The translations under genes and the position numbers were made by a program. From NCBI GenBank assembly GCA_938035125.1, contig CALHNS010000019.1:62001-126000 (forward strand): a stretch of 64,000 bases of DNA, in the 5' to 3' direction. Below are positions 1-64,000 of the stretch, in pieces. Under the pieces are notes generated by a model. That model was not told the origin of the DNA. It saw only the letters and a program-made list of their open reading frames with translations, and did no database searches. This DNA is from an uncultured Granulosicoccaceae bacterium. Its GTDB lineage: Bacteria > Pseudomonadota > Gammaproteobacteria > Granulosicoccales > Granulosicoccaceae. Position 1 is the stretch's first letter. Each line of letters opens with the position of its first letter.

Positions 1-15
1 CGTCCACACACTCAT
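1..15 (-). CDS. cysE: 5' end of a gene running off the left edge, probably serine acetyltransferase
   Basis: Only five codons (M-S-V-W-T) are inside the window. The start is well supported: the ATG lies five bases downstream of a near-perfect Shine-Dalgarno AGGTGAGG (minus strand, positions 28-21). The identity is inferred purely from synteny. In Pseudomonas and relatives the gene after trmJ on the same strand is cysE, next to iscR, and the rest of the neighbourhood (suhB, secF, secD, yajC, tgt, queA, tRNA-Leu) fits that order. Nothing in the five codons themselves shows the function. Confidence 0.4.
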
Positions 16-82
16 GTTTGCCTCACCTTCCTATGATTTGCCGCAACTTCAGGCTTAAACTCCAATGATAGACCGATCTTTC

Positions 83-865
83 TTACTCAGGTTCTACCCT
101 TGTGTCTAGTTTTTTAGACATAGGATTTTCAACGGAACTCAAAATCCCACGCCAGACGTTCATTTCAGTCTCATCCGGCCGATTTCGTTCGAAATAGTGT
201 CGTAATCGACGCATCAAGTGTTTTGGATTATCGGGATCAAGAAAGCCTGTCTTGAGCAACACACGCTCTAAATGATCGAATAATCGCTCCATGGCCGCAC
301 TATCAACACTCGCTACAGGGGCCGCATCGTCGGTGGTATCTCGCAACGCGTGTAGCCCAGCAGAGCACTCATAGGCCAATACTTGTACCGCACTACCCAA
401 ATTTAAAGAGCTGAAATCGGGATTCACAGGAATTTGTACTAAATGCGTACAGCGATCCAACTCATGGTTGTTCAACCCCGAACGTTCACGGCCAAACACT
501 AGCGCTACTCGTATTGGCGCATCATTCGATGCACCCGTGTTGGTGTCACTTTGGGCAATTCGGCTTAAGGTTTTGGGTAAATCGCGGCTGCTGAGCATGG
601 GTACCGCAAGATTTCTAGGGCGTGCGCTGGTTCCAATCACGGCGTGACAATCGGCTACAGCCTCTTCCAATGAATCAAAGCGCGTTGCTCCAAGCAGCAC
701 ATCATCGGCACCTGAAGCTCTTGCCTTGGCCTCATCCGTTCGGTTAGAGCACGCTTGCACCAAACGAAGTGATGAATACCCCATGGTTTTCATGGCCCGC
801 GCTGCAGCACCGACGTTTCCTGTGTGAGTGGTGCCAATCAGCACAAAACTTAGTTCTAGGTTCAT
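83..865 (-). CDS. trmJ: tRNA (cytidine/uridine-2'-O-)-methyltransferase TrmJ
   Basis: A 260-residue SPOUT-family methyltransferase. TrmJ 2'-O-methylates position 32 of several tRNAs using SAM. The N-terminus carries the family motif (VLIGTTHTGNVGAAARAMK), and the trefoil-knot SAM site is visible as VFGRERSGL near residue 122 followed by IPVNPDFSSLNLGSAV. The C-terminal third is the helical extension typical of TrmJ. I chose the ATG at 865 (MNLELSFVLIG) because family members begin there; an in-frame GTG at 889 would add eight residues. Neither has a strong ribosome binding site. It lies between the probable cysE start and divergent suhB, as in Pseudomonas. Confidence 0.95.
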   Translation of the reverse strand: MNLELSFVLIGTTHTGNVGAAARAMKTMGYSSLRLVQACSNRTDEAKARASGADDVLLGATRFDSLEEAVADCHAVIGTSARPRNLAVPMLSSRDLPKTLSRIAQSDTNTGASNDAPIRVALVFGRERSGLNNHELDRCTHLVQIPVNPDFSSLNLGSAVQVLAYECSAGLHALRDTTDDAAPVASVDSAAMERLFDHLERVLLKTGFLDPDNPKHLMRRLRHYFERNRPDETEMNVWRGILSSVENPMSKKLDTRVEPE

Positions 866-959
866 AACAGCTAAGTGTAAATGACTCACACTAACTCATC
901 GCGTTTTCAGACTACAATTCCATACCGCTTCTTCGTTTCTCTTGAGATTATCCAACGCA

Positions 960-1760
960 ATGAATCCGATGCTGAACATCGGTGTTCGTGCCGCGCGCGC
1001 TGCTGGCCGAGTCATCACAAAACACATGGGCCGTCTGGATTCACTTCGAATCGAGAAAAAAGGCCATAACGATTTTGCCTCGGAAGTGGACCGCGAAGCC
1101 GAAGCCGAAATTGTTGAAACCTTATTAAAGGCCTACCCAGATCATGGCGTAATGGCTGAAGAGAGCGGCCAACTGGGAAACGCCGATTCTGAGTATCAAT
1201 GGATCGTCGATCCGTTAGACGGCACCATGAACTACTTACATGGCTATCCTCATTTCAGTGTATCGATTGCCTTATATGAAAAAGGTCGCCCATATCAAGC
1301 CGTGGTTTATGACCCAGTTCGACAAGAATTATTCACAGGCGGTAAGGGCGAAGGGGCTTACTTAGACGGCAAACGGGTTCGTGTAAGCGGGGCTGCGAAA
1401 TTATCGGACGCCTTAGTGGGTTACACCTACCCGTACAAACAAGGTGATGATTTAACCTTACCTTTAGCCACATTGAAAGCACTGACCGAAAATACCAGTG
1501 GTGTTCGGCGCGAGGGCTCAGCCGCCTTAGATCTTGCGTACATTGCAGCGGGCCGTTTGGACGGCGCTTGGATGCACGGCTTAAAGCAGTGGGACTTTGC
1601 TGCAGGTGCGTTACTAGTAAGAGAAGCTGGCGGATTGGTTAATGATTATCAAGGCGGTGATAGCTGGATGCAATCGGGCAATTTGATTGCCGCATCGCCC
1701 AAAGTGCATCATGGTTTACTGCAAACTTACGCAAGTGTTCAGCGAGAACACAGCGAATAG
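960..1760 (+). CDS. suhB: inositol-1-monophosphatase SuhB
   Basis: A 266-residue Mg-dependent phosphatase of the inositol monophosphatase family; in enterobacteria SuhB also acts in the rRNA antitermination complex. The metal-binding signatures are all present: EESG (about residues 67-70), WIVDPLDGTMNYLHG (about 81-95) and WDFAAGALLVREAGG (about 212-226). The ATG at 960 gives the usual MNPMLNI-like N-terminus; an upstream in-frame TTG at 942 is unlikely. It is transcribed divergently from trmJ, with about 95 bp between the starts, and converges on secF. Confidence 0.96.
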   Translation: MNPMLNIGVRAARAAGRVITKHMGRLDSLRIEKKGHNDFASEVDREAEAEIVETLLKAYPDHGVMAEESGQLGNADSEYQWIVDPLDGTMNYLHGYPHFSVSIALYEKGRPYQAVVYDPVRQELFTGGKGEGAYLDGKRVRVSGAAKLSDALVGYTYPYKQGDDLTLPLATLKALTENTSGVRREGSAALDLAYIAAGRLDGAWMHGLKQWDFAAGALLVREAGGLVNDYQGGDSWMQSGNLIAASPKVHHGLLQTYASVQREHSE

Positions 1761-1781
1761 CACCCGCGCTAAGCGGATGCT
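1759..1781. terminator. hairpin between convergent suhB and secF
   Basis: A nine-base inverted repeat (AGCACCCGC / GCGGATGCT, one mismatch) with a five-base loop begins at the suhB stop codon and lies just before the secF 3' end. It is placed where a shared terminator would be expected, but neither strand has a clear run of T after the stem, so it may instead be an RNA-stabilising hairpin. Confidence 0.35.
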
Positions 1782-1791
1782 AAAACAAGCC

Positions 1792-2730
1792 TTATGGGGT
1801 GGATTCTAAATCGGCCCCTTCTTTCTCCACCGGCATTAATTCTTCTTTGGTAATTCCCAGCGCTAATACCGCGGTACTGGCCACAAAGATAGACGAGTAA
1901 GTTCCTACCACCACACCAATGATGAGCGCTAATGCAAAGCCATTGATGATTTTACCGCCAAGAAAAAACAACGACAAAAGCACCAATAACGTGGTGAATG
2001 ATGTCACTAAGGTGCGCGATAACGTTTGATTGATGGATGCGTTCATGACTTCTGCAGGCGTACCTGAGCGCATGGTTCGAAAATTTTCTCGAATTCGATC
2101 AAACACCACAATGGTGTCATTCAATGAATAACCTATCACCGCAAGAATGGCGGCAAGTATCGTTAGGTCAAATTCCACTTGAAACAAAGAGAAAATACCG
2201 ACCGTTAGAATTACATCGTGCACCAAGGCAGCAACTGAACCCACCGAAAATTTCTTTTCGAATCGAAACCAGATATAAATAATAATCCCTACCAGCGCTA
2301 ACAAGATGGCCATACCGCCTTTCTCACGCAGCTCTTCACCCACTTGAGGGCCCACAAACTCCACCCGCTGTATGGTGATGGCTTGCTCGCTGGACGGTTG
2401 CAAAGCAGCCTCTACTTGGTTGCTTACCTCAACGTTTGATGCGCCTGGCTGAGGCGCCATTCGAATGAGAATTTCGGTACTGCTACCAAAATTTTGCACC
2501 ACCGCTTCTTCAAACCCCGCATCGCCAAGTGAACTTCGCACTAAGTTTAAATCGGGTGCTGTTTCATAAGCTGCTTGGATGGTGTACCCGCCGGTAAAAT
2601 CAACCCCAAGATTTAAACCGCGAATAACAATCGATAAAAGGGCGATCGCAATCAGCACACCAGAGATTATCCATGCTGTTTTTTTCTTACCCATGAAATC
2701 AAAATGGGTATTTTGTATAAATTGACGCAT
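1792..2730 (-). CDS. secF: protein translocase subunit SecF
   Basis: A 312-residue inner-membrane partner of SecD that uses the proton-motive force to help release proteins on the periplasmic side of SecYEG. The N-terminal transmembrane segment (about residues 18-36), the periplasmic domain and the SecDF signature VIGYSLNDTIVVFDRIREN are present, followed by further membrane helices. The ATG at 2730 (MRQFIQNTHFDFMGKK) matches family N-termini; an upstream in-frame start would add 19 unlikely residues overlapping secD. It is the last gene of yajC-secD-secF, 13 bp after secD. Confidence 0.97.
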   Translation of the reverse strand: MRQFIQNTHFDFMGKKKTAWIISGVLIAIALLSIVIRGLNLGVDFTGGYTIQAAYETAPDLNLVRSSLGDAGFEEAVVQNFGSSTEILIRMAPQPGASNVEVSNQVEAALQPSSEQAITIQRVEFVGPQVGEELREKGGMAILLALVGIIIYIWFRFEKKFSVGSVAALVHDVILTVGIFSLFQVEFDLTILAAILAVIGYSLNDTIVVFDRIRENFRTMRSGTPAEVMNASINQTLSRTLVTSFTTLLVLLSLFFLGGKIINGFALALIIGVVVGTYSSIFVASTAVLALGITKEELMPVEKEGADLESTP

Positions 2731-2743
2731 TCGATAAGCCCCC

Positions 2744-4612
2744 TTATATCGGCAATGTGGATAGGCGTCGATTGCCGAACAAGGCATTTACGATGACGCG
2801 AGAGCCGAAAATGGCGGTAAACATCGAGGTAAGAATCCCGATGCACAAGGTAATGGCAAAACCTTTGATAGAGCCTGTGCCCATGCTGAACAACACAACC
2901 GCTGCAATAAGCGTTGTGATGTTGGCATCGGCAATGGTGGTAAACGCTTTGTCGTAACCTGCGTTAATGGCCGCTTGCACAGCAGCGCCTGCTCGAAGCT
3001 CTTCTCGTATACGTTCAAAGATCAAAACGTTGGCATCCACCGCCATGCCTGTGGTGAGCACGATACCCGCAATTCCTGGCAGCGTTAAAGTGGCTTGCAA
3101 CCCAGGAGCTGAGAGAACCGCCACAATTAATATGACGTTTATCACCAACGCGGCCCCTGCGATCATGCCAAACACTCGGTAGTAGAAGCTCATAAAAATC
3201 ACCACAATGGCAAGCCCCACCAAAGCTGACATAAAGCCTTGACGAATGTTGTCTTTACCTAAATTCGGGCCAACGGTTCTTTCTTCAACGATTTGAATGG
3301 GTGCTTTCAATGCGCCAGAACGCAGCAGTAATGAAATGTCGGCCGCCTCGTTTGCGGTTAAACCTGTGGTTTGGAACCTATGACTGAGCACATCATTGAT
3401 GGTGGCTACACTGATCACCTCTTCAATGTCACGGGTTTCTTCCACCTCTTCCCCGTCTACCAAGTTGGTGAATTTTTTCTTTTCGATGTACACCACAGCC
3501 ATTGGGTTACCCACATTGACCTCGGTAACCTCTAACATGCTGCGCGCACCTGCCCCATCCAGATTGACAAATACCGCTGGGCTGCCGCTTTGCTGATCGA
3601 TGCCCGCTGATGCGCCTTTGATTTGATCACCCGTAACGATGATTTCACGCTGTAATAAAACCGGCGCGCCTGAACCTCGGCGGTGATACAAACGCGCATC
3701 CGGTGGCACAGGGCCGCCTTGATCCGCTGCCGCCCAGTCGGCCTCACTGCCGTATACCAAGCGGTATTCCAAGGTGGCTGTTGCACCCAATATTTCCCGC
3801 GCCTTGGCAGGGTCTTGTACACCCGGCAATTGCACAACGATACGATCTAGCCCTTGCTGCTGAATGACAGGCTCAGCCACACCCAATTCGTTTATGCGGT
3901 TTCTTAAGGTAACGATATTTTGTTGTAACGCACCGGTTCGTTCTTCACGTTCGGCAGCTTCTGACAAACTGGCGTCGATGAAGAAGAATTCACCTTCATC
4001 ACGCGGTGTAAAAAATAGCTCAGGTGCATTGCTACTGAAGTTTTGCAGCATCCGATCCCGATCTTCTTGGCCACGAAAGCGCGCAGTTAGCTGACCGTCT
4101 CGGTATTGGATGTTGGTACCGCGAATTTTCTCACCTCGAACCACTCGCTTCCAATCACTGACGTAGCGTTCTTCGGATGAAGCGATTGCCGCATCCATGT
4201 CTACATCCATTAAAAAGTGCACACCGCCGCGTAAATCAAGACCTAAATACATGGGCTCGGCAAAGCTTCTTAGCCAACCGGGGCTGCCAGAGACCAGATT
4301 CAGAGCAACGTTTGTCTCACCTGCATCGGTTACTTCGCGAATGGCATCACGGCCTCGCAGCTGATCATCTTCATTTTCAAAGATGGTCAGAAGACGGTCG
4401 TTGTCTTCTCGGTATTCAAGCCCGGTAAAGCCTGCGTTGGCCAATGCACTTTTGACCGTAGCCACCAAATCGGGGGACAAGGTGGGCTCTCGACTGGAGG
4501 ACACCTGCACAGCAGGATCACTGCCGAACACATTGGGCAAGGCGAACAAAATGCCGATGATCAGAACGCCTGCAAGCAGCAGCACTTTCCAGAGTGGATT
4601 GGTGTTGGTCAT
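2744..4612 (-). CDS. secD: protein translocase subunit SecD
   Basis: A 622-residue inner-membrane subunit of the SecDF-YajC accessory complex, close to the usual length of about 615. It has an N-terminal membrane helix (residues 8-28), the P1 head/base region starting at YLGLDLRGGVHFLMDVD (about 122-138), the VQLPGVQDPAKAREILG segment, and a C-terminal six-helix RND-like domain containing GMAVDANVLIFERIREEL. Gene order yajC-secD-secF is standard. A hairpin at 4634-4651 separates it from yajC. Confidence 0.98.
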   Translation of the reverse strand: MTNTNPLWKVLLLAGVLIIGILFALPNVFGSDPAVQVSSSREPTLSPDLVATVKSALANAGFTGLEYREDNDRLLTIFENEDDQLRGRDAIREVTDAGETNVALNLVSGSPGWLRSFAEPMYLGLDLRGGVHFLMDVDMDAAIASSEERYVSDWKRVVRGEKIRGTNIQYRDGQLTARFRGQEDRDRMLQNFSSNAPELFFTPRDEGEFFFIDASLSEAAEREERTGALQQNIVTLRNRINELGVAEPVIQQQGLDRIVVQLPGVQDPAKAREILGATATLEYRLVYGSEADWAAADQGGPVPPDARLYHRRGSGAPVLLQREIIVTGDQIKGASAGIDQQSGSPAVFVNLDGAGARSMLEVTEVNVGNPMAVVYIEKKKFTNLVDGEEVEETRDIEEVISVATINDVLSHRFQTTGLTANEAADISLLLRSGALKAPIQIVEERTVGPNLGKDNIRQGFMSALVGLAIVVIFMSFYYRVFGMIAGAALVINVILIVAVLSAPGLQATLTLPGIAGIVLTTGMAVDANVLIFERIREELRAGAAVQAAINAGYDKAFTTIADANITTLIAAVVLFSMGTGSIKGFAITLCIGILTSMFTAIFGSRVIVNALFGNRRLSTLPI

Positions 4613-4633
4613 GATGGCCTATAAACAACGAAA

Positions 4634-4651
4634 GCCCTGTTTTCGCAGGGC
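4634..4651 (-). promoter_or_regulatory. hairpin between yajC and secD
   Basis: A six-base-pair perfect stem (GCCCTG / CAGGGC) with a six-base loop lies in the 68-bp yajC-secD gap. On the minus strand it is followed by TTTCGTTGTTT, an imperfect T-rich stretch. It could act as a weak attenuator or a processing/stability element that lets yajC be expressed more than secDF. Confidence 0.4.
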
Positions 4652-4680
4652 AAGTTCAATAAAGTGTAGCTGGTGACGAA

Positions 4681-5016
4681 CTAGAGACTTTTCAAGGTGC
4701 CGTTAGGCAGCAAGGCAGCAACGGCTTGGCGTTGCACATTCACTTCGACACCTTCGGATACTTTCAACGTCAGATAGGCCTCACCTACTTTTGTAACCGT
4801 GCCTCCTAAGCCGCCATTCGTCACAATTTCATCGCCCTTGGACAACGCATTGACCATTTCTTTGTGCTCTTTCATGCGCTTCTGCTGGGGCCGGATCATC
4901 AGAAAATAGAAGATGACCAACATGAAAACGATGGGTAAAAACTGGATGATCGCGTTGGGGCTGCCACCGGCGGCCTGGGCATGTGCGGGGCTGATGAAAA
5001 AATCCAAAAGGCTCAT
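4681..5016 (-). CDS. yajC: preprotein translocase accessory subunit YajC
   Basis: A 111-residue small membrane protein that associates with SecDF. It has one transmembrane segment (about residues 23-41) followed by the family signature IRPQQKRMKEHKEMV and a small beta-rich cytoplasmic domain (GDEIVTNGGLGGTVTKV). It lies between tgt and secD on the same strand, which is the classical order. Confidence 0.97.
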   Translation of the reverse strand: MSLLDFFISPAHAQAAGGSPNAIIQFLPIVFMLVIFYFLMIRPQQKRMKEHKEMVNALSKGDEIVTNGGLGGTVTKVGEAYLTLKVSEGVEVNVQRQAVAALLPNGTLKSL

Positions 5017-5068
5017 GTGTTTTGCTCAAAATTAGCGGGAAAGAGATTGGACAGATTATGCCACAGAG

Positions 5069-7244
<2,176 letters not shown>

Positions 7245-7272
7245 CGGCGAACAGTCTAATGGAATCACAGCC

Positions 7273-7281
7273 TGTTATACT
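7273..7281 (+). promoter_or_regulatory. possible -10 element of the tRNA-Leu gene
   Basis: TGTTATACT is an extended -10-like element about 34 bp before the mature tRNA 5' end. It is followed by a GC-rich stretch (TGCCC), as in discriminators of stringently controlled stable-RNA promoters. No good -35 hexamer is visible 16-18 bp upstream, so this is a weak call. Confidence 0.35.
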
Positions 7282-7314
7282 TGCCCTACAGCTGTGAAAT
7301 CAGCCCCCCTTCGT

Positions 7315-7401
7315 GCCGAAGTGGCGGAATCGGTAGACGCGCCGGATTCAAAATCCGGTTCTGGCAACAGAGTGAGAGTTCAAGTCTCTCCTTCGGCACC
7401 A
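7315..7401 (+). tRNA. tRNA-Leu (anticodon CAA)
   Basis: An 87-nt class II tRNA with encoded CCA. The acceptor stem GCCGAAG pairs with CTTCGGC. The anticodon stem CCGGA/TCCGG closes a seven-base loop TTCAAAA giving anticodon CAA (codon UUG). A long variable arm (TTCTGGCAACAGAGT region) and a T arm GAGAG-TTCAAGT-CTCTC follow. A tRNA-Leu just upstream of and divergent from queA is also found in Pseudomonas. No integrase or repeated attachment site was seen beside it. Confidence 0.97.
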
Positions 7402-7439
7402 TTAATCTTCCAAACACCATCCCCGCCAGACTTTATTCA

Positions 7440-8141
7440 CTAACGCAGCGAATAAGCCACTGGCAATGCCGCGCGGTACCCTCTACCCACCACCGATTCT
7501 GGCAAAGAAGGAAACGGAACCGCGTCTTTCAACATCTGAAGCGCGGCAGCATCCAAAGCATCAGACCCACTGGATTGCCGCACTTCACTGCTAACCAATG
7601 CCCCTGTTCGATTAATCTCGAACACAACATGCACTGTCCCTTCAATCCGTCGCCTGCGCAAACTGCGTGGATAACGTTGAAAATTTAGCAGGTGCTTAAT
7701 CAATTGCTGTTGATAAGTTTCAGGTACATCCGCGGGCCCAAGAAGTACGGAAGCAGACTGCTGCACAGAACTGTTTCCAGAGTTTGCCGAACGGGTTTGC
7801 TCTGACTCCTGTTCAACTTCTGCTTCGTTTTCAACTTCAAGCACCTGTTCAGGTTCAGGTTCAGGTTCAGGCTCGGGTTCGGGTTCGGGTTCGGGTTCGG
7901 GTTCAGGTTCAGGTTCAGGTTCAGGTTCGGGTTCAGGTTCAGGTTCAGGTTCAGGTTCGGGTTCGGGTTCTGCAGCGAATTCACCAGCGGTTAAATCAAT
8001 GCGGATTTCTCGATCTTGCCCACCACTTCCGGCGCTCAGTGTTTGATTTCTATAAATCCAATTGATTACCAGCACATGAATCAATACAGACGCAATGATC
8101 GCAAGCAACGCAATGGATACGCGCCACCAAGAAAAATTCAC
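7440..8141 (-). CDS. tonB: TonB-family energy transducer with long Glu-Pro repeat
   Basis: A 233-residue TonB-like protein that would couple the ExbBD motor to outer-membrane receptors. It has an N-terminal membrane anchor (about residues 8-30), a periplasmic stretch dominated by 20 consecutive Glu-Pro pairs (about 58-97), an acidic/Gln-rich linker, and a C-terminal TonB domain (about 155-233; [20 protein letters not shown], then PFPSLPES). The start overlaps the upstream exbD stop by four bases, so the genes are translationally coupled. No TonB-dependent receptor lies in the window, so the substrate is unknown. Confidence 0.92.
7851..7970 (-). repeat. 20-copy hexanucleotide tandem repeat inside tonB
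   Basis: Twenty six-base units, read on the plus strand as AGGTTC or GGGTTC with one AGGCTC, encode (Glu-Pro)20 in TonB. The unit is a multiple of three, so slipped-strand gain or loss changes the length of the rigid periplasmic arm without breaking the frame. The two unit types occur in blocks, suggesting past expansion by slippage or unequal exchange. Confidence 0.97.
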
Positions 8142-8605
8142 GGCAGCGCACTCTCAGCTTTACTAGTCGCTTGTAATCCAACTTCTTTAAAACCTGCATC
8201 TCTAGCCAAACTGAACACTTGAATAACGGTATTCGCCGGTGCGTTTGAATCTGCTCTTACGGTTAACTTAATGGTGTTGTCTAAACGACGAATAGCATTA
8301 GTAAGTTGATCAACGCTTTGGTTTTCACCATCGACCAATACAGTGCCTAGGGCATCAATCGATATTTGCGGTACAGTATTTTCATGCGCAGGAACAGTCA
8401 TTTGAGTTGCAGGTAATGTCAATGGCGTTTTATCAACGGCACGAAACACACCTGCAACCATGAAAAAGATTAATAACAAAAAAACCACATTAATCATGGG
8501 GATCAAATCGACATCACGTACAGATTCATCGCCTGTGAAATCGCCAGTGGTATGGCTTGTCCCGTCATTTTCTAAAAAGGATTTATTTTTTTTATGCGAA
8601 TACAT
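8138..8605 (-). CDS. exbD: ExbD/TolR-family biopolymer transport protein (second copy)
   Basis: A 155-residue ExbD-type protein. After a hydrophilic N-terminus it has one membrane helix containing the conserved aspartate context [20 protein letters not shown] (about residues 30-49), then a periplasmic domain. The N-terminal extension (about 28 residues, Lys/Asp-rich) is longer than in the neighbouring ExbD. It lies six bases after the first exbD and overlaps tonB by four bases. Both ExbD copies would form the proton-driven motor with ExbB. Confidence 0.93.
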
Positions 8606-8611
8606 AAACGG

Positions 8612-9022
8612 TTAACGCACAGCTGAATTGGTGTCAGGCAACCACACCACTTCATTAACGCCCACTTTAGCTAATTCATCTACCAAATTAATCACATCTT
8701 GCAATATCGCATCATCACTTGCCGAAACACGCACGTTTTTATAGGTAGTGAGCTCTCTTAATGCTTCTGTATCATTTATCGAGAATTGCTGGTTATTCAA
8801 TTGCCAAGTTCCGTCATTCAAAACAACCACGCGCACTGTGTCGTCTTGGGTAACCACTTGAGCAGCACTTGCACCTTTACTAGAAACCAACACGTCTAAC
8901 ACCTGGGTGCGCTCGAACTGCGTAGTTAACATGAAAAACATGATAAGTATGAATACAACATCAATGAGCGGGGTTAAGCTAACCACCCGCTTTGAGTTCG
9001 TTGGAATGTCAATAAAACTCAT
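8612..9022 (-). CDS. exbD: ExbD/TolR-family biopolymer transport protein (first copy)
   Basis: A 136-residue protein with one N-terminal membrane helix carrying the conserved proton-path aspartate (SLTPLIDVVFILIMFFML, about residues 15-32) and a periplasmic ExbD fold ending WLPDTNSAVR. It overlaps exbB by four bases (ATGA type). Two different ExbD proteins in one operon are known in proteobacteria and often form a mixed complex. Confidence 0.94.
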   Translation of the reverse strand: MSFIDIPTNSKRVVSLTPLIDVVFILIMFFMLTTQFERTQVLDVLVSSKGASAAQVVTQDDTVRVVVLNDGTWQLNNQQFSINDTEALRELTTYKNVRVSASDDAILQDVINLVDELAKVGVNEVVWLPDTNSAVR

Positions 9023-9708
9023 TTAATGGAATAGCTGTATAGCGCTGAGGTGAATAGCCGCGTTAAGCTATCGTCCAAGTATCGGGCACGTGCATTGAAT
9101 TTTGAATCCAACCAGTGATACGCAAGCATTGTGGGAATAGCCACCGCCAAACCGATGCCTGTTGTGAGTAGCGCTGTCCAAATACCGCCGGACAAAACCG
9201 ATGGGTCTACTTGACTACCGCCCGCTTCAAGCGCTTGGAAGGCATCAATCATTCCAATTACAGTGCCCATTAATCCGAGTAAAGGGCTTACCATACCAAT
9301 CACTTCCAGTGTTTTCAGTTGCGAACGTTGTTGCCTTATTTCGGTATTGGCAATACGCGCAACTTCTTCACGAACCAAGTCTACGTTGTTTGCTTTCAAG
9401 CGCAGTAAACGCATCGCCTTACGTAAAATTTTAGGGGTTTTTGCGCGCCGATTTTTAAGAAGATCTAAGGCTTTGTCGTATTCACCCGTGGCCCACAACT
9501 GCAAAGACTTCTTTACCAAATTGCGCCCATAGAAACGCCCAAAAAATAACTGCGCAGATTTATACAACATGATGGCCAATGACAACACTGAAAGGATAAT
9601 CAGGATCAATCCCACTGGCCCTGCCAACGCTATCCAGGGCCCCCAAGGTTCGGGCAGGTTGTGCAGCCAATCTGCTGCATTGCTTATAGTTGTAATCACA
9701 ATCGGCAA
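9019..9708 (-). CDS. exbB: ExbB/TolQ/MotA-family proton channel
   Basis: A 229-residue protein with three membrane segments (about residues 27-50, 137-160 and 180-200) and the family signature VIGMVSPLLGLMGTVIGMIDAF. It forms the proton channel that powers TonB. The first available start is a TTG at 9708 without a good ribosome binding site; a GTG three codons later at 9699 is an alternative, so the exact start is uncertain. It is the first gene of exbB-exbD-exbD-tonB. Confidence 0.93.
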   Translation of the reverse strand: MPIVITTISNAADWLHNLPEPWGPWIALAGPVGLILIILSVLSLAIMLYKSAQLFFGRFYGRNLVKKSLQLWATGEYDKALDLLKNRRAKTPKILRKAMRLLRLKANNVDLVREEVARIANTEIRQQRSQLKTLEVIGMVSPLLGLMGTVIGMIDAFQALEAGGSQVDPSVLSGGIWTALLTTGIGLAVAIPTMLAYHWLDSKFNARARYLDDSLTRLFTSALYSYSIK

Positions 9709-10013
9709 TGGGTTTAAGTAAAGTACTTACACTACCAAACTGAGGCGATTTGATGGGTATGGCCTGCTTATTTAGGTCAATTAGCGCGCAAACAAAGGCG
9801 CTTCTGCGCAAACTGCGCGGCTCTGGGCAGCCTGATATACCCGCAAAACGCGGCTCTGATTCACACATTCGCATGTCTTATAAGTCTTGGAATGCCTTCA
9901 ATCTCTCAAATTGTTCAGGCATATACGTTATTTTTCATTCAGAAATATCCGCATTGCCCCTACTGCGCTATTCTTTGCACAATAACCTTAAATAAAGCTA
10001 GGTTTAATTAGTC
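9709..10013. other. 305-bp divergent intergenic region, no gene seen
   Basis: This stretch separates the exbB operon from the 10014 lipoprotein gene and should hold promoters for both. I see no convincing Fur box, sigma-70 pair or conserved ORF. The decamer CGCGGCTCTG occurs twice (about 9816 and 9849) and a GC-rich palindromic patch lies near 9800-9820. Their meaning is unknown. Confidence 0.4.
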
Positions 10014-10769
10014 ATGTTGAATACGATCAAAAGCCGTTTAGTTGAGAAGCTTAAGCCCATCTTATGTTGCTGTGCACTACTCGTTCTAACAGCCTGCGCA
10101 ACGGGGAAATCAGTGAATTCTGTTAACGACTTAATTGACGACGGCGAACGCAATACGATGTTCGTGTCTTACGATGTCACTATGAACGTCACAGACAAAC
10201 ACGCACAAGTAAACAGTACTGAGTTGGTCGTGCATTGCGGCAAAGCCAATCGAATAGGCTTTGTGCCAGAGTGCATTCGAGTTAAGGTTCCGTTGCAAGG
10301 TAGACGAAATATAGACGGTTATGAATATTACACGTTTAAAGATAACGGCTCTAAAGTAGTACAAATGCCGTACGGATCTTTTGATGTGCAGTCCGTTCGT
10401 CACAATGTGGTGGTGGGCGTAGAACACTATTCTCAATGCGGCAAAAGCCGTTTCCGTAATTCTTCCGCATACAGATACCCACGCACGAGATCACGGCATT
10501 ACCTTCACCGATTTAATTGCTTACCCATTAGCGTGGATGTCACTGCACGACATTACAGTGAAACGCCACAACCAGCCACCTTCAACATTGGCCCTGGTAA
10601 AGGATGTTATGCAGGTCATTTGAACCTCGAAATGACGGATGGGAAAATAACGCGTTACTCTTTAGAACAAGATGCCGACATGCCTTCTGAAGAAGCCTTG
10701 GAAAAATTGCCAACTCACTTTCAGCAAGTTGCTAAAGAACGCGGGTTTGAACGATGTGTAACGAGTTAG
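10014..10769 (+). CDS. unknown lipoprotein
   Basis: A 251-residue protein I do not recognise. The N-terminus is a lipoprotein signal (basic start, hydrophobic core LCCCALLVL, lipobox L-T-A-C with Cys28), so it should be lipid-anchored. The mature part has several scattered cysteines (for instance in VVHCGKAN, VPECIRVKV, HYSQCGKSRF, FNCLPISVD, GKGCYAGHL and ERCVTS), compatible with disulfides in the periplasm, and is mostly beta-prone. It stands alone, divergent from exbB. It is not related by eye to the three paralogous secreted proteins downstream. Confidence 0.75.
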   Translation: MLNTIKSRLVEKLKPILCCCALLVLTACATGKSVNSVNDLIDDGERNTMFVSYDVTMNVTDKHAQVNSTELVVHCGKANRIGFVPECIRVKVPLQGRRNIDGYEYYTFKDNGSKVVQMPYGSFDVQSVRHNVVVGVEHYSQCGKSRFRNSSAYRYPRTRSRHYLHRFNCLPISVDVTARHYSETPQPATFNIGPGKGCYAGHLNLEMTDGKITRYSLEQDADMPSEEALEKLPTHFQQVAKERGFERCVTS

Positions 10770-11174
10770 TACCCATCTGACACACACCACACGTCAGTTT
10801 GCAAGATCGATTTGGTAAAAAGTTCGAATCCCGTTCGTTGAACACAGTATGCGAGGTGATACCACCAACGCTACACATTCATACAAATATGGGGAAAAAG
10901 CCGTGTTTACATGGGCCTAGAGCACGAGCAACACCAAATTCAAAGTGAACCAGTAGTCACAAATCTGTCTTCTGGCTATTCATCTGAATGGGCAGAAAAA
11001 GTTAGAAAATCTAGTAAACCTATGAACAAGGCAGTAAAATAACGAACGCCACCTGTCGACAACCGGCCTTAAATTACGGCGCATTGTCGGTAGGTTCTCT
11101 ATAACTTGGATATTCGAACGAGAAGGTTTTGAACCCGTGTCTTCTCAGGCCTAGCATCGAAAGGACTACAGTAA
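10770..11174. other. 405-bp intergenic region with a long imperfect hairpin
   Basis: No convincing gene. An imperfect inverted repeat at 11051-11095 (ACCTGTCGACAA against TTGTCGGTAGGT, plus an inner CCG/CGG) could form a hairpin followed by a T-rich patch. A 43-codon open frame at 10911-11042 has no ribosome binding site and is not called. The region near 11100-11174 must contain the leader of the 11175 gene, whose ribosome binding site AAAGGA is at about 11159-11164. Confidence 0.4.
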
Positions 11175-11999
11175 ATGCCCGTCGTTAAACATCAATCCAC
11201 AAACCGAAACGTTCGGCTACTGGCAGCGGTTGCTTTGCCTTTGTTCCTCACGGCCTGCCCCACTGACAACACCTCACTCTTGGATTTAGAGTCGTTATTT
11301 CCAGCCGAAGTGTTTACTGCCACCAATGAAAACGGCCAAATTACTGTGCCTACACAAACCGAGATGGTGAACGGTGTGCAACCCCCCGTTGTAGAGGTAA
11401 CTACCGCAAACCCTAGTGATCAATTATCTGACGTCAGTCTGAACCGTGTTCCTGCAGAATTACAGCCTTTAGTGGGTGGGGCAATAACTTTTACATCTCG
11501 CTTTGATGGAACTGGCAATCCAATCGAAGATGTTTTCCAATTTTCCCCAGAAGACTACGAGCTCTTAACTGGCGACAACAATCCTGGTGCTTTGTCAGTG
11601 GTTGCGAACCCCACGATATCTGTTTGCACTTTCATTCCCGCTACCAACCAGTATTTGTGCCTGCGTTCGTTCGATTTGCAGTTACAAAATAGGGTTTGGC
11701 ATTTGTTCAACTTGCAATCTGAAACAACCGGTTCTGGAGTATTTGAGTTTTGCACCGAAGCAGATTCCCAACAAGCTTGCAGTGACAAGCTATTCAGCGA
11801 TCCTGATGGCACAGACGAAGTCACCATTAGTCGATCCATCGCGCAGGCGTTCGCCCCAAGGGCGGCGCCCTACTTTGCGTACGGTGAGCAAGGTACGGTA
11901 ACCCGGCAGTCAAGTTCAGTAGTTATCAGCGAACCACAGTCTCAAGCAGTGTATACATTAATTTCACAGATTTCATTGGCGGGCGCATCCGCTGATTAG
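11175..11999 (+). CDS. unknown lipoprotein, paralogue 1 of a local three-member family
   Basis: A 274-residue protein with a lipoprotein signal peptide (lipobox L-T-A-C, Cys28). After a Ser/Thr/Glu-rich linker it contains the local-family core: YLCLRSF near residue 160, then GSGVFEFC near 185, a second Cys about 13 residues on (QQACSDKL), and DPDGTDEV. The same pattern recurs in the genes at 13631 and 14525. The paired cysteines suggest a disulfide in the periplasm or at the surface. I do not recognise a named domain and propose no function. Confidence 0.8.
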   Translation: MPVVKHQSTNRNVRLLAAVALPLFLTACPTDNTSLLDLESLFPAEVFTATNENGQITVPTQTEMVNGVQPPVVEVTTANPSDQLSDVSLNRVPAELQPLVGGAITFTSRFDGTGNPIEDVFQFSPEDYELLTGDNNPGALSVVANPTISVCTFIPATNQYLCLRSFDLQLQNRVWHLFNLQSETTGSGVFEFCTEADSQQACSDKLFSDPDGTDEVTISRSIAQAFAPRAAPYFAYGEQGTVTRQSSSVVISEPQSQAVYTLISQISLAGASAD

Positions 12000-12049
12000 T
12001 GGGCGCGGGACGGGACGAAACAAATAAGTAAGTAACTCAAGCTTACTAA

Positions 12050-12078
12050 CCGGTCGATATAAAACCACTATCGGCCGG
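12050..12078. terminator. hairpin between the convergent 11175 and creatinase genes
   Basis: A ten-base-pair stem (CCGGTCGATA / TATCGGCCGG, one G-T wobble) with a nine-base loop, flanked by GCTT and AAGC that could extend it. It sits in the 148-bp gap between two genes pointing at each other, where a bidirectional terminator is expected. There is no strong T tract on either side. Confidence 0.45.
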
Positions 12079-12147
12079 TAGCAAGCTCTAGTTCAACGCC
12101 ACCAAAAAACGGCGCAGTAAACTTATTACCAGTGAACTGGGGTCGTT

Positions 12148-13368
12148 CTAAATTGGAATAATATTGTGCTCAGGACCATACGGATAATTGGTGATGTTGT
12201 CCGCTCCTGATTCTGTCACTACCAAAATATCGTGCTCACGATACCCACCAGCACCCGGCTTGCCATCAGGAATGGTTAACATGGGTTCCATCGAGACCAC
12301 CATATTCGGCTCTAGCACGGTATCAATATCTTCCCGGAATTCAAGCCCTGCTTCACGGCCATAGTAGTGAGACAACACACCAAACGAATGACCGTATCCA
12401 AAGGTTCGATATTGCAGTAAATCTTTAGAGGCAAAGAATTCATTAAGCTCTGCGCATATTTCACTGCAAGAAACACCAGGCTTAATCAATGACATACCCA
12501 ATTCGTGTGCATCCACATTGGCTTGCCAGATCTTTACCGACTCATCATCGACCTCACCCACAAACATCGTGCGCTCAAGCGCTGTGTAATATCCAGATAT
12601 CATCGGAAACGCGTTTAAGCTTAAGATGTCTCCGCGTTCTAGTTGTCTTGTGGTAACCGGGTTATGAGCACCATCAGTGTTTAAGCCTGATTGAAACCAC
12701 ACCCAACTGTCGCGAATTTCGCTGTCAGGAAAATCTTTAGCAATAGCAAGTTCCATGGCGTTGCGTCCTGCCATGGCAACATCAATCTCACGAACCCCTA
12801 ATGCAATAGCATGGCGCACCGCTTCACCACCAATATTGGCAATACGAGCACCTTCTTTGATCAGGACTATCTCTTCCGCTGATTTCAACATGCGCTGCTG
12901 CATGATGTCTTCACTTAAATCCACAACAGTGTCACAGCTTAAAAACGTATCCAACTTCGAACGTTGCAGCAGGGTTAAATGGTCACCTTCAATACCAATA
13001 CTGGTTGCACCAGCTTCACTGATTAAGCTTTGTACTGCGCGCCAATAGTTATCACGGCGCCAATCGGTGTACACCAAGTTATCGCCATAACACCAACGCC
13101 ATGGTTGGCCATAATCAATATTGGCAGATAAGGTCACGCAGCGATCTGCTGTAACTAAACAGCCGTACGGGCGGCCAAATGCACAATACAAAAACCCACT
13201 GTAGTAGGCCACATTGTGCATCGAGGTCATGAGCACAGCAGAAACTGAGCGCTGCTTCATAACAGCTCGCAATGCGCTTAAGCGACGTTCATATTCTTGA
13301 TGAGAAAACGGCAGCGTTGATTTATCGCCGTTCGGGATGGGTAAAAAATCGAGTCTTTCAGTCGTCAT
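12148..13368 (-). CDS. creatinase (creatine amidinohydrolase)
   Basis: A 406-residue pita-bread-fold (M24 family) protein closely resembling Pseudomonas creatinase (about 403 residues), which hydrolyses creatine to sarcosine and urea. Recognisable blocks are SGFLYCAFGRPYG, YTDWRRDNYWRA, WFQSGLNTDGAHNPVTTR (with the catalytic His region), ISGYYTALERTMF, YRTFGYGHSFGVLSHYYGREAG and VSMEPM followed by GAGGYREHDILV. It is not a metallopeptidase sequence although it shares the fold. The ATG at 13368 has a good AGGTGA ribosome binding site; the longer frame upstream is unlikely. No sarcosine oxidase, creatininase or transporter gene is near, so it stands alone among secreted-protein genes. Confidence 0.92.
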   Translation of the reverse strand: MTTERLDFLPIPNGDKSTLPFSHQEYERRLSALRAVMKQRSVSAVLMTSMHNVAYYSGFLYCAFGRPYGCLVTADRCVTLSANIDYGQPWRWCYGDNLVYTDWRRDNYWRAVQSLISEAGATSIGIEGDHLTLLQRSKLDTFLSCDTVVDLSEDIMQQRMLKSAEEIVLIKEGARIANIGGEAVRHAIALGVREIDVAMAGRNAMELAIAKDFPDSEIRDSWVWFQSGLNTDGAHNPVTTRQLERGDILSLNAFPMISGYYTALERTMFVGEVDDESVKIWQANVDAHELGMSLIKPGVSCSEICAELNEFFASKDLLQYRTFGYGHSFGVLSHYYGREAGLEFREDIDTVLEPNMVVSMEPMLTIPDGKPGAGGYREHDILVVTESGADNITNYPYGPEHNIIPI

Positions 13369-13630
13369 AATAATCACCTGCTTACCAGGCAATTTCAATG
13401 AGACTGCCCGGTAGATAATCCGGGCGTACAGGATGTTGTCGTAAACCGCGTGCAGCGACGCCATCGCTAACGGTGAGGCGAATATACAAAAATCCACTAG
13501 TGACCGCAACCGATACCGTTAGAAAACCCCTATTAGCTCCCTGTCAAAACCCCAAAAAGTGTGCGTTACCTCCTTATAAGACGGAGCAAATTCCCCGCTT
13601 GGACACTATCGACACCAGGATTAAAGCCAC

Positions 13631-14407
13631 ATGCCAGCATGTAAAACACCAAAAAAGACAGCCAAAATTCTGTCTTTGTGCGCAGCTATTGGTGTGGGAT
13701 TTCTAACTAGTGGCTGTGCCGATGATCCTTTAGTGGATCCCTATGTTATTCCACAACCACAAAGTTTTATACCTACGGATACGGAATTTGCACTTCCCCC
13801 CAATCAGCAAACAAGCCAGCAAACAAACCAACAAATATCCATCAACAACGAAGCTAGCGATACGTACCTAGCGCTACAACGTTTGCAACCCGCCACACAT
13901 TACGATTTCACGGTTATCTCAGATGGGGCTACAGGCACTGAAGTCATCAATTACCGCAACAGCGTTCTAGTGGATGAAGGAGACGACAGTGTTTTACTAA
14001 CTAATCATCTTCCAAACACACAAATTGAAGCCTGTTTATATCAAGACAATCTTTACTTATGCCTTCGTGTATTTGAAAATTTTGACGTATCCCAGCCAGT
14101 ACCCGGTGGTATATCACTTTTTACGCTTGATGAAAACGGCTTTGGATCGGGCGTGTTTGCACTGTGTCCCGACATCCATAGAAACCCAGATTCGTGCATC
14201 AATCAAATCTCGAATAACACGCCCACAGGAACCTTGTTGGCAAGCGCAGGGATCTTAAGCCAAAGTTCTGTTTCAGGACAAAACCCTCTATACGATGGCG
14301 GTGATTACTCACTGTACTTGGCAAGAAGCAACCCCAGTATCACCACAGACTTCATTCAACCCTCAGCGCAATTGCTCAATAAAGCTAGAACATTCATCAC
14401 TTTTTGA
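13631..14407 (+). CDS. unknown lipoprotein, paralogue 2 of a local three-member family
   Basis: A 258-residue protein with a lipoprotein signal (lipobox L-T-S-G-C, Cys29) and a Gln/Thr-rich linker (NQQTSQQTNQQ). It shares the core of the 11175 protein: EACLYQDNLYLCLRVF near residue 130-145, FGSGVFALC near 171, then a second Cys (PDSCINQ) and a Thr/Gly-rich turn. The Cys spacing is conserved while most other residues have diverged, which points to old duplication. It is divergent from the creatinase gene. Confidence 0.8.
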   Translation: MPACKTPKKTAKILSLCAAIGVGFLTSGCADDPLVDPYVIPQPQSFIPTDTEFALPPNQQTSQQTNQQISINNEASDTYLALQRLQPATHYDFTVISDGATGTEVINYRNSVLVDEGDDSVLLTNHLPNTQIEACLYQDNLYLCLRVFENFDVSQPVPGGISLFTLDENGFGSGVFALCPDIHRNPDSCINQISNNTPTGTLLASAGILSQSSVSGQNPLYDGGDYSLYLARSNPSITTDFIQPSAQLLNKARTFITF

Positions 14408-14524
14408 CCTGATCCTTTACTGTCAAACATCGATTTGCGGTGCGTTATTTCTTATATGCGGCCAGAAAGGGCTGCACAGTGAAACTCAACATGAGCCAAT
14501 CGTCTGAGCCCGCAGGAGATGCAA

Positions 14525-15151
14525 ATGAATGGAGTAAGCCTTAATATCATCCGCTTGGCACACTTTGCCTTCTGGCTGTGTGTAGCTCTTGCCGTCTCCA
14601 TCGGGCTTCTTCAAGTGGTTATCGCCGAAGAAAGGCAACTATCTCCTAAAGCCGCTGTTCAGACCGGCTCTAGTCAGCGAACGGCTATTCCAGATTCTGT
14701 GAACTTCATGATGGGTACGGTGAGCTTTACTTGGACCTATCGATCCAATCACACCATGCCGTTCACCGAACACCATTCAATTACCTCTGAAGATGTAACC
14801 GATGCACTGAATAGGGACGGCCCTGTTCGTATAGCCACTGAAGACTCTGGTGAATTATTAATTGCAACAGCCGCAGAATCTCCTGATGTCATTCTTAGCG
14901 CACGACGCTACGAGCACTGGACATTGATCAGCGTGCTTCGTAACACCGACGATGCCACACGAAGTGTTGGTGTGTTTAAATTCTGCAGTTCAGACACAGC
15001 GCTGGGTAGCTGCGTAGAGACGGTGCTTGAACACCCTGACGGCACAGTCACCATGACAAGTGGTGCGCAAAGTGATGCAGCTAGAGTGGTGCCTAAAGGT
15101 TTGGATGAACTCTCAATTACGGATGAACTGGTCGCGCTTCTAACTCTGTAA
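14525..15151 (+). CDS. unknown secreted protein, paralogue 3 of a local three-member family
   Basis: A 208-residue protein with an N-terminal hydrophobic segment (about residues 8-31, ending VVIAEE) that looks like a signal peptide; it has no lipobox, unlike its two paralogues. The shared core is shorter: an ARRYEHWTLISVLRN block, then SVGVFKFC near residue 148, a second Cys (LGSCVETV) and HPDGTVTM. The ATG at 14525 was preferred to the one at 14519 because the AGGAG at 14514-14518 gives six-base spacing only for 14525. It converges on the PRTase gene. Confidence 0.78.
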   Translation: MNGVSLNIIRLAHFAFWLCVALAVSIGLLQVVIAEERQLSPKAAVQTGSSQRTAIPDSVNFMMGTVSFTWTYRSNHTMPFTEHHSITSEDVTDALNRDGPVRIATEDSGELLIATAAESPDVILSARRYEHWTLISVLRNTDDATRSVGVFKFCSSDTALGSCVETVLEHPDGTVTMTSGAQSDAARVVPKGLDELSITDELVALLTL

Positions 15152-15189
15152 CTAAGACTAATTAAAACAGCCCAAGTTGCTTAGAGCTA

Positions 15190-15783
15190 TTATTCAGCCA
15201 TCTTAACTGGCTTCAAACGACCTTCAAGCGAATCAATAACATCATTAAGATACGGCTTATGCGCTTTAATTTCTTCACGTGTTAGCCCATCTACTTCATG
15301 CGGGAACACTAGCCAATCAGCGGTTTCATGAGCATAATAATCAGGCTTCATATCCGTTTTATTTTTCGTTGGCTTAAAGTAGGCTGTAGCGATACGAATT
15401 TTCTCAGGTGTATTCTTACGAGCACGGCCTCGAATTTTTTCAACAATTGCCTGCACACTTAAACCGGTGTCAAACACATCATCCACAATCAACAACGAAT
15501 CTTCTGCATTAATCTGTTTAGTTAAATAGCTTAAACCGTGCACTCGAACGCGTGATCTCTGCTGCTCTATGCCTCGGTAGCTAGAGGTACGTATAGAGAT
15601 GTGGTCTGATTCAATGCCAAAAAAATCTATAATTTCTTGCACCGCGATACCAACTGGGGTGCCCCCTCGCCAAACCCCTACAATATAATCGGGGCGAAAG
15701 TCGTCTTCTAATATTTGTTTTGCCAATTCAACTGAATCTTGCATGAGTTGTTCAGCGGTTATGAATACTTTTGGAGTAGCCAC
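15190..15783 (-). CDS. purine-type phosphoribosyltransferase
   Basis: A 197-residue type I phosphoribosyltransferase, probably acting in purine salvage (hypoxanthine/guanine-type). The PRPP-binding signature LLIVDDVFDTGLSV is intact at about residues 97-110, and VGVWRGGTPVG near residue 36 is the other conserved loop. Substrate preference cannot be read from the sequence; xanthine-guanine or hypoxanthine are both possible. It is about 50 bp downstream of pyrF on the same strand, which fits a nucleotide-metabolism pair. Confidence 0.85.
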   Translation of the reverse strand: MATPKVFITAEQLMQDSVELAKQILEDDFRPDYIVGVWRGGTPVGIAVQEIIDFFGIESDHISIRTSSYRGIEQQRSRVRVHGLSYLTKQINAEDSLLIVDDVFDTGLSVQAIVEKIRGRARKNTPEKIRIATAYFKPTKNKTDMKPDYYAHETADWLVFPHEVDGLTREEIKAHKPYLNDVIDSLEGRLKPVKMAE

Positions 15784-15834
15784 GGGACGTTAAAACCTTT
15801 TCAATTCGTTTTGCGATTAAGCGTTCGCTTTGGA

Positions 15835-16542
15835 CTAAGCCGCTGCACGGATGTCGTTAAGAATGGACGTTAGTGTATCGTTAGGATTGCTTGCTTGTGT
15901 GATGGGCCTGCCAATGACTAAATAATCACTGCCATTATTGATCGCCTCCACTGGCGTCATTGTTCTACGTTGATCATCAGCGCTATTTAATGCACCGGGA
16001 CGAACCCCAGGGGTTACTGTTAAAAATTTTGTAGTAATAGTTGATGCAGCCGATTTTACTAGCGGCACCTCATGCGGTGAACACACCACGCCGTCCATAC
16101 CAGAAGATGCTGCTAAGCTAGCCAAATGTTCAGCTTGCTGTGCCGCATTTTTAGCATAGCCAATCGCTGCTACATCTTGGTCTGTCATGCTGGTCAAAAT
16201 GGTTACGGCAATGAGTAACGTATCACCCCCCGCATCCTTATTCGCCGCCACTGCAGCATCCATCATTGCACTTCCGCCACTGGCGTGCACGTTCACCATC
16301 CATACGCCTAAATCGTTTGCCGCTTTTATCGCGCCAGCTACGGTATTGGGGATATCGTGAAATTTTAAATCAAGAAAAACATCGAAACCCATGCCCACTA
16401 AATCACGCACCACTTGCGGGCCAGCGTAGGTGAATAGTTCCTTACCTACTTTCATTTTCGATAAGCTGGGATCAACAGTTTCTGCAAAGGCTAACGCAGC
16501 CTTGGCACTGTTAAAGTCTAATGCGGTAATGATGTTGCTCAA
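15835..16542 (-). CDS. pyrF: orotidine 5'-phosphate decarboxylase
   Basis: A 235-residue TIM-barrel enzyme catalysing the last step of UMP synthesis. The catalytic array FLDLKFHDIPNTV (D-x-K-x-x-D) and the phosphate loop DYLVIGRPITQA are intact, and TPGVRPG is the other active-site strand. I place the start at a TTG at 16542, just after the lapB stop. It gives the normal length and N-terminus (LSNIITALDF) and has a purine-rich GGAAGGGG about ten bases upstream. Starting further upstream would overlap lapB by more than 100 bp. Confidence 0.95.
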   Translation of the reverse strand: MSNIITALDFNSAKAALAFAETVDPSLSKMKVGKELFTYAGPQVVRDLVGMGFDVFLDLKFHDIPNTVAGAIKAANDLGVWMVNVHASGGSAMMDAAVAANKDAGGDTLLIAVTILTSMTDQDVAAIGYAKNAAQQAEHLASLAASSGMDGVVCSPHEVPLVKSAASTITTKFLTVTPGVRPGALNSADDQRRTMTPVEAINNGSDYLVIGRPITQASNPNDTLTSILNDIRAAA

Positions 16543-16547
16543 TGTGG

Positions 16548-17738
16548 CTATTCCCCTTCCACCCCAATAATCGTTTGCACTGAATCCCAACTGCCGCAAC
16601 TGGGGCAACGCCAATGTAATTGATTGCCTTTGAAGCCGCACGATGCGCATTGGTATTGCGCCTTATCTTCAATCACATCGTCTAGCAGTGTTTGGATGGT
16701 TTGCACTTTCTCTTTCTCTGATGCTGGCGCTACCGCTACTTGATCAGACACCCAATCACGAAGCCCTTTTAGCGACGGACGTTTTAACATCTGATCTTTA
16801 AAAAAACGGGTGGCAAGTTCAGGACCGTGCCGCTCCGTAATCACTTGCCGTGTTGCACGCACCACAGAGTACGCATTCTTTCGCATCGATATGGTTTTTA
16901 TAAAATCATCCAGCGGGCCCTTTGAGGGCAACTGACCCAGCGCCTTTAACCAAGGCTCGATGATGTCGGGCAATAAGGAAGGTTGCGCACTTTCTACTTG
17001 TTGGAAATGCCCGGCAGCACTTTCCCAATCGCCTAAATCACTGGCCGCGAGCGCAAGCGCCATTTGCGCTCTTGCTCCGCCTGGATACAAACCATCGGCT
17101 TCTAACAGCAAACGATGAGCTTCATCGGTGTAGCCCGATTGCAAGGCTTCCTCAGCCAGTTCGCAGCGATAGTGTGCAATTCGATAACGCAGAATGTCAC
17201 TGCGCTCTTCATCGTTTTTTGACTCACTAAGCGCTAAGGCACGTTTGGCGATGTCGCTAGCCTGCCCCCAATCTCGCTCTTGTTCGTGTAATTGCATTAA
17301 ACTTTTGCAGGCATCTTCTTCTCGATAACCCGAGCTAAGAAGCTTTCGAAACATTGCTTCCGACCGATCGAGTAAACCTGCAGATTCAAAATCTCTGGCC
17401 AACTCAAAACGAGCTGCCGCTTGAACCTCTTCCCCCAATTCTGTTTTTTCCATCAGCCGTTCGTGCAAATGAATGGCACGATCTACCTCACCTCGGCGAC
17501 GATAGAAGTTGCCTAAAGCCAGATGGGTTTCTGCGGTTTCACGATCAAGATCTTCTAAGTTTGCAAACAGCACTTCATCGGATTTATCCGTTTGCTCATT
17601 GAGCAAAACGTTTAATCCTTTGTGAAAGTTTTGCGCATGATCCCAAAATGCATCGGGGTCTTTGGCCGCACTTCGACGCGCAGCAAACCAGCCCGCTGCC
17701 GCCGCAACCGGAAGCAAAAGCCACAACAGATTTAACAT
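16548..17738 (-). CDS. lapB: lipopolysaccharide assembly protein LapB
   Basis: A 396-residue inner-membrane protein that regulates LpxC turnover through FtsH and so balances LPS synthesis. It has an N-terminal membrane anchor (residues 2-18), a series of tetratricopeptide repeats (about 65-330) and a C-terminal rubredoxin-type metal site with two C-x-x-C knuckles (CASCGFKG and CPSCGSWD). The order ihfB-lapB-pyrF is standard in gammaproteobacteria. The stop overlaps the pyrF leader. Confidence 0.96.
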   Translation of the reverse strand: MLNLLWLLLPVAAAAGWFAARRSAAKDPDAFWDHAQNFHKGLNVLLNEQTDKSDEVLFANLEDLDRETAETHLALGNFYRRRGEVDRAIHLHERLMEKTELGEEVQAAARFELARDFESAGLLDRSEAMFRKLLSSGYREEDACKSLMQLHEQERDWGQASDIAKRALALSESKNDEERSDILRYRIAHYRCELAEEALQSGYTDEAHRLLLEADGLYPGGARAQMALALAASDLGDWESAAGHFQQVESAQPSLLPDIIEPWLKALGQLPSKGPLDDFIKTISMRKNAYSVVRATRQVITERHGPELATRFFKDQMLKRPSLKGLRDWVSDQVAVAPASEKEKVQTIQTLLDDVIEDKAQYQCASCGFKGNQLHWRCPSCGSWDSVQTIIGVEGE

Positions 17739-17759
17739 GGTAAGGCTCGGGCGATTAGG

Positions 17760-18092
17760 CTAATCGTCGTCATTGTGCTGTTTAGCACCTTGATCGACGC
17801 GCTCTCTAAGATCTTTACCCGGTTTGAAATGGGGGACGTGCTTACCGGCTAATGCCACCGCGTCGCCCGATTTAGGATTGCGGCCAATACGGGCCGCACG
17901 AAAATGCAAACTGAAGCTACCGAACCCGCGAATTTCTATACGGTTACCGCTGGCAAGTTCGGCGCTCATTTTTTCTAAAATGCCTTTAACGGCCAATTCC
18001 ACGTCACGCCGTTCCAATTGGCTTTGGCTACTAGCAAGCTTCTCAATCAAGTCAGACTTGGTCAAGCTCGTATCGTTGCTGTCGTCACTCAT
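17760..18092 (-). CDS. ihfB: integration host factor subunit beta
   Basis: A 110-residue HU/IHF-family DNA-bending protein. The beta-arm with the intercalating proline is recognisable (RIGRNPKSG near residue 74), with GFGSFSLH before it and [15 protein letters not shown] after. An acidic/Ser-rich N-terminal extension of about ten residues and a C-terminal [10 protein letters not shown] tail make it slightly longer than the E. coli protein (94). The start may instead be the ATG at 18110, six codons upstream; neither has a strong ribosome binding site. It follows rpsA, as in most gammaproteobacteria. Confidence 0.95.
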
Positions 18093-18176
18093 GGAAAACT
18101 CAACTCTCATGGGCGATCCGAGCAGGCCATCCCTGGCCCGTGGTCCGGATGTTATTACTTAGATTTCAACAACGCC

Positions 18177-19874
18177 TTATGCGTCGTCACCACTTTCACT
18201 TTTGCTATCACTCATCTGTTCTTTCAACAGATCACCCAGCGTGGTGGCACCGCCGCCATCTTGTGAGCTGGAGTAATCGCTTATAGCTTCGGCTTCTTCT
18301 TCGTAGTCTTTCGCTTTAATGGATAAGCTCAACATACGTGACTTACGATCGGTTCCTGTGAATTTTGCTTCCACCGTGTCACCTTCTTTGAAGTGATGAC
18401 GAACATCTTCAACACGCTCACGAGAGATTTCACTGGCGCGAAGCACACCTTCCACACCGTCGCCTAAATCGATAACAGCGTGCTTGGTATCCACTTCTGT
18501 AACCGTACCCGTTACTACGCTACCCTTCGGGTTATCCGCAATGAATTGACCGAATGGGTCACGTTCAATTTGCTTAACACCTAAAGAGATGCGCTCACGT
18601 TCTGGGTCAACGGCCAATACAACCGCTTCCAGTTCGTCGCCCTTCTTGTAGTTATGAACCGCGTTTTCACCCGTGTCATTCCAAGAAAGATCTGACAAGT
18701 GGATAAGGCCATCGATGCCGCCTTCCAAGCCAATAAAGATACCGAAATCGGTAATTGACTTGATGGTTCCCGATACCTTGTCGCCCTTGTTGAAGCTTTC
18801 AGAGAATTCTTCCCAAGGGTTTTGCTTGCACTGCTTAATGCCTAATGAAATACGACGACGCTCTTGATCGATATCAAGAATCATCACTTCCACTTCATCA
18901 CCTAATGCAACCACTTTGTTCGGGTTAACGTTGCGGTTAGTCCAATCCATTTCAGATACGTGAACCAAACCTTCAACGCCTTCTTCGATTTCAACGAAGC
19001 AGCCGTAATCTGCAATGTTAGTGACCTTACCGAACAGACGCGTGTTTTCAGGATAGCGGCGAGTAAGATCAACCCAAGGATCTTCACCCAACTGCTTCAA
19101 TCCCAGTGATACACGGTTGCGATCGCGATCGAACTTCAGAACCTTAACTTGCATTTCTTGGCCAACTTCAACCACCTCAGACGGGTGCTTAACGCGCTTC
19201 CAAGCCATGTCAGTGATGTGCAACAGACCATCGATACCACCTAGGTCTAAGAACGCACCGTAATCGGTTAGGTTCTTAACGATACCCACAATTTCCTGAC
19301 CTTCTTGCAGGTTCTCTAGTAATGCCTCACGCTCAGCGCTGTATTCGCTTTCAACCACAGCACGACGAGATACCACAACGTTATTACGACGTTGATCAAG
19401 TTTGATAACTTTGAATTCCAGTTCCTTGCCTTCAAGGTAACTGGTGTCACGCACAGGGCGTACATCAACCAACGAACCTGGTAGGAATGCACGGATATCG
19501 CATACGTCAACAGTGAAGCCACCTTTGACTTTACCGGTGATGTTGCCTTTGATGATTTCATCATTAGCTTGGGCTTTTTCAAGCACTGTCCATGAGCGTG
19601 CACGACGTGCTTTTTCGTGTGAAAGTTTGGTTTCACCGAAGCCGTCCTCGATGGAATCAAGTGCAACTTCTACGGTATCGCCAATGACGACGTTTATTTC
19701 GCCGTTTTCGCCGGCAAATTCTTCAATCGGTACCGCGCCTTCTGATTTTAATCCAGCATTAACGATGACGTAGCTGCCGGTTACATCAATGACCGTTCCC
19801 AATAAGATGGAACCGGTTTTCATTTCGGTGTTAGTAATACTCTCTTCAAAGAGTTCTGCGAAAGATTCAGACAT
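18177..19874 (-). CDS. rpsA: 30S ribosomal protein S1
   Basis: A 565-residue protein with six S1 RNA-binding repeats, each recognisable by a D-x-G-x-F/A-x-x-G and an x-G-L-x-H core (for example [19 protein letters not shown], about residues 207-225). S1 helps mRNAs bind the 30S subunit. The start has only a weak Shine-Dalgarno (TAGGTC), normal for rpsA, whose own mRNA is recruited and repressed by S1. The 137-bp leader between cmk and rpsA probably holds its own promoter. Gene order cmk-rpsA-ihfB is conserved. Confidence 0.98.
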
Positions 19875-20011
19875 TAAATTGTTGACCTAGGGGGGTATAC
19901 AGACACACAGTTCGGATCCGATGAACCTATGTGGTTATGGTTAAAAACCTGCGCATCCAGCGAAGGTAGGGAAATACGGTTAATGCAAAATTAAGCCCGC
20001 TAAAGCAAGGC

Positions 20012-20707
20012 TTAAGACGTTCGTTCAACCCGCGTTTTCCAAGCATCAGCGATCTGTTGAACCACCTCATCGGCTGATAAGGCACTCGATTCAATTGACA
20101 GTGCATCTTCTGCAGGAACTAAAGGTGAGTGCACCCGGGACGCATCCCGTTCGTCGCGCTCACCTATTTCTCGGATTAAGTCCGCTATATTAGCGGTAAT
20201 TCCTTTGTCATTCAACTGCTTAGCACGCCGTTCAGCCCGTTCTTGGGCAGAAGCTGTGAGAAACACTTTCAGCGTTGCGTCAGGAAACACCACCGTGCCC
20301 ATGTCCCGGCCATCGGCAACCAGTCCGGGCATTTGCCGAAAGGCGCGTTGTTCATCCAGTAATTCGGCCCGCACTCGCTGCATCGCCGCCACTTGAGACG
20401 CAGCGTTACCGGCCTGTTCGGTACGAATTTCCGTTGAAACATCAACTCCTGCCAACTTCACCGCCACACCGGCTAAGCCATTAGGCTCAAAGGTGGCTTG
20501 CATGGAGCTAAAGGTATTTAAAACTGAGGCTTCATCGCATAAATCGGCCTGATTTCGCAAAGCATGCAGCGCCGCCACTCGATACACAGCCCCGCTATCG
20601 AGCAAATGAAACCCCAACCGCTGGGCAATCGCTGCAGCGGCTGTGCCCTTGCCCGCACCCGAAGGCCCATCAATGGTAAGCACCGGAACGATGGGCAGAT
20701 CGCTCAT
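20012..20707 (-). CDS. cmk: cytidylate kinase
   Basis: A 231-residue NMP kinase phosphorylating CMP and dCMP. The P-loop GPSGAGKGTAA is at about residues 14-24; the CMP-binding region VADGRDMGTVVFPDA and the lid RAERRAKQL are present. The start codon lies one base after the aroA stop, so it is probably translated together with aroA. Confidence 0.96.
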   Translation of the reverse strand: MSDLPIVPVLTIDGPSGAGKGTAAAAIAQRLGFHLLDSGAVYRVAALHALRNQADLCDEASVLNTFSSMQATFEPNGLAGVAVKLAGVDVSTEIRTEQAGNAASQVAAMQRVRAELLDEQRAFRQMPGLVADGRDMGTVVFPDATLKVFLTASAQERAERRAKQLNDKGITANIADLIREIGERDERDASRVHSPLVPAEDALSIESSALSADEVVQQIADAWKTRVERTS

Positions 20708-20708
20708 G

Positions 20709-22046
20709 CTAGCCTTCGCTCAGGCTGGCGGTTATGCGTAATCCTGCGCCAGCGGCGATTCCTACATAGTTAGGAAAGCTGGTGTTGACATTATCGCAGT
20801 CATGAATGGTGATTGGCCCGCTGGATCGAAGAGCTGCCATTGAAAAGGCCATGGCTGTGCGATGATCGCCTACGCTATCTACGGTGCCACCTTGTATGGG
20901 CCCGCCCACAATGCGCGCGCCATCGGCTGTGGCTTCGATATTCACACCCAATAACGCCAAACCATCAGCCATTACGGCTATTCGATCAGTTTCTTTCACA
21001 CGCAGCTCTTCTGCCCCTGTGACAACCGTTGTGCCAGTGGCTGACGCTGCAGCCACAAAAATGGCCGGAAATTCATCAATAGCTAATGAAACTAGAGGCT
21101 CCGGCACCTCGATACCCATTAACTGGGTGCCGGTAACCACTAAATCAGCCACTGGCTCACCGCCGGTTTCACGCTCATTTTCTATGCGAATATCCGCGCC
21201 CATTAACTTCAAAATATCAATCACACCGGTACGGGTAGGGTTAATACCTACATTGGTAAGCGTTAATGAGGAGCCAGGCGTCATGGCAGCACCAACCAAA
21301 AAGAAGGCGCTGGATGAGATATCGCCCGGTACTTGAAGTGAGGTGCCTTGCAACGCTTGCCCGCCTTTTACCGATGCGGTTAGGTGACCGGTTTGCACAT
21401 CAACGCCAAAGCCTTTCAGCATGCGCTCGGTGTGATCACGGGTAACATCGGGTTCGGATACGCTGGTGGTGCCACTGGCATGAAGCCCTGCAAGTAACAC
21501 TGCGGACTTCACCTGAGCACTGGCCATTGGGCATTCATAGTGAATGCCTGTAAGAGGATCACCTGAAGCTATGTTCAGCGGCGGTGTGCCTGCGTCTCCT
21601 GTGCTAATTTTTGCACCCATTTGCGCCAAAGGTTCGGTAATGCGACGCATCGGGCGAACACTTAAAGAGTCGTCACCGGTCAGTGTTGAGGGCAGATTAA
21701 GTCCTGCCAACAACCCCGTCATTAGACGCATGCCGGTACCCGAATTGCCTAAATAAATTTCCTTCGCGGCAGGTTTTAAAGCGCCTGTGCCCTGCCCGTG
21801 GATAACCACCGATCCACCGGCTGCGTGTTCTATGCGAACCCCCATGGCGCTAAAGGCATCTAGGGTACGTAGGCAATCTTCACCTTCTAAAAACCCCTCC
21901 ACCTCGGTAACCCCATCGGCAATGCCACCAAACATGATGGAGCGATGGGACATGGATTTATCACCAGGAACTTGCACCGTGCCCGTTAAAATGCCACCAG
22001 GCTCTAGGTTGAATGTGGCGTTGTTAGCGCCCTTTGTTTTGCTCAT
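20709..22046 (-). CDS. aroA: 3-phosphoshikimate 1-carboxyvinyltransferase (EPSP synthase)
   Basis: A 445-residue shikimate-pathway enzyme joining PEP to shikimate 3-phosphate. Conserved blocks are VPGDKSMSHRSIMFGG near residue 23, YLGNSGTGMRLMTG near 96, SAQVKSAVLLAGL, INPTRTGV and ETDRIAVMA. The G-D-K-S, S-A-Q-V-K and N-P-T-R motifs are those used to define class II EPSP synthases. It overlaps tyrA by four bases. In Pseudomonas the tyrA and aroA domains are fused; here they are separate, coupled genes. Confidence 0.97.
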   Translation of the reverse strand: MSKTKGANNATFNLEPGGILTGTVQVPGDKSMSHRSIMFGGIADGVTEVEGFLEGEDCLRTLDAFSAMGVRIEHAAGGSVVIHGQGTGALKPAAKEIYLGNSGTGMRLMTGLLAGLNLPSTLTGDDSLSVRPMRRITEPLAQMGAKISTGDAGTPPLNIASGDPLTGIHYECPMASAQVKSAVLLAGLHASGTTSVSEPDVTRDHTERMLKGFGVDVQTGHLTASVKGGQALQGTSLQVPGDISSSAFFLVGAAMTPGSSLTLTNVGINPTRTGVIDILKLMGADIRIENERETGGEPVADLVVTGTQLMGIEVPEPLVSLAIDEFPAIFVAAASATGTTVVTGAEELRVKETDRIAVMADGLALLGVNIEATADGARIVGGPIQGGTVDSVGDHRTAMAFSMAALRSSGPITIHDCDNVNTSFPNYVGIAAGAGLRITASLSEG

Positions 22047-22900
22047 GATTGAACGTCGTTGTATGTGTTGCGCGCAACGCGTGCACGCTCAAAGGTGCGC
22101 TCCAGTGTATCCCCATCCCCTGCCTCGATGGCGGACCGAATGTGCTGAAGATGTTGACTGAACAGATCAAGTGATTCGAGTATGGCGCTAGGATTGGTGC
22201 GACAAATATCGCTCCACATCACAGGATCACTGGCCGCAATTCGGCTGAAATCTCGAAAACCACCCGCTGCGTATCGAAAGATTTCTTCCACCTCTTGCTG
22301 CGCTGCCAAGGCATCCACCAACGCGAACGCAAGAACATGAGGAACATGACTGGTGTGGGCCAACACACGATCATGATGAGCCACATCTAAACGCTCAACC
22401 ACCGCCCCCGTTAAACGCCACAAGTCTTCCACTGTTTTAACCGCTTGCACGTCCGTCTCTTCCATGGGCGTAAGAATTACGCGGCGGTGCTTAAATAAAT
22501 TCTCATCGGCAGCATCCATCCCCGAGCGTTCACGCCCAGCGATTGGGTGTGCAGGCACGATTCTCTCAGGATGAGGTAGAGCGGCTAGGGCTTCATTAAT
22601 AAAGAACCCTTTAACACTGCCTACATCGGTTACCACAGCGGTGTCGGGAAGATGTGGAGCTATGGCCTCTAATTGTTCGCGCATGGCAAGCATAGGTACA
22701 GCCAGCATCACCACATCGGCTGTGCTTACTGCTTGCCTTACATCGGTTGAAAACGCATCGGCTAAAGAACGCTCAACGGCCTTAGCCCCCGACAATTCAT
22801 TACGCACTACCGCGGTAATTTGGCCACCAAAACCAGCCTGACGAATGGCGGCAGTGAATGATGCACCGATAAGCCCCAATCCAACGACGACAATGTGCAT
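22043..22900 (-). CDS. tyrA: prephenate/arogenate dehydrogenase
   Basis: A 285-residue NAD(P)-dependent dehydrogenase of tyrosine synthesis. The N-terminal Rossmann motif VGLGLIGASFTAAIRQAG is intact and the catalytic-histidine block PAHPIAGRERSGMDAA is near residue 117. It has no chorismate mutase domain. It lies three bases after pheA and overlaps aroA by four bases (ATGA), giving a compact pheA-tyrA-aroA-cmk unit. Confidence 0.95.
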   Translation of the reverse strand: MHIVVVGLGLIGASFTAAIRQAGFGGQITAVVRNELSGAKAVERSLADAFSTDVRQAVSTADVVMLAVPMLAMREQLEAIAPHLPDTAVVTDVGSVKGFFINEALAALPHPERIVPAHPIAGRERSGMDAADENLFKHRRVILTPMEETDVQAVKTVEDLWRLTGAVVERLDVAHHDRVLAHTSHVPHVLAFALVDALAAQQEVEEIFRYAAGGFRDFSRIAASDPVMWSDICRTNPSAILESLDLFSQHLQHIRSAIEAGDGDTLERTFERARVARNTYNDVQS

Positions 22901-22903
22901 AGC

Positions 22904-23728
22904 TTAAGTGCGCGCTCGTGGGTAGGAGCCAAGAACCCTGAGTAACGGTGTTTCATCTTTTAAAATCGTTAGCACCTTAGACAGTTTTTCATCTTGGCAA
23001 TGCCCGGTTACATCAATAAAGAAAACGTATTCCCAAAGCTGGGTGCGTGCAGGCCTTGATTCAATGCGCGTCATGTTTACACCTGCATCTTCAAGTGGCT
23101 GCAACATACGGCGCAAACCTCCGGGTTGGTGTGATGCACTCACGAGCAGTGAGGTAGCATCATCACCGGTTGGTGCGGTGGGTTGCATTCCAATAACAAT
23201 AAAGCGCGTCGTGTTATTGGTAATGTCTTCAATGCCTTCTGCTAAAGCATTTAAACCGTAACGAAAACCTGCCGATGCGCTGGCTATGGCCGCGATTTTA
23301 TTCTCCCCGTTTGCACGTGAGGCAGCCTCTGCGGCAGCGGCATTACTGGATTCACTGATAAGTTCAACACCGGGCAAATTAACATTCAACCACTGACGGC
23401 ATTGAGCTAAAGATTGAGGATGGGCATGAACGGCTGTGATGTCACTTAGATCGCTGCTCGAACTTAACAAGCAATGTTGAATTCGTAAGCGTATTTCACC
23501 GCTAATATGAACATTACTTTGCACCAGTAAATCGTGCGTTTGATTGATCGCACCTTCTGTTGAATTTTCAATTGGCGCTACACCAAAATCGGCCTCACCA
23601 CTTTCCACTGCCGCGAAAATTTCGTTAAAGCCATCCACTGGCATCGCTTGCATAGACTCGCCGTACATTTGTACGGCCGCATCGTGGCTGTAGGTACCCA
23701 AAGGGCCTAAAAAAGCAACGTTTGTCAT
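22904..23728 (-). CDS. pheA: prephenate dehydratase, without chorismate mutase domain
   Basis: A 274-residue protein converting prephenate to phenylpyruvate. It begins directly with the dehydratase domain (VAFLGPLGTYSHDAA at residues 4-18) and contains NSTEGAINQTHDLL and the catalytic NNTTRFIVIG. A C-terminal ACT domain has the Phe-binding ESRP motif (MTRIESRPARTQLWEYVFFI). Relatives at this locus in other gammaproteobacteria usually carry an N-terminal AroQ chorismate mutase domain of about 90 residues; only 42 bp separate this start from gyrA, so the domain is absent. The usual neighbours serC and hisC are also missing. Confidence 0.95.
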   Translation of the reverse strand: MTNVAFLGPLGTYSHDAAVQMYGESMQAMPVDGFNEIFAAVESGEADFGVAPIENSTEGAINQTHDLLVQSNVHISGEIRLRIQHCLLSSSSDLSDITAVHAHPQSLAQCRQWLNVNLPGVELISESSNAAAAEAASRANGENKIAAIASASAGFRYGLNALAEGIEDITNNTTRFIVIGMQPTAPTGDDATSLLVSASHQPGGLRRMLQPLEDAGVNMTRIESRPARTQLWEYVFFIDVTGHCQDEKLSKVLTILKDETPLLRVLGSYPRART

Positions 23729-23770
23729 GAAGATTCAGCTGCAGTTAAAGGCATGCCTTCATAAGGAAAC

Positions 23771-26497
23771 CTAGGTGGCATCACCTGACTCATCGGTTGA
23801 ATCTTCGTCCGAGCCCTCATCCGAGATTTCGTCCGTATCATCACCAGCAGCATTAGGTGTTCCTGCATCGGATTCGTTGGCGCTACTATTCTCCCCGTCT
23901 TCAGTGCCGTTTTCAGTGGCATCTTCAAATTCAGCTTCATCACCGGCTTGCGCATCAGACTCATCGATAGCGGTGATTTCCACCAGCTTCTCGCCTTCTG
24001 TTAGCCTAATTAAACGCACACCTTGAGTGTTTCGACCCAAAGAAGACACTTCAGAAACAGCCGTTCGCACTAAGGTTCCAGCATCGGAGATCAGCATGAT
24101 TTGATCTTCCTGGCCTACTCGTACAGCACCAATAACAGGGCCATTACGTTCGGATGTTTTGATATCGATAACGCCCATGCCGCCTCGACCCTTAGTGGGG
24201 TAATCGGCCACTTTGGTACGCTTACCGTAACCGTTTTCTGTAGCCGTAAGCACTTCAATGGCGTCGGAGGATTCATCATCTTCCACCACGATTAACGCAA
24301 TAACCGTGTCTTCCTCAGGCATCTTGATACCTCGAACACCGGCTGCGGTTCGGCCCATAGTGCGAACTTTTTCTTCGTTAAAGCGCATTGCTCGGCCACC
24401 GCTGGATAGCAGCATGACATCGCTTTCCCCATCGGTTAAGGCCACATCAATGAGAAAATCATCAACCCGTAAATCGATCGCAATGATGCCGTTAGCACGA
24501 GGGCGCGAGAAATCAGTGAGAGAGGTTTTCTTCACAACCCCTTTACTGGTTGAGAAGAATACAAACTGATCTTCAGAATATTCGCGCACCGTAAGCACCG
24601 CATTGACGCGCTCGTTCTCTTCTAGTGGTAATAAGTTAACGATGGGCCGCCCGCGCGATCCGCGACTGGCAACCGGCAATTCGTATACGCGCTTCCAATA
24701 CACTTTACCCACGCTGGTGAAGAACAACACCGTATCGTGCATGCTGGCAACGAACAACTTATCGACAAAGTCTTCATCTTTCATTGACGTTGCAGATTTT
24801 CCGCGGCCGCCACGTTTTTGTGCACGGTAATCGGACAGAGGTTGTGCTTTTGCATACCCACCGTGCGATAGCGTTACCACAACAGGTTCATCGGCAATTA
24901 AATCTTCCACCGTCATTTCAGAATGATCGATTTGGATCTTAGTGCGACGCTCATCGCCGTATTGCTCAACAACATCAACAAGCTCTTGACGCACCACTTG
25001 GCGTAAGCGTTCGGGGTCAGTCAAAATTAGGAGATACTCTTCAATTTTTTCTAATATTTCGCGGTATTCTGCGATAATTTTATCTTGCTCAAGGCCTGTC
25101 AAACGGTGCAAGCGTAAATCAAGGATTGCTTGCGCCTGAACTTCGGTGAGCTGATATTGACCGTCAACCAAACCGAACGATTCATCTAAATCATCGGGGC
25201 GAGAAGCTGCAGCACCCGCACGCTGAAGCATGTCGGTGACCACACCTGGCTCCCACGTTCTTGCAACCAACTTACCCTTAGCTTCAGCTGATGTGGCCGA
25301 TTCTTTAATGAGTTGAATGATGGGATCGATGTTGGCAAGTGCTACCGCCAATCCTTCTAGTACGTGGGCCCGTTCGCGAGCTTTACGCAGTAAATAGACC
25401 GTTCGACGGGTAACCACTTCACGGCGGTGGCGAATAAAACAATCAAGCAGCTCGGTTAAGGCGAGTAGCTTAGGCTGACCATCCACCAAGGCAACGGTAT
25501 TGATTCCAAACACCACTTGCAGCTGAGTTTGCTTATACAGCTGGTTCAGCATGATGTCGCCCGACTCACCTCGACGAAGCTCGATAACCACGCGCATGCC
25601 GTCTTTATCCGATTCATCGCGAAGCTCGGAGATGCCTTCGATTTTTTTATCTTTTACCAGCTCGGCAATTTTCTCAAGCAAGCGAGCTTTATTAACCTGG
25701 TAAGGCAATTCGGTGACGATGATGGTGTCTTTGCCCGTTTTTTCGTTGTGTTCAACGTCGGCCAAGGCACGAACATAAATTTTCCCACGCCCAGTTCGAT
25801 AGGCTTCTTTGATGCCACGTGCACCGTTGATGATGCCAGCGGTTGGAAAATCTGGGCCAGGCAGATGCTCCATTAGCTGCTCAACCGTAATGTCGGGCTG
25901 ATCGATCATGGCGATGGTGGCGCTAACCACCTCTGTGAGGTTGTGCGGCGGGATGTTCGTTGCCATGCCCACAGCAATGCCCGATGAGCCATTGACTAGT
26001 AAATTGGGTACGCGCGACGGCAGTACGGCAGGTTCACTTTCAGAGCCGTCGTAGTTGGGCAGAAAATCGACCGTTTCTTGGCCAATATCGGCCAGTAGTT
26101 CTTGCGCAATTTTTGCCATGCGCACTTCGGTGTAACGCATGGCCGCTGGAGGATCACCATCTACCGAGCCGAAATTACCCTGCCCATCAATGAGCATGTA
26201 ACGCATGCTGAACGGCTGAGCCATTCGCACCATGGAATCGTAAATGGCAGAATCACCGTGTGGGTGGTACTTACCCATAACGTCACCCACAATACGGGCA
26301 GACTTACGGTAAGCTTTGTTCCAGTCGTATCCCTGCTCGTGCATGGCGTACAAAACACGGCGGTGAACTGGCTTCAAGCCATCCCTAACATCGGGCAAGG
26401 CACGCCCAACAATAACGCTCATCGCATAGCTGAGATACGATTCACGCATCTCATCTTCTAACGATATCGGAAGGATTTCCTTCGCAAAATCAGACAT
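23771..26497 (-). CDS. gyrA: DNA gyrase subunit A
   Basis: A 908-residue type IIA topoisomerase subunit. The N-terminal breakage-reunion domain has the quinolone-determining region with the wild-type residues ([17 protein letters not shown], serine and aspartate at the positions equivalent to E. coli 83 and 87) and the catalytic tyrosine in AMRYTEVRM. The C-terminal pinwheel repeats start near residue 520, with the GyrA-box [10 protein letters not shown]. The last 65 or so residues are almost entirely Asp, Glu, Ser, Thr, Gly and Ala, a longer acidic tail than in E. coli. It is divergent from ubiG. Confidence 0.99.
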
Positions 26498-26613
26498 AGT
26501 AAAAGCCGGTACGAATCAAGGTGAAAAACACCTTATTTATATGAGCAACGCTAAGCGTGTAATCTTACCACGAAAGCCTTGAAAAACCCCTGATTGACTC
26601 TCCTGGAGACCCC

Positions 26614-27348
26614 ATGAATTCTAGTGCTGAACTGGACCCCTCAACGGCTAAGATCAATGCTGATCCTGCTGAACTGAAGAAGTTCTCGGATCTAGCCAGT
26701 CGCTGGTGGGATACGGGCAGTGAATTTAAGCCATTACACGACATTAACCCCCTTCGAGTGGGCTGGATTGATGAGCAAGCACCATTGGATGGCGCGCGCG
26801 TTGTGGATGTGGGCTGTGGCGGCGGCATTCTCTCAGAAGCCATGGCAGCAAAAGGGGCCACGGTTACAGGCATAGACCTATCAGAGCCTGCTATATCGGT
26901 TGCCCGCTTACACGCACTAGACAGCGAAGTTCCTGTTGATTATCACTGTATAGCCGCCGAGGACTTCGCAGTCCAAAATGCTGGACAATTCGATACGGTG
27001 ACGTGTTTGGAATTACTTGAACATGTGCCGGATCCAGCATCAACGGTTGCCGCTTGCGCAAAACTTGTAAAACCTGGCGGCAAGGTGTTCTTCTCCACGC
27101 TAAATCGAAATCCTAAATCTTGGTTAATGGCAATTGTTGGCGCTGAATACATTTTGCAGTTACTACCCAAAGGCACACACCAGCACGCCAAATTCATCAA
27201 ACCATCCGAGCTCAATCGGTTTTGCCGACAAGCACAACTCGAACTCAGCGGCATCACGGGTTTAAACTACAACCCCGTCACGCGCCATTACAAGTTAAGC
27301 GCCGATATCGATGTGAACTACATGATCTGCTGCACCAAAATTATTTAG
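26614..27348 (+). CDS. ubiG: ubiquinone biosynthesis O-methyltransferase
   Basis: A 244-residue SAM-dependent methyltransferase carrying out both O-methylations of ubiquinone synthesis. Motif [17 protein letters not shown] lies near residues 64-79, with the family pieces [19 protein letters not shown] and [21 protein letters not shown]. The ATG at 26614 has a CTGGAG ribosome binding site. Its place divergent from gyrA is as in Pseudomonas. Confidence 0.97.
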
Positions 27349-27415
27349 CCATTGCCACGTGAGTAACAATAAAGTTAATCAAACCCCTCTTGCCGCAACA
27401 ATCGCAAAAGGACAA

Positions 27416-28297
27416 ATGAATGAGCCTGAACAAGCCACAAGTTCGGTGCAATCACTGGTGCAAACACCGGTGCAATCAATGCGCGAAGGCTCAACCCTTT
27501 ACTACGCCACATTAAAGCTACGGGATGAGGATCGCCAGCAGATTCTCAATGCGTTAAATTTAATTAAAACCTTAAGCTCATGCTTAACCGGCGTGCATGA
27601 CCCATCGGTTGCACAAACCAAACTGCAATGGTGGAGCGATGAAATAAGCCGTCTTGCGCTCAACGAACCTCGGCACCCAACGACCAAACAATGCGCCAAG
27701 GTATTAGCGGCAAACGAGCATGTGCAAGCTCAGTTAACACACATTCTTGATGCGGCAACGGCGGCGCGATTCGATGCACCCGACGGCGACGACACTTGGC
27801 GTGAACTGATGCAGCGCGACTATGCTGCGCGCTTATCGGTGCTGCAAACGAGTTTAGGTGATGAGAGCAAGATGCCACTGGATGAATTTGCTTTGGCCAT
27901 AGCTTGGGTGGACATCCTAAGTTCATTACCCAGTAGAATTCACCATGATGGCATCGCGTTTCCACCAACGTTCTACGAACGATTTAATGTATCCACGCAA
28001 GAGCTTCGTAAACAGCTACGAGTGGAAGGCCAAAAAATATCTGTGCCGCAAAGCACCAGCAAGATGCAGCCGCTACTCGATGAAGCGATTGATTGCGCCG
28101 AACGATCAATTAACGAGGCCATAAAAAGTGCGTCTTATGAACAACTGGTTTCTAAGAACCAACGCGCCTTGGTCATTTGGCTTCAAATTCGGCGTGCGCA
28201 ATTACACTTATGGAAAAAACAGCAACCCAATCTGTTTCGAGAAACCATGACACTGACACCACTAAAAAAGTGGTACATCGCGTTTCGCTACCGTTAG
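27416..28297 (+). CDS. squalene/phytoene synthase-like protein, probably not catalytic
   Basis: About 293 residues resembling the divergent squalene/phytoene synthase-like proteins of proteobacteria (the NDUFAF6 group). Visible family features are STLYYATLKLRDEDR, then KLQWWSDEISRLAL and an all-helical composition. The two Asp-rich metal motifs of true head-to-head prenyl synthases are missing: LIKTLSSCL and VHDPSVA stand where D-x-x-x-D should be. A role in ubiquinone or respiratory-complex assembly would fit the ubiG neighbour but is inference. The ATG at 27416 (with AAGGA upstream) is preferred over a GTG at 27359 that has no ribosome binding site. Confidence 0.7.
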   Translation: MNEPEQATSSVQSLVQTPVQSMREGSTLYYATLKLRDEDRQQILNALNLIKTLSSCLTGVHDPSVAQTKLQWWSDEISRLALNEPRHPTTKQCAKVLAANEHVQAQLTHILDAATAARFDAPDGDDTWRELMQRDYAARLSVLQTSLGDESKMPLDEFALAIAWVDILSSLPSRIHHDGIAFPPTFYERFNVSTQELRKQLRVEGQKISVPQSTSKMQPLLDEAIDCAERSINEAIKSASYEQLVSKNQRALVIWLQIRRAQLHLWKKQQPNLFRETMTLTPLKKWYIAFRYR

Positions 28298-31200
28298 TCA
28301 ACCCGCACATCAAAGGTTAATTCACCACCACCGCCAGCGAGCAATCGACCTACAAAGCGCCATTCGATAGGCCCTTCGTAACCCAGTGCATTCCCACCGG
28401 CCGAAGGCACTTCAACCGAGCAGGAAGTAATGCCTGGAGGCAATGTTGCTGGGCACGATACCGGTGTTGCTAAGCTCGTAAACGCAGGAGTTACATCTTT
28501 TATTCGCACATCGGACACACCACCAGCGCCTGCGTTTTCAAATGCCACTGTGTAACGAAGTATATCGCCCACATCAGCTGAGTTGGTTCGACTTAACCCC
28601 TCTCCTTCGCTGGTATTTTGAACAAATTTATCCAACACTAAACGCCCCGCAGCCGGTGCGGTTGTTGTCGTTATATCGGTTCGCTCACGCGTGCTTTGTA
28701 ATCCATGACCTAACGCTGATGGATCGGCATAGGAAAAGGTGGACGTTAACGTAGATAAGTTACGAGCACCAGCGGTTGTAACGGCGGGTGCAAATACTCT
28801 AACCAGTACACATAGGGTTTCATCCGCGTTAACGCTTAACGCCCCTGAAATTTGAGGATCATCTGAACCCAGTTCGGCATTACATGTTGCGTCAAGATAA
28901 ACCAAACTAGACCAGCCGTTATTAAGAGGTGAATTTACATTCTGCAAGGAGAATTCAACACTTCCAGCACTGGGTGATAAAAATCGATGTTGATAAACCG
29001 TAGAGCTGCCAGGCGATACACTGGCTACGTGCTCATCACTTAAGCTTGATGCTTTAACATCAGAAAAATCCAATCCGTTGACAACGTTTGCACCATTAAC
29101 GGTGAACGCAATAGCGTTGGATGATACGGATAAATGCTCTACTAAATCAGCACCAGCCGGTGGGCAGATATCAGGAACCGGTAAGCTAGCATAGGCGCTT
29201 TCGTACACGGTGTAGTTACCATCAAGCACTCGTTCAAATCGATACAACCCTTCGCCATCAGTTGATGCTGACACACACGTATTGGTTACATTGTCTTGCA
29301 GCACAACGGCCACGCCCGATAATCCCGCATCTGAACCGTCATAAAAACCATTCACATCTTTATCATTAAACACACGCCCAGTAACCAAAAACCCCGGCAC
29401 TTCAATAAGCACTGGATAGTCCTCTACTTCACCACTGGTGGACGGCCCTTCAGGGTTTAAACCGCTTTCTAGTGAATAACGGAAACGAGCAAAAGTGCCT
29501 CCAACGGCTGCATCTTCTGGCACGGTGAAACCTAACGAGGTGTTGCCCGTACCGACAATTAAATCGGTCGCTATTTGTTCGCCAGCGCCGTTAAAATCTC
29601 CATCGGCGTTAAAATCGATCCATGCGTTAAGGTAGGCGGTGCTGCCTGTGCCATTAACAGCCTGCACACTAGCATTGGCGGTTAAACCAGCCCTCACTAA
29701 GGTAGTGAACGTTATCCCATCCTCATCGTCGCCATTCTCGCTATCGTCATCACTGGCATCGCCAGATGAATCTTCGCCGTTTACAAAACCGTCCAGCTCT
29801 GCATCTACACTGGAACCTAATAAAAGATCGGCAACAATTTCATGACTTGGACCGTTATCGGACTCACGAGTGCGGTAATCACCGGGTGCAACACCTGCAG
29901 CCAAATCGGGCGCATCACCATAATCTAATGGTACTTGGCCAACACTAATATCTTTAAATGCTGAGTGGGTAACCGTACCTTCGGTACCTTCCACGCCTGT
30001 AACCACCACTCGCCATAGCCCTACATCAACGGTACTGGGTAAAGTGTACGAGGCTGCATAGGTTTTGGTGCCAGCGGTATTGGATATCGGTGCGCCCATC
30101 GACGCGGGGCCAAAAACAATGGCACCGGATGGGTCACGCACACTAAACAAGGCATCGCTAATGTCTGCTTGACCAAAGGGGTCGGAAATAGTTGAACTCA
30201 CATGGATAATGTCATCGGCATAAAATAAGGTTTGCGCATTTCCACCAGGTGCTGGCGCATCTAGGGTATCCAAAGAATCCACATTGATAACCGTTGATAT
30301 GACGGGTTCAATTCGAGAATTTGTGCCATTGAATGGGTGTATATCTAAGTAGCTGGTGTGGTTATTCAAAAATTCAAACTGAACTTGGCTGCCCGCAGCC
30401 AACGACACAGAAACCGGCACTGTTAAATCTAAGCGTACAAATTGCGGAACGTTGACTTGTTGAATAGTAATGGTTTGCGATAATTGATCACTGATATCGA
30501 TAACCGTTGATCCAATTGATTTCAGTTGGATTTGTACTGGAAAATCTTCAGCACTATCTGATTCCACCCACAAGAACACAGGAACAACGCCTGCATCAAA
30601 CGTTAGTGTATCGGTCGTTACCGGTGCAAGATTCCAACGAGCGCTGTTATTACTATCCACGCGGGTTGCTGCGGTATTCGATGATAATGGCTGCCGGGTA
30701 AGATCCGTTCCGGTTCCTAAATACAACGGCTTTATACCAACAGAGGGTACAAAAAGCTCGTTCACAACTGCGCTAACATCATCAGAATCGTTATCGCCTG
30801 CTGGGTAATCAACGGTTGCCGTATTGGTAATCACAGTTCCCACGGTTGCCAACGGATCAATGGTGACATCGAATACGATACTTGCACTGGTGCCGCCACT
30901 TATATCTAAATCACTGACACTGAGTAAGCCATTTCCGTTAGCACCGGCAGGCGCTGCAAGAAAAGATGGGGTGGCGCCAAGGGGCGAACTCAGCAGCGAG
31001 AAGTTTGATAACAAGGTGGGTAGGTTATCGACTACCGTAAGATCAGTTACCGCTGTCGCTTGAGAATTCAAAACAGTTAACGTGTATCGAAGCGTATCTC
31101 CTGGCTCTATGTCTCCTCCATTAACATCAACAAACGTTTTCGATAGGCTAACAGGCGATACGATTGGACCATTAGGAGAGGGAACGAGAAAAATAGTCTT

Positions 31201-34200
31201 ATCGTTTTCATCACTGTCTTGCCCTGCAGCAATCGATTCATTGGCAATTCCATCACCATCAGAGTCTGTTATCGTTCCGCTGTCTGAAAGGTCTGTATGA
31301 ATGCTACCCAATGGATCGGTCGCAGAAGCGGTTACTTGGTTTTCATAAAACCCGGTTCCTAAGCCTTGATCGGTAACCGTATCCACTCTTACCGTAAAAT
31401 TTAGTACTGCGGACGCACCGGCTATCAATGAACTTGCACTGGGTACCAGAAGATCAGTTTCTGACCCTCTGCCGGTAAAATTGGTGTTTATCGATAAGGT
31501 TCCAGGATCACTACCTGCCTGAATGCTTGGAACACCAATAATGGTATAGGTGCCAATACCCAGCACAGAATCTAATTCATCCAGCACCGAAAGATTGTTT
31601 AAATCTACAGTACCTAAGTTGTCCAGTTGAATAGCAAAAATAACTTCTTGGGAATTTGCAGGATTAAGTGTGGCGCTTTTCGCTACGCCCAACGCGGCCC
31701 TGTCTGCAACGTTTACAAGCGTAGGGTCGCCAAAGGCCCCAGTGCTAACATCATCAGAGACAATCGTAACGCCTCCACTACTCATGCTGGCTTGGTTGAA
31801 TATCGAACCGATGGGCGTGGTAGCCGGTATGTTCACTGCAACCGAAATAGTTTGAGAGCTTTGAGCGGGTATGTTTATTCCAGTGATGCTCAAGGTGTTG
31901 GTATCGTCATAAGCATTTACAGCGCTGCCCGATGGATCCACCAAGCTACCGGCAACAAACGTTCGTCCATCACTTAAGGTGTCTGATAAATTAAACGTTT
32001 CAGAAACTGATGTTGAGTTATGTAAAGTGAACTCATAAGTCGTTTCGCCACCTGCGATAGCATCGGATGGCACAGCGCGTTTATCTAATGCATAATAAAA
32101 TGGGCAACTCGCAACATCGCCTTCAGGTAATGCAGGGCCAGAGGCAATCAATTGCGTTTGGCCGGTGATCAAATCGATGGTATAACGCACACCGGTAGAT
32201 TCTTGAGTAAGGGTTAAGACCCCATTCGCATCAAAACTCATCCCAGCAATATCGGTTCCTGCGTTACCAGAACCAATCACAGCAGAACTGCCCGTGTTCG
32301 GATCGATGGTGACCAGTTGATTAGCTGAGGTGTAACCAAACACGGTGCCATCTGGATGCACCGCGATGTCTTTTAGATCTCGCCCATGCGAAAAATTGGT
32401 AATAATTTGTGGTGTTGAAGTGCCAACATCCAATACTAAAATTCTTGATCGTTCCGCTAAGGGTGCTGAAGTATCCGCATCAGTGACCACGTAATACAAC
32501 CCATCGGGCCCAAAAGCCCCACCAACGTAACGCGTGGTAAACGTTGGCATAACCGCTAACTGAGGGCCTTGCACCGGCCGCCCTAAATTAATAACACCAC
32601 CACCGGCATCAATTCTTAACAGAGATCCACTGCTAGGTTCACCAGGGCTTGTGTCTCTAACCACAGCGTATAAATAATCATCGACAGGGTTAAATCCCAG
32701 GGCATCGTAGGTATAACCCGTCGTTGGCGCGTAATTAATGCCACTGAATTCGTTGTGTGAATATACCGCTGTGGTTCTATCGACACTGTGCAACCGTGTA
32801 GAACTTGCGCCCTCACTCACATAGGTTGTGGCATCACACACTAAAGGTGGGCCTGATGCACCTGGCACAATACGCAAAGTCGCTGTGTTACTGGATGGCC
32901 CGTCTGAGGCTTGATCGAACACAACTGATGAGGTTACGTTGTCGTACAAATCTGTCAGTGTGGCTGTTACATCAATTTCAACAGTACAAACACCATTACC
33001 AGGAATCGAGCCACCTGTTACATTGAACTGCGAACCGCCATTAACGGTTGCAGCATCGGTTACAAAACCTGAACAACCAGCACCCGTTACACTCATAGTT
33101 GCAGGATCTTGCGATAAGATCATGCCTTGCGGGAAACTGTCGTTAAACGATACGCCCGTAATCGTATTGGAATCATTGTTAGTAATTTCAAAACTCATTG
33201 TCGACGGGTTGCCACTAACGATAACCGCCGGCGAGAAAGATTTTACGATCGTGGGGCGAGCGAAGTCATCACTAACAATACCCACATTGATAAAATTTGG
33301 AGTGGTTGTTTGCGAATAGGTATAGGTATCGATAAATGCGTTGTTACCTGGCCCACCGCTATTGAAAGCACCCCAACTGTGTTCCCCATCAAAAATGCCA
33401 TCAACGTTGAACGCATCCGGTTCGTTACTGTTTTGAACGGTAAAGTCATCCCAGAAAACAATGGTAGGCGTTACGGTTGTAGCCGAAATGGCTTTATTTA
33501 TTTTAATACCCCGATCATTAGGGCCGCCACTGGTTTCAACATCTTCAGCAACAAAGTGAAATTCCCCGATGCGCACACGTAAGCGAGCATTATAAAAACC
33601 AAAAGGAACCAGATTGCCTTCGTTATCTCGGCCGTTCCACGTAACTTGAGTGGTCCCTCCTCCTTCAATGACATTGTCAATAAGAAAGACATCACCTGCC
33701 CCATAAATTCCATCAGGACCACCACCGATACCATCACCAATATCTAAAACGATTTCGTAAACCGCGGTAGAGGTATTGTTGGTTTCAAAAAAGAAGGAGC
33801 CCGAATCTTGTGAATTTCCAGTACTTGCAGGTGAGATGGTTGCATCTAGGCCTTCATCATCAAGGAATCGAAAATTATCAACGGTTAATGTTTGAGTGGC
33901 TCGAGGGAAATTCTTAGCCGGGTAAGATACGTACATGGGATACAGTTCTTGGTTGATATTACCGTTACCCGTCGGTACGCTCAATCCAGATACATTTGTA
34001 TTGGGATCATTATTGGTAACACCTTTATCATTGGCTTTAAGTCGATAACCAAAACCTGCAAAGTTATTTAAATCCAGCTGCCATATATCAAATGTTCCAG
34101 CAAAACCTCCGTCAACTACAACGTATAAATCGGCATCTGTGGCACGATCTTCACCAAAACCTCCCGCCCAAGCACGCCATACGGTTGTCCATAAGCGCCC

Positions 34201-34755
34201 ACCATTCTCTTGTGGATCAATTAGGTCATTGACGGTATCCGTTACGGTGACATCGTAACGATTGAATTGAGTGGCGTTTAGATTGAAAAAGCGAAGTTCG
34301 TAGGTTCCCGATGATCCTGTGACGTATTGAAAGGGATCGGTTGTTGCAGGATCCCAAGGGGCATCAAAATTATCTGCACAATTTACATTGGAAGATGTTC
34401 TCGTTTCACTAAAAACAACCGCACCGCTAGGATCGCGAATATCCACTCGCATGTCGTGCGAATTTCTGGTACCACAAAGGAAAACATTGATTACCTCCCC
34501 TGGGGCCAAAATATCAACAAAGCCTAAAAAATAGTTACCGGTAATGTTGTTCTCTTGAATGGGCTGCCGGTTACTTGCCGATTCAAACAAACCCAGCTGC
34601 CACGCGCCTTCCGCTCGAGCTGAGTTAGGGGTAAGCACAAAGCTGAACGCGAAAAGCGTCAATAGAAAAACATTGGCAGATGCAGATTTTGCGCAGCGCC
34701 AAAATTCAGTCAACGACTCCTTCATCACTTTGAATTGGTCTTTTATCGAAGGCAT
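28294..34755 (-). CDS. giant secreted repeat protein (DUF11, propeller, GEVED, SdrD-B modules)
   Basis: A 2153-residue exported protein. A Sec signal peptide ends near A-R-A-E-G (about residue 48). Modules in order: an N-terminal beta-rich region with Cys pairs, DUF11-like repeats (about 500-640), a propeller-like region with NHL/DUF6923 character (about 645-895; TRYVGGAFGPDGLYYVVTD), more DUF11 repeats (about 900-1320), a region containing DIHPFNGTNS, a GEVED domain (about 1610-1785; DYGDAPDLAAG, AWIDFNADGDFNGAGE, GEVEDYPV), an SdrD-B-like domain (VFNDKDVNGFYDGSD), and a terminal DUF11 domain ending TFDVRVD. No membrane anchor, sorting signal or RTX nonapeptide is seen. It is divergent from the 35038 operon and its stop overlaps the 28297 stop by four bases. 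Likely a cell-surface or matrix protein. Confidence 0.85.
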   Translation of the reverse strand: MPSIKDQFKVMKESLTEFWRCAKSASANVFLLTLFAFSFVLTPNSARAEGAWQLGLFESASNRQPIQENNITGNYFLGFVDILAPGEVINVFLCGTRNSHDMRVDIRDPSGAVVFSETRTSSNVNCADNFDAPWDPATTDPFQYVTGSSGTYELRFFNLNATQFNRYDVTVTDTVNDLIDPQENGGRLWTTVWRAWAGGFGEDRATDADLYVVVDGGFAGTFDIWQLDLNNFAGFGYRLKANDKGVTNNDPNTNVSGLSVPTGNGNINQELYPMYVSYPAKNFPRATQTLTVDNFRFLDDEGLDATISPASTGNSQDSGSFFFETNNTSTAVYEIVLDIGDGIGGGPDGIYGAGDVFLIDNVIEGGGTTQVTWNGRDNEGNLVPFGFYNARLRVRIGEFHFVAEDVETSGGPNDRGIKINKAISATTVTPTIVFWDDFTVQNSNEPDAFNVDGIFDGEHSWGAFNSGGPGNNAFIDTYTYSQTTTPNFINVGIVSDDFARPTIVKSFSPAVIVSGNPSTMSFEITNNDSNTITGVSFNDSFPQGMILSQDPATMSVTGAGCSGFVTDAATVNGGSQFNVTGGSIPGNGVCTVEIDVTATLTDLYDNVTSSVVFDQASDGPSSNTATLRIVPGASGPPLVCDATTYVSEGASSTRLHSVDRTTAVYSHNEFSGINYAPTTGYTYDALGFNPVDDYLYAVVRDTSPGEPSSGSLLRIDAGGGVINLGRPVQGPQLAVMPTFTTRYVGGAFGPDGLYYVVTDADTSAPLAERSRILVLDVGTSTPQIITNFSHGRDLKDIAVHPDGTVFGYTSANQLVTIDPNTGSSAVIGSGNAGTDIAGMSFDANGVLTLTQESTGVRYTIDLITGQTQLIASGPALPEGDVASCPFYYALDKRAVPSDAIAGGETTYEFTLHNSTSVSETFNLSDTLSDGRTFVAGSLVDPSGSAVNAYDDTNTLSITGINIPAQSSQTISVAVNIPATTPIGSIFNQASMSSGGVTIVSDDVSTGAFGDPTLVNVADRAALGVAKSATLNPANSQEVIFAIQLDNLGTVDLNNLSVLDELDSVLGIGTYTIIGVPSIQAGSDPGTLSINTNFTGRGSETDLLVPSASSLIAGASAVLNFTVRVDTVTDQGLGTGFYENQVTASATDPLGSIHTDLSDSGTITDSDGDGIANESIAAGQDSDENDKTIFLVPSPNGPIVSPVSLSKTFVDVNGGDIEPGDTLRYTLTVLNSQATAVTDLTVVDNLPTLLSNFSLLSSPLGATPSFLAAPAGANGNGLLSVSDLDISGGTSASIVFDVTIDPLATVGTVITNTATVDYPAGDNDSDDVSAVVNELFVPSVGIKPLYLGTGTDLTRQPLSSNTAATRVDSNNSARWNLAPVTTDTLTFDAGVVPVFLWVESDSAEDFPVQIQLKSIGSTVIDISDQLSQTITIQQVNVPQFVRLDLTVPVSVSLAAGSQVQFEFLNNHTSYLDIHPFNGTNSRIEPVISTVINVDSLDTLDAPAPGGNAQTLFYADDIIHVSSTISDPFGQADISDALFSVRDPSGAIVFGPASMGAPISNTAGTKTYAASYTLPSTVDVGLWRVVVTGVEGTEGTVTHSAFKDISVGQVPLDYGDAPDLAAGVAPGDYRTRESDNGPSHEIVADLLLGSSVDAELDGFVNGEDSSGDASDDDSENGDDEDGITFTTLVRAGLTANASVQAVNGTGSTAYLNAWIDFNADGDFNGAGEQIATDLIVGTGNTSLGFTVPEDAAVGGTFARFRYSLESGLNPEGPSTSGEVEDYPVLIEVPGFLVTGRVFNDKDVNGFYDGSDAGLSGVAVVLQDNVTNTCVSASTDGEGLYRFERVLDGNYTVYESAYASLPVPDICPPAGADLVEHLSVSSNAIAFTVNGANVVNGLDFSDVKASSLSDEHVASVSPGSSTVYQHRFLSPSAGSVEFSLQNVNSPLNNGWSSLVYLDATCNAELGSDDPQISGALSVNADETLCVLVRVFAPAVTTAGARNLSTLTSTFSYADPSALGHGLQSTRERTDITTTTAPAAGRLVLDKFVQNTSEGEGLSRTNSADVGDILRYTVAFENAGAGGVSDVRIKDVTPAFTSLATPVSCPATLPPGITSCSVEVPSAGGNALGYEGPIEWRFVGRLLAGGGGELTFDVRVD

Positions 34756-34951
34756 AGAGAGTTCCGAAATACAGACGATCACTCAGCAATTAGTAAGCCA
34801 TTAACAGAGCAATTCGAGCCGCATTACTTGATTTTCAAGGCCATTTTTCAAGTGCTTTTTAAAAAACTTAAACCTAAAAATGTTGACTGGTTCTCCATTT
34901 GAATTCAGAGAACTGCCAAAGAAAATACAAATCCTCCACTTAGGCACAGTC

Positions 34952-34966
34952 TGGCACGGCCCCTGC
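34952..34966 (+). promoter_or_regulatory. candidate sigma-54 (RpoN) promoter of the 35038 operon
   Basis: TGGCACGGCCCCTGC matches the sigma-54 -24/-12 consensus (TGGCACG, four bases, TTGC) at every defined position except one, a C for the first T of the -12 element. The GG-GC spacing is correct. It lies 71 bp before the ATG at 35038, leaving a leader of roughly 60 nt with a good GGAG ribosome binding site at 35028-35031. It is the only such match I found in an intergenic region of the window. Enhancer-binding sites could not be identified. Confidence 0.6.
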
Positions 34967-35037
34967 GATTAAAGCTCCGGCAAAACGCTTACGAGACGGG
35001 ATTCCCCCGCTTATCAAGTTTTTAACTGGAGATATAC

Positions 35038-35529
35038 ATGTTGAAGCGCCTCCTTAAGACAACTACTGCGTTAGTAGGTCTTGCATTTATCAGTTTGGCA
35101 ATCGCCAAAGCACCTGTAGAAGGTCATATAGAGGCTTTTATCGTATCCCTTGACGATAAAGGCAGTGAAGTAGCCAAGCCTGCTAAAAGTGCAGAGCCCG
35201 GCAATCTTATGGAATATCGTCTTACGTTTACCAACAATGGCGACTCATCGGTTAGCGGCTTAAAGGTCGTGGATCCTATTCCAGAAAACACCACATTTGT
35301 CAGTGAATCGGCTCGAACAGATGTTTCGGCTTTATTCGAGGTAAGTATTGACGGTGGTCGTAGCTTTGAACAAGAGCCAGTGGTTCGCATTGAAACCCAA
35401 GCTGACGGTTCTCAAAAGCAAGTCGTTATCCCCGCATCTCATTACACCCACATTCGATGGGCGGTTGCAGACGAACTGCAAGGCAAAGGCGGAAAGCACG
35501 CCTACGCCTATCGAGTCGTCGTGGATTGA
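35038..35529 (+). CDS. small secreted DUF11-type protein
   Basis: A 163-residue exported protein: a signal peptide (residues 1-23, ending AIA), then essentially one DUF11-like Ig module (PGNLMEYRLTFTNNGDSSV, then VVDPIPENTTFVSES) ending with a short beta strand YRVVVD at the C-terminus. Start supported by GGAG six bases upstream. It is the first gene after the sigma-54-like promoter and is followed 104 bp later by the 1002-residue repeat protein. It could be a minor subunit or assembly partner of the larger DUF11 proteins. Confidence 0.85.
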   Translation: MLKRLLKTTTALVGLAFISLAIAKAPVEGHIEAFIVSLDDKGSEVAKPAKSAEPGNLMEYRLTFTNNGDSSVSGLKVVDPIPENTTFVSESARTDVSALFEVSIDGGRSFEQEPVVRIETQADGSQKQVVIPASHYTHIRWAVADELQGKGGKHAYAYRVVVD

Positions 35530-35633
35530 TTGTTCCACGTTCGACATTTTTATTTAGGAAAAATACTTTTAAACACAACCCTTTACCTCAGTAGATAAAC
35601 CGTGCCATTGATTTGGCCAAAAGGACATAATTC

Positions 35634-38600
35634 ATGAAACCCCCATTATTTCCATTGAGTACTCTGGCGCGAGCATGCGCTGCGAGTCTTCTCTGTGGCA
35701 CCTTCACAGTAGTTGGTTCGCAAGCAATTGCTGCAACCACAGCCGGAACCGAGATTAAAAACCTTGCGACCGTAACCTATGAAGATGCAGCAGGTAATAC
35801 GTTCAGCGCACAATCTAACGAAGCTGTTGTAACCGTTGCGCAAGTCTACTTTGCAACCATCGGCACCGACGTTGATGTCACAGGTTCTCCAGGTCAGACT
35901 GTTTACCTACCGTATGTGCTAACCAATACAGGTAACGGATCAGACACTTATAATCTGTCTGCAGTTGATGGCATTACTGGTGGCGATACACTTGATGCAG
36001 CCAGTATCACAATTTATCGTGATGCAAACGGTAACGGCCAACCCGATGCAGGCGAGCCAGCCATTTCGTCTCTTGATTTAGCCGAAGCTGAAAGTGCTGA
36101 TCTTGTGGTTGCTGTGCAAATACCAACAACAGCAGTTGCTGCTGAAAATATTGGTATCACTTTAACAGCAGAAGCTCTTGAAGGTACGCCAGCTGCAGTT
36201 GCACAAAGCGTTGAAGATGTCTCAGCCAACGGCGGTCGCGATACCTTAGACGGTACGGTTGAATCATTAATCACGGTTACTGATGATGCGGTGCTTGTGA
36301 TGACGAAAACATCGTCACACGATATCGCAAATAACGAAATCACTTATACCGTAACAGTAACTAACAATGGTAATACCACTGCTCAAGATGTCGTGATCTT
36401 CGACGGCTTGCCAGCACAGACAACCTTTGTTTCAGGTTCTGTATCCGGTTTACTAGGTACTAACGGTGACACACTACTTCAAAACGCACCTAACTTAGTT
36501 GAAGGCCCAGGTCTTGACTTTAACGGTGACGGTACTGTCACAGACAGTGGTGAGCCATTATTGGGAATCGATTTAAACAACGATGGTGATACCGCCGATA
36601 CGTTGGTTCCAGGTGTTTACGCAGTAGATTCAGAATTAGCACCTAATGCTACGGTTTCTATGACATTTACTGTTAGCTACGACCCAGTATTATTCGGTGG
36701 TGGCAATACTATTGATAACATCGCCTACTTAAGCGCTGACACCAATGGCGACGGTACGGTTGAAACATTAGAAAATTCTAATTTAACATCCGATGAAGTC
36801 GTTCAGAGCTTTGCGGTATCTTTAGATGATACAGGCGTTGCAAATCCATCTAATAGTGGTGGTGACGATGACGCAACCATCAACGATACGCAAACCGTCA
36901 GTTCTGCCGCATCGGGTGGTACGGTGTTGTTTGATTTAATCGTAACTAACAACGGTAACGGCGATGACACATTTGAATTAACGGTTGATCCAGGTACGTT
37001 TCCTACTGGCACCGTATTCACTTTCCTAGACGCAACAGGCGCAGTTCAGTTAACTGACACAAACGGCGCTGCAAGCGTTGACTCTGGTGTAATCGCTCAA
37101 AACGGCACTCGTACTATTCAAGTACGAGCGAAACTACCACAAGGTGCTAGTGGTGACAACGGCGGTGCAGGCTTCCTTGCTACGGTAACAGCTACCTCGG
37201 CAGTGAATCCTTCCTCTGTTGCTATTTTCGACACAGCCGACATCCAGTTAGATGATATCGTTGCAGCAAGCGCGGATATTCACGCTAGCACAGGCGGCAC
37301 CATAGGCGCAGACGAAGACCCACTGGGTACAGCGCCATTTGTACCGGTAGCAACATTAAACGCCGATGCTGGATCAACGGTTAACATACCTGTGTTAATT
37401 GATAACGAAAGCAGCGATTCTGATTCTTATCAGCTCTTCGCTGGCAGTAGCTTTGACGGTACCAACGTTGGTGCACTTCCAACAGGCTGGAATGTTCAGT
37501 TCTTCCTAGATGATGGTAATGGCAACCCTACCGGTCCTGCTATTACATCAACTCCCACTCTGCCTGGTGGTACCACTGACTTTGCATTGGTTGCAGTGGT
37601 CACTTTAGCCGCTGATGCAGCACTGTCAGCAGCCGATGTATTGTTTGATGCAAACGGTGATGGCACAGCTACATCAACCGATCAAAACGGTGATGGCGAC
37701 GGTGATTATCCATTGTTCATGCAAATCATCTCTGCAAATTCAGGCGCTACAGACACCATGCTACAAGCGGTTGATGTTAATGCAGGCCGCGCGGTTGCAT
37801 TCACGCCAAGCTTGTCAAACCAAGTTGAGCCAGGTGGTACGGTTGAATTTCCAGCTTCGTTAGACAACACTGGCAATTCAGAAGAAACTGTGGAACTGAC
37901 AACCTCTAACAGTCAGCCTGGTTTCATTAATACCGTTACGATTGATACAAACGGCGACGGCATTGCCGATACCGTGCTAGGTAACTTAACCCCTGGCACT
38001 ATCATGGTTCAACAGGATGATGGCACTGTTGCAATCATTACCGTTGAAAACGCTGATGGCGATGCAGACCCTGAGTTGGTATTACCACCAGGTGTTTCAA
38101 TTCCATTAGTAACTACCGTATTTGCTCCAGCTAATGCACCAGCGGGCCAAGTTGACACCATGACATTGGTTGCAACTAACGTTGATACCGCTGCGGATGC
38201 ACCTGATGCAGAAGTATCCTTCCAAAGTGATGTTATTACGGGTCAGGTTCGTTTGACAAAAACAGCTGCAATCGATACCGATTGCGACGGCACGGCAGAC
38301 TCTTCTTTCGAGTCGGTACAAACTGTTGCTGTAGAACCTGAGCAATGCGTTATCTGGCGTGTGGTTGCAGAGAACCAAGGCGATGTCGATGCGAACAACG
38401 TCATCATTACTGACTCTGTTACCGCATTCAGTGCATTTGAAGCAGGCACCTTAGCTTATTGCTTAACCAGCGGTTGCGCTCCAGCACCTGTTACTGATGC
38501 TCAAACTGATGACGCCGGTGGATTAACTGGATCGGTTATCACTTTCTATGCAGGCACGGGTGCAAACCCAGCAGCTGGTGAAGGTGGAATCTTAGTACCT

Positions 38601-38642
38601 GGTGAACAAGCCACTGCACAATTCAGTGTACGTGTGGAGTGA
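35634..38642 (+). CDS. large secreted DUF11-repeat protein with calcium-type loops
   Basis: A 1002-residue protein with a signal peptide (ending near residue 34) followed by the module A-G-T-E-I-K-N-L-A-T-V-T-Y that is shared with the 38773 and 45550 proteins. About eight Ig/DUF11-like repeats follow (for example NEITYTVTVTNNGNTTAQDV near residue 235). Asp/Asn-rich loops of the D-x-N-G-D-G-x-x-D kind recur (DANGNGQPDAGE, DFNGDGT, DTNGDGTVE, DTNGDGIAD), typical of calcium sites. The protein is strongly acidic, has few cysteines, and ends exactly at a beta strand (FSVRVE) with no anchor. AAAGGA precedes the start. Its architecture parallels that of the 894-residue protein at 45550. Confidence 0.87.
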   Translation: MKPPLFPLSTLARACAASLLCGTFTVVGSQAIAATTAGTEIKNLATVTYEDAAGNTFSAQSNEAVVTVAQVYFATIGTDVDVTGSPGQTVYLPYVLTNTGNGSDTYNLSAVDGITGGDTLDAASITIYRDANGNGQPDAGEPAISSLDLAEAESADLVVAVQIPTTAVAAENIGITLTAEALEGTPAAVAQSVEDVSANGGRDTLDGTVESLITVTDDAVLVMTKTSSHDIANNEITYTVTVTNNGNTTAQDVVIFDGLPAQTTFVSGSVSGLLGTNGDTLLQNAPNLVEGPGLDFNGDGTVTDSGEPLLGIDLNNDGDTADTLVPGVYAVDSELAPNATVSMTFTVSYDPVLFGGGNTIDNIAYLSADTNGDGTVETLENSNLTSDEVVQSFAVSLDDTGVANPSNSGGDDDATINDTQTVSSAASGGTVLFDLIVTNNGNGDDTFELTVDPGTFPTGTVFTFLDATGAVQLTDTNGAASVDSGVIAQNGTRTIQVRAKLPQGASGDNGGAGFLATVTATSAVNPSSVAIFDTADIQLDDIVAASADIHASTGGTIGADEDPLGTAPFVPVATLNADAGSTVNIPVLIDNESSDSDSYQLFAGSSFDGTNVGALPTGWNVQFFLDDGNGNPTGPAITSTPTLPGGTTDFALVAVVTLAADAALSAADVLFDANGDGTATSTDQNGDGDGDYPLFMQIISANSGATDTMLQAVDVNAGRAVAFTPSLSNQVEPGGTVEFPASLDNTGNSEETVELTTSNSQPGFINTVTIDTNGDGIADTVLGNLTPGTIMVQQDDGTVAIITVENADGDADPELVLPPGVSIPLVTTVFAPANAPAGQVDTMTLVATNVDTAADAPDAEVSFQSDVITGQVRLTKTAAIDTDCDGTADSSFESVQTVAVEPEQCVIWRVVAENQGDVDANNVIITDSVTAFSAFEAGTLAYCLTSGCAPAPVTDAQTDDAGGLTGSVITFYAGTGANPAAGEGGILVPGEQATAQFSVRVE

Positions 38643-38651
38643 TCTGAAACG

Positions 38652-38714
38652 CCTTTCGCCGGAAAACCTTCCGGCGAAAGGACTCGTCAAGCTTCTGCGA
38701 TTCGCAGAAGCTTG
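38652..38714 (+). terminator. two strong tandem hairpins inside the surface-protein operon
   Basis: The first hairpin (38652-38681) has a perfect 13-bp stem, CCTTTCGCCGGAA with TTCCGGCGAAAGG, and a four-base loop. The second (38688-38714) has a perfect 12-bp stem, CAAGCTTCTGCG with CGCAGAAGCTTG, and a three-base loop; a short CCTAG-TT-CTAGG palindrome follows. They start ten bases after the 1002-residue gene stop. There is no T tract, so they may stop 3' exonucleases or partly attenuate transcription, giving more of the upstream repeat protein than of the barrel. Confidence 0.75.
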
Positions 38715-38772
38715 CCTAGTTCTAGGGGCCTACAACTTAAGCTATTCAAAAAGAAAACAATAACCCACTGTG

Positions 38773-41700
38773 ATGTATTTTTTATCGAATCATTTTTTTC
38801 AACAAGCGAGAAATTGCCTGCACGTGCTACTGTGCACGTTTGCGATTACTCTATCGCTTGTTGGAACCTATGTTTCGGCAGCAACCGCCCCAGGCACGCT
38901 CATTCACAATCGGGCGGAAATCATCTATTTTGATACGGGCACAGGTTCCATCATTCGCACCCAATCGAATAATTCCACAGTAGAAGTCGCAAGAGTTTTT
39001 CGCGCAAAAATTGAAGGCCCATCAACCCATATTGCACACGCTGCAAAATTCCTTGGCCTACCTTTTCGAATTCAAAATACCGGTAATGCGGCAGATTCTT
39101 TTTCTCTTAATGTTGAAAATCTAACAGGTGACTCTGGTGATGTTCAAAGCCTTTTCTTAATTCACGATATAAACGGCAACGGTATCGCCGATGCGGGCGA
39201 ACCCGTAATTTCTGAAACCCCGCGAATAGAACCTGGCAATATTATCGAACTGGTGGTGGCTGGAAATATTCCTTCCACCGCGATCGTTGACGAACAATAT
39301 CAAGTTGGCGTATCAGCTGTAGGAAATAACGCCAATCAGCCACTGAACGCTACCACAACGATCACAATCGTTGATGGTGCTTTTATAAGCCTGACTAAAA
39401 GTTCAGAATCAGAATGCTCGGTTCCTACACCGCCCAACACGGACATCAATTATCGTATTGATTTTACGAACAGTGGTAACCGAGAACCTGAATCGCAAAC
39501 GGTGTTAATCGATGGAATTCTGCGAACCGGTGTGCTCATCCGAGACAATATTCCTGCAGGCACACAGCTTCTACCCAATCAGAATATTTCGTTTGCTCCT
39601 ATCCAAGGCCTGCCCATTGTTTTAGAAAACGTATCTGAATCACAATGGTTAAGCTATTCTGCGTGGGATCGCGCTCGCCCTGCCGCAAGCTTCGGACTAT
39701 TCGTACCTGCTGAAAATATGGCGCCCGGGCAAAGTGGTAACTTTTTGTTCTCGCTTCGCGTTATTGATTTGGAATTACCCAACGCGTTGGTTGAAAACAT
39801 CGCAGGCGTCGATATCGATGGGGACGGCCAATTTGATTTTGAATCTAATGCGGTGTGTAATCTAATCGATGAGACCGAACCAGATCTTGGTGCTGCAATT
39901 GATGCCACTGATGCAACCCTCAGTTTTCAACGCCCTTCACCAGAGCTGCAACGTCAAAATAGTACCCCTGATTTTTTCAATGAAGAACACTTTGTTGAAT
40001 CAGGCAGCTTTCGAATCAATTCAGGTTCCACCTCTTATCAGCCCATACGTGATGGACTGTACTTAGAACTTAGAACCACGGGCTTACCCCCAGGCACCAT
40101 TATCGGCACCGATAGCCGCGGTGCATCCTACGTGCTAGTCACCCTAGAATCAGAATTAACTGGTGACACACTGCAAGTGGTGATGTTAGAAACAGAACCC
40201 GAATCGGGAATCTTTCGAAACATTCGCCCTATTGGTTTGAGTTTAAACGATAGCGGTAACGGGCAAATTTGCCCGGGGGGTGACCGTATTGGCGAATTGG
40301 CTATAGGCTATGAAATCGATGCACCTGAATGTGTGTTAACCAGTGCATCCAACGATGTAATACGCGCTATTTTAGTTGATGGAAACCAAAATGCCGACAT
40401 CATCCTTACCGCATCCGTTGTTGTGTCCCCAACAGCGATTGTGTTTGATGCATTCACTCGTAACCCAGTTCCTGGTGCACGCGTATCGATTCGCCAAGGT
40501 GGCGCACCCGCAGCAGCGAGTGCGGGAATTTTCGATGATGGAGAAGACTCACCTATCGTTCCAGATATCATTACTAACGATCCATTAGTCGCCATCACCA
40601 ACGCACAAGGTGAATACGAAATCCCTCCTCTATTGCCTGGCGATGGGTATTATTTATTTGTTGAACCCCCTGAAAATTTCATTTTCCCATCACAAGTAGC
40701 ACCTGAAGATTTAATTGGTTTACAAGTTACACCCGCTTCTTACGGCCCCCTAGGAGTGGGTGAAAGCAGCGGTGTTTTTTCAATTAGAGAAGGCGATGCC
40801 ACACCCATTGGTGATATCCCTCTTGACCCCGCCGATTCAAGTAACCGCCTATCAATTGAAAAACGTGCACTGCAAGTAGAGGTTGAGCCAGGTGATGTTG
40901 TTGGGTACACCGTTACCGTCACCAATCGCACCGATGAAGAACAATTTAATGTGCGTGTGGGTGATCGAGTGCCATTTGGTTTTAAGCTTATTTCTGGCAC
41001 CACACGAGTAGACAACGAACCCGCAGCTGAGCCATTAGGTACGCCAGGTTATGAACTGGATTTTCCTTTAGGTACGTTACTTGGCGGTGAATCGCGCGAA
41101 CTAACCTACGTGCTCGAAGCAACAGCAGGTTCTATTGACGGGGACGGTATTAACAAGGCACGTGCAAGCGCTAGAACCAATACCGGTGTGATTCTGCGTT
41201 CAGCCGAAAGCCGTGCTCGTGTTCGAATCAACCGAGACAGCGCATTATCCGATAGAGCCGCACTGTTTGGAAAAGTGTATATCGATTCTGATTGCAACAA
41301 CATACAAAACGATGCCGAATGGCCCATTGGTGGTGTTCGACTGTATTTAGATGATGGTTCTTTCGCCATCACTGATGAAAACGGGCAATACAGCCTGTAC
41401 GGATTGGAACCGGGAACCCGTGTACTACGTGCCGACCCATTAACGGTACCAGAAGGGTTAACATTCAAACCATTAGACAATGCCAACGCCGCAGTGGGCG
41501 ATAGTCGATTTGTTCACTTAAGCCCAGGTGACTTTCATCGTGCTGATTTCGCAGCTACCTGTCCTGTAGCCAATATAGAAAAAGTGTTTGAAGAGATTCG
41601 CGCACGTAATGCAACGATTGATGGCAGCTGGTTGTTAGAAGAAGCCGAGCGCTTTTCACCCAATAACGATACACAAGACACCGCAAATCGGGGTCTACCC

Positions 41701-44700
41701 AACATCAACGCCGCTGATATTGACGGTGATTTATCAAACGGTATTTTAAACGGCCCAGACACGGGCCGAACGCGTTCAGAAAAGCGCATTGAAGATAAAG
41801 AAGAAGCAGAATTAGAAAACCAGAAAAAATTGATTCCAGCGGTGGCGCCAAAAGCGCCATTACTCGATCCTAAAACAGCCGTTGCAACTATTACCAATGA
41901 GCAGGCGAAATTAGGCACGTGGTTGTGGCCTGAAAGCGACACTAGCCTGGACGGCCGATTCATTGCTGTTATCCGAGCCGGTATCGACCCTACCTTGTTT
42001 GTTAACGGCGAAGCCATAGCAGATACTCAAATTGGTGAACGTATAGAAAACCGACGCGAAAGTGCGCAAGTGGTTGCCTGGTATGGCGTGCAACTAAGCC
42101 CTGGCTTAAATCGGGTTGAAATTCGCGGAACCGATACGTTCGGCAATACCCGAGTATTGGCTGAAAACGAATTCAAACGACCCGCACAAGGCACACGAAT
42201 GGTGCTGCGCGCAAAAACCGATACCTTATCGGCAGACGGTGGCAGAAGCGTATTGCCAATTGAAATCAATATCCTTGATGACAACGGCTACCCAGCGCAA
42301 GGGGTGCATTTCGTTACCTTAGATGCAGGCAGTAACAGCGGCGGATGGCTTGAAGATGATTTACAAGCTTCAGAAGATGGTCAACAAATTCGTGTGGATG
42401 AAGGACGAGCAACCGCGCACCTAAAAAGCTCTGACTACACCGGCACCGTAACAGTGAGCGCAAGCGCTAATGATATGAACGCCAAACTGCGTGTATTTCA
42501 AATTGCCACGCTTCGTCCTTTATTCGGTGTGGGCGTATTGGAATTAAACCTTGGCGCCACCGAATTATCCAGCGACGGTCTAACCCCAACAGCCCACGCA
42601 GATGGAGCAGAAGACGGTACTGAAATAGATGGTCGAATTTCGATGTTTCTTAAAGGCCAGATTCGTGGCAATACTCACTTAACGTTATCGTATGACAGCG
42701 ATAAAACACGTGATACGGATTTGCTACGAGACATTGAACCCGGTGCTCATTACCCAATACATGGGGATGCATCGATTCGTGGTTATGAGGGTCAAAGCCG
42801 CAGTAAGCTTTACGCAAAACTTGAACGTGGGAAAAACAGCATTCTGTGGGGTGACTACGTTACCGATGTAGACGGAGAGATCGATAATCTGGCGCGCCAA
42901 CAACGTGTTCTTACAGGTTTCAACAGTCGTTACGACACAGGCCGAGCAAGCTTTCAAGTCTATGCGGCAATGGCAGAAGAAGGTCGTCGTTTCGAGGAAA
43001 TTCCTGGCAACGGCACAGCCCTACTGTATCAACTGCAAGGCGCACCCATCATCGCTAACAGCGAATTGGTGGAAATCATCGTGCGTGATAGAGAAAATCC
43101 TGGGCTAGTCATCTCTCAAACGCGTTTGGTTCGTTTCGGTGATTACACCATCGATTCCATTAGTGGTGAACTATCGTTTGCCGATGTGATTCCAAGTTTC
43201 GATGACGAGCTCAATCCAATTTTTCTACGCGTTACCTACGATCAAGAAAATGGCGGCGAAGAACATTTAGTTGCAGGCGCACGAGCACACTTCAATATCA
43301 CCGATTCACTAACCGCTGGCGCAAGCTTTTCAGATGACAGCGCCCCCATTGATGGAGGATCTTTAGGTGGTGGTTACCTAGCGTGGCGCCCAAGCGACAA
43401 CACAACCGTTTCAGCCAGTGCTGCCCGTGCAACCCATAATAATGGCGACCAGGCTGGCAACGCTCAACGTTTAAGCATTGAACAACGCTGGGGATCAAGC
43501 AACCAACGCACAACATCGATTGTGGCCGCAAACGCTGACGCAGGTTTTAACACAGCCGATGCCGGCATCGGTGCAGGCAGACGTGAAGTACGATTAGAAC
43601 ATCGTGAACGCTTCTCCTCAACTTTACGAGGAGAGATTGAAGGCACATTAAGCGAATCAACCGAATCTGATGAGCTTCGTAGCACCTTCGGCGGCACCTT
43701 AACCAAGTCTTATAGAAACTGGACACTACGCGGTGGCGCTCGTCGCATTCGTCAACGCACGAGCGGTACAAGCGATGAATTTACCACAGCCATCGTGGGT
43801 GCAGAACGACGCTTTACTGTCGGTGGCAGAAACGCATCAGCGGATATCGAATACGAACAAGATGCCACAGAAGCTGCACGCAATCGCGTTAGTTTAGGTA
43901 CAAGAATTCAATTACGAGATCATTTGCAACTGAATGCACGTTATGAACGCGAAAGCGGCATATATGATTTTTCAAGTGGTGGCACTCAGAGCACCAATGA
44001 ATCCTTCATTGCAGGCTTAGAATCGGATGCCATAAAAAATACGCGCCTGTATTCAGAGTATCGAATGCGCGGTGGCATCGGTGGTCGCGATCTAGCAACC
44101 GCTAGCGGCATTCGAGGTAACTATGAAGTAGCCAATGGTTTGAAAGTATCCCCTGCTCTTGAGGTGGTGAATTCCATCGCAGGTGATGACAGCGGTGATG
44201 GTGTGGCTATATCGGTAGGTGTTTCTGATACCAGAAACCCCAACGTTCGCGCATCAGCCCAAGCTGAATACCGCATGGGCAGAGATTCAGACCTGATTGG
44301 TTTACGCGCCAACTACGCGGCTCGTTTAAATTTAGATTGGACGGCAATTGCTAGCGAAGATTTTCGCTTAACCGACCCTGATGAAGGCCAAGTGGAAACG
44401 CGCCATGCCCTTACCTTAGGTTTAGCACGCAGGCCTCGTTTGAACAACCGACATCATATGTTGTTTCAATATCAATGGAAAGTTGATCGAGCCGACGGAG
44501 AAACCTTAGATCGTGATACCCACGTATTGTCTACCCATCAAAATTTTCAGCTGGGTGCGGGTGTCACATTGGCTGGGCGATTGGGCGGTAAGCAACAAAC
44601 GAATTTCTTAATTGATAGAGACTTTAAATCAGCCGCATACTTAGCCGATATCAGAGTCATTATGGATTTGTCCAGACGCTGGACGGTCGATTTACGCACA

Positions 44701-44922
44701 GGAATACTGGCTACAGGTTCTGGTGAAAGCATTCGGCACTCATTCGGTGCGGGTGTCTCCTATCTTGTCGATCGCAACCTGGAATTACACCTAGGTTACA
44801 ACACCACAGGTTTTCGTGATGAAGACTTAGATGGTGAAGGTTATAACGCTCATGGCGTGCGTTTTGGCATTCGCTACAAATTTAATGAAAACTTGTTCCA
44901 TTGGTTAAATGCGCCCAAGTAA
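38773..44922 (+). CDS. giant outer-membrane protein: Ig/DUF11 modules fused to a C-terminal barrel
   Basis: A 2049-residue protein. After a signal peptide (ending V-S-A-A) it has the N-terminal module shared with the 35634 and 45550 proteins, including the calcium-like DINGNGIADAGE. Next come a carboxypeptidase-regulatory-like domain (about 552-640), a DUF11 module (about 693-820; VGYTVTVTNRTDEEQ), an SdrD-B-like domain (about 832-920; KVYIDSDCNNIQNDAE), a charged linker, and a big-Ig-like domain (about 1145-1235). The last 750 or so residues, from GAHYPIHGDASIRGYEG, alternate polar and hydrophobic residues as in outer-membrane barrels. It ends FGIRYKFNENLFHWLNAPK. A GTG one codon upstream (38770) is an alternative start. 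It could anchor or export the neighbouring DUF11 proteins. Confidence 0.88.
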   Translation: MYFLSNHFFQQARNCLHVLLCTFAITLSLVGTYVSAATAPGTLIHNRAEIIYFDTGTGSIIRTQSNNSTVEVARVFRAKIEGPSTHIAHAAKFLGLPFRIQNTGNAADSFSLNVENLTGDSGDVQSLFLIHDINGNGIADAGEPVISETPRIEPGNIIELVVAGNIPSTAIVDEQYQVGVSAVGNNANQPLNATTTITIVDGAFISLTKSSESECSVPTPPNTDINYRIDFTNSGNREPESQTVLIDGILRTGVLIRDNIPAGTQLLPNQNISFAPIQGLPIVLENVSESQWLSYSAWDRARPAASFGLFVPAENMAPGQSGNFLFSLRVIDLELPNALVENIAGVDIDGDGQFDFESNAVCNLIDETEPDLGAAIDATDATLSFQRPSPELQRQNSTPDFFNEEHFVESGSFRINSGSTSYQPIRDGLYLELRTTGLPPGTIIGTDSRGASYVLVTLESELTGDTLQVVMLETEPESGIFRNIRPIGLSLNDSGNGQICPGGDRIGELAIGYEIDAPECVLTSASNDVIRAILVDGNQNADIILTASVVVSPTAIVFDAFTRNPVPGARVSIRQGGAPAAASAGIFDDGEDSPIVPDIITNDPLVAITNAQGEYEIPPLLPGDGYYLFVEPPENFIFPSQVAPEDLIGLQVTPASYGPLGVGESSGVFSIREGDATPIGDIPLDPADSSNRLSIEKRALQVEVEPGDVVGYTVTVTNRTDEEQFNVRVGDRVPFGFKLISGTTRVDNEPAAEPLGTPGYELDFPLGTLLGGESRELTYVLEATAGSIDGDGINKARASARTNTGVILRSAESRARVRINRDSALSDRAALFGKVYIDSDCNNIQNDAEWPIGGVRLYLDDGSFAITDENGQYSLYGLEPGTRVLRADPLTVPEGLTFKPLDNANAAVGDSRFVHLSPGDFHRADFAATCPVANIEKVFEEIRARNATIDGSWLLEEAERFSPNNDTQDTANRGLPNINAADIDGDLSNGILNGPDTGRTRSEKRIEDKEEAELENQKKLIPAVAPKAPLLDPKTAVATITNEQAKLGTWLWPESDTSLDGRFIAVIRAGIDPTLFVNGEAIADTQIGERIENRRESAQVVAWYGVQLSPGLNRVEIRGTDTFGNTRVLAENEFKRPAQGTRMVLRAKTDTLSADGGRSVLPIEINILDDNGYPAQGVHFVTLDAGSNSGGWLEDDLQASEDGQQIRVDEGRATAHLKSSDYTGTVTVSASANDMNAKLRVFQIATLRPLFGVGVLELNLGATELSSDGLTPTAHADGAEDGTEIDGRISMFLKGQIRGNTHLTLSYDSDKTRDTDLLRDIEPGAHYPIHGDASIRGYEGQSRSKLYAKLERGKNSILWGDYVTDVDGEIDNLARQQRVLTGFNSRYDTGRASFQVYAAMAEEGRRFEEIPGNGTALLYQLQGAPIIANSELVEIIVRDRENPGLVISQTRLVRFGDYTIDSISGELSFADVIPSFDDELNPIFLRVTYDQENGGEEHLVAGARAHFNITDSLTAGASFSDDSAPIDGGSLGGGYLAWRPSDNTTVSASAARATHNNGDQAGNAQRLSIEQRWGSSNQRTTSIVAANADAGFNTADAGIGAGRREVRLEHRERFSSTLRGEIEGTLSESTESDELRSTFGGTLTKSYRNWTLRGGARRIRQRTSGTSDEFTTAIVGAERRFTVGGRNASADIEYEQDATEAARNRVSLGTRIQLRDHLQLNARYERESGIYDFSSGGTQSTNESFIAGLESDAIKNTRLYSEYRMRGGIGGRDLATASGIRGNYEVANGLKVSPALEVVNSIAGDDSGDGVAISVGVSDTRNPNVRASAQAEYRMGRDSDLIGLRANYAARLNLDWTAIASEDFRLTDPDEGQVETRHALTLGLARRPRLNNRHHMLFQYQWKVDRADGETLDRDTHVLSTHQNFQLGAGVTLAGRLGGKQQTNFLIDRDFKSAAYLADIRVIMDLSRRWTVDLRTGILATGSGESIRHSFGAGVSYLVDRNLELHLGYNTTGFRDEDLDGEGYNAHGVRFGIRYKFNENLFHWLNAPK

Positions 44923-44940
44923 TCATCAGGATATAAAACG

Positions 44941-45546
44941 ATGAACATCAATCAATCAATACAGGCCATAAGAGACCTTTGCAGATTCTCAATAGTTGCT
45001 GCAACGTCGCTGCTACTGATTGGGTGCGTGACAACCGAAGAGCTTTATGCAGAATACGACGATCAAGCTTGCCGGGTTAGCTTAGTTAAAACCACATCAG
45101 GCCACACTGTTGTTAAAGAATTGGTATCTGATCGATCAATGGCATGGGAACCTTCGGTTCTTTTCGCTTTAGGTAAAGATAACTTAGGTGAGAACCAAAA
45201 GCGACGCTTAGATCAAGATGTTGCTGTACTTAAACGATACCCAGAACTACGCGTAAGTGTGCGAGGCTATGCCGACGCCTCAGGCACCGCACTCTTTAAT
45301 CGTGATCTTGCGGCACGTCGCGCCGCTAAAGTAGCAAGTTATTTAGTTAAATCAGGCATTGATCGTGACCGCGTGCAACAAACCTCGCTAGGAGAAGGCA
45401 TGCCCATAAAGCAAGCTGAAGCTGAAGCTGCGGTACCGGTTAATCGTCGTGTGGAATTGGTTCTCATGGATGTCAATAGCAATTTAGTGCGGTATCAGGT
45501 AAACCCTGAAGAGCCACCTATCAGCGCAGCCACAGAGGAAGAATAA
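44941..45546 (+). CDS. OmpA-family peptidoglycan-binding lipoprotein
   Basis: A 201-residue lipoprotein (lipobox L-I-G-C, Cys29) with a C-terminal OmpA-like domain (about residues 75-175). The peptidoglycan contact motif NRDLAARRAAKVASYLV and NRRVELVLMD are intact. It should sit in the outer membrane and bind peptidoglycan, anchoring or stabilising the barrel encoded 18 bp upstream. Its stop is three bases before the GTG of the next gene, so the three downstream genes appear co-translated. A function outside this operon (as a general Pal-like protein) is less likely given the context. Confidence 0.92.
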   Translation: MNINQSIQAIRDLCRFSIVAATSLLLIGCVTTEELYAEYDDQACRVSLVKTTSGHTVVKELVSDRSMAWEPSVLFALGKDNLGENQKRRLDQDVAVLKRYPELRVSVRGYADASGTALFNRDLAARRAAKVASYLVKSGIDRDRVQQTSLGEGMPIKQAEAEAAVPVNRRVELVLMDVNSNLVRYQVNPEEPPISAATEEE

Positions 45547-45549
45547 ACT

Positions 45550-48234
45550 GTGAACTCGCTAGATATAGAATTCAAGCGAACGGGTGCAGCCCAAATCGTG
45601 CAAACGTTAATATTCACTTTGGTGGCGTTTGTTGTGCTGATCGCAGCGATTAACACAGCTTTCGCAGCCACGCCTGCAGGCAGCTTAATACGCAACCAAG
45701 CCAGCGCTACCTACGTTACAGATGATGGCGTAGAGCAATTCGCCACATCGAATATCGTTGAAACGGTGGTTCGTCAGGCTGCCGGTGTGGAACTTGCCCA
45801 AAGTCAAAATAAACTCGTTGGCCCCAGCGGCACGATTATTTTCCCACACGTGGTGACTAATTCAGGCAACGGCCCCGATTCATTTTTATTGGATACCACG
45901 CAACTTGGCGGTGATGATTTTGATTTCGTTGGCGTAACTCTTTTCGCAGATTACGATCAAAATGGGATCGCCGACGATTCCATTCCCATCACAGCCTCAC
46001 CAGTTTTAGCAGCAGAGGATTCTTTTTCGTTTGTGGCTGTTGCCAACGTTCCTGCTGGGTTGTCCATCGGGCAATTTGCTGAAACGTCAATAACCGCAAC
46101 CAGTAGTTTCGATGCCTCTCAATCTACCTCGAATGTTGATCGAGGAACCATCACCAGCGGTGCAATTGTTGATGTATCAAAATCTATGAACGTAACCACA
46201 GGTGAATCCCCCAGTGGGCCTTACACCGTTACGTTGGACTATCACAACAGTGGTACAGCCGTAGCCAATAATGTGGCCTTGATTGATGCCTTACCCACCG
46301 GTATGAGTTACGTTCCAAATTCAGCCCGATGGAGTCTTGACGACACCATTGTGTTAACTGATTCTAACCCTAGCGATGCTCAAGGATCTGCCCCCAACAC
46401 CATTCAATTTTGCGCCTACAACGCAAGCTGTATCAACTTACCTGAAGCTACACGCGATGCCGATTCATTAAGTAGCAACCAAGTAACCGCTGTTATTGCG
46501 CAGGTTAATCCAGGTGATCGAGGCCGACTGAGCTTTAACGTAACCATCGACTCAGGTGTGGTAGCAGAAGATTTATTCAACGCAGCAGAATTTGAATACG
46601 ACGATAACGGAACTTTGGTAAGTCGCGTGGAAACGAACGTGGTAGCTTTTCGTGTATCACAAGCCACAGGCGTCGTTGCCAACGGTTCTACCACCAGCAA
46701 TATTGATGGCACAAACGAACCTGTAAACATTGTAACGGCTACTCAAGGTGCCACTGTTGATTTCGATAACGTTATTTGGAATACCGGTAACGATGTTGAT
46801 ATTATCGACATCATTGTTGATAACGACGGCGCAACTTTCCCTCAAGGCACCGGTTTACAATTGTACCGTGGTGATAGCAATACCCCTTTATTAGACAACA
46901 ACGGCAATGGCATTCCCGACACTGGTCCATTAGAACCCGGTGAGAGCTTTATCGTTGTGTTAAGAGCAACGCTTGCACCGGATGCGGTTGGTAACAACGG
47001 GGGGGCAGGGTTTCAAGTTACTAAAACCGCGCGCTCTTCCAACGACCCTAATGCCAGTAATAGCGTAACCGATCTTTTGAATTCCATCGGGCCCAGCGCG
47101 ATTGATCTAACCAATAGCGCTGCAGCAGGCACGACAGGCGCTTTAGGTGAAGGCGCTGGCGCAGAAAGCTCTGCTGTGCTGATGAATTCTGCCATTCCTG
47201 GTGAAACCACGCAATTCAGCCTGTTTGTAACCAATATTGGCAACACACCAGACCAATGGACATTGAACGCTAGCACAGACCCTACGTTTGCAACCACGGT
47301 ATTACCCGATGGTTGGAGCCTTGTGTTCACCAACGCGGATGGTTCAGAAACTCTAACCAACACAGGTTCATTAAGTGCAGGTAATTCAGTAGAAATCATG
47401 GCTGTTATCACGGTGCCAGAAGATCAGACTGATGTGGTTCAAAGCCTTTATTTTCAAGCCTTGTCTCCTGTTACCGGAAGCGCAGACATCATTCACGACA
47501 GCATAGAAGTGGTGAGCGCGCCAAGTTTACTTTTAGAACCGCCAGGCAACGCACAAGTAGAAGCAGGCAACGCCTTTGTGTATTCACACCGGATTGAAAA
47601 CAGCAGCAATGCAGCGGTTACCAACATTAATCTATCCACGTCTGACACTCTAGCCAGTTCAGGATGGACATCTATCTTGTATGAGGACACCAACAACGAT
47701 GGTATCTTTTCATCCGCCGATCAGCCCATCAATTCTTTAGCTAATTTACCTGCTGGTGAATCAGCTGTTTTGTTTGTTCGAGTGGTATCTCCTGCAAACG
47801 CTGCAGCCGGTGGGTTTAATGTAACCACCTTAACGGCATCGGCTAACGGTGGAAGTCTTAGTGTGTCGGTGGAAGATGTAACAACCATTGCATCAGGCGA
47901 CATTGCCATTACAAAAGAACAAGCACCGGATATTGGTTGCGATGGAACCCTTGATGGGCCTTACTCAGCCCAACCGTTTTTTATGGAGCCTGGCAACAAC
48001 TGCGTGCGTTATCGCTTAACCGCTACAAACGCTGGAATAGAACCGGTGTTCAATGCCATCATTGAAGATGCAACGCCGCCATTCACTGTTTATGAACCCA
48101 GCGCCGCGTGCTCAGCCACACCCTGTACTATTGTGGAACCTAACGCAGGCGGTACCGGTATTGTTTCAGGGGAAGTGGCATCGGTTGCGCCTGGGGAGAG
48201 TGTTGAATTAACGTTCGCTGTGGTCATTGAATGA
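45550..48234 (+). CDS. large secreted DUF11-repeat protein, paralogue of the 35634 protein
   Basis: An 894-residue exported protein starting at GTG, with AGAGGAAG upstream. The signal peptide ends near A-F-A (residue 39). The N-terminal module (AGSLIRNQASATYVTDDG) and the order of later repeats match the 1002-residue protein end to end. Both carry the same internal landmark (GNNGGAGFQVTK here, GDNGGAGFLATV there), a Cys-containing last domain (DIGCDGTLDG against DTDCDGTADS), and a C-terminus that stops at a beta strand (TFAVVIE against FSVRVE). Calcium-type loops occur (DNNGNGIPDTG, DTNNDGIFSSAD). It probably arose by duplication and flanks the barrel and OmpA genes on the other side. Confidence 0.87.
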   Translation: MNSLDIEFKRTGAAQIVQTLIFTLVAFVVLIAAINTAFAATPAGSLIRNQASATYVTDDGVEQFATSNIVETVVRQAAGVELAQSQNKLVGPSGTIIFPHVVTNSGNGPDSFLLDTTQLGGDDFDFVGVTLFADYDQNGIADDSIPITASPVLAAEDSFSFVAVANVPAGLSIGQFAETSITATSSFDASQSTSNVDRGTITSGAIVDVSKSMNVTTGESPSGPYTVTLDYHNSGTAVANNVALIDALPTGMSYVPNSARWSLDDTIVLTDSNPSDAQGSAPNTIQFCAYNASCINLPEATRDADSLSSNQVTAVIAQVNPGDRGRLSFNVTIDSGVVAEDLFNAAEFEYDDNGTLVSRVETNVVAFRVSQATGVVANGSTTSNIDGTNEPVNIVTATQGATVDFDNVIWNTGNDVDIIDIIVDNDGATFPQGTGLQLYRGDSNTPLLDNNGNGIPDTGPLEPGESFIVVLRATLAPDAVGNNGGAGFQVTKTARSSNDPNASNSVTDLLNSIGPSAIDLTNSAAAGTTGALGEGAGAESSAVLMNSAIPGETTQFSLFVTNIGNTPDQWTLNASTDPTFATTVLPDGWSLVFTNADGSETLTNTGSLSAGNSVEIMAVITVPEDQTDVVQSLYFQALSPVTGSADIIHDSIEVVSAPSLLLEPPGNAQVEAGNAFVYSHRIENSSNAAVTNINLSTSDTLASSGWTSILYEDTNNDGIFSSADQPINSLANLPAGESAVLFVRVVSPANAAAGGFNVTTLTASANGGSLSVSVEDVTTIASGDIAITKEQAPDIGCDGTLDGPYSAQPFFMEPGNNCVRYRLTATNAGIEPVFNAIIEDATPPFTVYEPSAACSATPCTIVEPNAGGTGIVSGEVASVAPGESVELTFAVVIE

Positions 48235-48261
48235 TTGGATACGGCTACAGTGCAGCTATGG

Positions 48262-49122
48262 TTAAGGCGTTGCGTTAGGGAAAAATAATTGCTGTCCATC
48301 TATTTGGTGCTCAGCAATAGCATTTTGCCCAACCTCTGATAACAACCATTCCACAAACATTTCACCCGCTATTTGATTCACATTCGGGCACGCCTCAGGG
48401 TGTACTTGAATAATTCCATACTGATTGAAAAGTTCTGCACCGCCTTCCACCAACACATCGTGTGACCCTTTATTTGAAAAACTGATCCACGTTGCGCGAT
48501 CGGTAAGCACATAGGCGCCCATACCGACGCCCACATTCAATGTTGCTCCCATGCCCGATCCGGTTTCTCGGTACCACCCGCCCGATGCAGCCTCTACATC
48601 TATTTTTGCTTCAGCCCACAAAGCAAGTTCTTTTTTATGAGTACCTGAATCATCCCCGCGGGATGCAAACGTCGATTCACCGTTAGCGATTTTCGTTAAC
48701 GCAATAATAATGTCTTGTTCACCTTTCACATTCGCAGGATCAGTGGACGGGCCAACCACGATAAAATCGTTGTACATTAGATCCTTTCGCGCAATACCAA
48801 AACCATCAAGGACAAACTGCTCCTCTGCCGCTTTTGCATGAACCAATAAAACATCGGCATCACAGTTGCGAGCATTGCGAATGGCTTGGCCTGTACCTAC
48901 TGCCACGATGTTTGCAACAATGCCAGTATCGTCTTGAAACATTGGCAACAAATGATCATACAAACCGGAGTTGGCGGTGGATGTTGTGGATTGCACAATA
49001 ATGGACGATGTGTTTGCGTGTAATGAGGTGCTAAACGCACTGATTGCAAGCAAAACAACACCTTTGATTAACGAAGTTAACGCCACTAACCTTGCCTCAG
49101 ATTGAATGATTGATAGGCTCAT
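48262..49122 (-). CDS. tungstate/molybdate-type ABC substrate-binding protein (TupA-like)
   Basis: A 286-residue periplasmic binding protein with an N-terminal signal (hydrophobic residues about 17-32, ending L-H-A-N). Strong family matches to TupA are QSTTSTANSGLYDHLLPMF, VGTGQAIRNARNCDADVLLV, MYNDFIVVGPSTDPA and ASRGDDSGTHKKELALW. Tungstate is the usual ligand of this group; molybdate cannot be excluded. The membrane and ATPase partners (tupB, tupC) are not adjacent, so the transporter must be completed elsewhere or the gene is an orphan. It converges on the DUF11 operon and diverges from the SDR gene. Confidence 0.88.
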   Translation of the reverse strand: MSLSIIQSEARLVALTSLIKGVVLLAISAFSTSLHANTSSIIVQSTTSTANSGLYDHLLPMFQDDTGIVANIVAVGTGQAIRNARNCDADVLLVHAKAAEEQFVLDGFGIARKDLMYNDFIVVGPSTDPANVKGEQDIIIALTKIANGESTFASRGDDSGTHKKELALWAEAKIDVEAASGGWYRETGSGMGATLNVGVGMGAYVLTDRATWISFSNKGSHDVLVEGGAELFNQYGIIQVHPEACPNVNQIAGEMFVEWLLSEVGQNAIAEHQIDGQQLFFPNATP

Positions 49123-49198
49123 TGTGACAACATTAGCCGCTCATCACAAGATTGGACCAAACAGCCCACTTCCGCTTGGGATTTCGTACACTGTCAGC

Positions 49199-49984
49199 AT
49201 GACAAGTCCATCACACATCACAGAACATCAACGCCAATACCAGTTGGCCCCAGGCAGCTGGGATGAGCGCGTGGTGCTCATTACCGGGGCTACAGGCGGG
49301 CTGGGATCCGTTTTGTCACATGCTTTTGCTAAAGCTGGGGCAACCGTGGTGTTAATGGGCCGCCACCGAAAACGTTTAGAAGCGATTTATGATGAATTGG
49401 TGGCAGCGGGTGCAAAAGAGCCTGCCATGATAGAACAAGACTTCACAGAAACCACCCCTGAGATATTACAAAACACCGCTGACATCGTCGAGCAAACCTT
49501 TTCAAGATTGGATGCATTAGTACACACCGCTGCGACCTTGGGTGAATTAACCCCTTTACAAGTAACCGACGACAGCAGTTGGCGCAAAACATTCGATGTC
49601 AATTTACACGCAGCGCGTGATCTCACCATGGCCTGTTTACCTCTGCTTAGTAAAACCGGCAATGCATCGGTTTTGTTCACGCTAGATGACAAACCCGGCG
49701 CGTATTGGGGCGGGTACGGTGTATCGAAAGCGGCGCTTAAAACATTAATGCATGTGTTTGCTGATGAAAATGACAATGTGTTAGATGAAAACAATGTACC
49801 TAAGGTTGCCATAAACGGCATACAACCTGGGCCTATGCGCACCCGCTTAAGGCGCCGCGCATTCAGTGGGGAACTTGAACACGAAACCCCTTTGGCCATC
49901 GAACAGTTGGGCACCTTCCTGTATCTACTCGATCGTGTTGATAAAACCGCCTGCGGCCAATGTTGGCAGGAGACTAACCCATGA
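49199..49984 (+). CDS. short-chain dehydrogenase/reductase
   Basis: A 261-residue SDR with the cofactor motif LITGATGGLGSVLSHAF (TGxxxGxG), NVNLHAARDL-type central region and the catalytic Y-G-V-S-K (YxxxK; WGGYGVSKAAL). It resembles YciK-type reductases of gammaproteobacteria. Substrate unknown. The ATG at 49199 is inferred from the family N-terminus; the open frame extends upstream to 49106 but overlaps the divergent TupA gene. It overlaps davA by four bases (ATGA), so it is probably co-translated with davA and davB. Confidence 0.88.
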   Translation: MTSPSHITEHQRQYQLAPGSWDERVVLITGATGGLGSVLSHAFAKAGATVVLMGRHRKRLEAIYDELVAAGAKEPAMIEQDFTETTPEILQNTADIVEQTFSRLDALVHTAATLGELTPLQVTDDSSWRKTFDVNLHAARDLTMACLPLLSKTGNASVLFTLDDKPGAYWGGYGVSKAALKTLMHVFADENDNVLDENNVPKVAINGIQPGPMRTRLRRRAFSGELEHETPLAIEQLGTFLYLLDRVDKTACGQCWQETNP

Positions 49985-50799
49985 ACAGCGATTCATTTGA
50001 CACTTTGGTCATCGGTCAATACCAACAAGAACCCAAACCATTAGATATTGCTGGAAGCCTGAAACAATTGGCGGCACAGCTTGAACAAGCCAAACACTGG
50101 GGCGTGCAATTATTAATAACGCCCGAGATGGCCATGACGGGTTACAACATCAGTGCAAATGAGATCGATGAGATTGCTGAAAAATCTGATGGCGAATTAT
50201 TTAATGCCGTTGCAAATTTATGCCAGATGCATTCTATTGCTGTGGTGTATGGATACGCAGAGCGCGGAGAAAATAACGAGATCTATAACAGCGTCCAATT
50301 GATTGACCACACAGGCGCATCCATTCTGAACTATCGAAAAACCCACCTTTGGGGAGACTTAGATCGAAACCTTTTCAGCTCTGGCGATGTGCTATCACCA
50401 GTAGTTACTTTATATGGTTGGAAAATCGCCACCGCTATTTGCTACGACTTAGAATTCCCCGAAACAATACGCCACTTGACTATCCGCGGAGCTGAATTAG
50501 TGGTGGTACCCACAGGGCTTATGGCACCCTATAGCGAAGTGGCACAACAAGTCGTTCCAGTGCGCGCTTATGAAAATAGGATATTCATTGCTTATACCAA
50601 TTACTGCGGCGCCGAACGAGATCTAAACTACGTTGGTTGCAGTAGCATTGTCGATCCCAATGGGCTAGTCCTAGCCAGCGCCGCTTCAGACCCTATACTC
50701 TTAACCGCAACACTGAATCGTTCAGTTTTGAAAACTGCCAAAGACGCTCTACCCTACTTAACAGAACGTCGCCCTGAATTGTATGGGGCATTAACCTAA
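49981..50799 (+). CDS. davA: 5-aminopentanamidase (delta-aminovaleramidase), nitrilase family
   Basis: A 272-residue carbon-nitrogen hydrolase. The catalytic triad is visible: Glu49 (LLITPEMAMTGYN), Lys120 (NYRKTHLWGDLDR) and Cys154 (TAICYDLEFPE). The sequence follows Pseudomonas putida DavA closely (QEPKPLDIAGSL, VYGYAERG, IYNSVQLID, YTNYCGAE), which cleaves 5-aminovaleramide to 5-aminovalerate. The gene for the enzyme making that substrate, davB, is ten bases downstream. General nitrilase-family amidases are the alternative, but the pairing favours DavA. Confidence 0.9.
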   Translation: MNSDSFDTLVIGQYQQEPKPLDIAGSLKQLAAQLEQAKHWGVQLLITPEMAMTGYNISANEIDEIAEKSDGELFNAVANLCQMHSIAVVYGYAERGENNEIYNSVQLIDHTGASILNYRKTHLWGDLDRNLFSSGDVLSPVVTLYGWKIATAICYDLEFPETIRHLTIRGAELVVVPTGLMAPYSEVAQQVVPVRAYENRIFIAYTNYCGAERDLNYVGCSSIVDPNGLVLASAASDPILLTATLNRSVLKTAKDALPYLTERRPELYGALT

Positions 50800-50809
50800 A
50801 GGCCAAACC

Positions 50810-52462
50810 ATGAGTGCAGCAGTATCGGTTTTCGGACCCGATTTCCCCTTCGCCTATGACGATTGGTTAGCCAGCGCTGAAGGGCTTGGTGCTCTTAAAC
50901 CCTCTCGATTTGGCACGCGTGTGGCCGTAGTGGGCGCCGGTGTTTCGGGAATGGTTACCGCCTATGAGTTAATGCGGCTTGGCCTGCAGCCTGTGTTGTT
51001 TGAAGCCGGACGAATGGGCGGGCGGCTTCGTTCTGAACGATTTCCCAACACCAACGATGTGGTAGCAGAACTTGGTGGCATGCGATTCCCAGAATCGGCC
51101 ACTACATTCAATCACTACGTTTCGTTAACAGGATTGCACACTCAACCCTTTCCAAATCCATTAACTGAGGCAGCGCTTAGCACCGTTATTGATTTATCTG
51201 GCGAAACTTTATACGCCGAAAATGCTGACGACTTGCCATCAATCTATAAAGAAGTAGCGAACGCCTGGCAACAAGCATTAAATGAAGAAGCCTCTTTCAA
51301 ACCGTTACAAGAAGCGATTAAAAATCGAGATGCTGCGGGCATAAAAGCCTTATGGGATCCACTGGTCTATGAGTGGGACGATCGAACGTTCTACGATTTT
51401 GTGTCCACTTCAAATGCCTTTAAAAATTTAAGTTTTCGGCATAGAGAGATATTCGGCCAAGTGGGTTTTGGTACCGGAGGCTGGGATTCAGATTTTCGAA
51501 ACACCATGTTAGAAATTCTTCGCGTGGTGTTAACTGCTTGTGATGATCATCAATCGCTTATCGTTGGTGGGGCCGAGCAATTACCTAGAAAACTTTGGCA
51601 ACATGAACCTGAGAACACAGCGCATTGGCCAGCAGGCACCAGTTTGTCGAGTTTACATAAAGGGGCCACCCGCGGAGCCGTCACCGCCATCACGCGTGCA
51701 AACAACAACACGTTCGCGGTTACCGATCAATACAACAGCACTGAATCGTTTGATGCCGTTGTGGTCTGTTGCCAAAGCTGGTTACTAACCACCAGCATAA
51801 AAACCGACGAATCATTATTCTCACAACAACATTGGATGGCGTTAGATCGAACCAGCTACATGCAGTCGTCGAAAACGTTTGTCATGGTTGATGAAGCGTT
51901 TTGGACAAAACGTGATGAAAAATCGGGGCGCTATCCAATGAGCATGACGTTAACCGACCGTTTAACCCGTGGCACCTACCTTTTCGACAACGGACCCGAT
52001 CGCCCTGGTGTTATTTGCTTAACCTACACATGGATGGCAGATGCTTTAAAAATGCTGCCCTTATCGGCTGAACGACGCGCAGAACTTGCGCTATCAGCGT
52101 TAGAAAAAATATACCCCGACCTGAACATTCGACGCCATATTGTGGGCCACCCCATTACCGTGTCATGGGAAGACGATGAAAATTTTCTTGGTGCATTTAA
52201 AGGTGCGTTGCCTGGCCACTATCGCTATAACCGACGCATGTACACACACTTTATGCAACAAGATTTCCCATCAAGCCAAACGGGAATTTTCCTTGCAGGC
52301 GATGATGTGTCTTGGACACCCGGTTGGGCGGAAGGGGCTGTGCAAACCGCATTGAATGCCGTATGGGGCGTACTGAATCACCTAGGTGGTGAAACTCACA
52401 CAACCAATCCGGGGCCTGGCGACCAATTTGAACAATTGCAGCCGGTGCAATTGCCAGAATAA
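50810..52462 (+). CDS. davB: L-lysine 2-monooxygenase
   Basis: A 550-residue flavoprotein of the amine-oxidase family that oxidatively decarboxylates lysine to 5-aminovaleramide. The FAD dinucleotide motif VAVVGAGVSGMVTAYELM is near residue 38; AELGGMRFPESATTFNHY and QVGFGTGGWDSDFRN follow, and the C-terminal FAD motif IFLAGDDVSWTPGWAEGAVQTALNA is intact. Many blocks match P. putida DavB (FGPDFPFAYDDWL, YMQSSKTFVMVDEAFW, RLTRGTYLFDNGPDRPGVI). Tryptophan 2-monooxygenase (IaaM) is related, but the DavB-specific blocks and the davA neighbour argue for lysine. The later genes davD and davT are not in the window. Confidence 0.93.
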   Translation: MSAAVSVFGPDFPFAYDDWLASAEGLGALKPSRFGTRVAVVGAGVSGMVTAYELMRLGLQPVLFEAGRMGGRLRSERFPNTNDVVAELGGMRFPESATTFNHYVSLTGLHTQPFPNPLTEAALSTVIDLSGETLYAENADDLPSIYKEVANAWQQALNEEASFKPLQEAIKNRDAAGIKALWDPLVYEWDDRTFYDFVSTSNAFKNLSFRHREIFGQVGFGTGGWDSDFRNTMLEILRVVLTACDDHQSLIVGGAEQLPRKLWQHEPENTAHWPAGTSLSSLHKGATRGAVTAITRANNNTFAVTDQYNSTESFDAVVVCCQSWLLTTSIKTDESLFSQQHWMALDRTSYMQSSKTFVMVDEAFWTKRDEKSGRYPMSMTLTDRLTRGTYLFDNGPDRPGVICLTYTWMADALKMLPLSAERRAELALSALEKIYPDLNIRRHIVGHPITVSWEDDENFLGAFKGALPGHYRYNRRMYTHFMQQDFPSSQTGIFLAGDDVSWTPGWAEGAVQTALNAVWGVLNHLGGETHTTNPGPGDQFEQLQPVQLPE

Positions 52463-52478
52463 ACCTGCAAACGTAAGC

Positions 52479-52787
52479 TTAAGCATGATCCCGAGCCAAC
52501 ACAGACTCGCCCTGCTCATCGATTAACTGCCGACCTTTTTGAATTGCGTGTGTAACCGCCGCTTCACGCGTGGCGTGATTGTCAGCTCGAATGAAGGGCG
52601 TTCGTTGGATTGACTCGCCTTCGCGCTTTTCTATAAAGCCTGCGGTGCGAAATTGACTGCCTTCTTTCATCGGCGCTGCCACGATCAATAAGCCATTATG
52701 CTCAACAGGCTCTTCTTCTGCAGCAGCATCGCTACCACTGCCACTGTTGCCACCGAATAATTTACCGAAAAAAGAACCGAGCCCCAT
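52479..52787 (-). CDS. HlyU-family protein
   Basis: A 102-residue protein with the N-terminal MGLGSFFGKLFGG, a Gly/Ser/acidic linker, and the family core YxGxxIxxxPxxxxxxxRxAG-like block (HNGLLIVAAPMKEGSQFRTAG). HlyU in Vibrio is a regulator of haemolysin genes; most members of this small family are uncharacterised, so no target can be named. It converges on davB. Confidence 0.75.
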   Translation of the reverse strand: MGLGSFFGKLFGGNSGSGSDAAAEEEPVEHNGLLIVAAPMKEGSQFRTAGFIEKREGESIQRTPFIRADNHATREAAVTHAIQKGRQLIDEQGESVLARDHA

Positions 52788-52828
52788 GTTGGCTATCCTG
52801 CAGTTAATTGGGAAGCCATTGTTTTACC

Positions 52829-53449
52829 CTAAAAAAGCCTGCGCCACCAGCTTTGTTTCTTCAATGCGTCTCGGCATCCGCCGTATTGAATGGCGTATTG
52901 CTTCGAGCGGCGTGCAACATTTTGCGCCGCTCGCAGCAACCACGCTTTCGACTGATAAGTTTTGTTGGCAAAACCCGTCCATCCTTCGTGATACGTTAAA
53001 TATAAGGAGTACACATCATCCTTAGACAACCCATTGCGCTTGCGAGACTGATTTAAATACCAATGGATAAAGTCTGTGGCGTCAGTGAAATGATCTCGCT
53101 GGCGCCATGGCTCTCCGGTATCGCGTCGGTAGTTTGCCCAAGTGCCCACCAAGGCTTGGGAATACCCATAGGCAGAGCTTGGCCGCTTCCAAGGAATAAA
53201 ACCGAACAGCTTTCTTCTTGGTGGGCGAATGTCATCAATAAACGCAGATTCTTGATACATGATGGCCATGACGGTATGCATGGATGTGCCCCATTTTTTT
53301 TCCGCAGCAACCGCGGTATCGTGCCATCGCCGTTTCTCTTTAAATACCGAGCAAATGTTTTCAGGCTGAGCTGGCGGTGTGGTTACACAGCCCACTAGCG
53401 CATGCGAGAAACACAAAGCAATCAAAATTCTACGTATTTTTCGATCCAT
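52829..53449 (-). CDS. lipoprotein with a lysozyme-like (transglycosylase SLT) domain
   Basis: A 206-residue lipoprotein (lipobox L-V-G-C, Cys21). The region IMYQESAFIDDIRPP followed by SSAYGYSQALVGTWANYR has the catalytic-glutamate (E-S) and G-Y-x-Q pattern of lytic transglycosylases. LTYHEGWTGFANKTY resembles the substrate-binding tail. It probably cuts or binds peptidoglycan from the outer membrane. It lacks the other domains of MltC/E-type enzymes, so the exact class is uncertain. Confidence 0.8.
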   Translation of the reverse strand: MDRKIRRILIALCFSHALVGCVTTPPAQPENICSVFKEKRRWHDTAVAAEKKWGTSMHTVMAIMYQESAFIDDIRPPRRKLFGFIPWKRPSSAYGYSQALVGTWANYRRDTGEPWRQRDHFTDATDFIHWYLNQSRKRNGLSKDDVYSLYLTYHEGWTGFANKTYQSKAWLLRAAQNVARRSKQYAIQYGGCRDALKKQSWWRRLF

Positions 53450-53529
53450 CCCTTTAGTTTAGCCACTACAGAGCCCTCAGGCGCATTTCTTGCGAGTTAC
53501 CAGTTACACACGAAACCGTTGCCCCGTAA

Positions 53530-54207
53530 ATGCTTTTAAAGTCTGCCTCAACGGCTGTATTGATTGCAACTCTGCTGTCAGCTTGCGCCACCAATCAATC
53601 TCAGAACGCCTCAGCAGGCGATTCAGTTGAGATTCCAACTGTAGACGTTGAGCCGGTTATTGAAGTAGAACAAGCAGAGCTGGTAGCGAGCTTGCCTGAA
53701 TCGATAGAATCATTTGAGCTCTCTGGTGCAAAGGCCTTCGATGCAGAGGGTGATGGCGTGAATGTGCGTTACACCAATGCGAAAAAGCGCAGGCGAGCAG
53801 ATGTGTTCATATATCCCGTTGCTGAAGATAATAAAGCGCTTGCACATCCTGAACTGGTTTTGGGTTCAACCCAAGCCACAATGCAAGCTATCTCTGAGGC
53901 AGTGCAAGCCGGGGTTTACCAAAACCTAAACGTTATAGATGCAGCAACCAAAGCAAAAGGGCTTCGCACCATTGCACGAGTACAAGCCACGTATTTACGC
54001 GAAAATTTAGCTTCTTACACATTGGTTTATCAAACCGAACATGATGGCACCATGGTTAAGATTCGTTTAACCATGCCTGATAACGAATCTAATCGTACCA
54101 GTCGGGAATGGGATCGCTTTGCCGATGAAGTGTTGAACTCAGTGACTGACTATTTAGACATTGAAAACCAAGCGCAACCTAATACAGAAGAAACAGCGGC
54201 TATTTAA
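53530..54207 (+). CDS. unknown lipoprotein
   Basis: A 225-residue protein with a clear lipoprotein signal (lipobox L-S-A-C, Cys19), then a Glu/Val-rich low-complexity stretch (about 35-60) and a folded region with no domain I recognise (VNVRYTNAKKRRRADVFIYPV; YTLVYQTEHDGTMVKIRLTM). The C-terminal TSREWDRFADEVLNSVTDYL is helical. It is divergent from the transglycosylase-like gene (about 80 bp between starts). An AT-rich hairpin (54217-54236) follows the stop. Confidence 0.78.
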   Translation: MLLKSASTAVLIATLLSACATNQSQNASAGDSVEIPTVDVEPVIEVEQAELVASLPESIESFELSGAKAFDAEGDGVNVRYTNAKKRRRADVFIYPVAEDNKALAHPELVLGSTQATMQAISEAVQAGVYQNLNVIDAATKAKGLRTIARVQATYLRENLASYTLVYQTEHDGTMVKIRLTMPDNESNRTSREWDRFADEVLNSVTDYLDIENQAQPNTEETAAI

Positions 54208-54843
54208 GCTACGATGTTTATTGGGCTTCCAATAAAAGCACGCTGTATATAACGCGCGATCTGATGCAACATCACTACCGCCTTAAGCGTTAAGCCTAAA
54301 CCCCTACCCTTATATAAAGAACCATAGCTATCGACTATCGATAGGCTACTTCGACGTGGCCAATTGCCGCGTTTCTAACGTTTCCTGCCCCATTGAAGGC
54401 TACAAAGCCTTTACATAGCCACTTTTAGTAGCCCTTCCATTCCTTCAAAGCTAACCTTGCTTTAAAACTACTTAACAAAACCGCCTCCTCTCGCCTTGCG
54501 TGCACAGCCGCGTTACGTGATCCGCTTCAAAACATCAGACAGTTTCCAGCTTCGGCAACGCGATTTGACCCGTTTTCGATGCGATGTTTAGCGTTATTAC
54601 TTAACGGCTTTACTTAAATATTTTATTTACAAATCAATGACTTAAATGCCATATAGCGCTTGAGGCATTTTTTTGACAGACGATAAAATTCCCCCAAGAG
54701 GCTGATATACGGCCATTGCAAGAAACTGAGACCCACTTCCGTGACTCAACTTAGCCACGGTAATACAGTGCACGCCACTACTTCGACACATCGAAGAACA
54801 CAACAGCCGACGAGAAGATCGGCACTAGAGATGGGGAAATTAT
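54208..54843. other. 636-bp intergenic region without a gene
   Basis: I see no gene on either strand. It contains a stem TTTATTGG/CCAATAAA (54217-54236) just after the 53530 gene, the perfect palindrome CTATCGATAG near 54333, a small hairpin AAGGCT/AGCCTT (54396-54411), and an AT-rich block at about 54600-54690. This is an unusually long gap for such a dense window, and the 3' half probably forms the promoter and leader of the 54844 gene. Confidence 0.5.
54660..54689 (+). promoter_or_regulatory. possible sigma-70 promoter of the 54844 gene
   Basis: TTGAGG (54660-54665) and TAAAAT (54684-54689) are separated by 18 bases and lie in an AT-rich block about 155 bp before the ATG. A TTGACA-like hexamer within the spacer (54674-54678 region) has no matching -10 at proper distance. 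A long leader would follow. Confidence 0.3.
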
Positions 54844-55395
54844 ATGAGCCGTTTAACTACAACAATCAGCACAATACTTTTAGCCTTCGCTCTACTGGGT
54901 GCATCAGGAACAGCGTCTGCTGAAAATGGTTTTTTGAAGAACAACAAGTTCTTACAAAACAACAAATTTCTGTCTTCTGACGAAAGCTATTTAACATTCA
55001 ATACTTTCTCGCTTCATTTCGAGAATTTCAACGATCGCAACAACGTTACGCCAGGCATCGGCTGGGAGTACTCTCCTACGGGTAAGTTAGGTTTTCACGT
55101 AGGTACTGTAAAAGACAGCTTTAACTTCCAAGCGCGTTACATCGGAATTAACTACGCAACGCAGCGTTATAACGTTTTAGGTGGTCAGTTACGCTTCATC
55201 GTTGGTGTTACTGCATTACACAAGCAGTTTTCACCTAGTTCAGAACCAGAAACTCGAATCGTTCCTTTACCGGTTATCGAGCTAAAGATGTCAGAACGCT
55301 TTGTTCTTAACGTCAGCGGTTCACCAGAGCTGGACTTTCAAGGCCAACACACTAACGGTGTACTGATTCTTCAGGGTAAGTGGAACTTATTCTAA
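54844..55395 (+). CDS. small outer-membrane beta-barrel protein, unknown
   Basis: A 183-residue exported protein with a signal peptide (ending T-A-S-A-E). The mature N-terminus repeats NNKFL (KNNKFLQNNKFL). The rest alternates hydrophobic and polar residues (VTPGIGWEYSPTGKLGFHVG, FQARYIGINYAT, VLNVSGSPELDF) and ends in Trp-Asn-Leu-Phe, a C-terminal aromatic as used by the BAM machinery. The length suits an eight-stranded barrel. No enzyme signature such as PagP is evident. GGGGA precedes the ATG and a terminator follows at 55474. Confidence 0.75.
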   Translation: MSRLTTTISTILLAFALLGASGTASAENGFLKNNKFLQNNKFLSSDESYLTFNTFSLHFENFNDRNNVTPGIGWEYSPTGKLGFHVGTVKDSFNFQARYIGINYATQRYNVLGGQLRFIVGVTALHKQFSPSSEPETRIVPLPVIELKMSERFVLNVSGSPELDFQGQHTNGVLILQGKWNLF

Positions 55396-55473
55396 AAAAT
55401 CATAAGGAACGATGACTTTATAGATAACCCTATAAACGTTCCCTAGAATTTCTCAGGTGTTACCCCCCTTGGG

Positions 55474-55508
55474 CTGGTTGGCTACTTAAGCAACCAGTCA
55501 TTTTTTTG
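55474..55508 (+). terminator. rho-independent terminator after the 54844 gene
   Basis: A seven-base-pair stem CTGGTTG / CAACCAG with a ten-base loop is followed by TCATTTTTTT. It ends about 110 bp after the 54844 stop and 68 bp before the next gene, and is the clearest intrinsic terminator in the window. Confidence 0.85.
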
Positions 55509-55575
55509 TCCGCAATAAAATTCTTATGGCATAGGAATTGCGAATTGGATCACTATTCTCTCTTAACGGTGATTC

Positions 55576-56367
55576 ATGCGTAAAACAATAGCCACTTTGG
55601 CCGTATCGTTTGCCGCTCTCATTAGCCAGCCTGCATGGGCCGATCGGTATTTTTTCGAAGGCGTGTACACAGGTGGCACGGGCAATATCACCGTTGACGA
55701 TACCGAAGTTGAGTTTGAACAAGCTGCGGTGGATCTTACCGTTAATTTCGGCTCGATTAGCACCTACAACATTCCCTATAACGAGGCTTCGTTTCTGAAC
55801 CGAAGCTCGTTCATCAATTACCGCCAAAATAGCTTAGGAAATGACGACACAGAAGAGCTAATTTCTCATGAAGTGTCAGGGCGGTTTGTCTTACGTTCGG
55901 GTCTATACATTGCCGCTATCGGTGATATTGACAGAGACAACAGAGACAATAACGTATATGAAATACAGCTAGGCCAATTCACCACAGACTACACAAGCGT
56001 TTTCGCAGGCTACATCGTAGATAACCAAGACAGCGCTAACGTGTTTACAGCAGGCGTACATTTCACCTCACCATCTGGCAAAGGCAACACATGGACAGCT
56101 TATGACTTTGGTGGTCGCTACTTAGTTGAAGGCGAAGACAGTGAGTATGCTTTGAATTTCGGAATCGCTTACTACCCAGGATTTAGAAGCGCATTGGGGT
56201 TTCTCTACGAATACGCCGATGGTCGTTTAACCGATTCTCATGAAACTAACGTGTACGGCGAATACTATTTCTCTAAATACATTTCAACTCGTATAGACGG
56301 AACCGTTTTGCGATTGGCCGACATTGAAGAACGATCGGCAAGCTTTAGTGTAAAGCTACGTTTCTAA
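55576..56367 (+). CDS. putative outer-membrane barrel protein
   Basis: A 263-residue exported protein. The signal peptide ends A-W-A-D (about residue 22) and the mature part has repeated amphipathic strands (FFEGVYTGGTGNITVDD, YALNFGIAYYPGF, GFLYEYADGRLTD, TNVYGEYYFSKYIS) finishing SFSVKLRF with a terminal Phe. The length and pattern fit a barrel of about 12 strands. It is not like a named porin to my eye. It lies downstream of the 54844 small outer-membrane protein, separated by a terminator, so it is probably its own transcript. Confidence 0.78.
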   Translation: MRKTIATLAVSFAALISQPAWADRYFFEGVYTGGTGNITVDDTEVEFEQAAVDLTVNFGSISTYNIPYNEASFLNRSSFINYRQNSLGNDDTEELISHEVSGRFVLRSGLYIAAIGDIDRDNRDNNVYEIQLGQFTTDYTSVFAGYIVDNQDSANVFTAGVHFTSPSGKGNTWTAYDFGGRYLVEGEDSEYALNFGIAYYPGFRSALGFLYEYADGRLTDSHETNVYGEYYFSKYISTRIDGTVLRLADIEERSASFSVKLRF

Positions 56368-56410
56368 TTCAAACCCAGTCAAGTCAAGACAAGCCAAACC
56401 GCAAGTACAG

Positions 56411-57319
56411 TTAGAACTGGGTGGCGGGTACAGCGAATATGCCGTGCCCCCCGTTCGAAAATTCAAGCCACGTTAATCCTGCATTCGGGAAGTTTGCTTG
56501 CATCGCAGGTTGTGAGTTGCCCACTTCCACCACCATCCAGCCCTGTTCAGTAAGGTGGTTCGGTGCGTCTCGCATCATTACACGCACTAAATCCAAACCA
56601 TCTTTGCCTGCCGCTAACCCCATCATAGGTTCAGCATGAAATTCATCTGGCATTGAGGCGATATCGTCCTCATCGACATAAGGTGGGTTGGAAATGATTA
56701 AATCGAACTGCCCATCGATTCGCTCGAATAAATCACTCTCTATTATTTGAACCCGATCTTGCACTGCGTGTTTTTCTATATTTTTTTTAGCCAGTGCTAA
56801 CGCCTCTTTGGAAAGATCTGCGCACACCACGTAAGCTTCGGGCAAGGCCAAAGCGCAGCTGATGCCAATACAGCCCCCCCCTGTGCATAAATCTAAAATG
56901 CGTTGCGGCGGGCTTATAACCAGTGATTCAGGCTTTTGGAATAAACCGAAAAAATCTGAATTAATGAATTCTGCCAACGGGGACCGTGGCACGAGCGCCC
57001 GTTCATCGCAGAAAAATTCGTGCCCTGCGAACCAAGCCGACCCTGTTATATACGCTAGCGGAATTCGTTCAGCCAAACGCCTATTAATGAGGGTATTGCA
57101 ATGCCTGCGTTGCCCTTCAGTTACAGGCTGCCCATAGTCAGGAGCCACATCCACGGGTAAATCCAGCGCATGCAACAACAGCCAGCTGGCCTCATCTAAG
57201 GCGTTATCCGTTCCATGACCATAATCTAGATTGGCGGCATCAAAGGCTTTAGCTGTCGCTCGAATGGCGTTTTCGAGGGTCAGTGGCCCGTGAGGTGGAA
57301 GAACAGGATTTGAGTGCAT
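56411..57319 (-). CDS. prmB: ribosomal protein L3 glutamine methyltransferase
   Basis: A 302-residue SAM-dependent N5-glutamine methyltransferase. The catalytic NPPY motif (IISNPPYVDEDD), SAM motif ILDLCTGGGCIGISCALAL and the family block PLAYITGSAWFAGHEF are all present, and D-E-R-A-L-V-P-R-S-P-L-A matches PrmB rather than PrmC. The ATG at 57319 (MHSNPVLPPHG) gives the usual length; the longer open frame to 57388 overlaps the divergent promoter of the SCO1 gene. Confidence 0.95.
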   Translation of the reverse strand: MHSNPVLPPHGPLTLENAIRATAKAFDAANLDYGHGTDNALDEASWLLLHALDLPVDVAPDYGQPVTEGQRRHCNTLINRRLAERIPLAYITGSAWFAGHEFFCDERALVPRSPLAEFINSDFFGLFQKPESLVISPPQRILDLCTGGGCIGISCALALPEAYVVCADLSKEALALAKKNIEKHAVQDRVQIIESDLFERIDGQFDLIISNPPYVDEDDIASMPDEFHAEPMMGLAAGKDGLDLVRVMMRDAPNHLTEQGWMVVEVGNSQPAMQANFPNAGLTWLEFSNGGHGIFAVPATQF

Positions 57320-57394
57320 GAAACAGTGATCGTCTTTATCGCGTGCACAGTATAATCTGATTAGAGGCACTCTAAAGCGCAAAGGCAACCCCCA

Positions 57395-58120
57395 ATGGCA
57401 TCAATCTCGTCGCATCGACTACTCCCTATTATTCTTGCCGCCCTGTCGCTTGTGGTTGGAATCTCCTTAGGCGCTGTAATGAACCAATCCTCCAGCACTG
57501 ATGATAAGACGGCCGCAGCTCACCCGAACCCAGATGAGGCCAAAGCGCTGGAAACGTTGCAACGAGAATTACAAAATTCATTGGTGCTACCGTCTGATTT
57601 CAAACAAGTGCCGCCGTTCTCACTGGTAGACGTTAACGCAGAAGCCATTAATGAAAGTGTGTTCCAAGACGCATGGAGCGTTGTATTTTTTGGATTCACC
57701 CATTGTCCTGATGTTTGCCCTATAACCTTAACCGTAATGAAGGATGTAGTTGAGCAACTCAGTGTTGCCGATGTCCGGGTACCACAAACGCTGTTCATAT
57801 CCGTTGACCCCAAGCGCGACACGCCTGAGATCATGAAACAATACATGTCATACTTCAATGAAGATTTTATCGGCATTACCGGTGAACTAGGAGCCGTGCA
57901 TCAACTCACCAGCGCTTTGGGTATTGTTACCGCTTACACCGTTCGAGAAAACAACCCAGAAGAATACGATGTTGATCACACCGCATCGATGCTATTAATC
58001 GACCCTCAAGGGCGCATGCGCGGGAAATTCACAGCCCCCCATACGGCCGACGCTATCGTCGCCGATTACACAACCATTTTAAAAGCACTTGATCCTGTGC
58101 AAAGCGCTCAACTGAATTAA
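57395..58120 (+). CDS. SCO1/SenC-family copper metallochaperone
   Basis: A 241-residue thioredoxin-fold protein anchored by an N-terminal membrane helix (about residues 8-28). The copper-binding C-x-x-x-C (Cys104 and Cys108 in THCPDVCP) and the distal histidine (His195, DVDHTASML) are intact. It delivers copper to the CuA site of cytochrome c oxidase and may act as a redox switch. It lies two bases before the PCuAC chaperone, a common pairing. Confidence 0.95.
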   Translation: MASISSHRLLPIILAALSLVVGISLGAVMNQSSSTDDKTAAAHPNPDEAKALETLQRELQNSLVLPSDFKQVPPFSLVDVNAEAINESVFQDAWSVVFFGFTHCPDVCPITLTVMKDVVEQLSVADVRVPQTLFISVDPKRDTPEIMKQYMSYFNEDFIGITGELGAVHQLTSALGIVTAYTVRENNPEEYDVDHTASMLLIDPQGRMRGKFTAPHTADAIVADYTTILKALDPVQSAQLN

Positions 58121-58122
58121 CC

Positions 58123-58686
58123 ATGCCTCAAGCAATTCATAAAATAATGGCAATGATTGCCATTACGGTGTCGTTCACAGCTTGGGCCGATATGCCTAAA
58201 ATCAGCAACCTACTCATCAACCCCACCCCACCGGGTGCGAAGGTGAGTGCGGCTTACTTACATTTACACAACCCAAACAGTGGGGCACTAACGTTGTTTG
58301 ATGTAAGCAGCCCTGTGATAAAACGGGTAGAAATTCATAAATCTGAAATCGTTAATGACGTAGCCACTATGCGGCAACAAAAAGAAGTTATTGTTGGGGC
58401 ACAAGACAGTGTTGCGTTTAAACACGGCGGGCTGCATATTATGCTAATGGGCCTTGAAGCCCCTATGATGCCCGGTGAAGAAATACCGTTGGTATTTCAT
58501 ACCAGTGAAGGTGATTTAACCATCAATGCCTTTGTAGCTGAATCCATCATCCTACCCAGTGATGGAAGCCATAGCGACATGAATCACGATGCAATAAATC
58601 ACGATTCAAAGAACCTCGACGCAACGAAACAAGATCAGAATCAACCAGGTGATTCTGCCGAACAAAAATCTACCCACAACCACTAA
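58123..58686 (+). CDS. PCuAC-type copper chaperone
   Basis: A 187-residue periplasmic protein with a signal peptide (ending A-W-A-D, about residue 22) and the copper-site ligands His and Met in VEIHKSEI and GLHIMLMGLEAPM. It hands copper to SCO1 or directly to cytochrome oxidase. The C-terminal 40 residues are rich in His, Asp and Asn (SHSDMNHDAINHDSKN, ending STHNH), an extra metal-binding tail seen in some members. It is two bases after the SCO1 gene and 11 bp before psd. Confidence 0.93.
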   Translation: MPQAIHKIMAMIAITVSFTAWADMPKISNLLINPTPPGAKVSAAYLHLHNPNSGALTLFDVSSPVIKRVEIHKSEIVNDVATMRQQKEVIVGAQDSVAFKHGGLHIMLMGLEAPMMPGEEIPLVFHTSEGDLTINAFVAESIILPSDGSHSDMNHDAINHDSKNLDATKQDQNQPGDSAEQKSTHNH

Positions 58687-58697
58687 AAGTTAACACC

Positions 58698-59555
58698 ATG
58701 CAAAAGCTCATTGATTGGTGTAAAGCCGCGCCACTTGCAGCCCTTCCCCATCACGCCGTTTCGCGAGTGGTGTACTGGCTAACTCGTCGCAAGGGTCGTG
58801 CGGTAAGCCCGGTTATAAAACGATTCATCGCGTTATTTAACGTTGACATGAACGATGCTGTCGAACCCGATATCAACACCTATTCAACATTTAACGAATT
58901 TTTCACACGAGCCTTAAAAGCCGAAGCAAGACCCATCGCGGCTGGCGACAATGAAATTGCGTGCCCAGCCGACGGTAAAATTTCTGCCATTGGTTCAATT
59001 ACCGATGGGCAAGTGCTTCAAGCTAAAGGAAAAGATTATTCATTAGCCACGCTATTAGCGGATGAATCGTTAGCCGATGCATTTAAAAATGGCAGCTTTG
59101 TCACCGTTTATTTATCGCCACGCGATTACCACCGATTGCATATGCCCACAACAGGTACTTTGATCAGCCAAACGCATGTACCTGGCCGGTTATACAGCGT
59201 TGCCCCACACACCGTTCGAACCATTGATAGTATTTTTGCAAGAAACGAGCGTGTGGTTGCGGTGTTCAACACGCCAAAAGGTCGTATGGCGTTGGTATTA
59301 GTAGGTGCGATAAACGTTGCCGCCATAGAAACGGTTTGGCACGGTCTGGTAACACCACCTGCAGGCAAAAATGTAAACCACTGGGCTTATGAAGGCGATA
59401 ACGCTCCCTTATTAAGTCGAGGCGAAGAAATGGGACGTTTTAATATGGGCTCAACCATCATCGCTGTCTTTGAAAACCCCGTGCGCTGGCGCCATGATAT
59501 GAACGAAGGTGATTCGGTGCGTATGGGTCAGTTCATTGGCCATGAAACCGATTAA
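58698..59555 (+). CDS. psd: phosphatidylserine decarboxylase proenzyme
   Basis: A 285-residue inner-membrane enzyme making phosphatidylethanolamine. The self-cleavage site is MGST (Gly251-Ser252), where the serine becomes the pyruvoyl group of a 34-residue alpha chain; most family members have LGST. Other family blocks are STFNEFFTRALK and YLSPRDYHRLHMP (charge-relay His/Asp). The last 23 bp overlap the convergent gene at 59533. Confidence 0.96.
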   Translation: MQKLIDWCKAAPLAALPHHAVSRVVYWLTRRKGRAVSPVIKRFIALFNVDMNDAVEPDINTYSTFNEFFTRALKAEARPIAAGDNEIACPADGKISAIGSITDGQVLQAKGKDYSLATLLADESLADAFKNGSFVTVYLSPRDYHRLHMPTTGTLISQTHVPGRLYSVAPHTVRTIDSIFARNERVVAVFNTPKGRMALVLVGAINVAAIETVWHGLVTPPAGKNVNHWAYEGDNAPLLSRGEEMGRFNMGSTIIAVFENPVRWRHDMNEGDSVRMGQFIGHETD

Positions 59556-60030
59556 GTAGCTGAGGTTGTCGAGCCGCTAACCAATCCAGCGCATCTTCAG
59601 CGTCTTCATGAAACCAGCGTTCACTGCTACCTAAGCGAAACGAATAACCCCACGCATCCATATCGATAAATAACTGTTGCCGATTAAATCCTTCTAAGTA
59701 ATCGGCCATTAATACCTGCAGATAACACACCGCGTTCTCTTCCGCTAAGGTACCACCCGCATTGGTATGAAGAACAGTTCGTCGTTCTTTAGGCATCACT
59801 AGCCAATGCCCACCTTCATGTAATGCTGAATGCACCGGTGTATCAGAACGCACGTACAACGTATTTTCAATTAACCCAGCCTCTTCATCACCCCAATGGC
59901 TGCCCGGTATCGGCTCACCGGATTCAACCCACTGAACCGATAACCCAAAGGGTGCGAAATGATCAACCAACACATGCGAACAAAGATCTTTTAATCGAGT
60001 AACGATAGTCGCAGGTGTTGGCTCAGGCAT
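59533..60030 (-). CDS. unknown HEGGH protein, possible EF-P hydroxylase-like protein
   Basis: A 165-residue cytoplasmic protein, not assigned to a family with certainty. The core SALHEGGHWLVMPKERR (His71 and His75) with EE (97-98) 22 residues later looks like a two-His/one-carboxylate metal site. The same spacing and surrounding residues occur in E. coli EpmC (SAIHEISHW, then K-A-R-R), which hydroxylates EF-P. It overlaps the end of epmA by eight bases and is on the same strand as epmA and efp. No epmB gene is next to it. The ATG at 60030 is preferred over a TTG at 60042. A plain zinc protein is the alternative. Confidence 0.7.
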   Translation of the reverse strand: MPEPTPATIVTRLKDLCSHVLVDHFAPFGLSVQWVESGEPIPGSHWGDEEAGLIENTLYVRSDTPVHSALHEGGHWLVMPKERRTVLHTNAGGTLAEENAVCYLQVLMADYLEGFNRQQLFIDMDAWGYSFRLGSSERWFHEDAEDALDWLAARQPQLLNRFHGQ

Positions 60031-61015
60031 GAGAATCGTCAAACGTCACCACCTGTGCCAATTGGCTGTAACCACCCAGAACCATTAAGAGCCGATCAAT
60101 GCCTAATGCCATACCAGAGCATTCAGGCAACCCATGTTGTAACGCATCAATGAGATGTTGATCGTGTGGCACCGCGGTTTTTCCCTCAGCGATTCGCTGT
60201 GCGTTGTCTTGGTGAAATCTTGCAGCTTGTTCATCGGCGTTTGTAAGTTCTTCAAACCCGTTGGCCAATTCCACCTTACCTATAAAAAGCTCTGCACGGC
60301 AGGCTACCAGGTGACCTGCTTCATGGGTATCAAGTTTTGCAAGCGATGCTTGACTGGCAGGGTAATCCACTAATGCTGTCAACGCATTTTTCGAAAATTG
60401 ACTGACCACAAATTCATCAACTAACAAGGTAAGCGCGGCATCCAGATCGACGGTTGTTGGGTTAGTTTTTATTAAAGACGCAGGGAAAGAGCGATTGTTT
60501 CGACTAAACACATCAACGATGGCATTCAAACTGACTGCATGTGGGTAATCACCGCACAGTGCCTTCACTTCATCTTGATAACTCACTGTGTTTAATTTAA
60601 CGATTGGCTGATTCAACGATACACAGGCCGTGTTAACGATATTGAGGGCATCATTGAGTAATTCAGATAGGGAATAACCCACTCGATACCATTCTAATAA
60701 CGTAAATTCTCTCTGGTGGTGCTTACCTGATTCATCTTGTCGAAAGACGCAAGCAAATTGATGAATATGTTTACCATGCGCTGCCAATAGGCGCTTCATG
60801 GCAAATTCAGGAGAGGTGTGTAACCAAGCGCATCCTTTGTTTAACGGCACAACAAAACTGTCGATATAAGGATCGGTTGTTCCTGCAGCACTGAGCGAAG
60901 GGGTAGTAACTTCAAGACTGTCGCTGGTTCGAAAATAAGCTCGCAGCGCGTGCATTAACTCATCACGCTGAACCAACGTAGATAATTCAGCGCTGGGTTG
61001 CCACAGCGGTTTCAC
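60023..61015 (-). CDS. epmA: elongation factor P--(R)-beta-lysine ligase
   Basis: A 330-residue class II lysyl-tRNA-synthetase-like enzyme lacking the anticodon-binding domain. It attaches (R)-beta-lysine to EF-P Lys34. Class II motifs are visible: motif 1 region VTTPSLSAAGTTDPYIDSF, motif 2 VFRQDESGKHHQREFTLLEWYRV and motif 3 GMALGIDRLLMVLGG. It lies six bases after efp on the same strand, giving an efp-epmA-HEGGH run. Full EF-P modification also needs the aminomutase EpmB, which is not in the window. Confidence 0.95.
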   Translation of the reverse strand: MKPLWQPSAELSTLVQRDELMHALRAYFRTSDSLEVTTPSLSAAGTTDPYIDSFVVPLNKGCAWLHTSPEFAMKRLLAAHGKHIHQFACVFRQDESGKHHQREFTLLEWYRVGYSLSELLNDALNIVNTACVSLNQPIVKLNTVSYQDEVKALCGDYPHAVSLNAIVDVFSRNNRSFPASLIKTNPTTVDLDAALTLLVDEFVVSQFSKNALTALVDYPASQASLAKLDTHEAGHLVACRAELFIGKVELANGFEELTNADEQAARFHQDNAQRIAEGKTAVPHDQHLIDALQHGLPECSGMALGIDRLLMVLGGYSQLAQVVTFDDSHA

Positions 61016-61021
61016 GACACG

Positions 61022-61588
61022 CTACTTAACGCGAGAGACATACTCCCCATTACGGGTGTCAATTTTGATTACCTCGCCTTCTTCAATGAACAACGGCACT
61101 TTAACGACCGCACCCGTTTCCATATGCGCCGGTTTGTTACCGCCGGTTGCGGTATCACCACGAACACCAGGATCGGTTTGGGTAATTTTCAGTTCAACAA
61201 AGTTCGGAGGCGTTACCGCGATGGGTTGGCCATTCCATAACGTCAGCTCGCAAATATCTTCTTCTTTCAGATACAAAGCGCTGTCACCCATGGCTGTTTT
61301 ATCAGCGGCGATTTGCTCATAGGTAGATTGGTCCATGAAATGCCAATGCTCTCCGTCGTTATAGAGGTATTGCATATCGGTATCCAGAACATCAGCCGCT
61401 TCAACCGAGTCGCCTGATTTAAATGTGCGCTCAACGGTGCGCCCAGTTAACAAATTCTTCACACGGGCGCGATTAAACGCCTGGCCTTTGCCAGGCTTTA
61501 CGAACTCATTTTCAACGATGGTGTGTGGATCACCATCCAACATGATTTTTAATCCACCTTTGAATTCGTTCGTGCTGTAACTGGCCAT
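61022..61588 (-). CDS. efp: elongation factor P
   Basis: A 188-residue translation factor relieving ribosome stalling at polyproline. Lys34 in the loop VKPGKGQAF is the modification site and is present, in agreement with epmA next door. The three beta-barrel domains have the usual length. The ATG at 61588 ([12 protein letters not shown]) is the family start; the open frame extends upstream for 27 unlikely residues. The Pro-rich TonB of this window (20 Glu-Pro pairs) does not contain P-P-x runs, so it gives no special EF-P link. Confidence 0.97.
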
Positions 61589-61738
61589 GGTGCTTCTCGC
61601 CCGCCGCGGCGGTGATGGGTTGCTGTTCGATGTGCATAGTATATAGCCTGAAACCCCTGCCGGTGTCACACAAAGGCAGCAAAACCGTCATAGGCGTCTA
61701 CACTTATCAAGCTAAGCAATAACCACTAAATCGCCCTT

Positions 61739-63196
61739 GTGACTTTTTCTTTCAACCGCCTAAATTGCGTCCTGCGGGCAAGAGACGCAGCACACGCAGA
61801 TGCTGTGACCAATTGGTTGCGCGTCAGCGCTCGGGTGGGTGAAATCACAACCTGTACCAACGACACAGAATTCAAGGACGAGCTGCAATGTCGGGTAGCC
61901 ACACAGCCTCCTGATTTTGTCATTGTGGTGGTCGCAGGCGATGAGCTTCCCCCTCACCTACTCCGATACCCGGATCTGAAGGTATTGGTATTAACCACGC
62001 GCCGTAAAGTAGGCTCACTGACCCATTGGTTGCAACAAGGCGCTTGCGATGTGGCAAGTTTGACTCGCCCGCAGCAAGTTCAGCACGCGCTAAGTCGTCT
62101 GATAGACGAATGCGCAACCGCGCGACGAGTGGATCTATTGGCCACCGAATTATTGCGCTCTGAAGCGCGTTACACCACCTTAGTGCGAAACAGTCGCAGC
62201 CCGCTTTCGTTTTGGCGAGACAACGAATTGTTGGCCTGTAGCCCAGGGTTCAGTGCCATTACTGGCATGGTGGAAGGCAGCAGAACAGAGGAATGGTTGA
62301 GTAGCTTCGCTAAGGAATCGGCCGCACAGCTTGGGCAGAATATAGACCATTGGCCCACTCAATTTCGCGCTATGATGAATGAGCAAAATCAGGCCATTCG
62401 CATCGATCGCGAAGTGTCTTGCGAAGGTTCTGACGACAACGAACACTTACTCAGCGTAAAGCTTGTGGTGGCCGCTGAGCACAAAGCGCTGCCTAAAAAA
62501 GGCTCAAAATTATCTCAAAAACAGCCTCAAAAATCGGCGGTGGCCAAAACTGGCCGACGCGCCTCTAAGCCTGTGTCCGGTCGATTTCCTAAGATTCCCA
62601 CCCTAACGAACACCGTTCCTGACCCATGCGCACTAGACGCACGTGCCTTAGACCCAAGTGCACACTTGGACTTTGGCAATTTGGACCCTAATGAGACGGA
62701 TTCGGTGTCAGGGCTTCCAGCACGGCAAACGGTGATCAATAATTTCCAACGATGGTTAGCGGCTGCGAAGAACAATTCGCGTTATGTTGCAATGACGGTG
62801 GACCTTTCCGACAGTGGTATCTCGGAATATACAAAAAGTAACACCTCCCTTCCAACCCATGACACCTGCGATGATTCGCAGGTTATCGAAGACACCGTGT
62901 CGGCAATTGATCGAACAATGCAAGATCTTGCTGTATACCGTGCCGCCGATCGATTGTCACGAACGCTCAGCTCGAATACTCTTCTGGGTCGCTTAAACAA
63001 AGATTGCTTGGTTATCATTCGCGAACTTGAAGCCGATGAGGCGCCACGTATGTTAGCGAAAGGTATTCGTCGTTCGTTGGGTTCGTTAGGTGGCTTAATC
63101 GGCTCACCCGATGCGGTCCGCATCAACACAGTGAACGTCAGTGCTCAATCTGGCACCTCAGCGGAAGGTCTTGTCACTCGACTTGAAAATCGCTGA
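61739..63196 (+). CDS. receiver/PAS/GGDEF-like protein with degenerate active site
   Basis: A 485-residue protein, GTG start without a strong ribosome binding site. The first 120 residues look like a response-regulator receiver remnant (PDFVIVVVAGDELPPHLLRYPDLKVLVLTT), followed by a PAS-like part (about 145-240; FWRDNELLACSPGFSAITG), a Lys/Ser-rich linker (about 240-290) and a C-terminal GGDEF-like domain beginning SVSGLPARQTVINNFQRWL. The GGDEF loop itself is replaced by LLGRLNKDCLVI, so no cyclic-di-GMP synthesis is expected. It may bind a nucleotide or another protein. It is divergent from efp. Confidence 0.7.
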   Translation: MTFSFNRLNCVLRARDAAHADAVTNWLRVSARVGEITTCTNDTEFKDELQCRVATQPPDFVIVVVAGDELPPHLLRYPDLKVLVLTTRRKVGSLTHWLQQGACDVASLTRPQQVQHALSRLIDECATARRVDLLATELLRSEARYTTLVRNSRSPLSFWRDNELLACSPGFSAITGMVEGSRTEEWLSSFAKESAAQLGQNIDHWPTQFRAMMNEQNQAIRIDREVSCEGSDDNEHLLSVKLVVAAEHKALPKKGSKLSQKQPQKSAVAKTGRRASKPVSGRFPKIPTLTNTVPDPCALDARALDPSAHLDFGNLDPNETDSVSGLPARQTVINNFQRWLAAAKNNSRYVAMTVDLSDSGISEYTKSNTSLPTHDTCDDSQVIEDTVSAIDRTMQDLAVYRAADRLSRTLSSNTLLGRLNKDCLVIIRELEADEAPRMLAKGIRRSLGSLGGLIGSPDAVRINTVNVSAQSGTSAEGLVTRLENR

Positions 63197-63240
63197 GTTA
63201 GCCCCCACATCCCTAGGGATGACTCAACGAGGATTTAGTC

Positions 63241-63948
63241 TTGTTCGGATTTAATATGTCGTACATGCTGCTGGTTATGCTGCCCACCATGGCGTTATCA
63301 GGTTTGGCATCCATGATGGTGAAAAGAACGTTCGCCAAATACGAAACGGTGCAAAGTTCTCGTGGGATAAACGGCGCTGAAGCCGCTCGTATCATGCTAG
63401 AGCGAAAAGGGGTTACCAATTGCACCATTGAGCCTATTTCAGGGCGTTTAAGTGATCACTACGATCCGCGCAGCCGCACGCTGCGTTTATCAGAACCTGT
63501 TTACAACTCCACCTCCTTGTCAGCCGTTGGTGTTGCTTGCCATGAAGCTGGGCACGCGCTTCAACACGCGCAAGGGTATCCGTGGTTGAAGATGCGTTCT
63601 AGCCTTGTTCCCGTTACAAACCTTACTAGTAAAGCTTCCATGCCGATCATTATGGTGGGCTTTATGATGCAAGCCATGGCGCCTGTGCTGGGACAATGGG
63701 TGCTGATTGCTGGCTGCGTTTTATTCGCTGCAGCCGTAGTTTTCGCTGTCGTTACCTTGCCCGTTGAATGGGATGCCAGCGCACGAGCAAAAAAAGCGAT
63801 GTTAGAAGCTAACTTGTTGGCTGATAATGAAGTAACTGGTGCAGGGCGTGTTTTAAATGCCGCCTTTTTAACGTATTTAGCGTCTGCTATCGCATCCATC
63901 ATGACACTGCTTTACTACATGCACCGTGCCGGGTTGTTTCGCCGCTAA
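63241..63948 (+). CDS. zinc-dependent membrane metallopeptidase (YugP-like)
   Basis: A 235-residue membrane protein of the Zn-peptidase-2 family. The catalytic H-E-A-G-H (His101-His105, in VACHEAGHALQHA) is intact, with membrane helices at about residues 8-25, 130-175 and 208-227. The start is a TTG at 63241: a GAGGA ribosome binding site at 63229-63233 is at the right distance, whereas the first ATG (63256) is 22 bases away. Physiological substrates of this family are poorly known. Confidence 0.92.
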   Translation: MFGFNMSYMLLVMLPTMALSGLASMMVKRTFAKYETVQSSRGINGAEAARIMLERKGVTNCTIEPISGRLSDHYDPRSRTLRLSEPVYNSTSLSAVGVACHEAGHALQHAQGYPWLKMRSSLVPVTNLTSKASMPIIMVGFMMQAMAPVLGQWVLIAGCVLFAAAVVFAVVTLPVEWDASARAKKAMLEANLLADNEVTGAGRVLNAAFLTYLASAIASIMTLLYYMHRAGLFRR

Positions 63949-63949
63949 T

Positions 63950-64000
63950 GTGCTCTTTAAGCAATCGCAACTAGAACCGCACGACACGGGCGTGGATGCC
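63950..64000 (+). CDS. possible 5' end of the next gene (partial)
   Basis: A GTG immediately after the zinc-peptidase stop opens a frame of 17 codons (V-L-F-K-Q-S-Q-L-E-P-H-D-T-G-V-D-A) that stays open to the window edge. It is too short to identify, and the start is not supported by a clear ribosome binding site. Confidence 0.3.
   Translation, partial: MLFKQSQLEPHDTGVDA

Follow-up and report, generated by a model that had tools for sequence, protein, structure and literature searches.

How exported DUF11 proteins that carry no anchor could be held together at the cell envelope is the question raised by this locus, which lies within a window of 64,000 nucleotides, the whole stretch of DNA that was analysed. 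The original prediction answered it with a platform of an outer-membrane barrel and an OmpA lipoprotein, on which the anchorless repeat proteins would be displayed or polymerised. To this reading our analysis adds split DUF11 domains, whose sequences suggest how the proteins could be joined. The C-terminal DUF11 domain of an anchorless subunit, which is without its last β-strand, would act as an acceptor, and a strand at the mature N-terminus of another subunit as its donor. We consider it probable that the locus encodes an usherless, sortase-free outer-membrane fibre, whose split DUF11 (CLIPPER) domains are joined by donor strands and welded in trans by predicted isopeptide bonds.

The locus and its barrel protein

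The genes of the locus and the barrel-like region were as follows, with the source of each assignment in brackets.

28294-34782, minus strand: P0001, 2162 aa from the longest start, exported, acceptor-only and tip-like (translation, Pfam)
35038-35529, plus strand: P0002, 163 aa, a small "cap"-family DUF11 protein (translation)
35634-38642, plus strand: P0003, 1002 aa, putative shaft protein with donor and acceptor (translation, own DUF11 model)
38770-44922, plus strand: P0004, 2050 aa, putative donor-only anchor (translation, Pfam, profile search, amphipathy)
42517-44919, plus strand: barrel-like half of P0004, residues 1250-2050 (period-2 amphipathy, z 5.9)
44941-45546, plus strand: P0005, 201 aa, OmpA-like peptidoglycan-binding lipoprotein with lipobox LIGC (translation, Pfam)
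45550-48234, plus strand: P0006, 894 aa, putative shaft protein with donor and acceptor (translation, own DUF11 model)

ORF coordinates and translations confirmed the six genes where they had been predicted; the 2153 residues originally given for the first gene would correspond to a later start. The same-strand run of five genes, P0002 to P0006, was also recovered, with gaps of 104, 127, 18 and 3 bases, so that the word "tight" applied to it suits the last three genes best. DUF11 scored above the Pfam cut-off in P0001-P0004 and barely under it in P0006 (24.4 vs 24.6 bits), and TIGR01451 of NCBIfam was above its cut-off in all five of these proteins. P0001 also contained DUF6923, DUF7933, GEVED and SdrD_B, SdrD_B was found again in P0004, and P0005 contained an OmpA domain (PF00691, 1.5e-15), with the lipobox visible in its translation. 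By themselves, the Pfam and NCBIfam names were chiefly repeat-domain labels.

The six flanking genes tested belonged to ordinary metabolism and transport (a methyltransferase, a squalene/phytoene synthase, a PBP-superfamily binding protein, a short-chain dehydrogenase, a carbon-nitrogen hydrolase and an amine oxidoreductase). Promoter and terminator scans, with 22 promoter-like sites against 20.9 expected and 26 terminator-like sites against 16.7, were of no help in judging co-transcription. The same genome contained a second, divergent cluster (L013) with the same donor/acceptor logic, in which an OmpA domain was seen by eye to be fused to a DUF11 protein of 1849 aa.

P0004 consisted of an N-terminal donor, DUF11, SdrD_B, an Ig domain resembling the C-terminal domain of GH2 galactosidases in a profile search, and the C-terminal barrel-like half. 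Its alternating hydrophobicity, scored against shuffles, was higher in this half than in two Ig stretches (z 3.0 and 2.5). No barrel family of Pfam, where the classical autotransporter barrel is PF03797, or of NCBIfam matched the half, and distant barrels can escape Pfam; no solved barrel matched its profile by sequence. The term "barrel" therefore rests on the alternating hydrophobic pattern and on the eye of the earlier reader. Single-protein searches of the PDB with P0003 and P0004 found nothing; profiles were needed.

Split DUF11 domains and the Lys-Asp-Asn triad

The anchorless proteins stopped at the point where a DUF11/CLIPPER domain should gain its last β-strand, and P0003, P0006 and P0004 started, directly behind the signal peptide, with the strand that the acceptors miss. 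Putative triad residues were mapped to the CLIPPER structure 9IFR, and acceptor domains were delimited with our own DUF11 model.

28297-28641, minus strand: acceptor domain of P0001
28627-28629, minus strand: putative isopeptide Lys2052 of P0001
28495-28497, minus strand: putative catalytic Asp2096 of P0001
35733-35819, plus strand: donor strand of P0003, residues 34-62, with Asn43 at 35760-35762
38247-38639, plus strand: acceptor domain of P0003
38259-38261 and 38412-38414, plus strand: putative triad residues Lys876 and Asp927 of P0003
38881-38970, plus strand: donor strand of P0004, residues 38-67, with Asn47 at 38908-38910
45667-45753, plus strand: donor strand of P0006, residues 40-68, with Asn49 at 45694-45696
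47902-48231, plus strand: acceptor domain of P0006
47914-47916 and 48067-48069, plus strand: putative triad residues Lys789 and Asp840 of P0006

The DUF11 model, built from the class sample, had 113 columns. The last DUF11 domain of P0001 covered columns 3-89 and reached the stop codon with the C-terminus ...LTFDVRVD, short of the final strand, and its N-terminus contained no donor. Among 100 DUF11 proteins of the class sample with a true stop, 50 ended within 3 residues of column 89, 12 ended 20-49 residues beyond it by the model (to the eye, 11 of these had the same type of final strand), 37 ended more than 100 residues beyond it, these being barrels and OmpA proteins, and one was a fragment. 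The same end point was reached by 53 of 94 proteins of a later sample and, after removal of duplicates, by 146 of 182 non-barrel proteins, another 26 of the 182 lying at +4 to +10; all these end-point counts refer to DUF11 proteins from these loci. Internal DUF11 domains extended beyond column 100 in 135/161, 98/128 and 327/373 cases in three samples.

The donor Asn lay a median of 15 residues downstream of the signal core (IQR 14-17), and within 25 residues of it in 224 of the 227 measurable cases among 233 donors, duplicates included. This distance was measured from the hydrophobic core of the signal peptide instead of the AxA motif, which was uninformative because the donors themselves hold AxA motifs. 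The donor profile aligned to the final strand of internal domains with a score of 16.6, whereas 97 column shuffles scored no higher than 10.8; 3 others were discarded as degenerate artefacts with scores near 131. Although the score exceeds the shuffles, the hhalign probability was low (5.3%). In the phylum sample, just 10 of 23 barrels passed the donor score. C-termini without the last strand and N-termini bearing it therefore define acceptor-only (tip-like), donor-plus-acceptor (shaft) and donor-only (barrel anchor) proteins.

The triad residues of 9IFR and the CLIPPER isopeptide bond were taken from PMC12617251; in this crystal structure, Lys and Asp precede the last strand, Asn sits on it, and an isopeptide bond is formed. 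In a profile search that used 21 of the 22 internal domains drawn (L096 was left out), 9IFR matched with E 1.2e-10, and Lys, Asp and Asn were all aligned. With duplicates removed, Lys and Asp were both retained in 211 of 216 acceptors, in 366 of 564 complete internal domains (345 with the full Lys-Asp-Asn triad) and in 6 of 83 caps, where Lys was scored by a loose pattern and the first 25 residues were omitted because the pattern matched signal peptides in caps. At 50% identity the pair was present in 107 of 112 acceptors vs 3 of 39 caps; the sequences in these counts are related, and loci are not independent trials for Fisher p-values. The donor Asn was present in 219 of 223 donors, a count that is partly circular because the training sequences of the donor profile had been selected by a motif allowing N or S at this position, and Ser was seen there by eye in the barrels of several loci (L089, L092-L094). 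Since the Asn-bearing strand is absent from the C-terminal domains, the triad is not contained within the domain of one chain. The repeats dropped were L132, L151 and L176, which in the named sample duplicated the class sample, and L193, a repeat within the named sample; before this step the counts were 219/224 acceptors, 6/87 caps and, for the barrel loci with acceptors given below, 108/115.

P0002 contained a signal peptide and a single DUF11 domain without the last strand or a donor; Asp79 was kept and the Lys motif was absent by eye. An acceptor was counted as a cap if it was no longer than 217 aa and had no donor score, and four short proteins (two of L068, one of L083 and one of L077) were reassigned by hand from caps to acceptors.

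AlphaFold2 models of relatives of the window proteins, from L100 and L098, were computed as read-through chains in which the donor is tethered behind the acceptor, and docking was read from the aligned residue ranges of the superposition. In the model of an acceptor with a barrel donor, the acceptor blocks had pLDDT 81-94, the linker <50 and the donor 94-95. Among the structural matches listed, 9IFR superposed at 118 of 123 residues on positions 1-199, spanning the linker, which predicts that the donor docks into the acceptor in this relative. In the cap control, a small paralogue from L098, 87 of 123 residues of 9IFR were covered (model 2-138) and the domain stayed incomplete. Alignment rows for the read-through chain were picked after a trial; five barrel rows were omitted because they misaligned, four acceptor rows because they repeated paired ones, and a single cap row was omitted as well. 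The trial row L109 was left out of the cap alignment. A role of caps as donor-taking tip caps or donor chaperones was considered, but the L098 cap model showed no donor uptake.

Recurrence and a model of fibre assembly

Among 274 genomes of the class, 39 contained relatives of the barrel half. Of the 111 loci whose long-form barrel ORF was whole, duplicates removed, 104 also encoded one or more proteins with a C-terminal acceptor; the fetched region contained none in L060, L103, L110, L131, L173, L177 and L199, some of which lie at contig ends. In the class and phylum samples, acceptors occurred in 40 of 43 whole loci with the long barrel form vs 6 of 23 with the short form, a count that omits 12 loci because their barrel was cut and 4 because no barrel was recognised; five of these six short-form loci had donor-like N-termini by eye, and the sixth was a fragment. 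The gene set thus recurs in many genomes and is therefore not due to chance. The proposed co-occurrence was borne out for the barrel and the DUF11 proteins, and the counts support the view that the barrel protein and the anchorless DUF11 proteins are one conserved system, whose architecture is compatible with polymerisation on the barrel. The predicted platform stood in this outline, except for the OmpA lipoprotein as a universal part, a gene similar to P0005 lying within 3 kb downstream of the barrel in just 48 of 153 barrel-ORF loci. Relatives also occurred in culturable genera, e.g. Photobacterium and Thiothrix.

In the proposed mechanism, insertion of the donor would complete the acceptor and link the proteins head to tail, without a chaperone, usher or sortase. 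The N-terminus of the P0004 barrel would enter the C-terminus of a shaft (P0003 or P0006), and the N-terminus of the shaft that of the next shaft or of P0001, which has an acceptor only. The large N-terminal part of P0001 would then be shown at the far end of the fibre, possibly for adhesion; this pairing order follows from the distribution of donors and acceptors and is itself a prediction. Since the acceptor retains Lys and the catalytic Asp and the donor bears Asn, a Lys-Asn isopeptide bond is predicted to form spontaneously between the chains and so to weld each joint, as in a natural tag/catcher pair. P0002, whose family has mostly lost the Lys-Asp pair, may have an accessory role, being unable to form the weld, and P0005 may link the base of the fibre to peptidoglycan.

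Whether such a fibre would lie on the surface has to be weighed against a periplasmic scaffold, joined in the same way, that tethers peptidoglycan or the outer membrane. The N-terminal parts of C-terminal barrel proteins are often periplasmic, and the fibre could therefore be periplasmic too; OmpA domains adjoin or are fused with DUF11 proteins, as in P0005 and the 1849-aa protein of L013. We hold this location to be unlikely, since Ig-rich subunits of 900-2200 residues seem oversized for the periplasm, GEVED and SdrD_B modules are, by the premise of the original prediction, usual in surface proteins, and the source protein of 9IFR is named a Gram-negative fibrillar adhesin in passages of PMC12617251. 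That the N-terminal strand of P0003 and P0006 folds onto the C-terminal domain of its own chain, giving closed monomers and no polymer, is conceivable where donor and acceptor share one polypeptide and a loop can form. But the same clusters hold a donor-only barrel and acceptor-only tip proteins, which can therefore pair solely between chains, and shafts of 330-450 residues seem to offer scant length for bending; such closure is very improbable.

Donor-strand complementation could also proceed without a covalent bond, Lys, Asp and Asn aiding folding or buried hydrogen bonding. Isopeptide-free donor-strand fibres do exist, in chaperone-usher pili (PMC9715654) and in TasA (PMC9674648), and some donors are without Asn, as many internal domains are without the triad. 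A structural role leaves the contrast in Lys and Asp among acceptors, internal domains and caps unexplained, however, and we regard this reading as rather unlikely. Least probable would be separate fibrillar adhesins encoded at one locus, their truncated ends being a habit of the family with no role in joining: proteins with DUF11 domains commonly serve as stalks and have been called fibrillar adhesins (PMC12617251), and the end-point counts are confined to these loci, but the exact end point, the complementary start, the coupling of acceptors to the long barrel form, the half-triads conserved on either side and the model superposition across the joint all speak against it.

It is somewhat more plausible than its opposite that this fibre represents an unrecognised class of surface fibre, polymerised by enzyme-free split isopeptide domains with an N-terminal tag and a C-terminal catcher, in which a tagged giant barrel would serve as anchor and exit pore and a paralogue of ~165 aa would handle the parts non-covalently, in many Pseudomonadota and reaching Desulfatibacillum and Verrucomicrobiota. 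No description of split DUF11/CLIPPER domains or of a trans bond in them was found among the papers listed in searches of open-licence PubMed Central, which covers few subscription papers or preprints. If the proposal is true, a role is found for the widespread "DUF11 domain-containing" orphans, a self-catalysed covalent fibre joins the short list of bacterial surface-polymer routes, the split-isopeptide trick of protein engineering, known mainly from the laboratory, is also natural, and the many donors and acceptors found in nature (223 and 216, respectively, in the loci counted) would be a source of new protein-ligation tags.

Comparison with known systems

The tip protein of chaperone-usher pili carries a distal N-terminal domain, as the tip-like P0001 would. 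In these pili, of the FimH/FimA type, an Ig-like subunit without its last strand likewise receives the N-terminal donor of the next subunit (PMC9715654), whereas the subunits here are multidomain proteins of ~330-1100 residues, a barrel anchor donates a strand and the joint is predicted to be covalent. The genome of the window (92.5% complete) gave 0 matches to the usher PF00577 and the PapD-type chaperone PF00345, with positive controls in E. coli, and 0 to the sortase PF04203, with positive controls in three Gram-positive genomes. Type V (Mfa/Fim) pili exchange strands after protease cleavage, whereas the donor here is already at the end of the signal peptide; by eye, none of P0003, P0004 and P0006 had a lipobox of the pattern [LVI][ASTVI][GAS]C ahead of its mature N-terminus.

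The SpyTag/SpyCatcher pair is an engineered split isopeptide domain that joins two chains. Split isopeptide domains derived from the adhesin RrgA also weld two chains (PMC5333627, PMC5487036); both are laboratory splits of intact domains, whereas the split here would be natural and would serve to build a polymer. Passages of PMC12282271 on T11SS cargo dealt almost wholly with DUF1194 and mentioned DUF11 once, and this route was rejected as a candidate. The archaeal threads of Sulfolobus (Saci_0406) are head-to-tail donor-strand filaments with a proposed intermolecular isopeptide bond, which links Asn57 to the α-amino group at the N-terminus of subunit n+2 (PMC9715654); they have one small subunit type and no barrel, whereas a Lys-Asn bond of one completed domain is predicted here. 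The grappling-hook filaments of Aureispira (GhpA, matched by sequence with E 6.7e-7 in a profile search) and Litorilinea (GhlA) contain DUF11-type domains, but one giant protein spans the filament there, and the passages of PMC13319060 on them describe no donor/acceptor split. CLIPPER (DUF11, PF01345; 9IFR) is the same domain family, with Lys, catalytic Asp and Asn at the same profile positions. In the published CLIPPER, according to passages of PMC12617251, a single chain carries all three residues and the bond forms within that chain, whereas here the domain is split over two proteins, with Lys and Asp on one and Asn on the other.

Split DUF11 domains in the cluster

The source genome of the window was 3.54 Mb in 111 contigs (92.5% complete). 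All six ORFs that the original prediction placed at 28294..48234 were present on translation, and the flanking genes (six tested) were ordinary metabolic and transport genes. Elsewhere in the window, the 6-base repeat GTTCAG (20.7 copies, 7847-7970) lay inside ORF 7440-8141. Below, an acceptor is a C-terminal DUF11 domain without its last β-strand, and a donor is the matching strand at the mature N-terminus of another protein.

28294-34782, minus strand: P0001, tip-like protein; putative acceptor residues Lys2052 and Asp2096
35038-35529, plus strand: P0002, small cap-type protein
35634-38642, plus strand: P0003, shaft protein; putative triad Asn43 (donor), Lys876 and Asp927 (acceptor)
38770-44922, plus strand: P0004, barrel protein; putative donor residue Asn47
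44941-45546, plus strand: P0005, OmpA-like lipoprotein
45550-48234, plus strand: P0006, shaft protein; putative triad Asn49 (donor), Lys789 and Asp840 (acceptor)
206-13593 of L013 (G000:C35:8000-24000): second, divergent cluster of the same genome

The C-termini of the four anchorless proteins (P0001, P0002, P0003, and P0006) all fell at one same DUF11 position, with the ends ...LTFDVRVD, ...YAYRVVVD, ...AQFSVRVE, and ...LTFAVVIE. The last strand of a complete domain, of the "itNtAsVt" type in the model consensus, was absent past these ends and was found directly after the signal peptide in P0003, P0006, and P0004 (AGTEIKNLATVTY, AGSLIRNQASATY, and PGTLIHNRAEIIY), while the N-termini of P0001 and P0002 were without a donor-type strand. 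Thus, with ends lacking the strand and starts carrying it, the cluster holds acceptor-only, donor-plus-acceptor, and donor-only members. L013 encoded a 629-aa acceptor-only protein, a 778-aa donor-plus-acceptor protein, a 1849-aa donor protein with a C-terminal OmpA-like domain (by eye), and then a separate 1197-aa barrel-family protein, and it repeated this division of roles on a peptidoglycan-binding base.

Among the matches listed, the named relatives nearest to the barrel protein belonged to uncultured Granulosicoccus (59% identity) and to Granulosicoccaceae (42-44%). The Ig domain preceding the barrel in P0004 resembled the C-terminal domain of GH2 β-galactosidases. In L100 and related barrels, the domain after the donor resembled parts of 8c8k (E 2.8e-6), a solved "cell surface protein" that belongs to an archaeal S-layer.

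Distribution among relatives

Relatives were drawn from a class sample (40 chosen regions, barrel match in 39/274 genomes, plus the window and L013), a phylum sample (40 chosen regions, barrel match in 57/398 genomes), and 80 named loci from a genome scan with at least 569 relatives; removal of four named loci duplicating others left 158 of 162 loci in the final counts. The 113-column DUF11 model was built on the class sample and then frozen. Among DUF11 proteins with a true stop in the fetched loci, all from barrel-bearing genomes, 50/100 (class) and 53/94 (phylum) ended within 3 residues of column 89, as did 146 of the 182 non-barrel proteins after removal of duplicates. The remainder of the class and phylum samples mostly had more than 100 residues after the last DUF11 (37 and 37; barrels and OmpA proteins). 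Internal domains extended beyond column 100 in 135/161, 98/128, and 327/373 cases in the three samples. Donors, called at a score of at least 8 bits with a model leaning on the Asn-bearing motif, numbered 76 and 157 proteins, just one per count being neither a DUF11 nor a barrel protein; the donor Asn lay a median of 15 residues downstream of the signal core.

Acceptors and donors occurred together. Of the whole loci in the class and phylum samples, 40/43 with the long barrel form (with N-terminal modules) contained acceptors versus 6/23 with the short form (separate barrel); the comparison excluded 12 loci whose barrel was cut and four without a recognised barrel. By eye, five of these six short-form loci (L013, L068, L083, L118, and L122) had N-termini that resembled donors and differed in sequence type, and the sixth, L123, was a fragment. 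Co-occurrence of barrel, DUF11 proteins, and OmpA lipoprotein, as originally predicted, held in part: a non-cap acceptor accompanied the barrel in 104 of 111 whole long-form loci (three samples, duplicates removed), but an OmpA-like gene lay near the barrel in 48/153 barrel loci. The same 111 loci had a barrel donor by score in 88 and a cap-type small protein in 79. This ~165-aa paralogue (35038-35529 and relatives) had largely lost the cross-linking Lys-Asp pair.

Barrel and acceptor genes also stood together outside Pseudomonadota, in L158 and L196 (Verrucomicrobia/Opitutia records) and L138 and L142 (Desulfatibacillum), which suggests age or transfer. At L077 12703-13698, a shaft gene was apparently broken into two neighbouring ORFs, which carry the donor and the acceptor separately. 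A barrel-family match at G112:C2:461374-462273 lay within an 11777-codon open frame.

Conservation of the isopeptide triad

CLIPPER is the name under which a DUF11 crystal structure appeared in 2025, with the isopeptide triad Lys715-Asp748-Asn806 (PMC12617251). A profile was built from 21 internal, complete domains selected for Lys and without selection for Asp or Asn; all three residues were invariant in it, and it matched the CLIPPER structure (E 1.2e-10) with Lys, Asp, and Asn aligned. The split domains divided the triad between two partners, the acceptor carrying Lys and Asp and the donor Asn. The Lys-Asp pair was complete in 211/216 acceptors, compared with 366/564 internal complete domains and 6/83 caps; at 50% identity, the values were 107/112 for acceptors and 3/39 for caps. 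The donor position was Asn in 219/223 (Asp 2, Ser 1, His 1), a count partly favoured by the motif-leaning model.

Proposed fibre and known systems

The subunits would be exported by Sec via their signal peptides. The donor is predicted to insert into the acceptor, as modelled with a relative of the window's proteins, and triad conservation suggests that an isopeptide bond would weld the joint. The donor/acceptor logic points to the order tip, shaft(s), barrel. Speculatively, subunits might cross the large barrel tip first, the chain being ended by the barrel's own donor; ushers provide the general analogy for such passage. P0005 probably links the fibre to peptidoglycan, and the adhesion or matrix role originally proposed may apply to the fibre.

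A Pfam search of the window's genome found no usher, PapD-type chaperone, or sortase, each being positive in the expected control genomes, and the identity of a chaperone-usher or sortase pilus was therefore ruled out. Fibres joined by donor strands have been described, as have pili with isopeptide bonds. In archaeal threads, a donor strand is paired with a proposed covalent linkage whose chemistry differs from that predicted for the split DUF11 fibre (PMC9715654). No example of one isopeptide domain split naturally between subunits was found in the open-access literature searched, and the bolder reading, that the split-domain system is a new fibre class, seems to us somewhat probable. The proposed fibre would resemble the chaperone-usher pilus in the way its subunits join and the sortase pilus in its predicted covalent nature.
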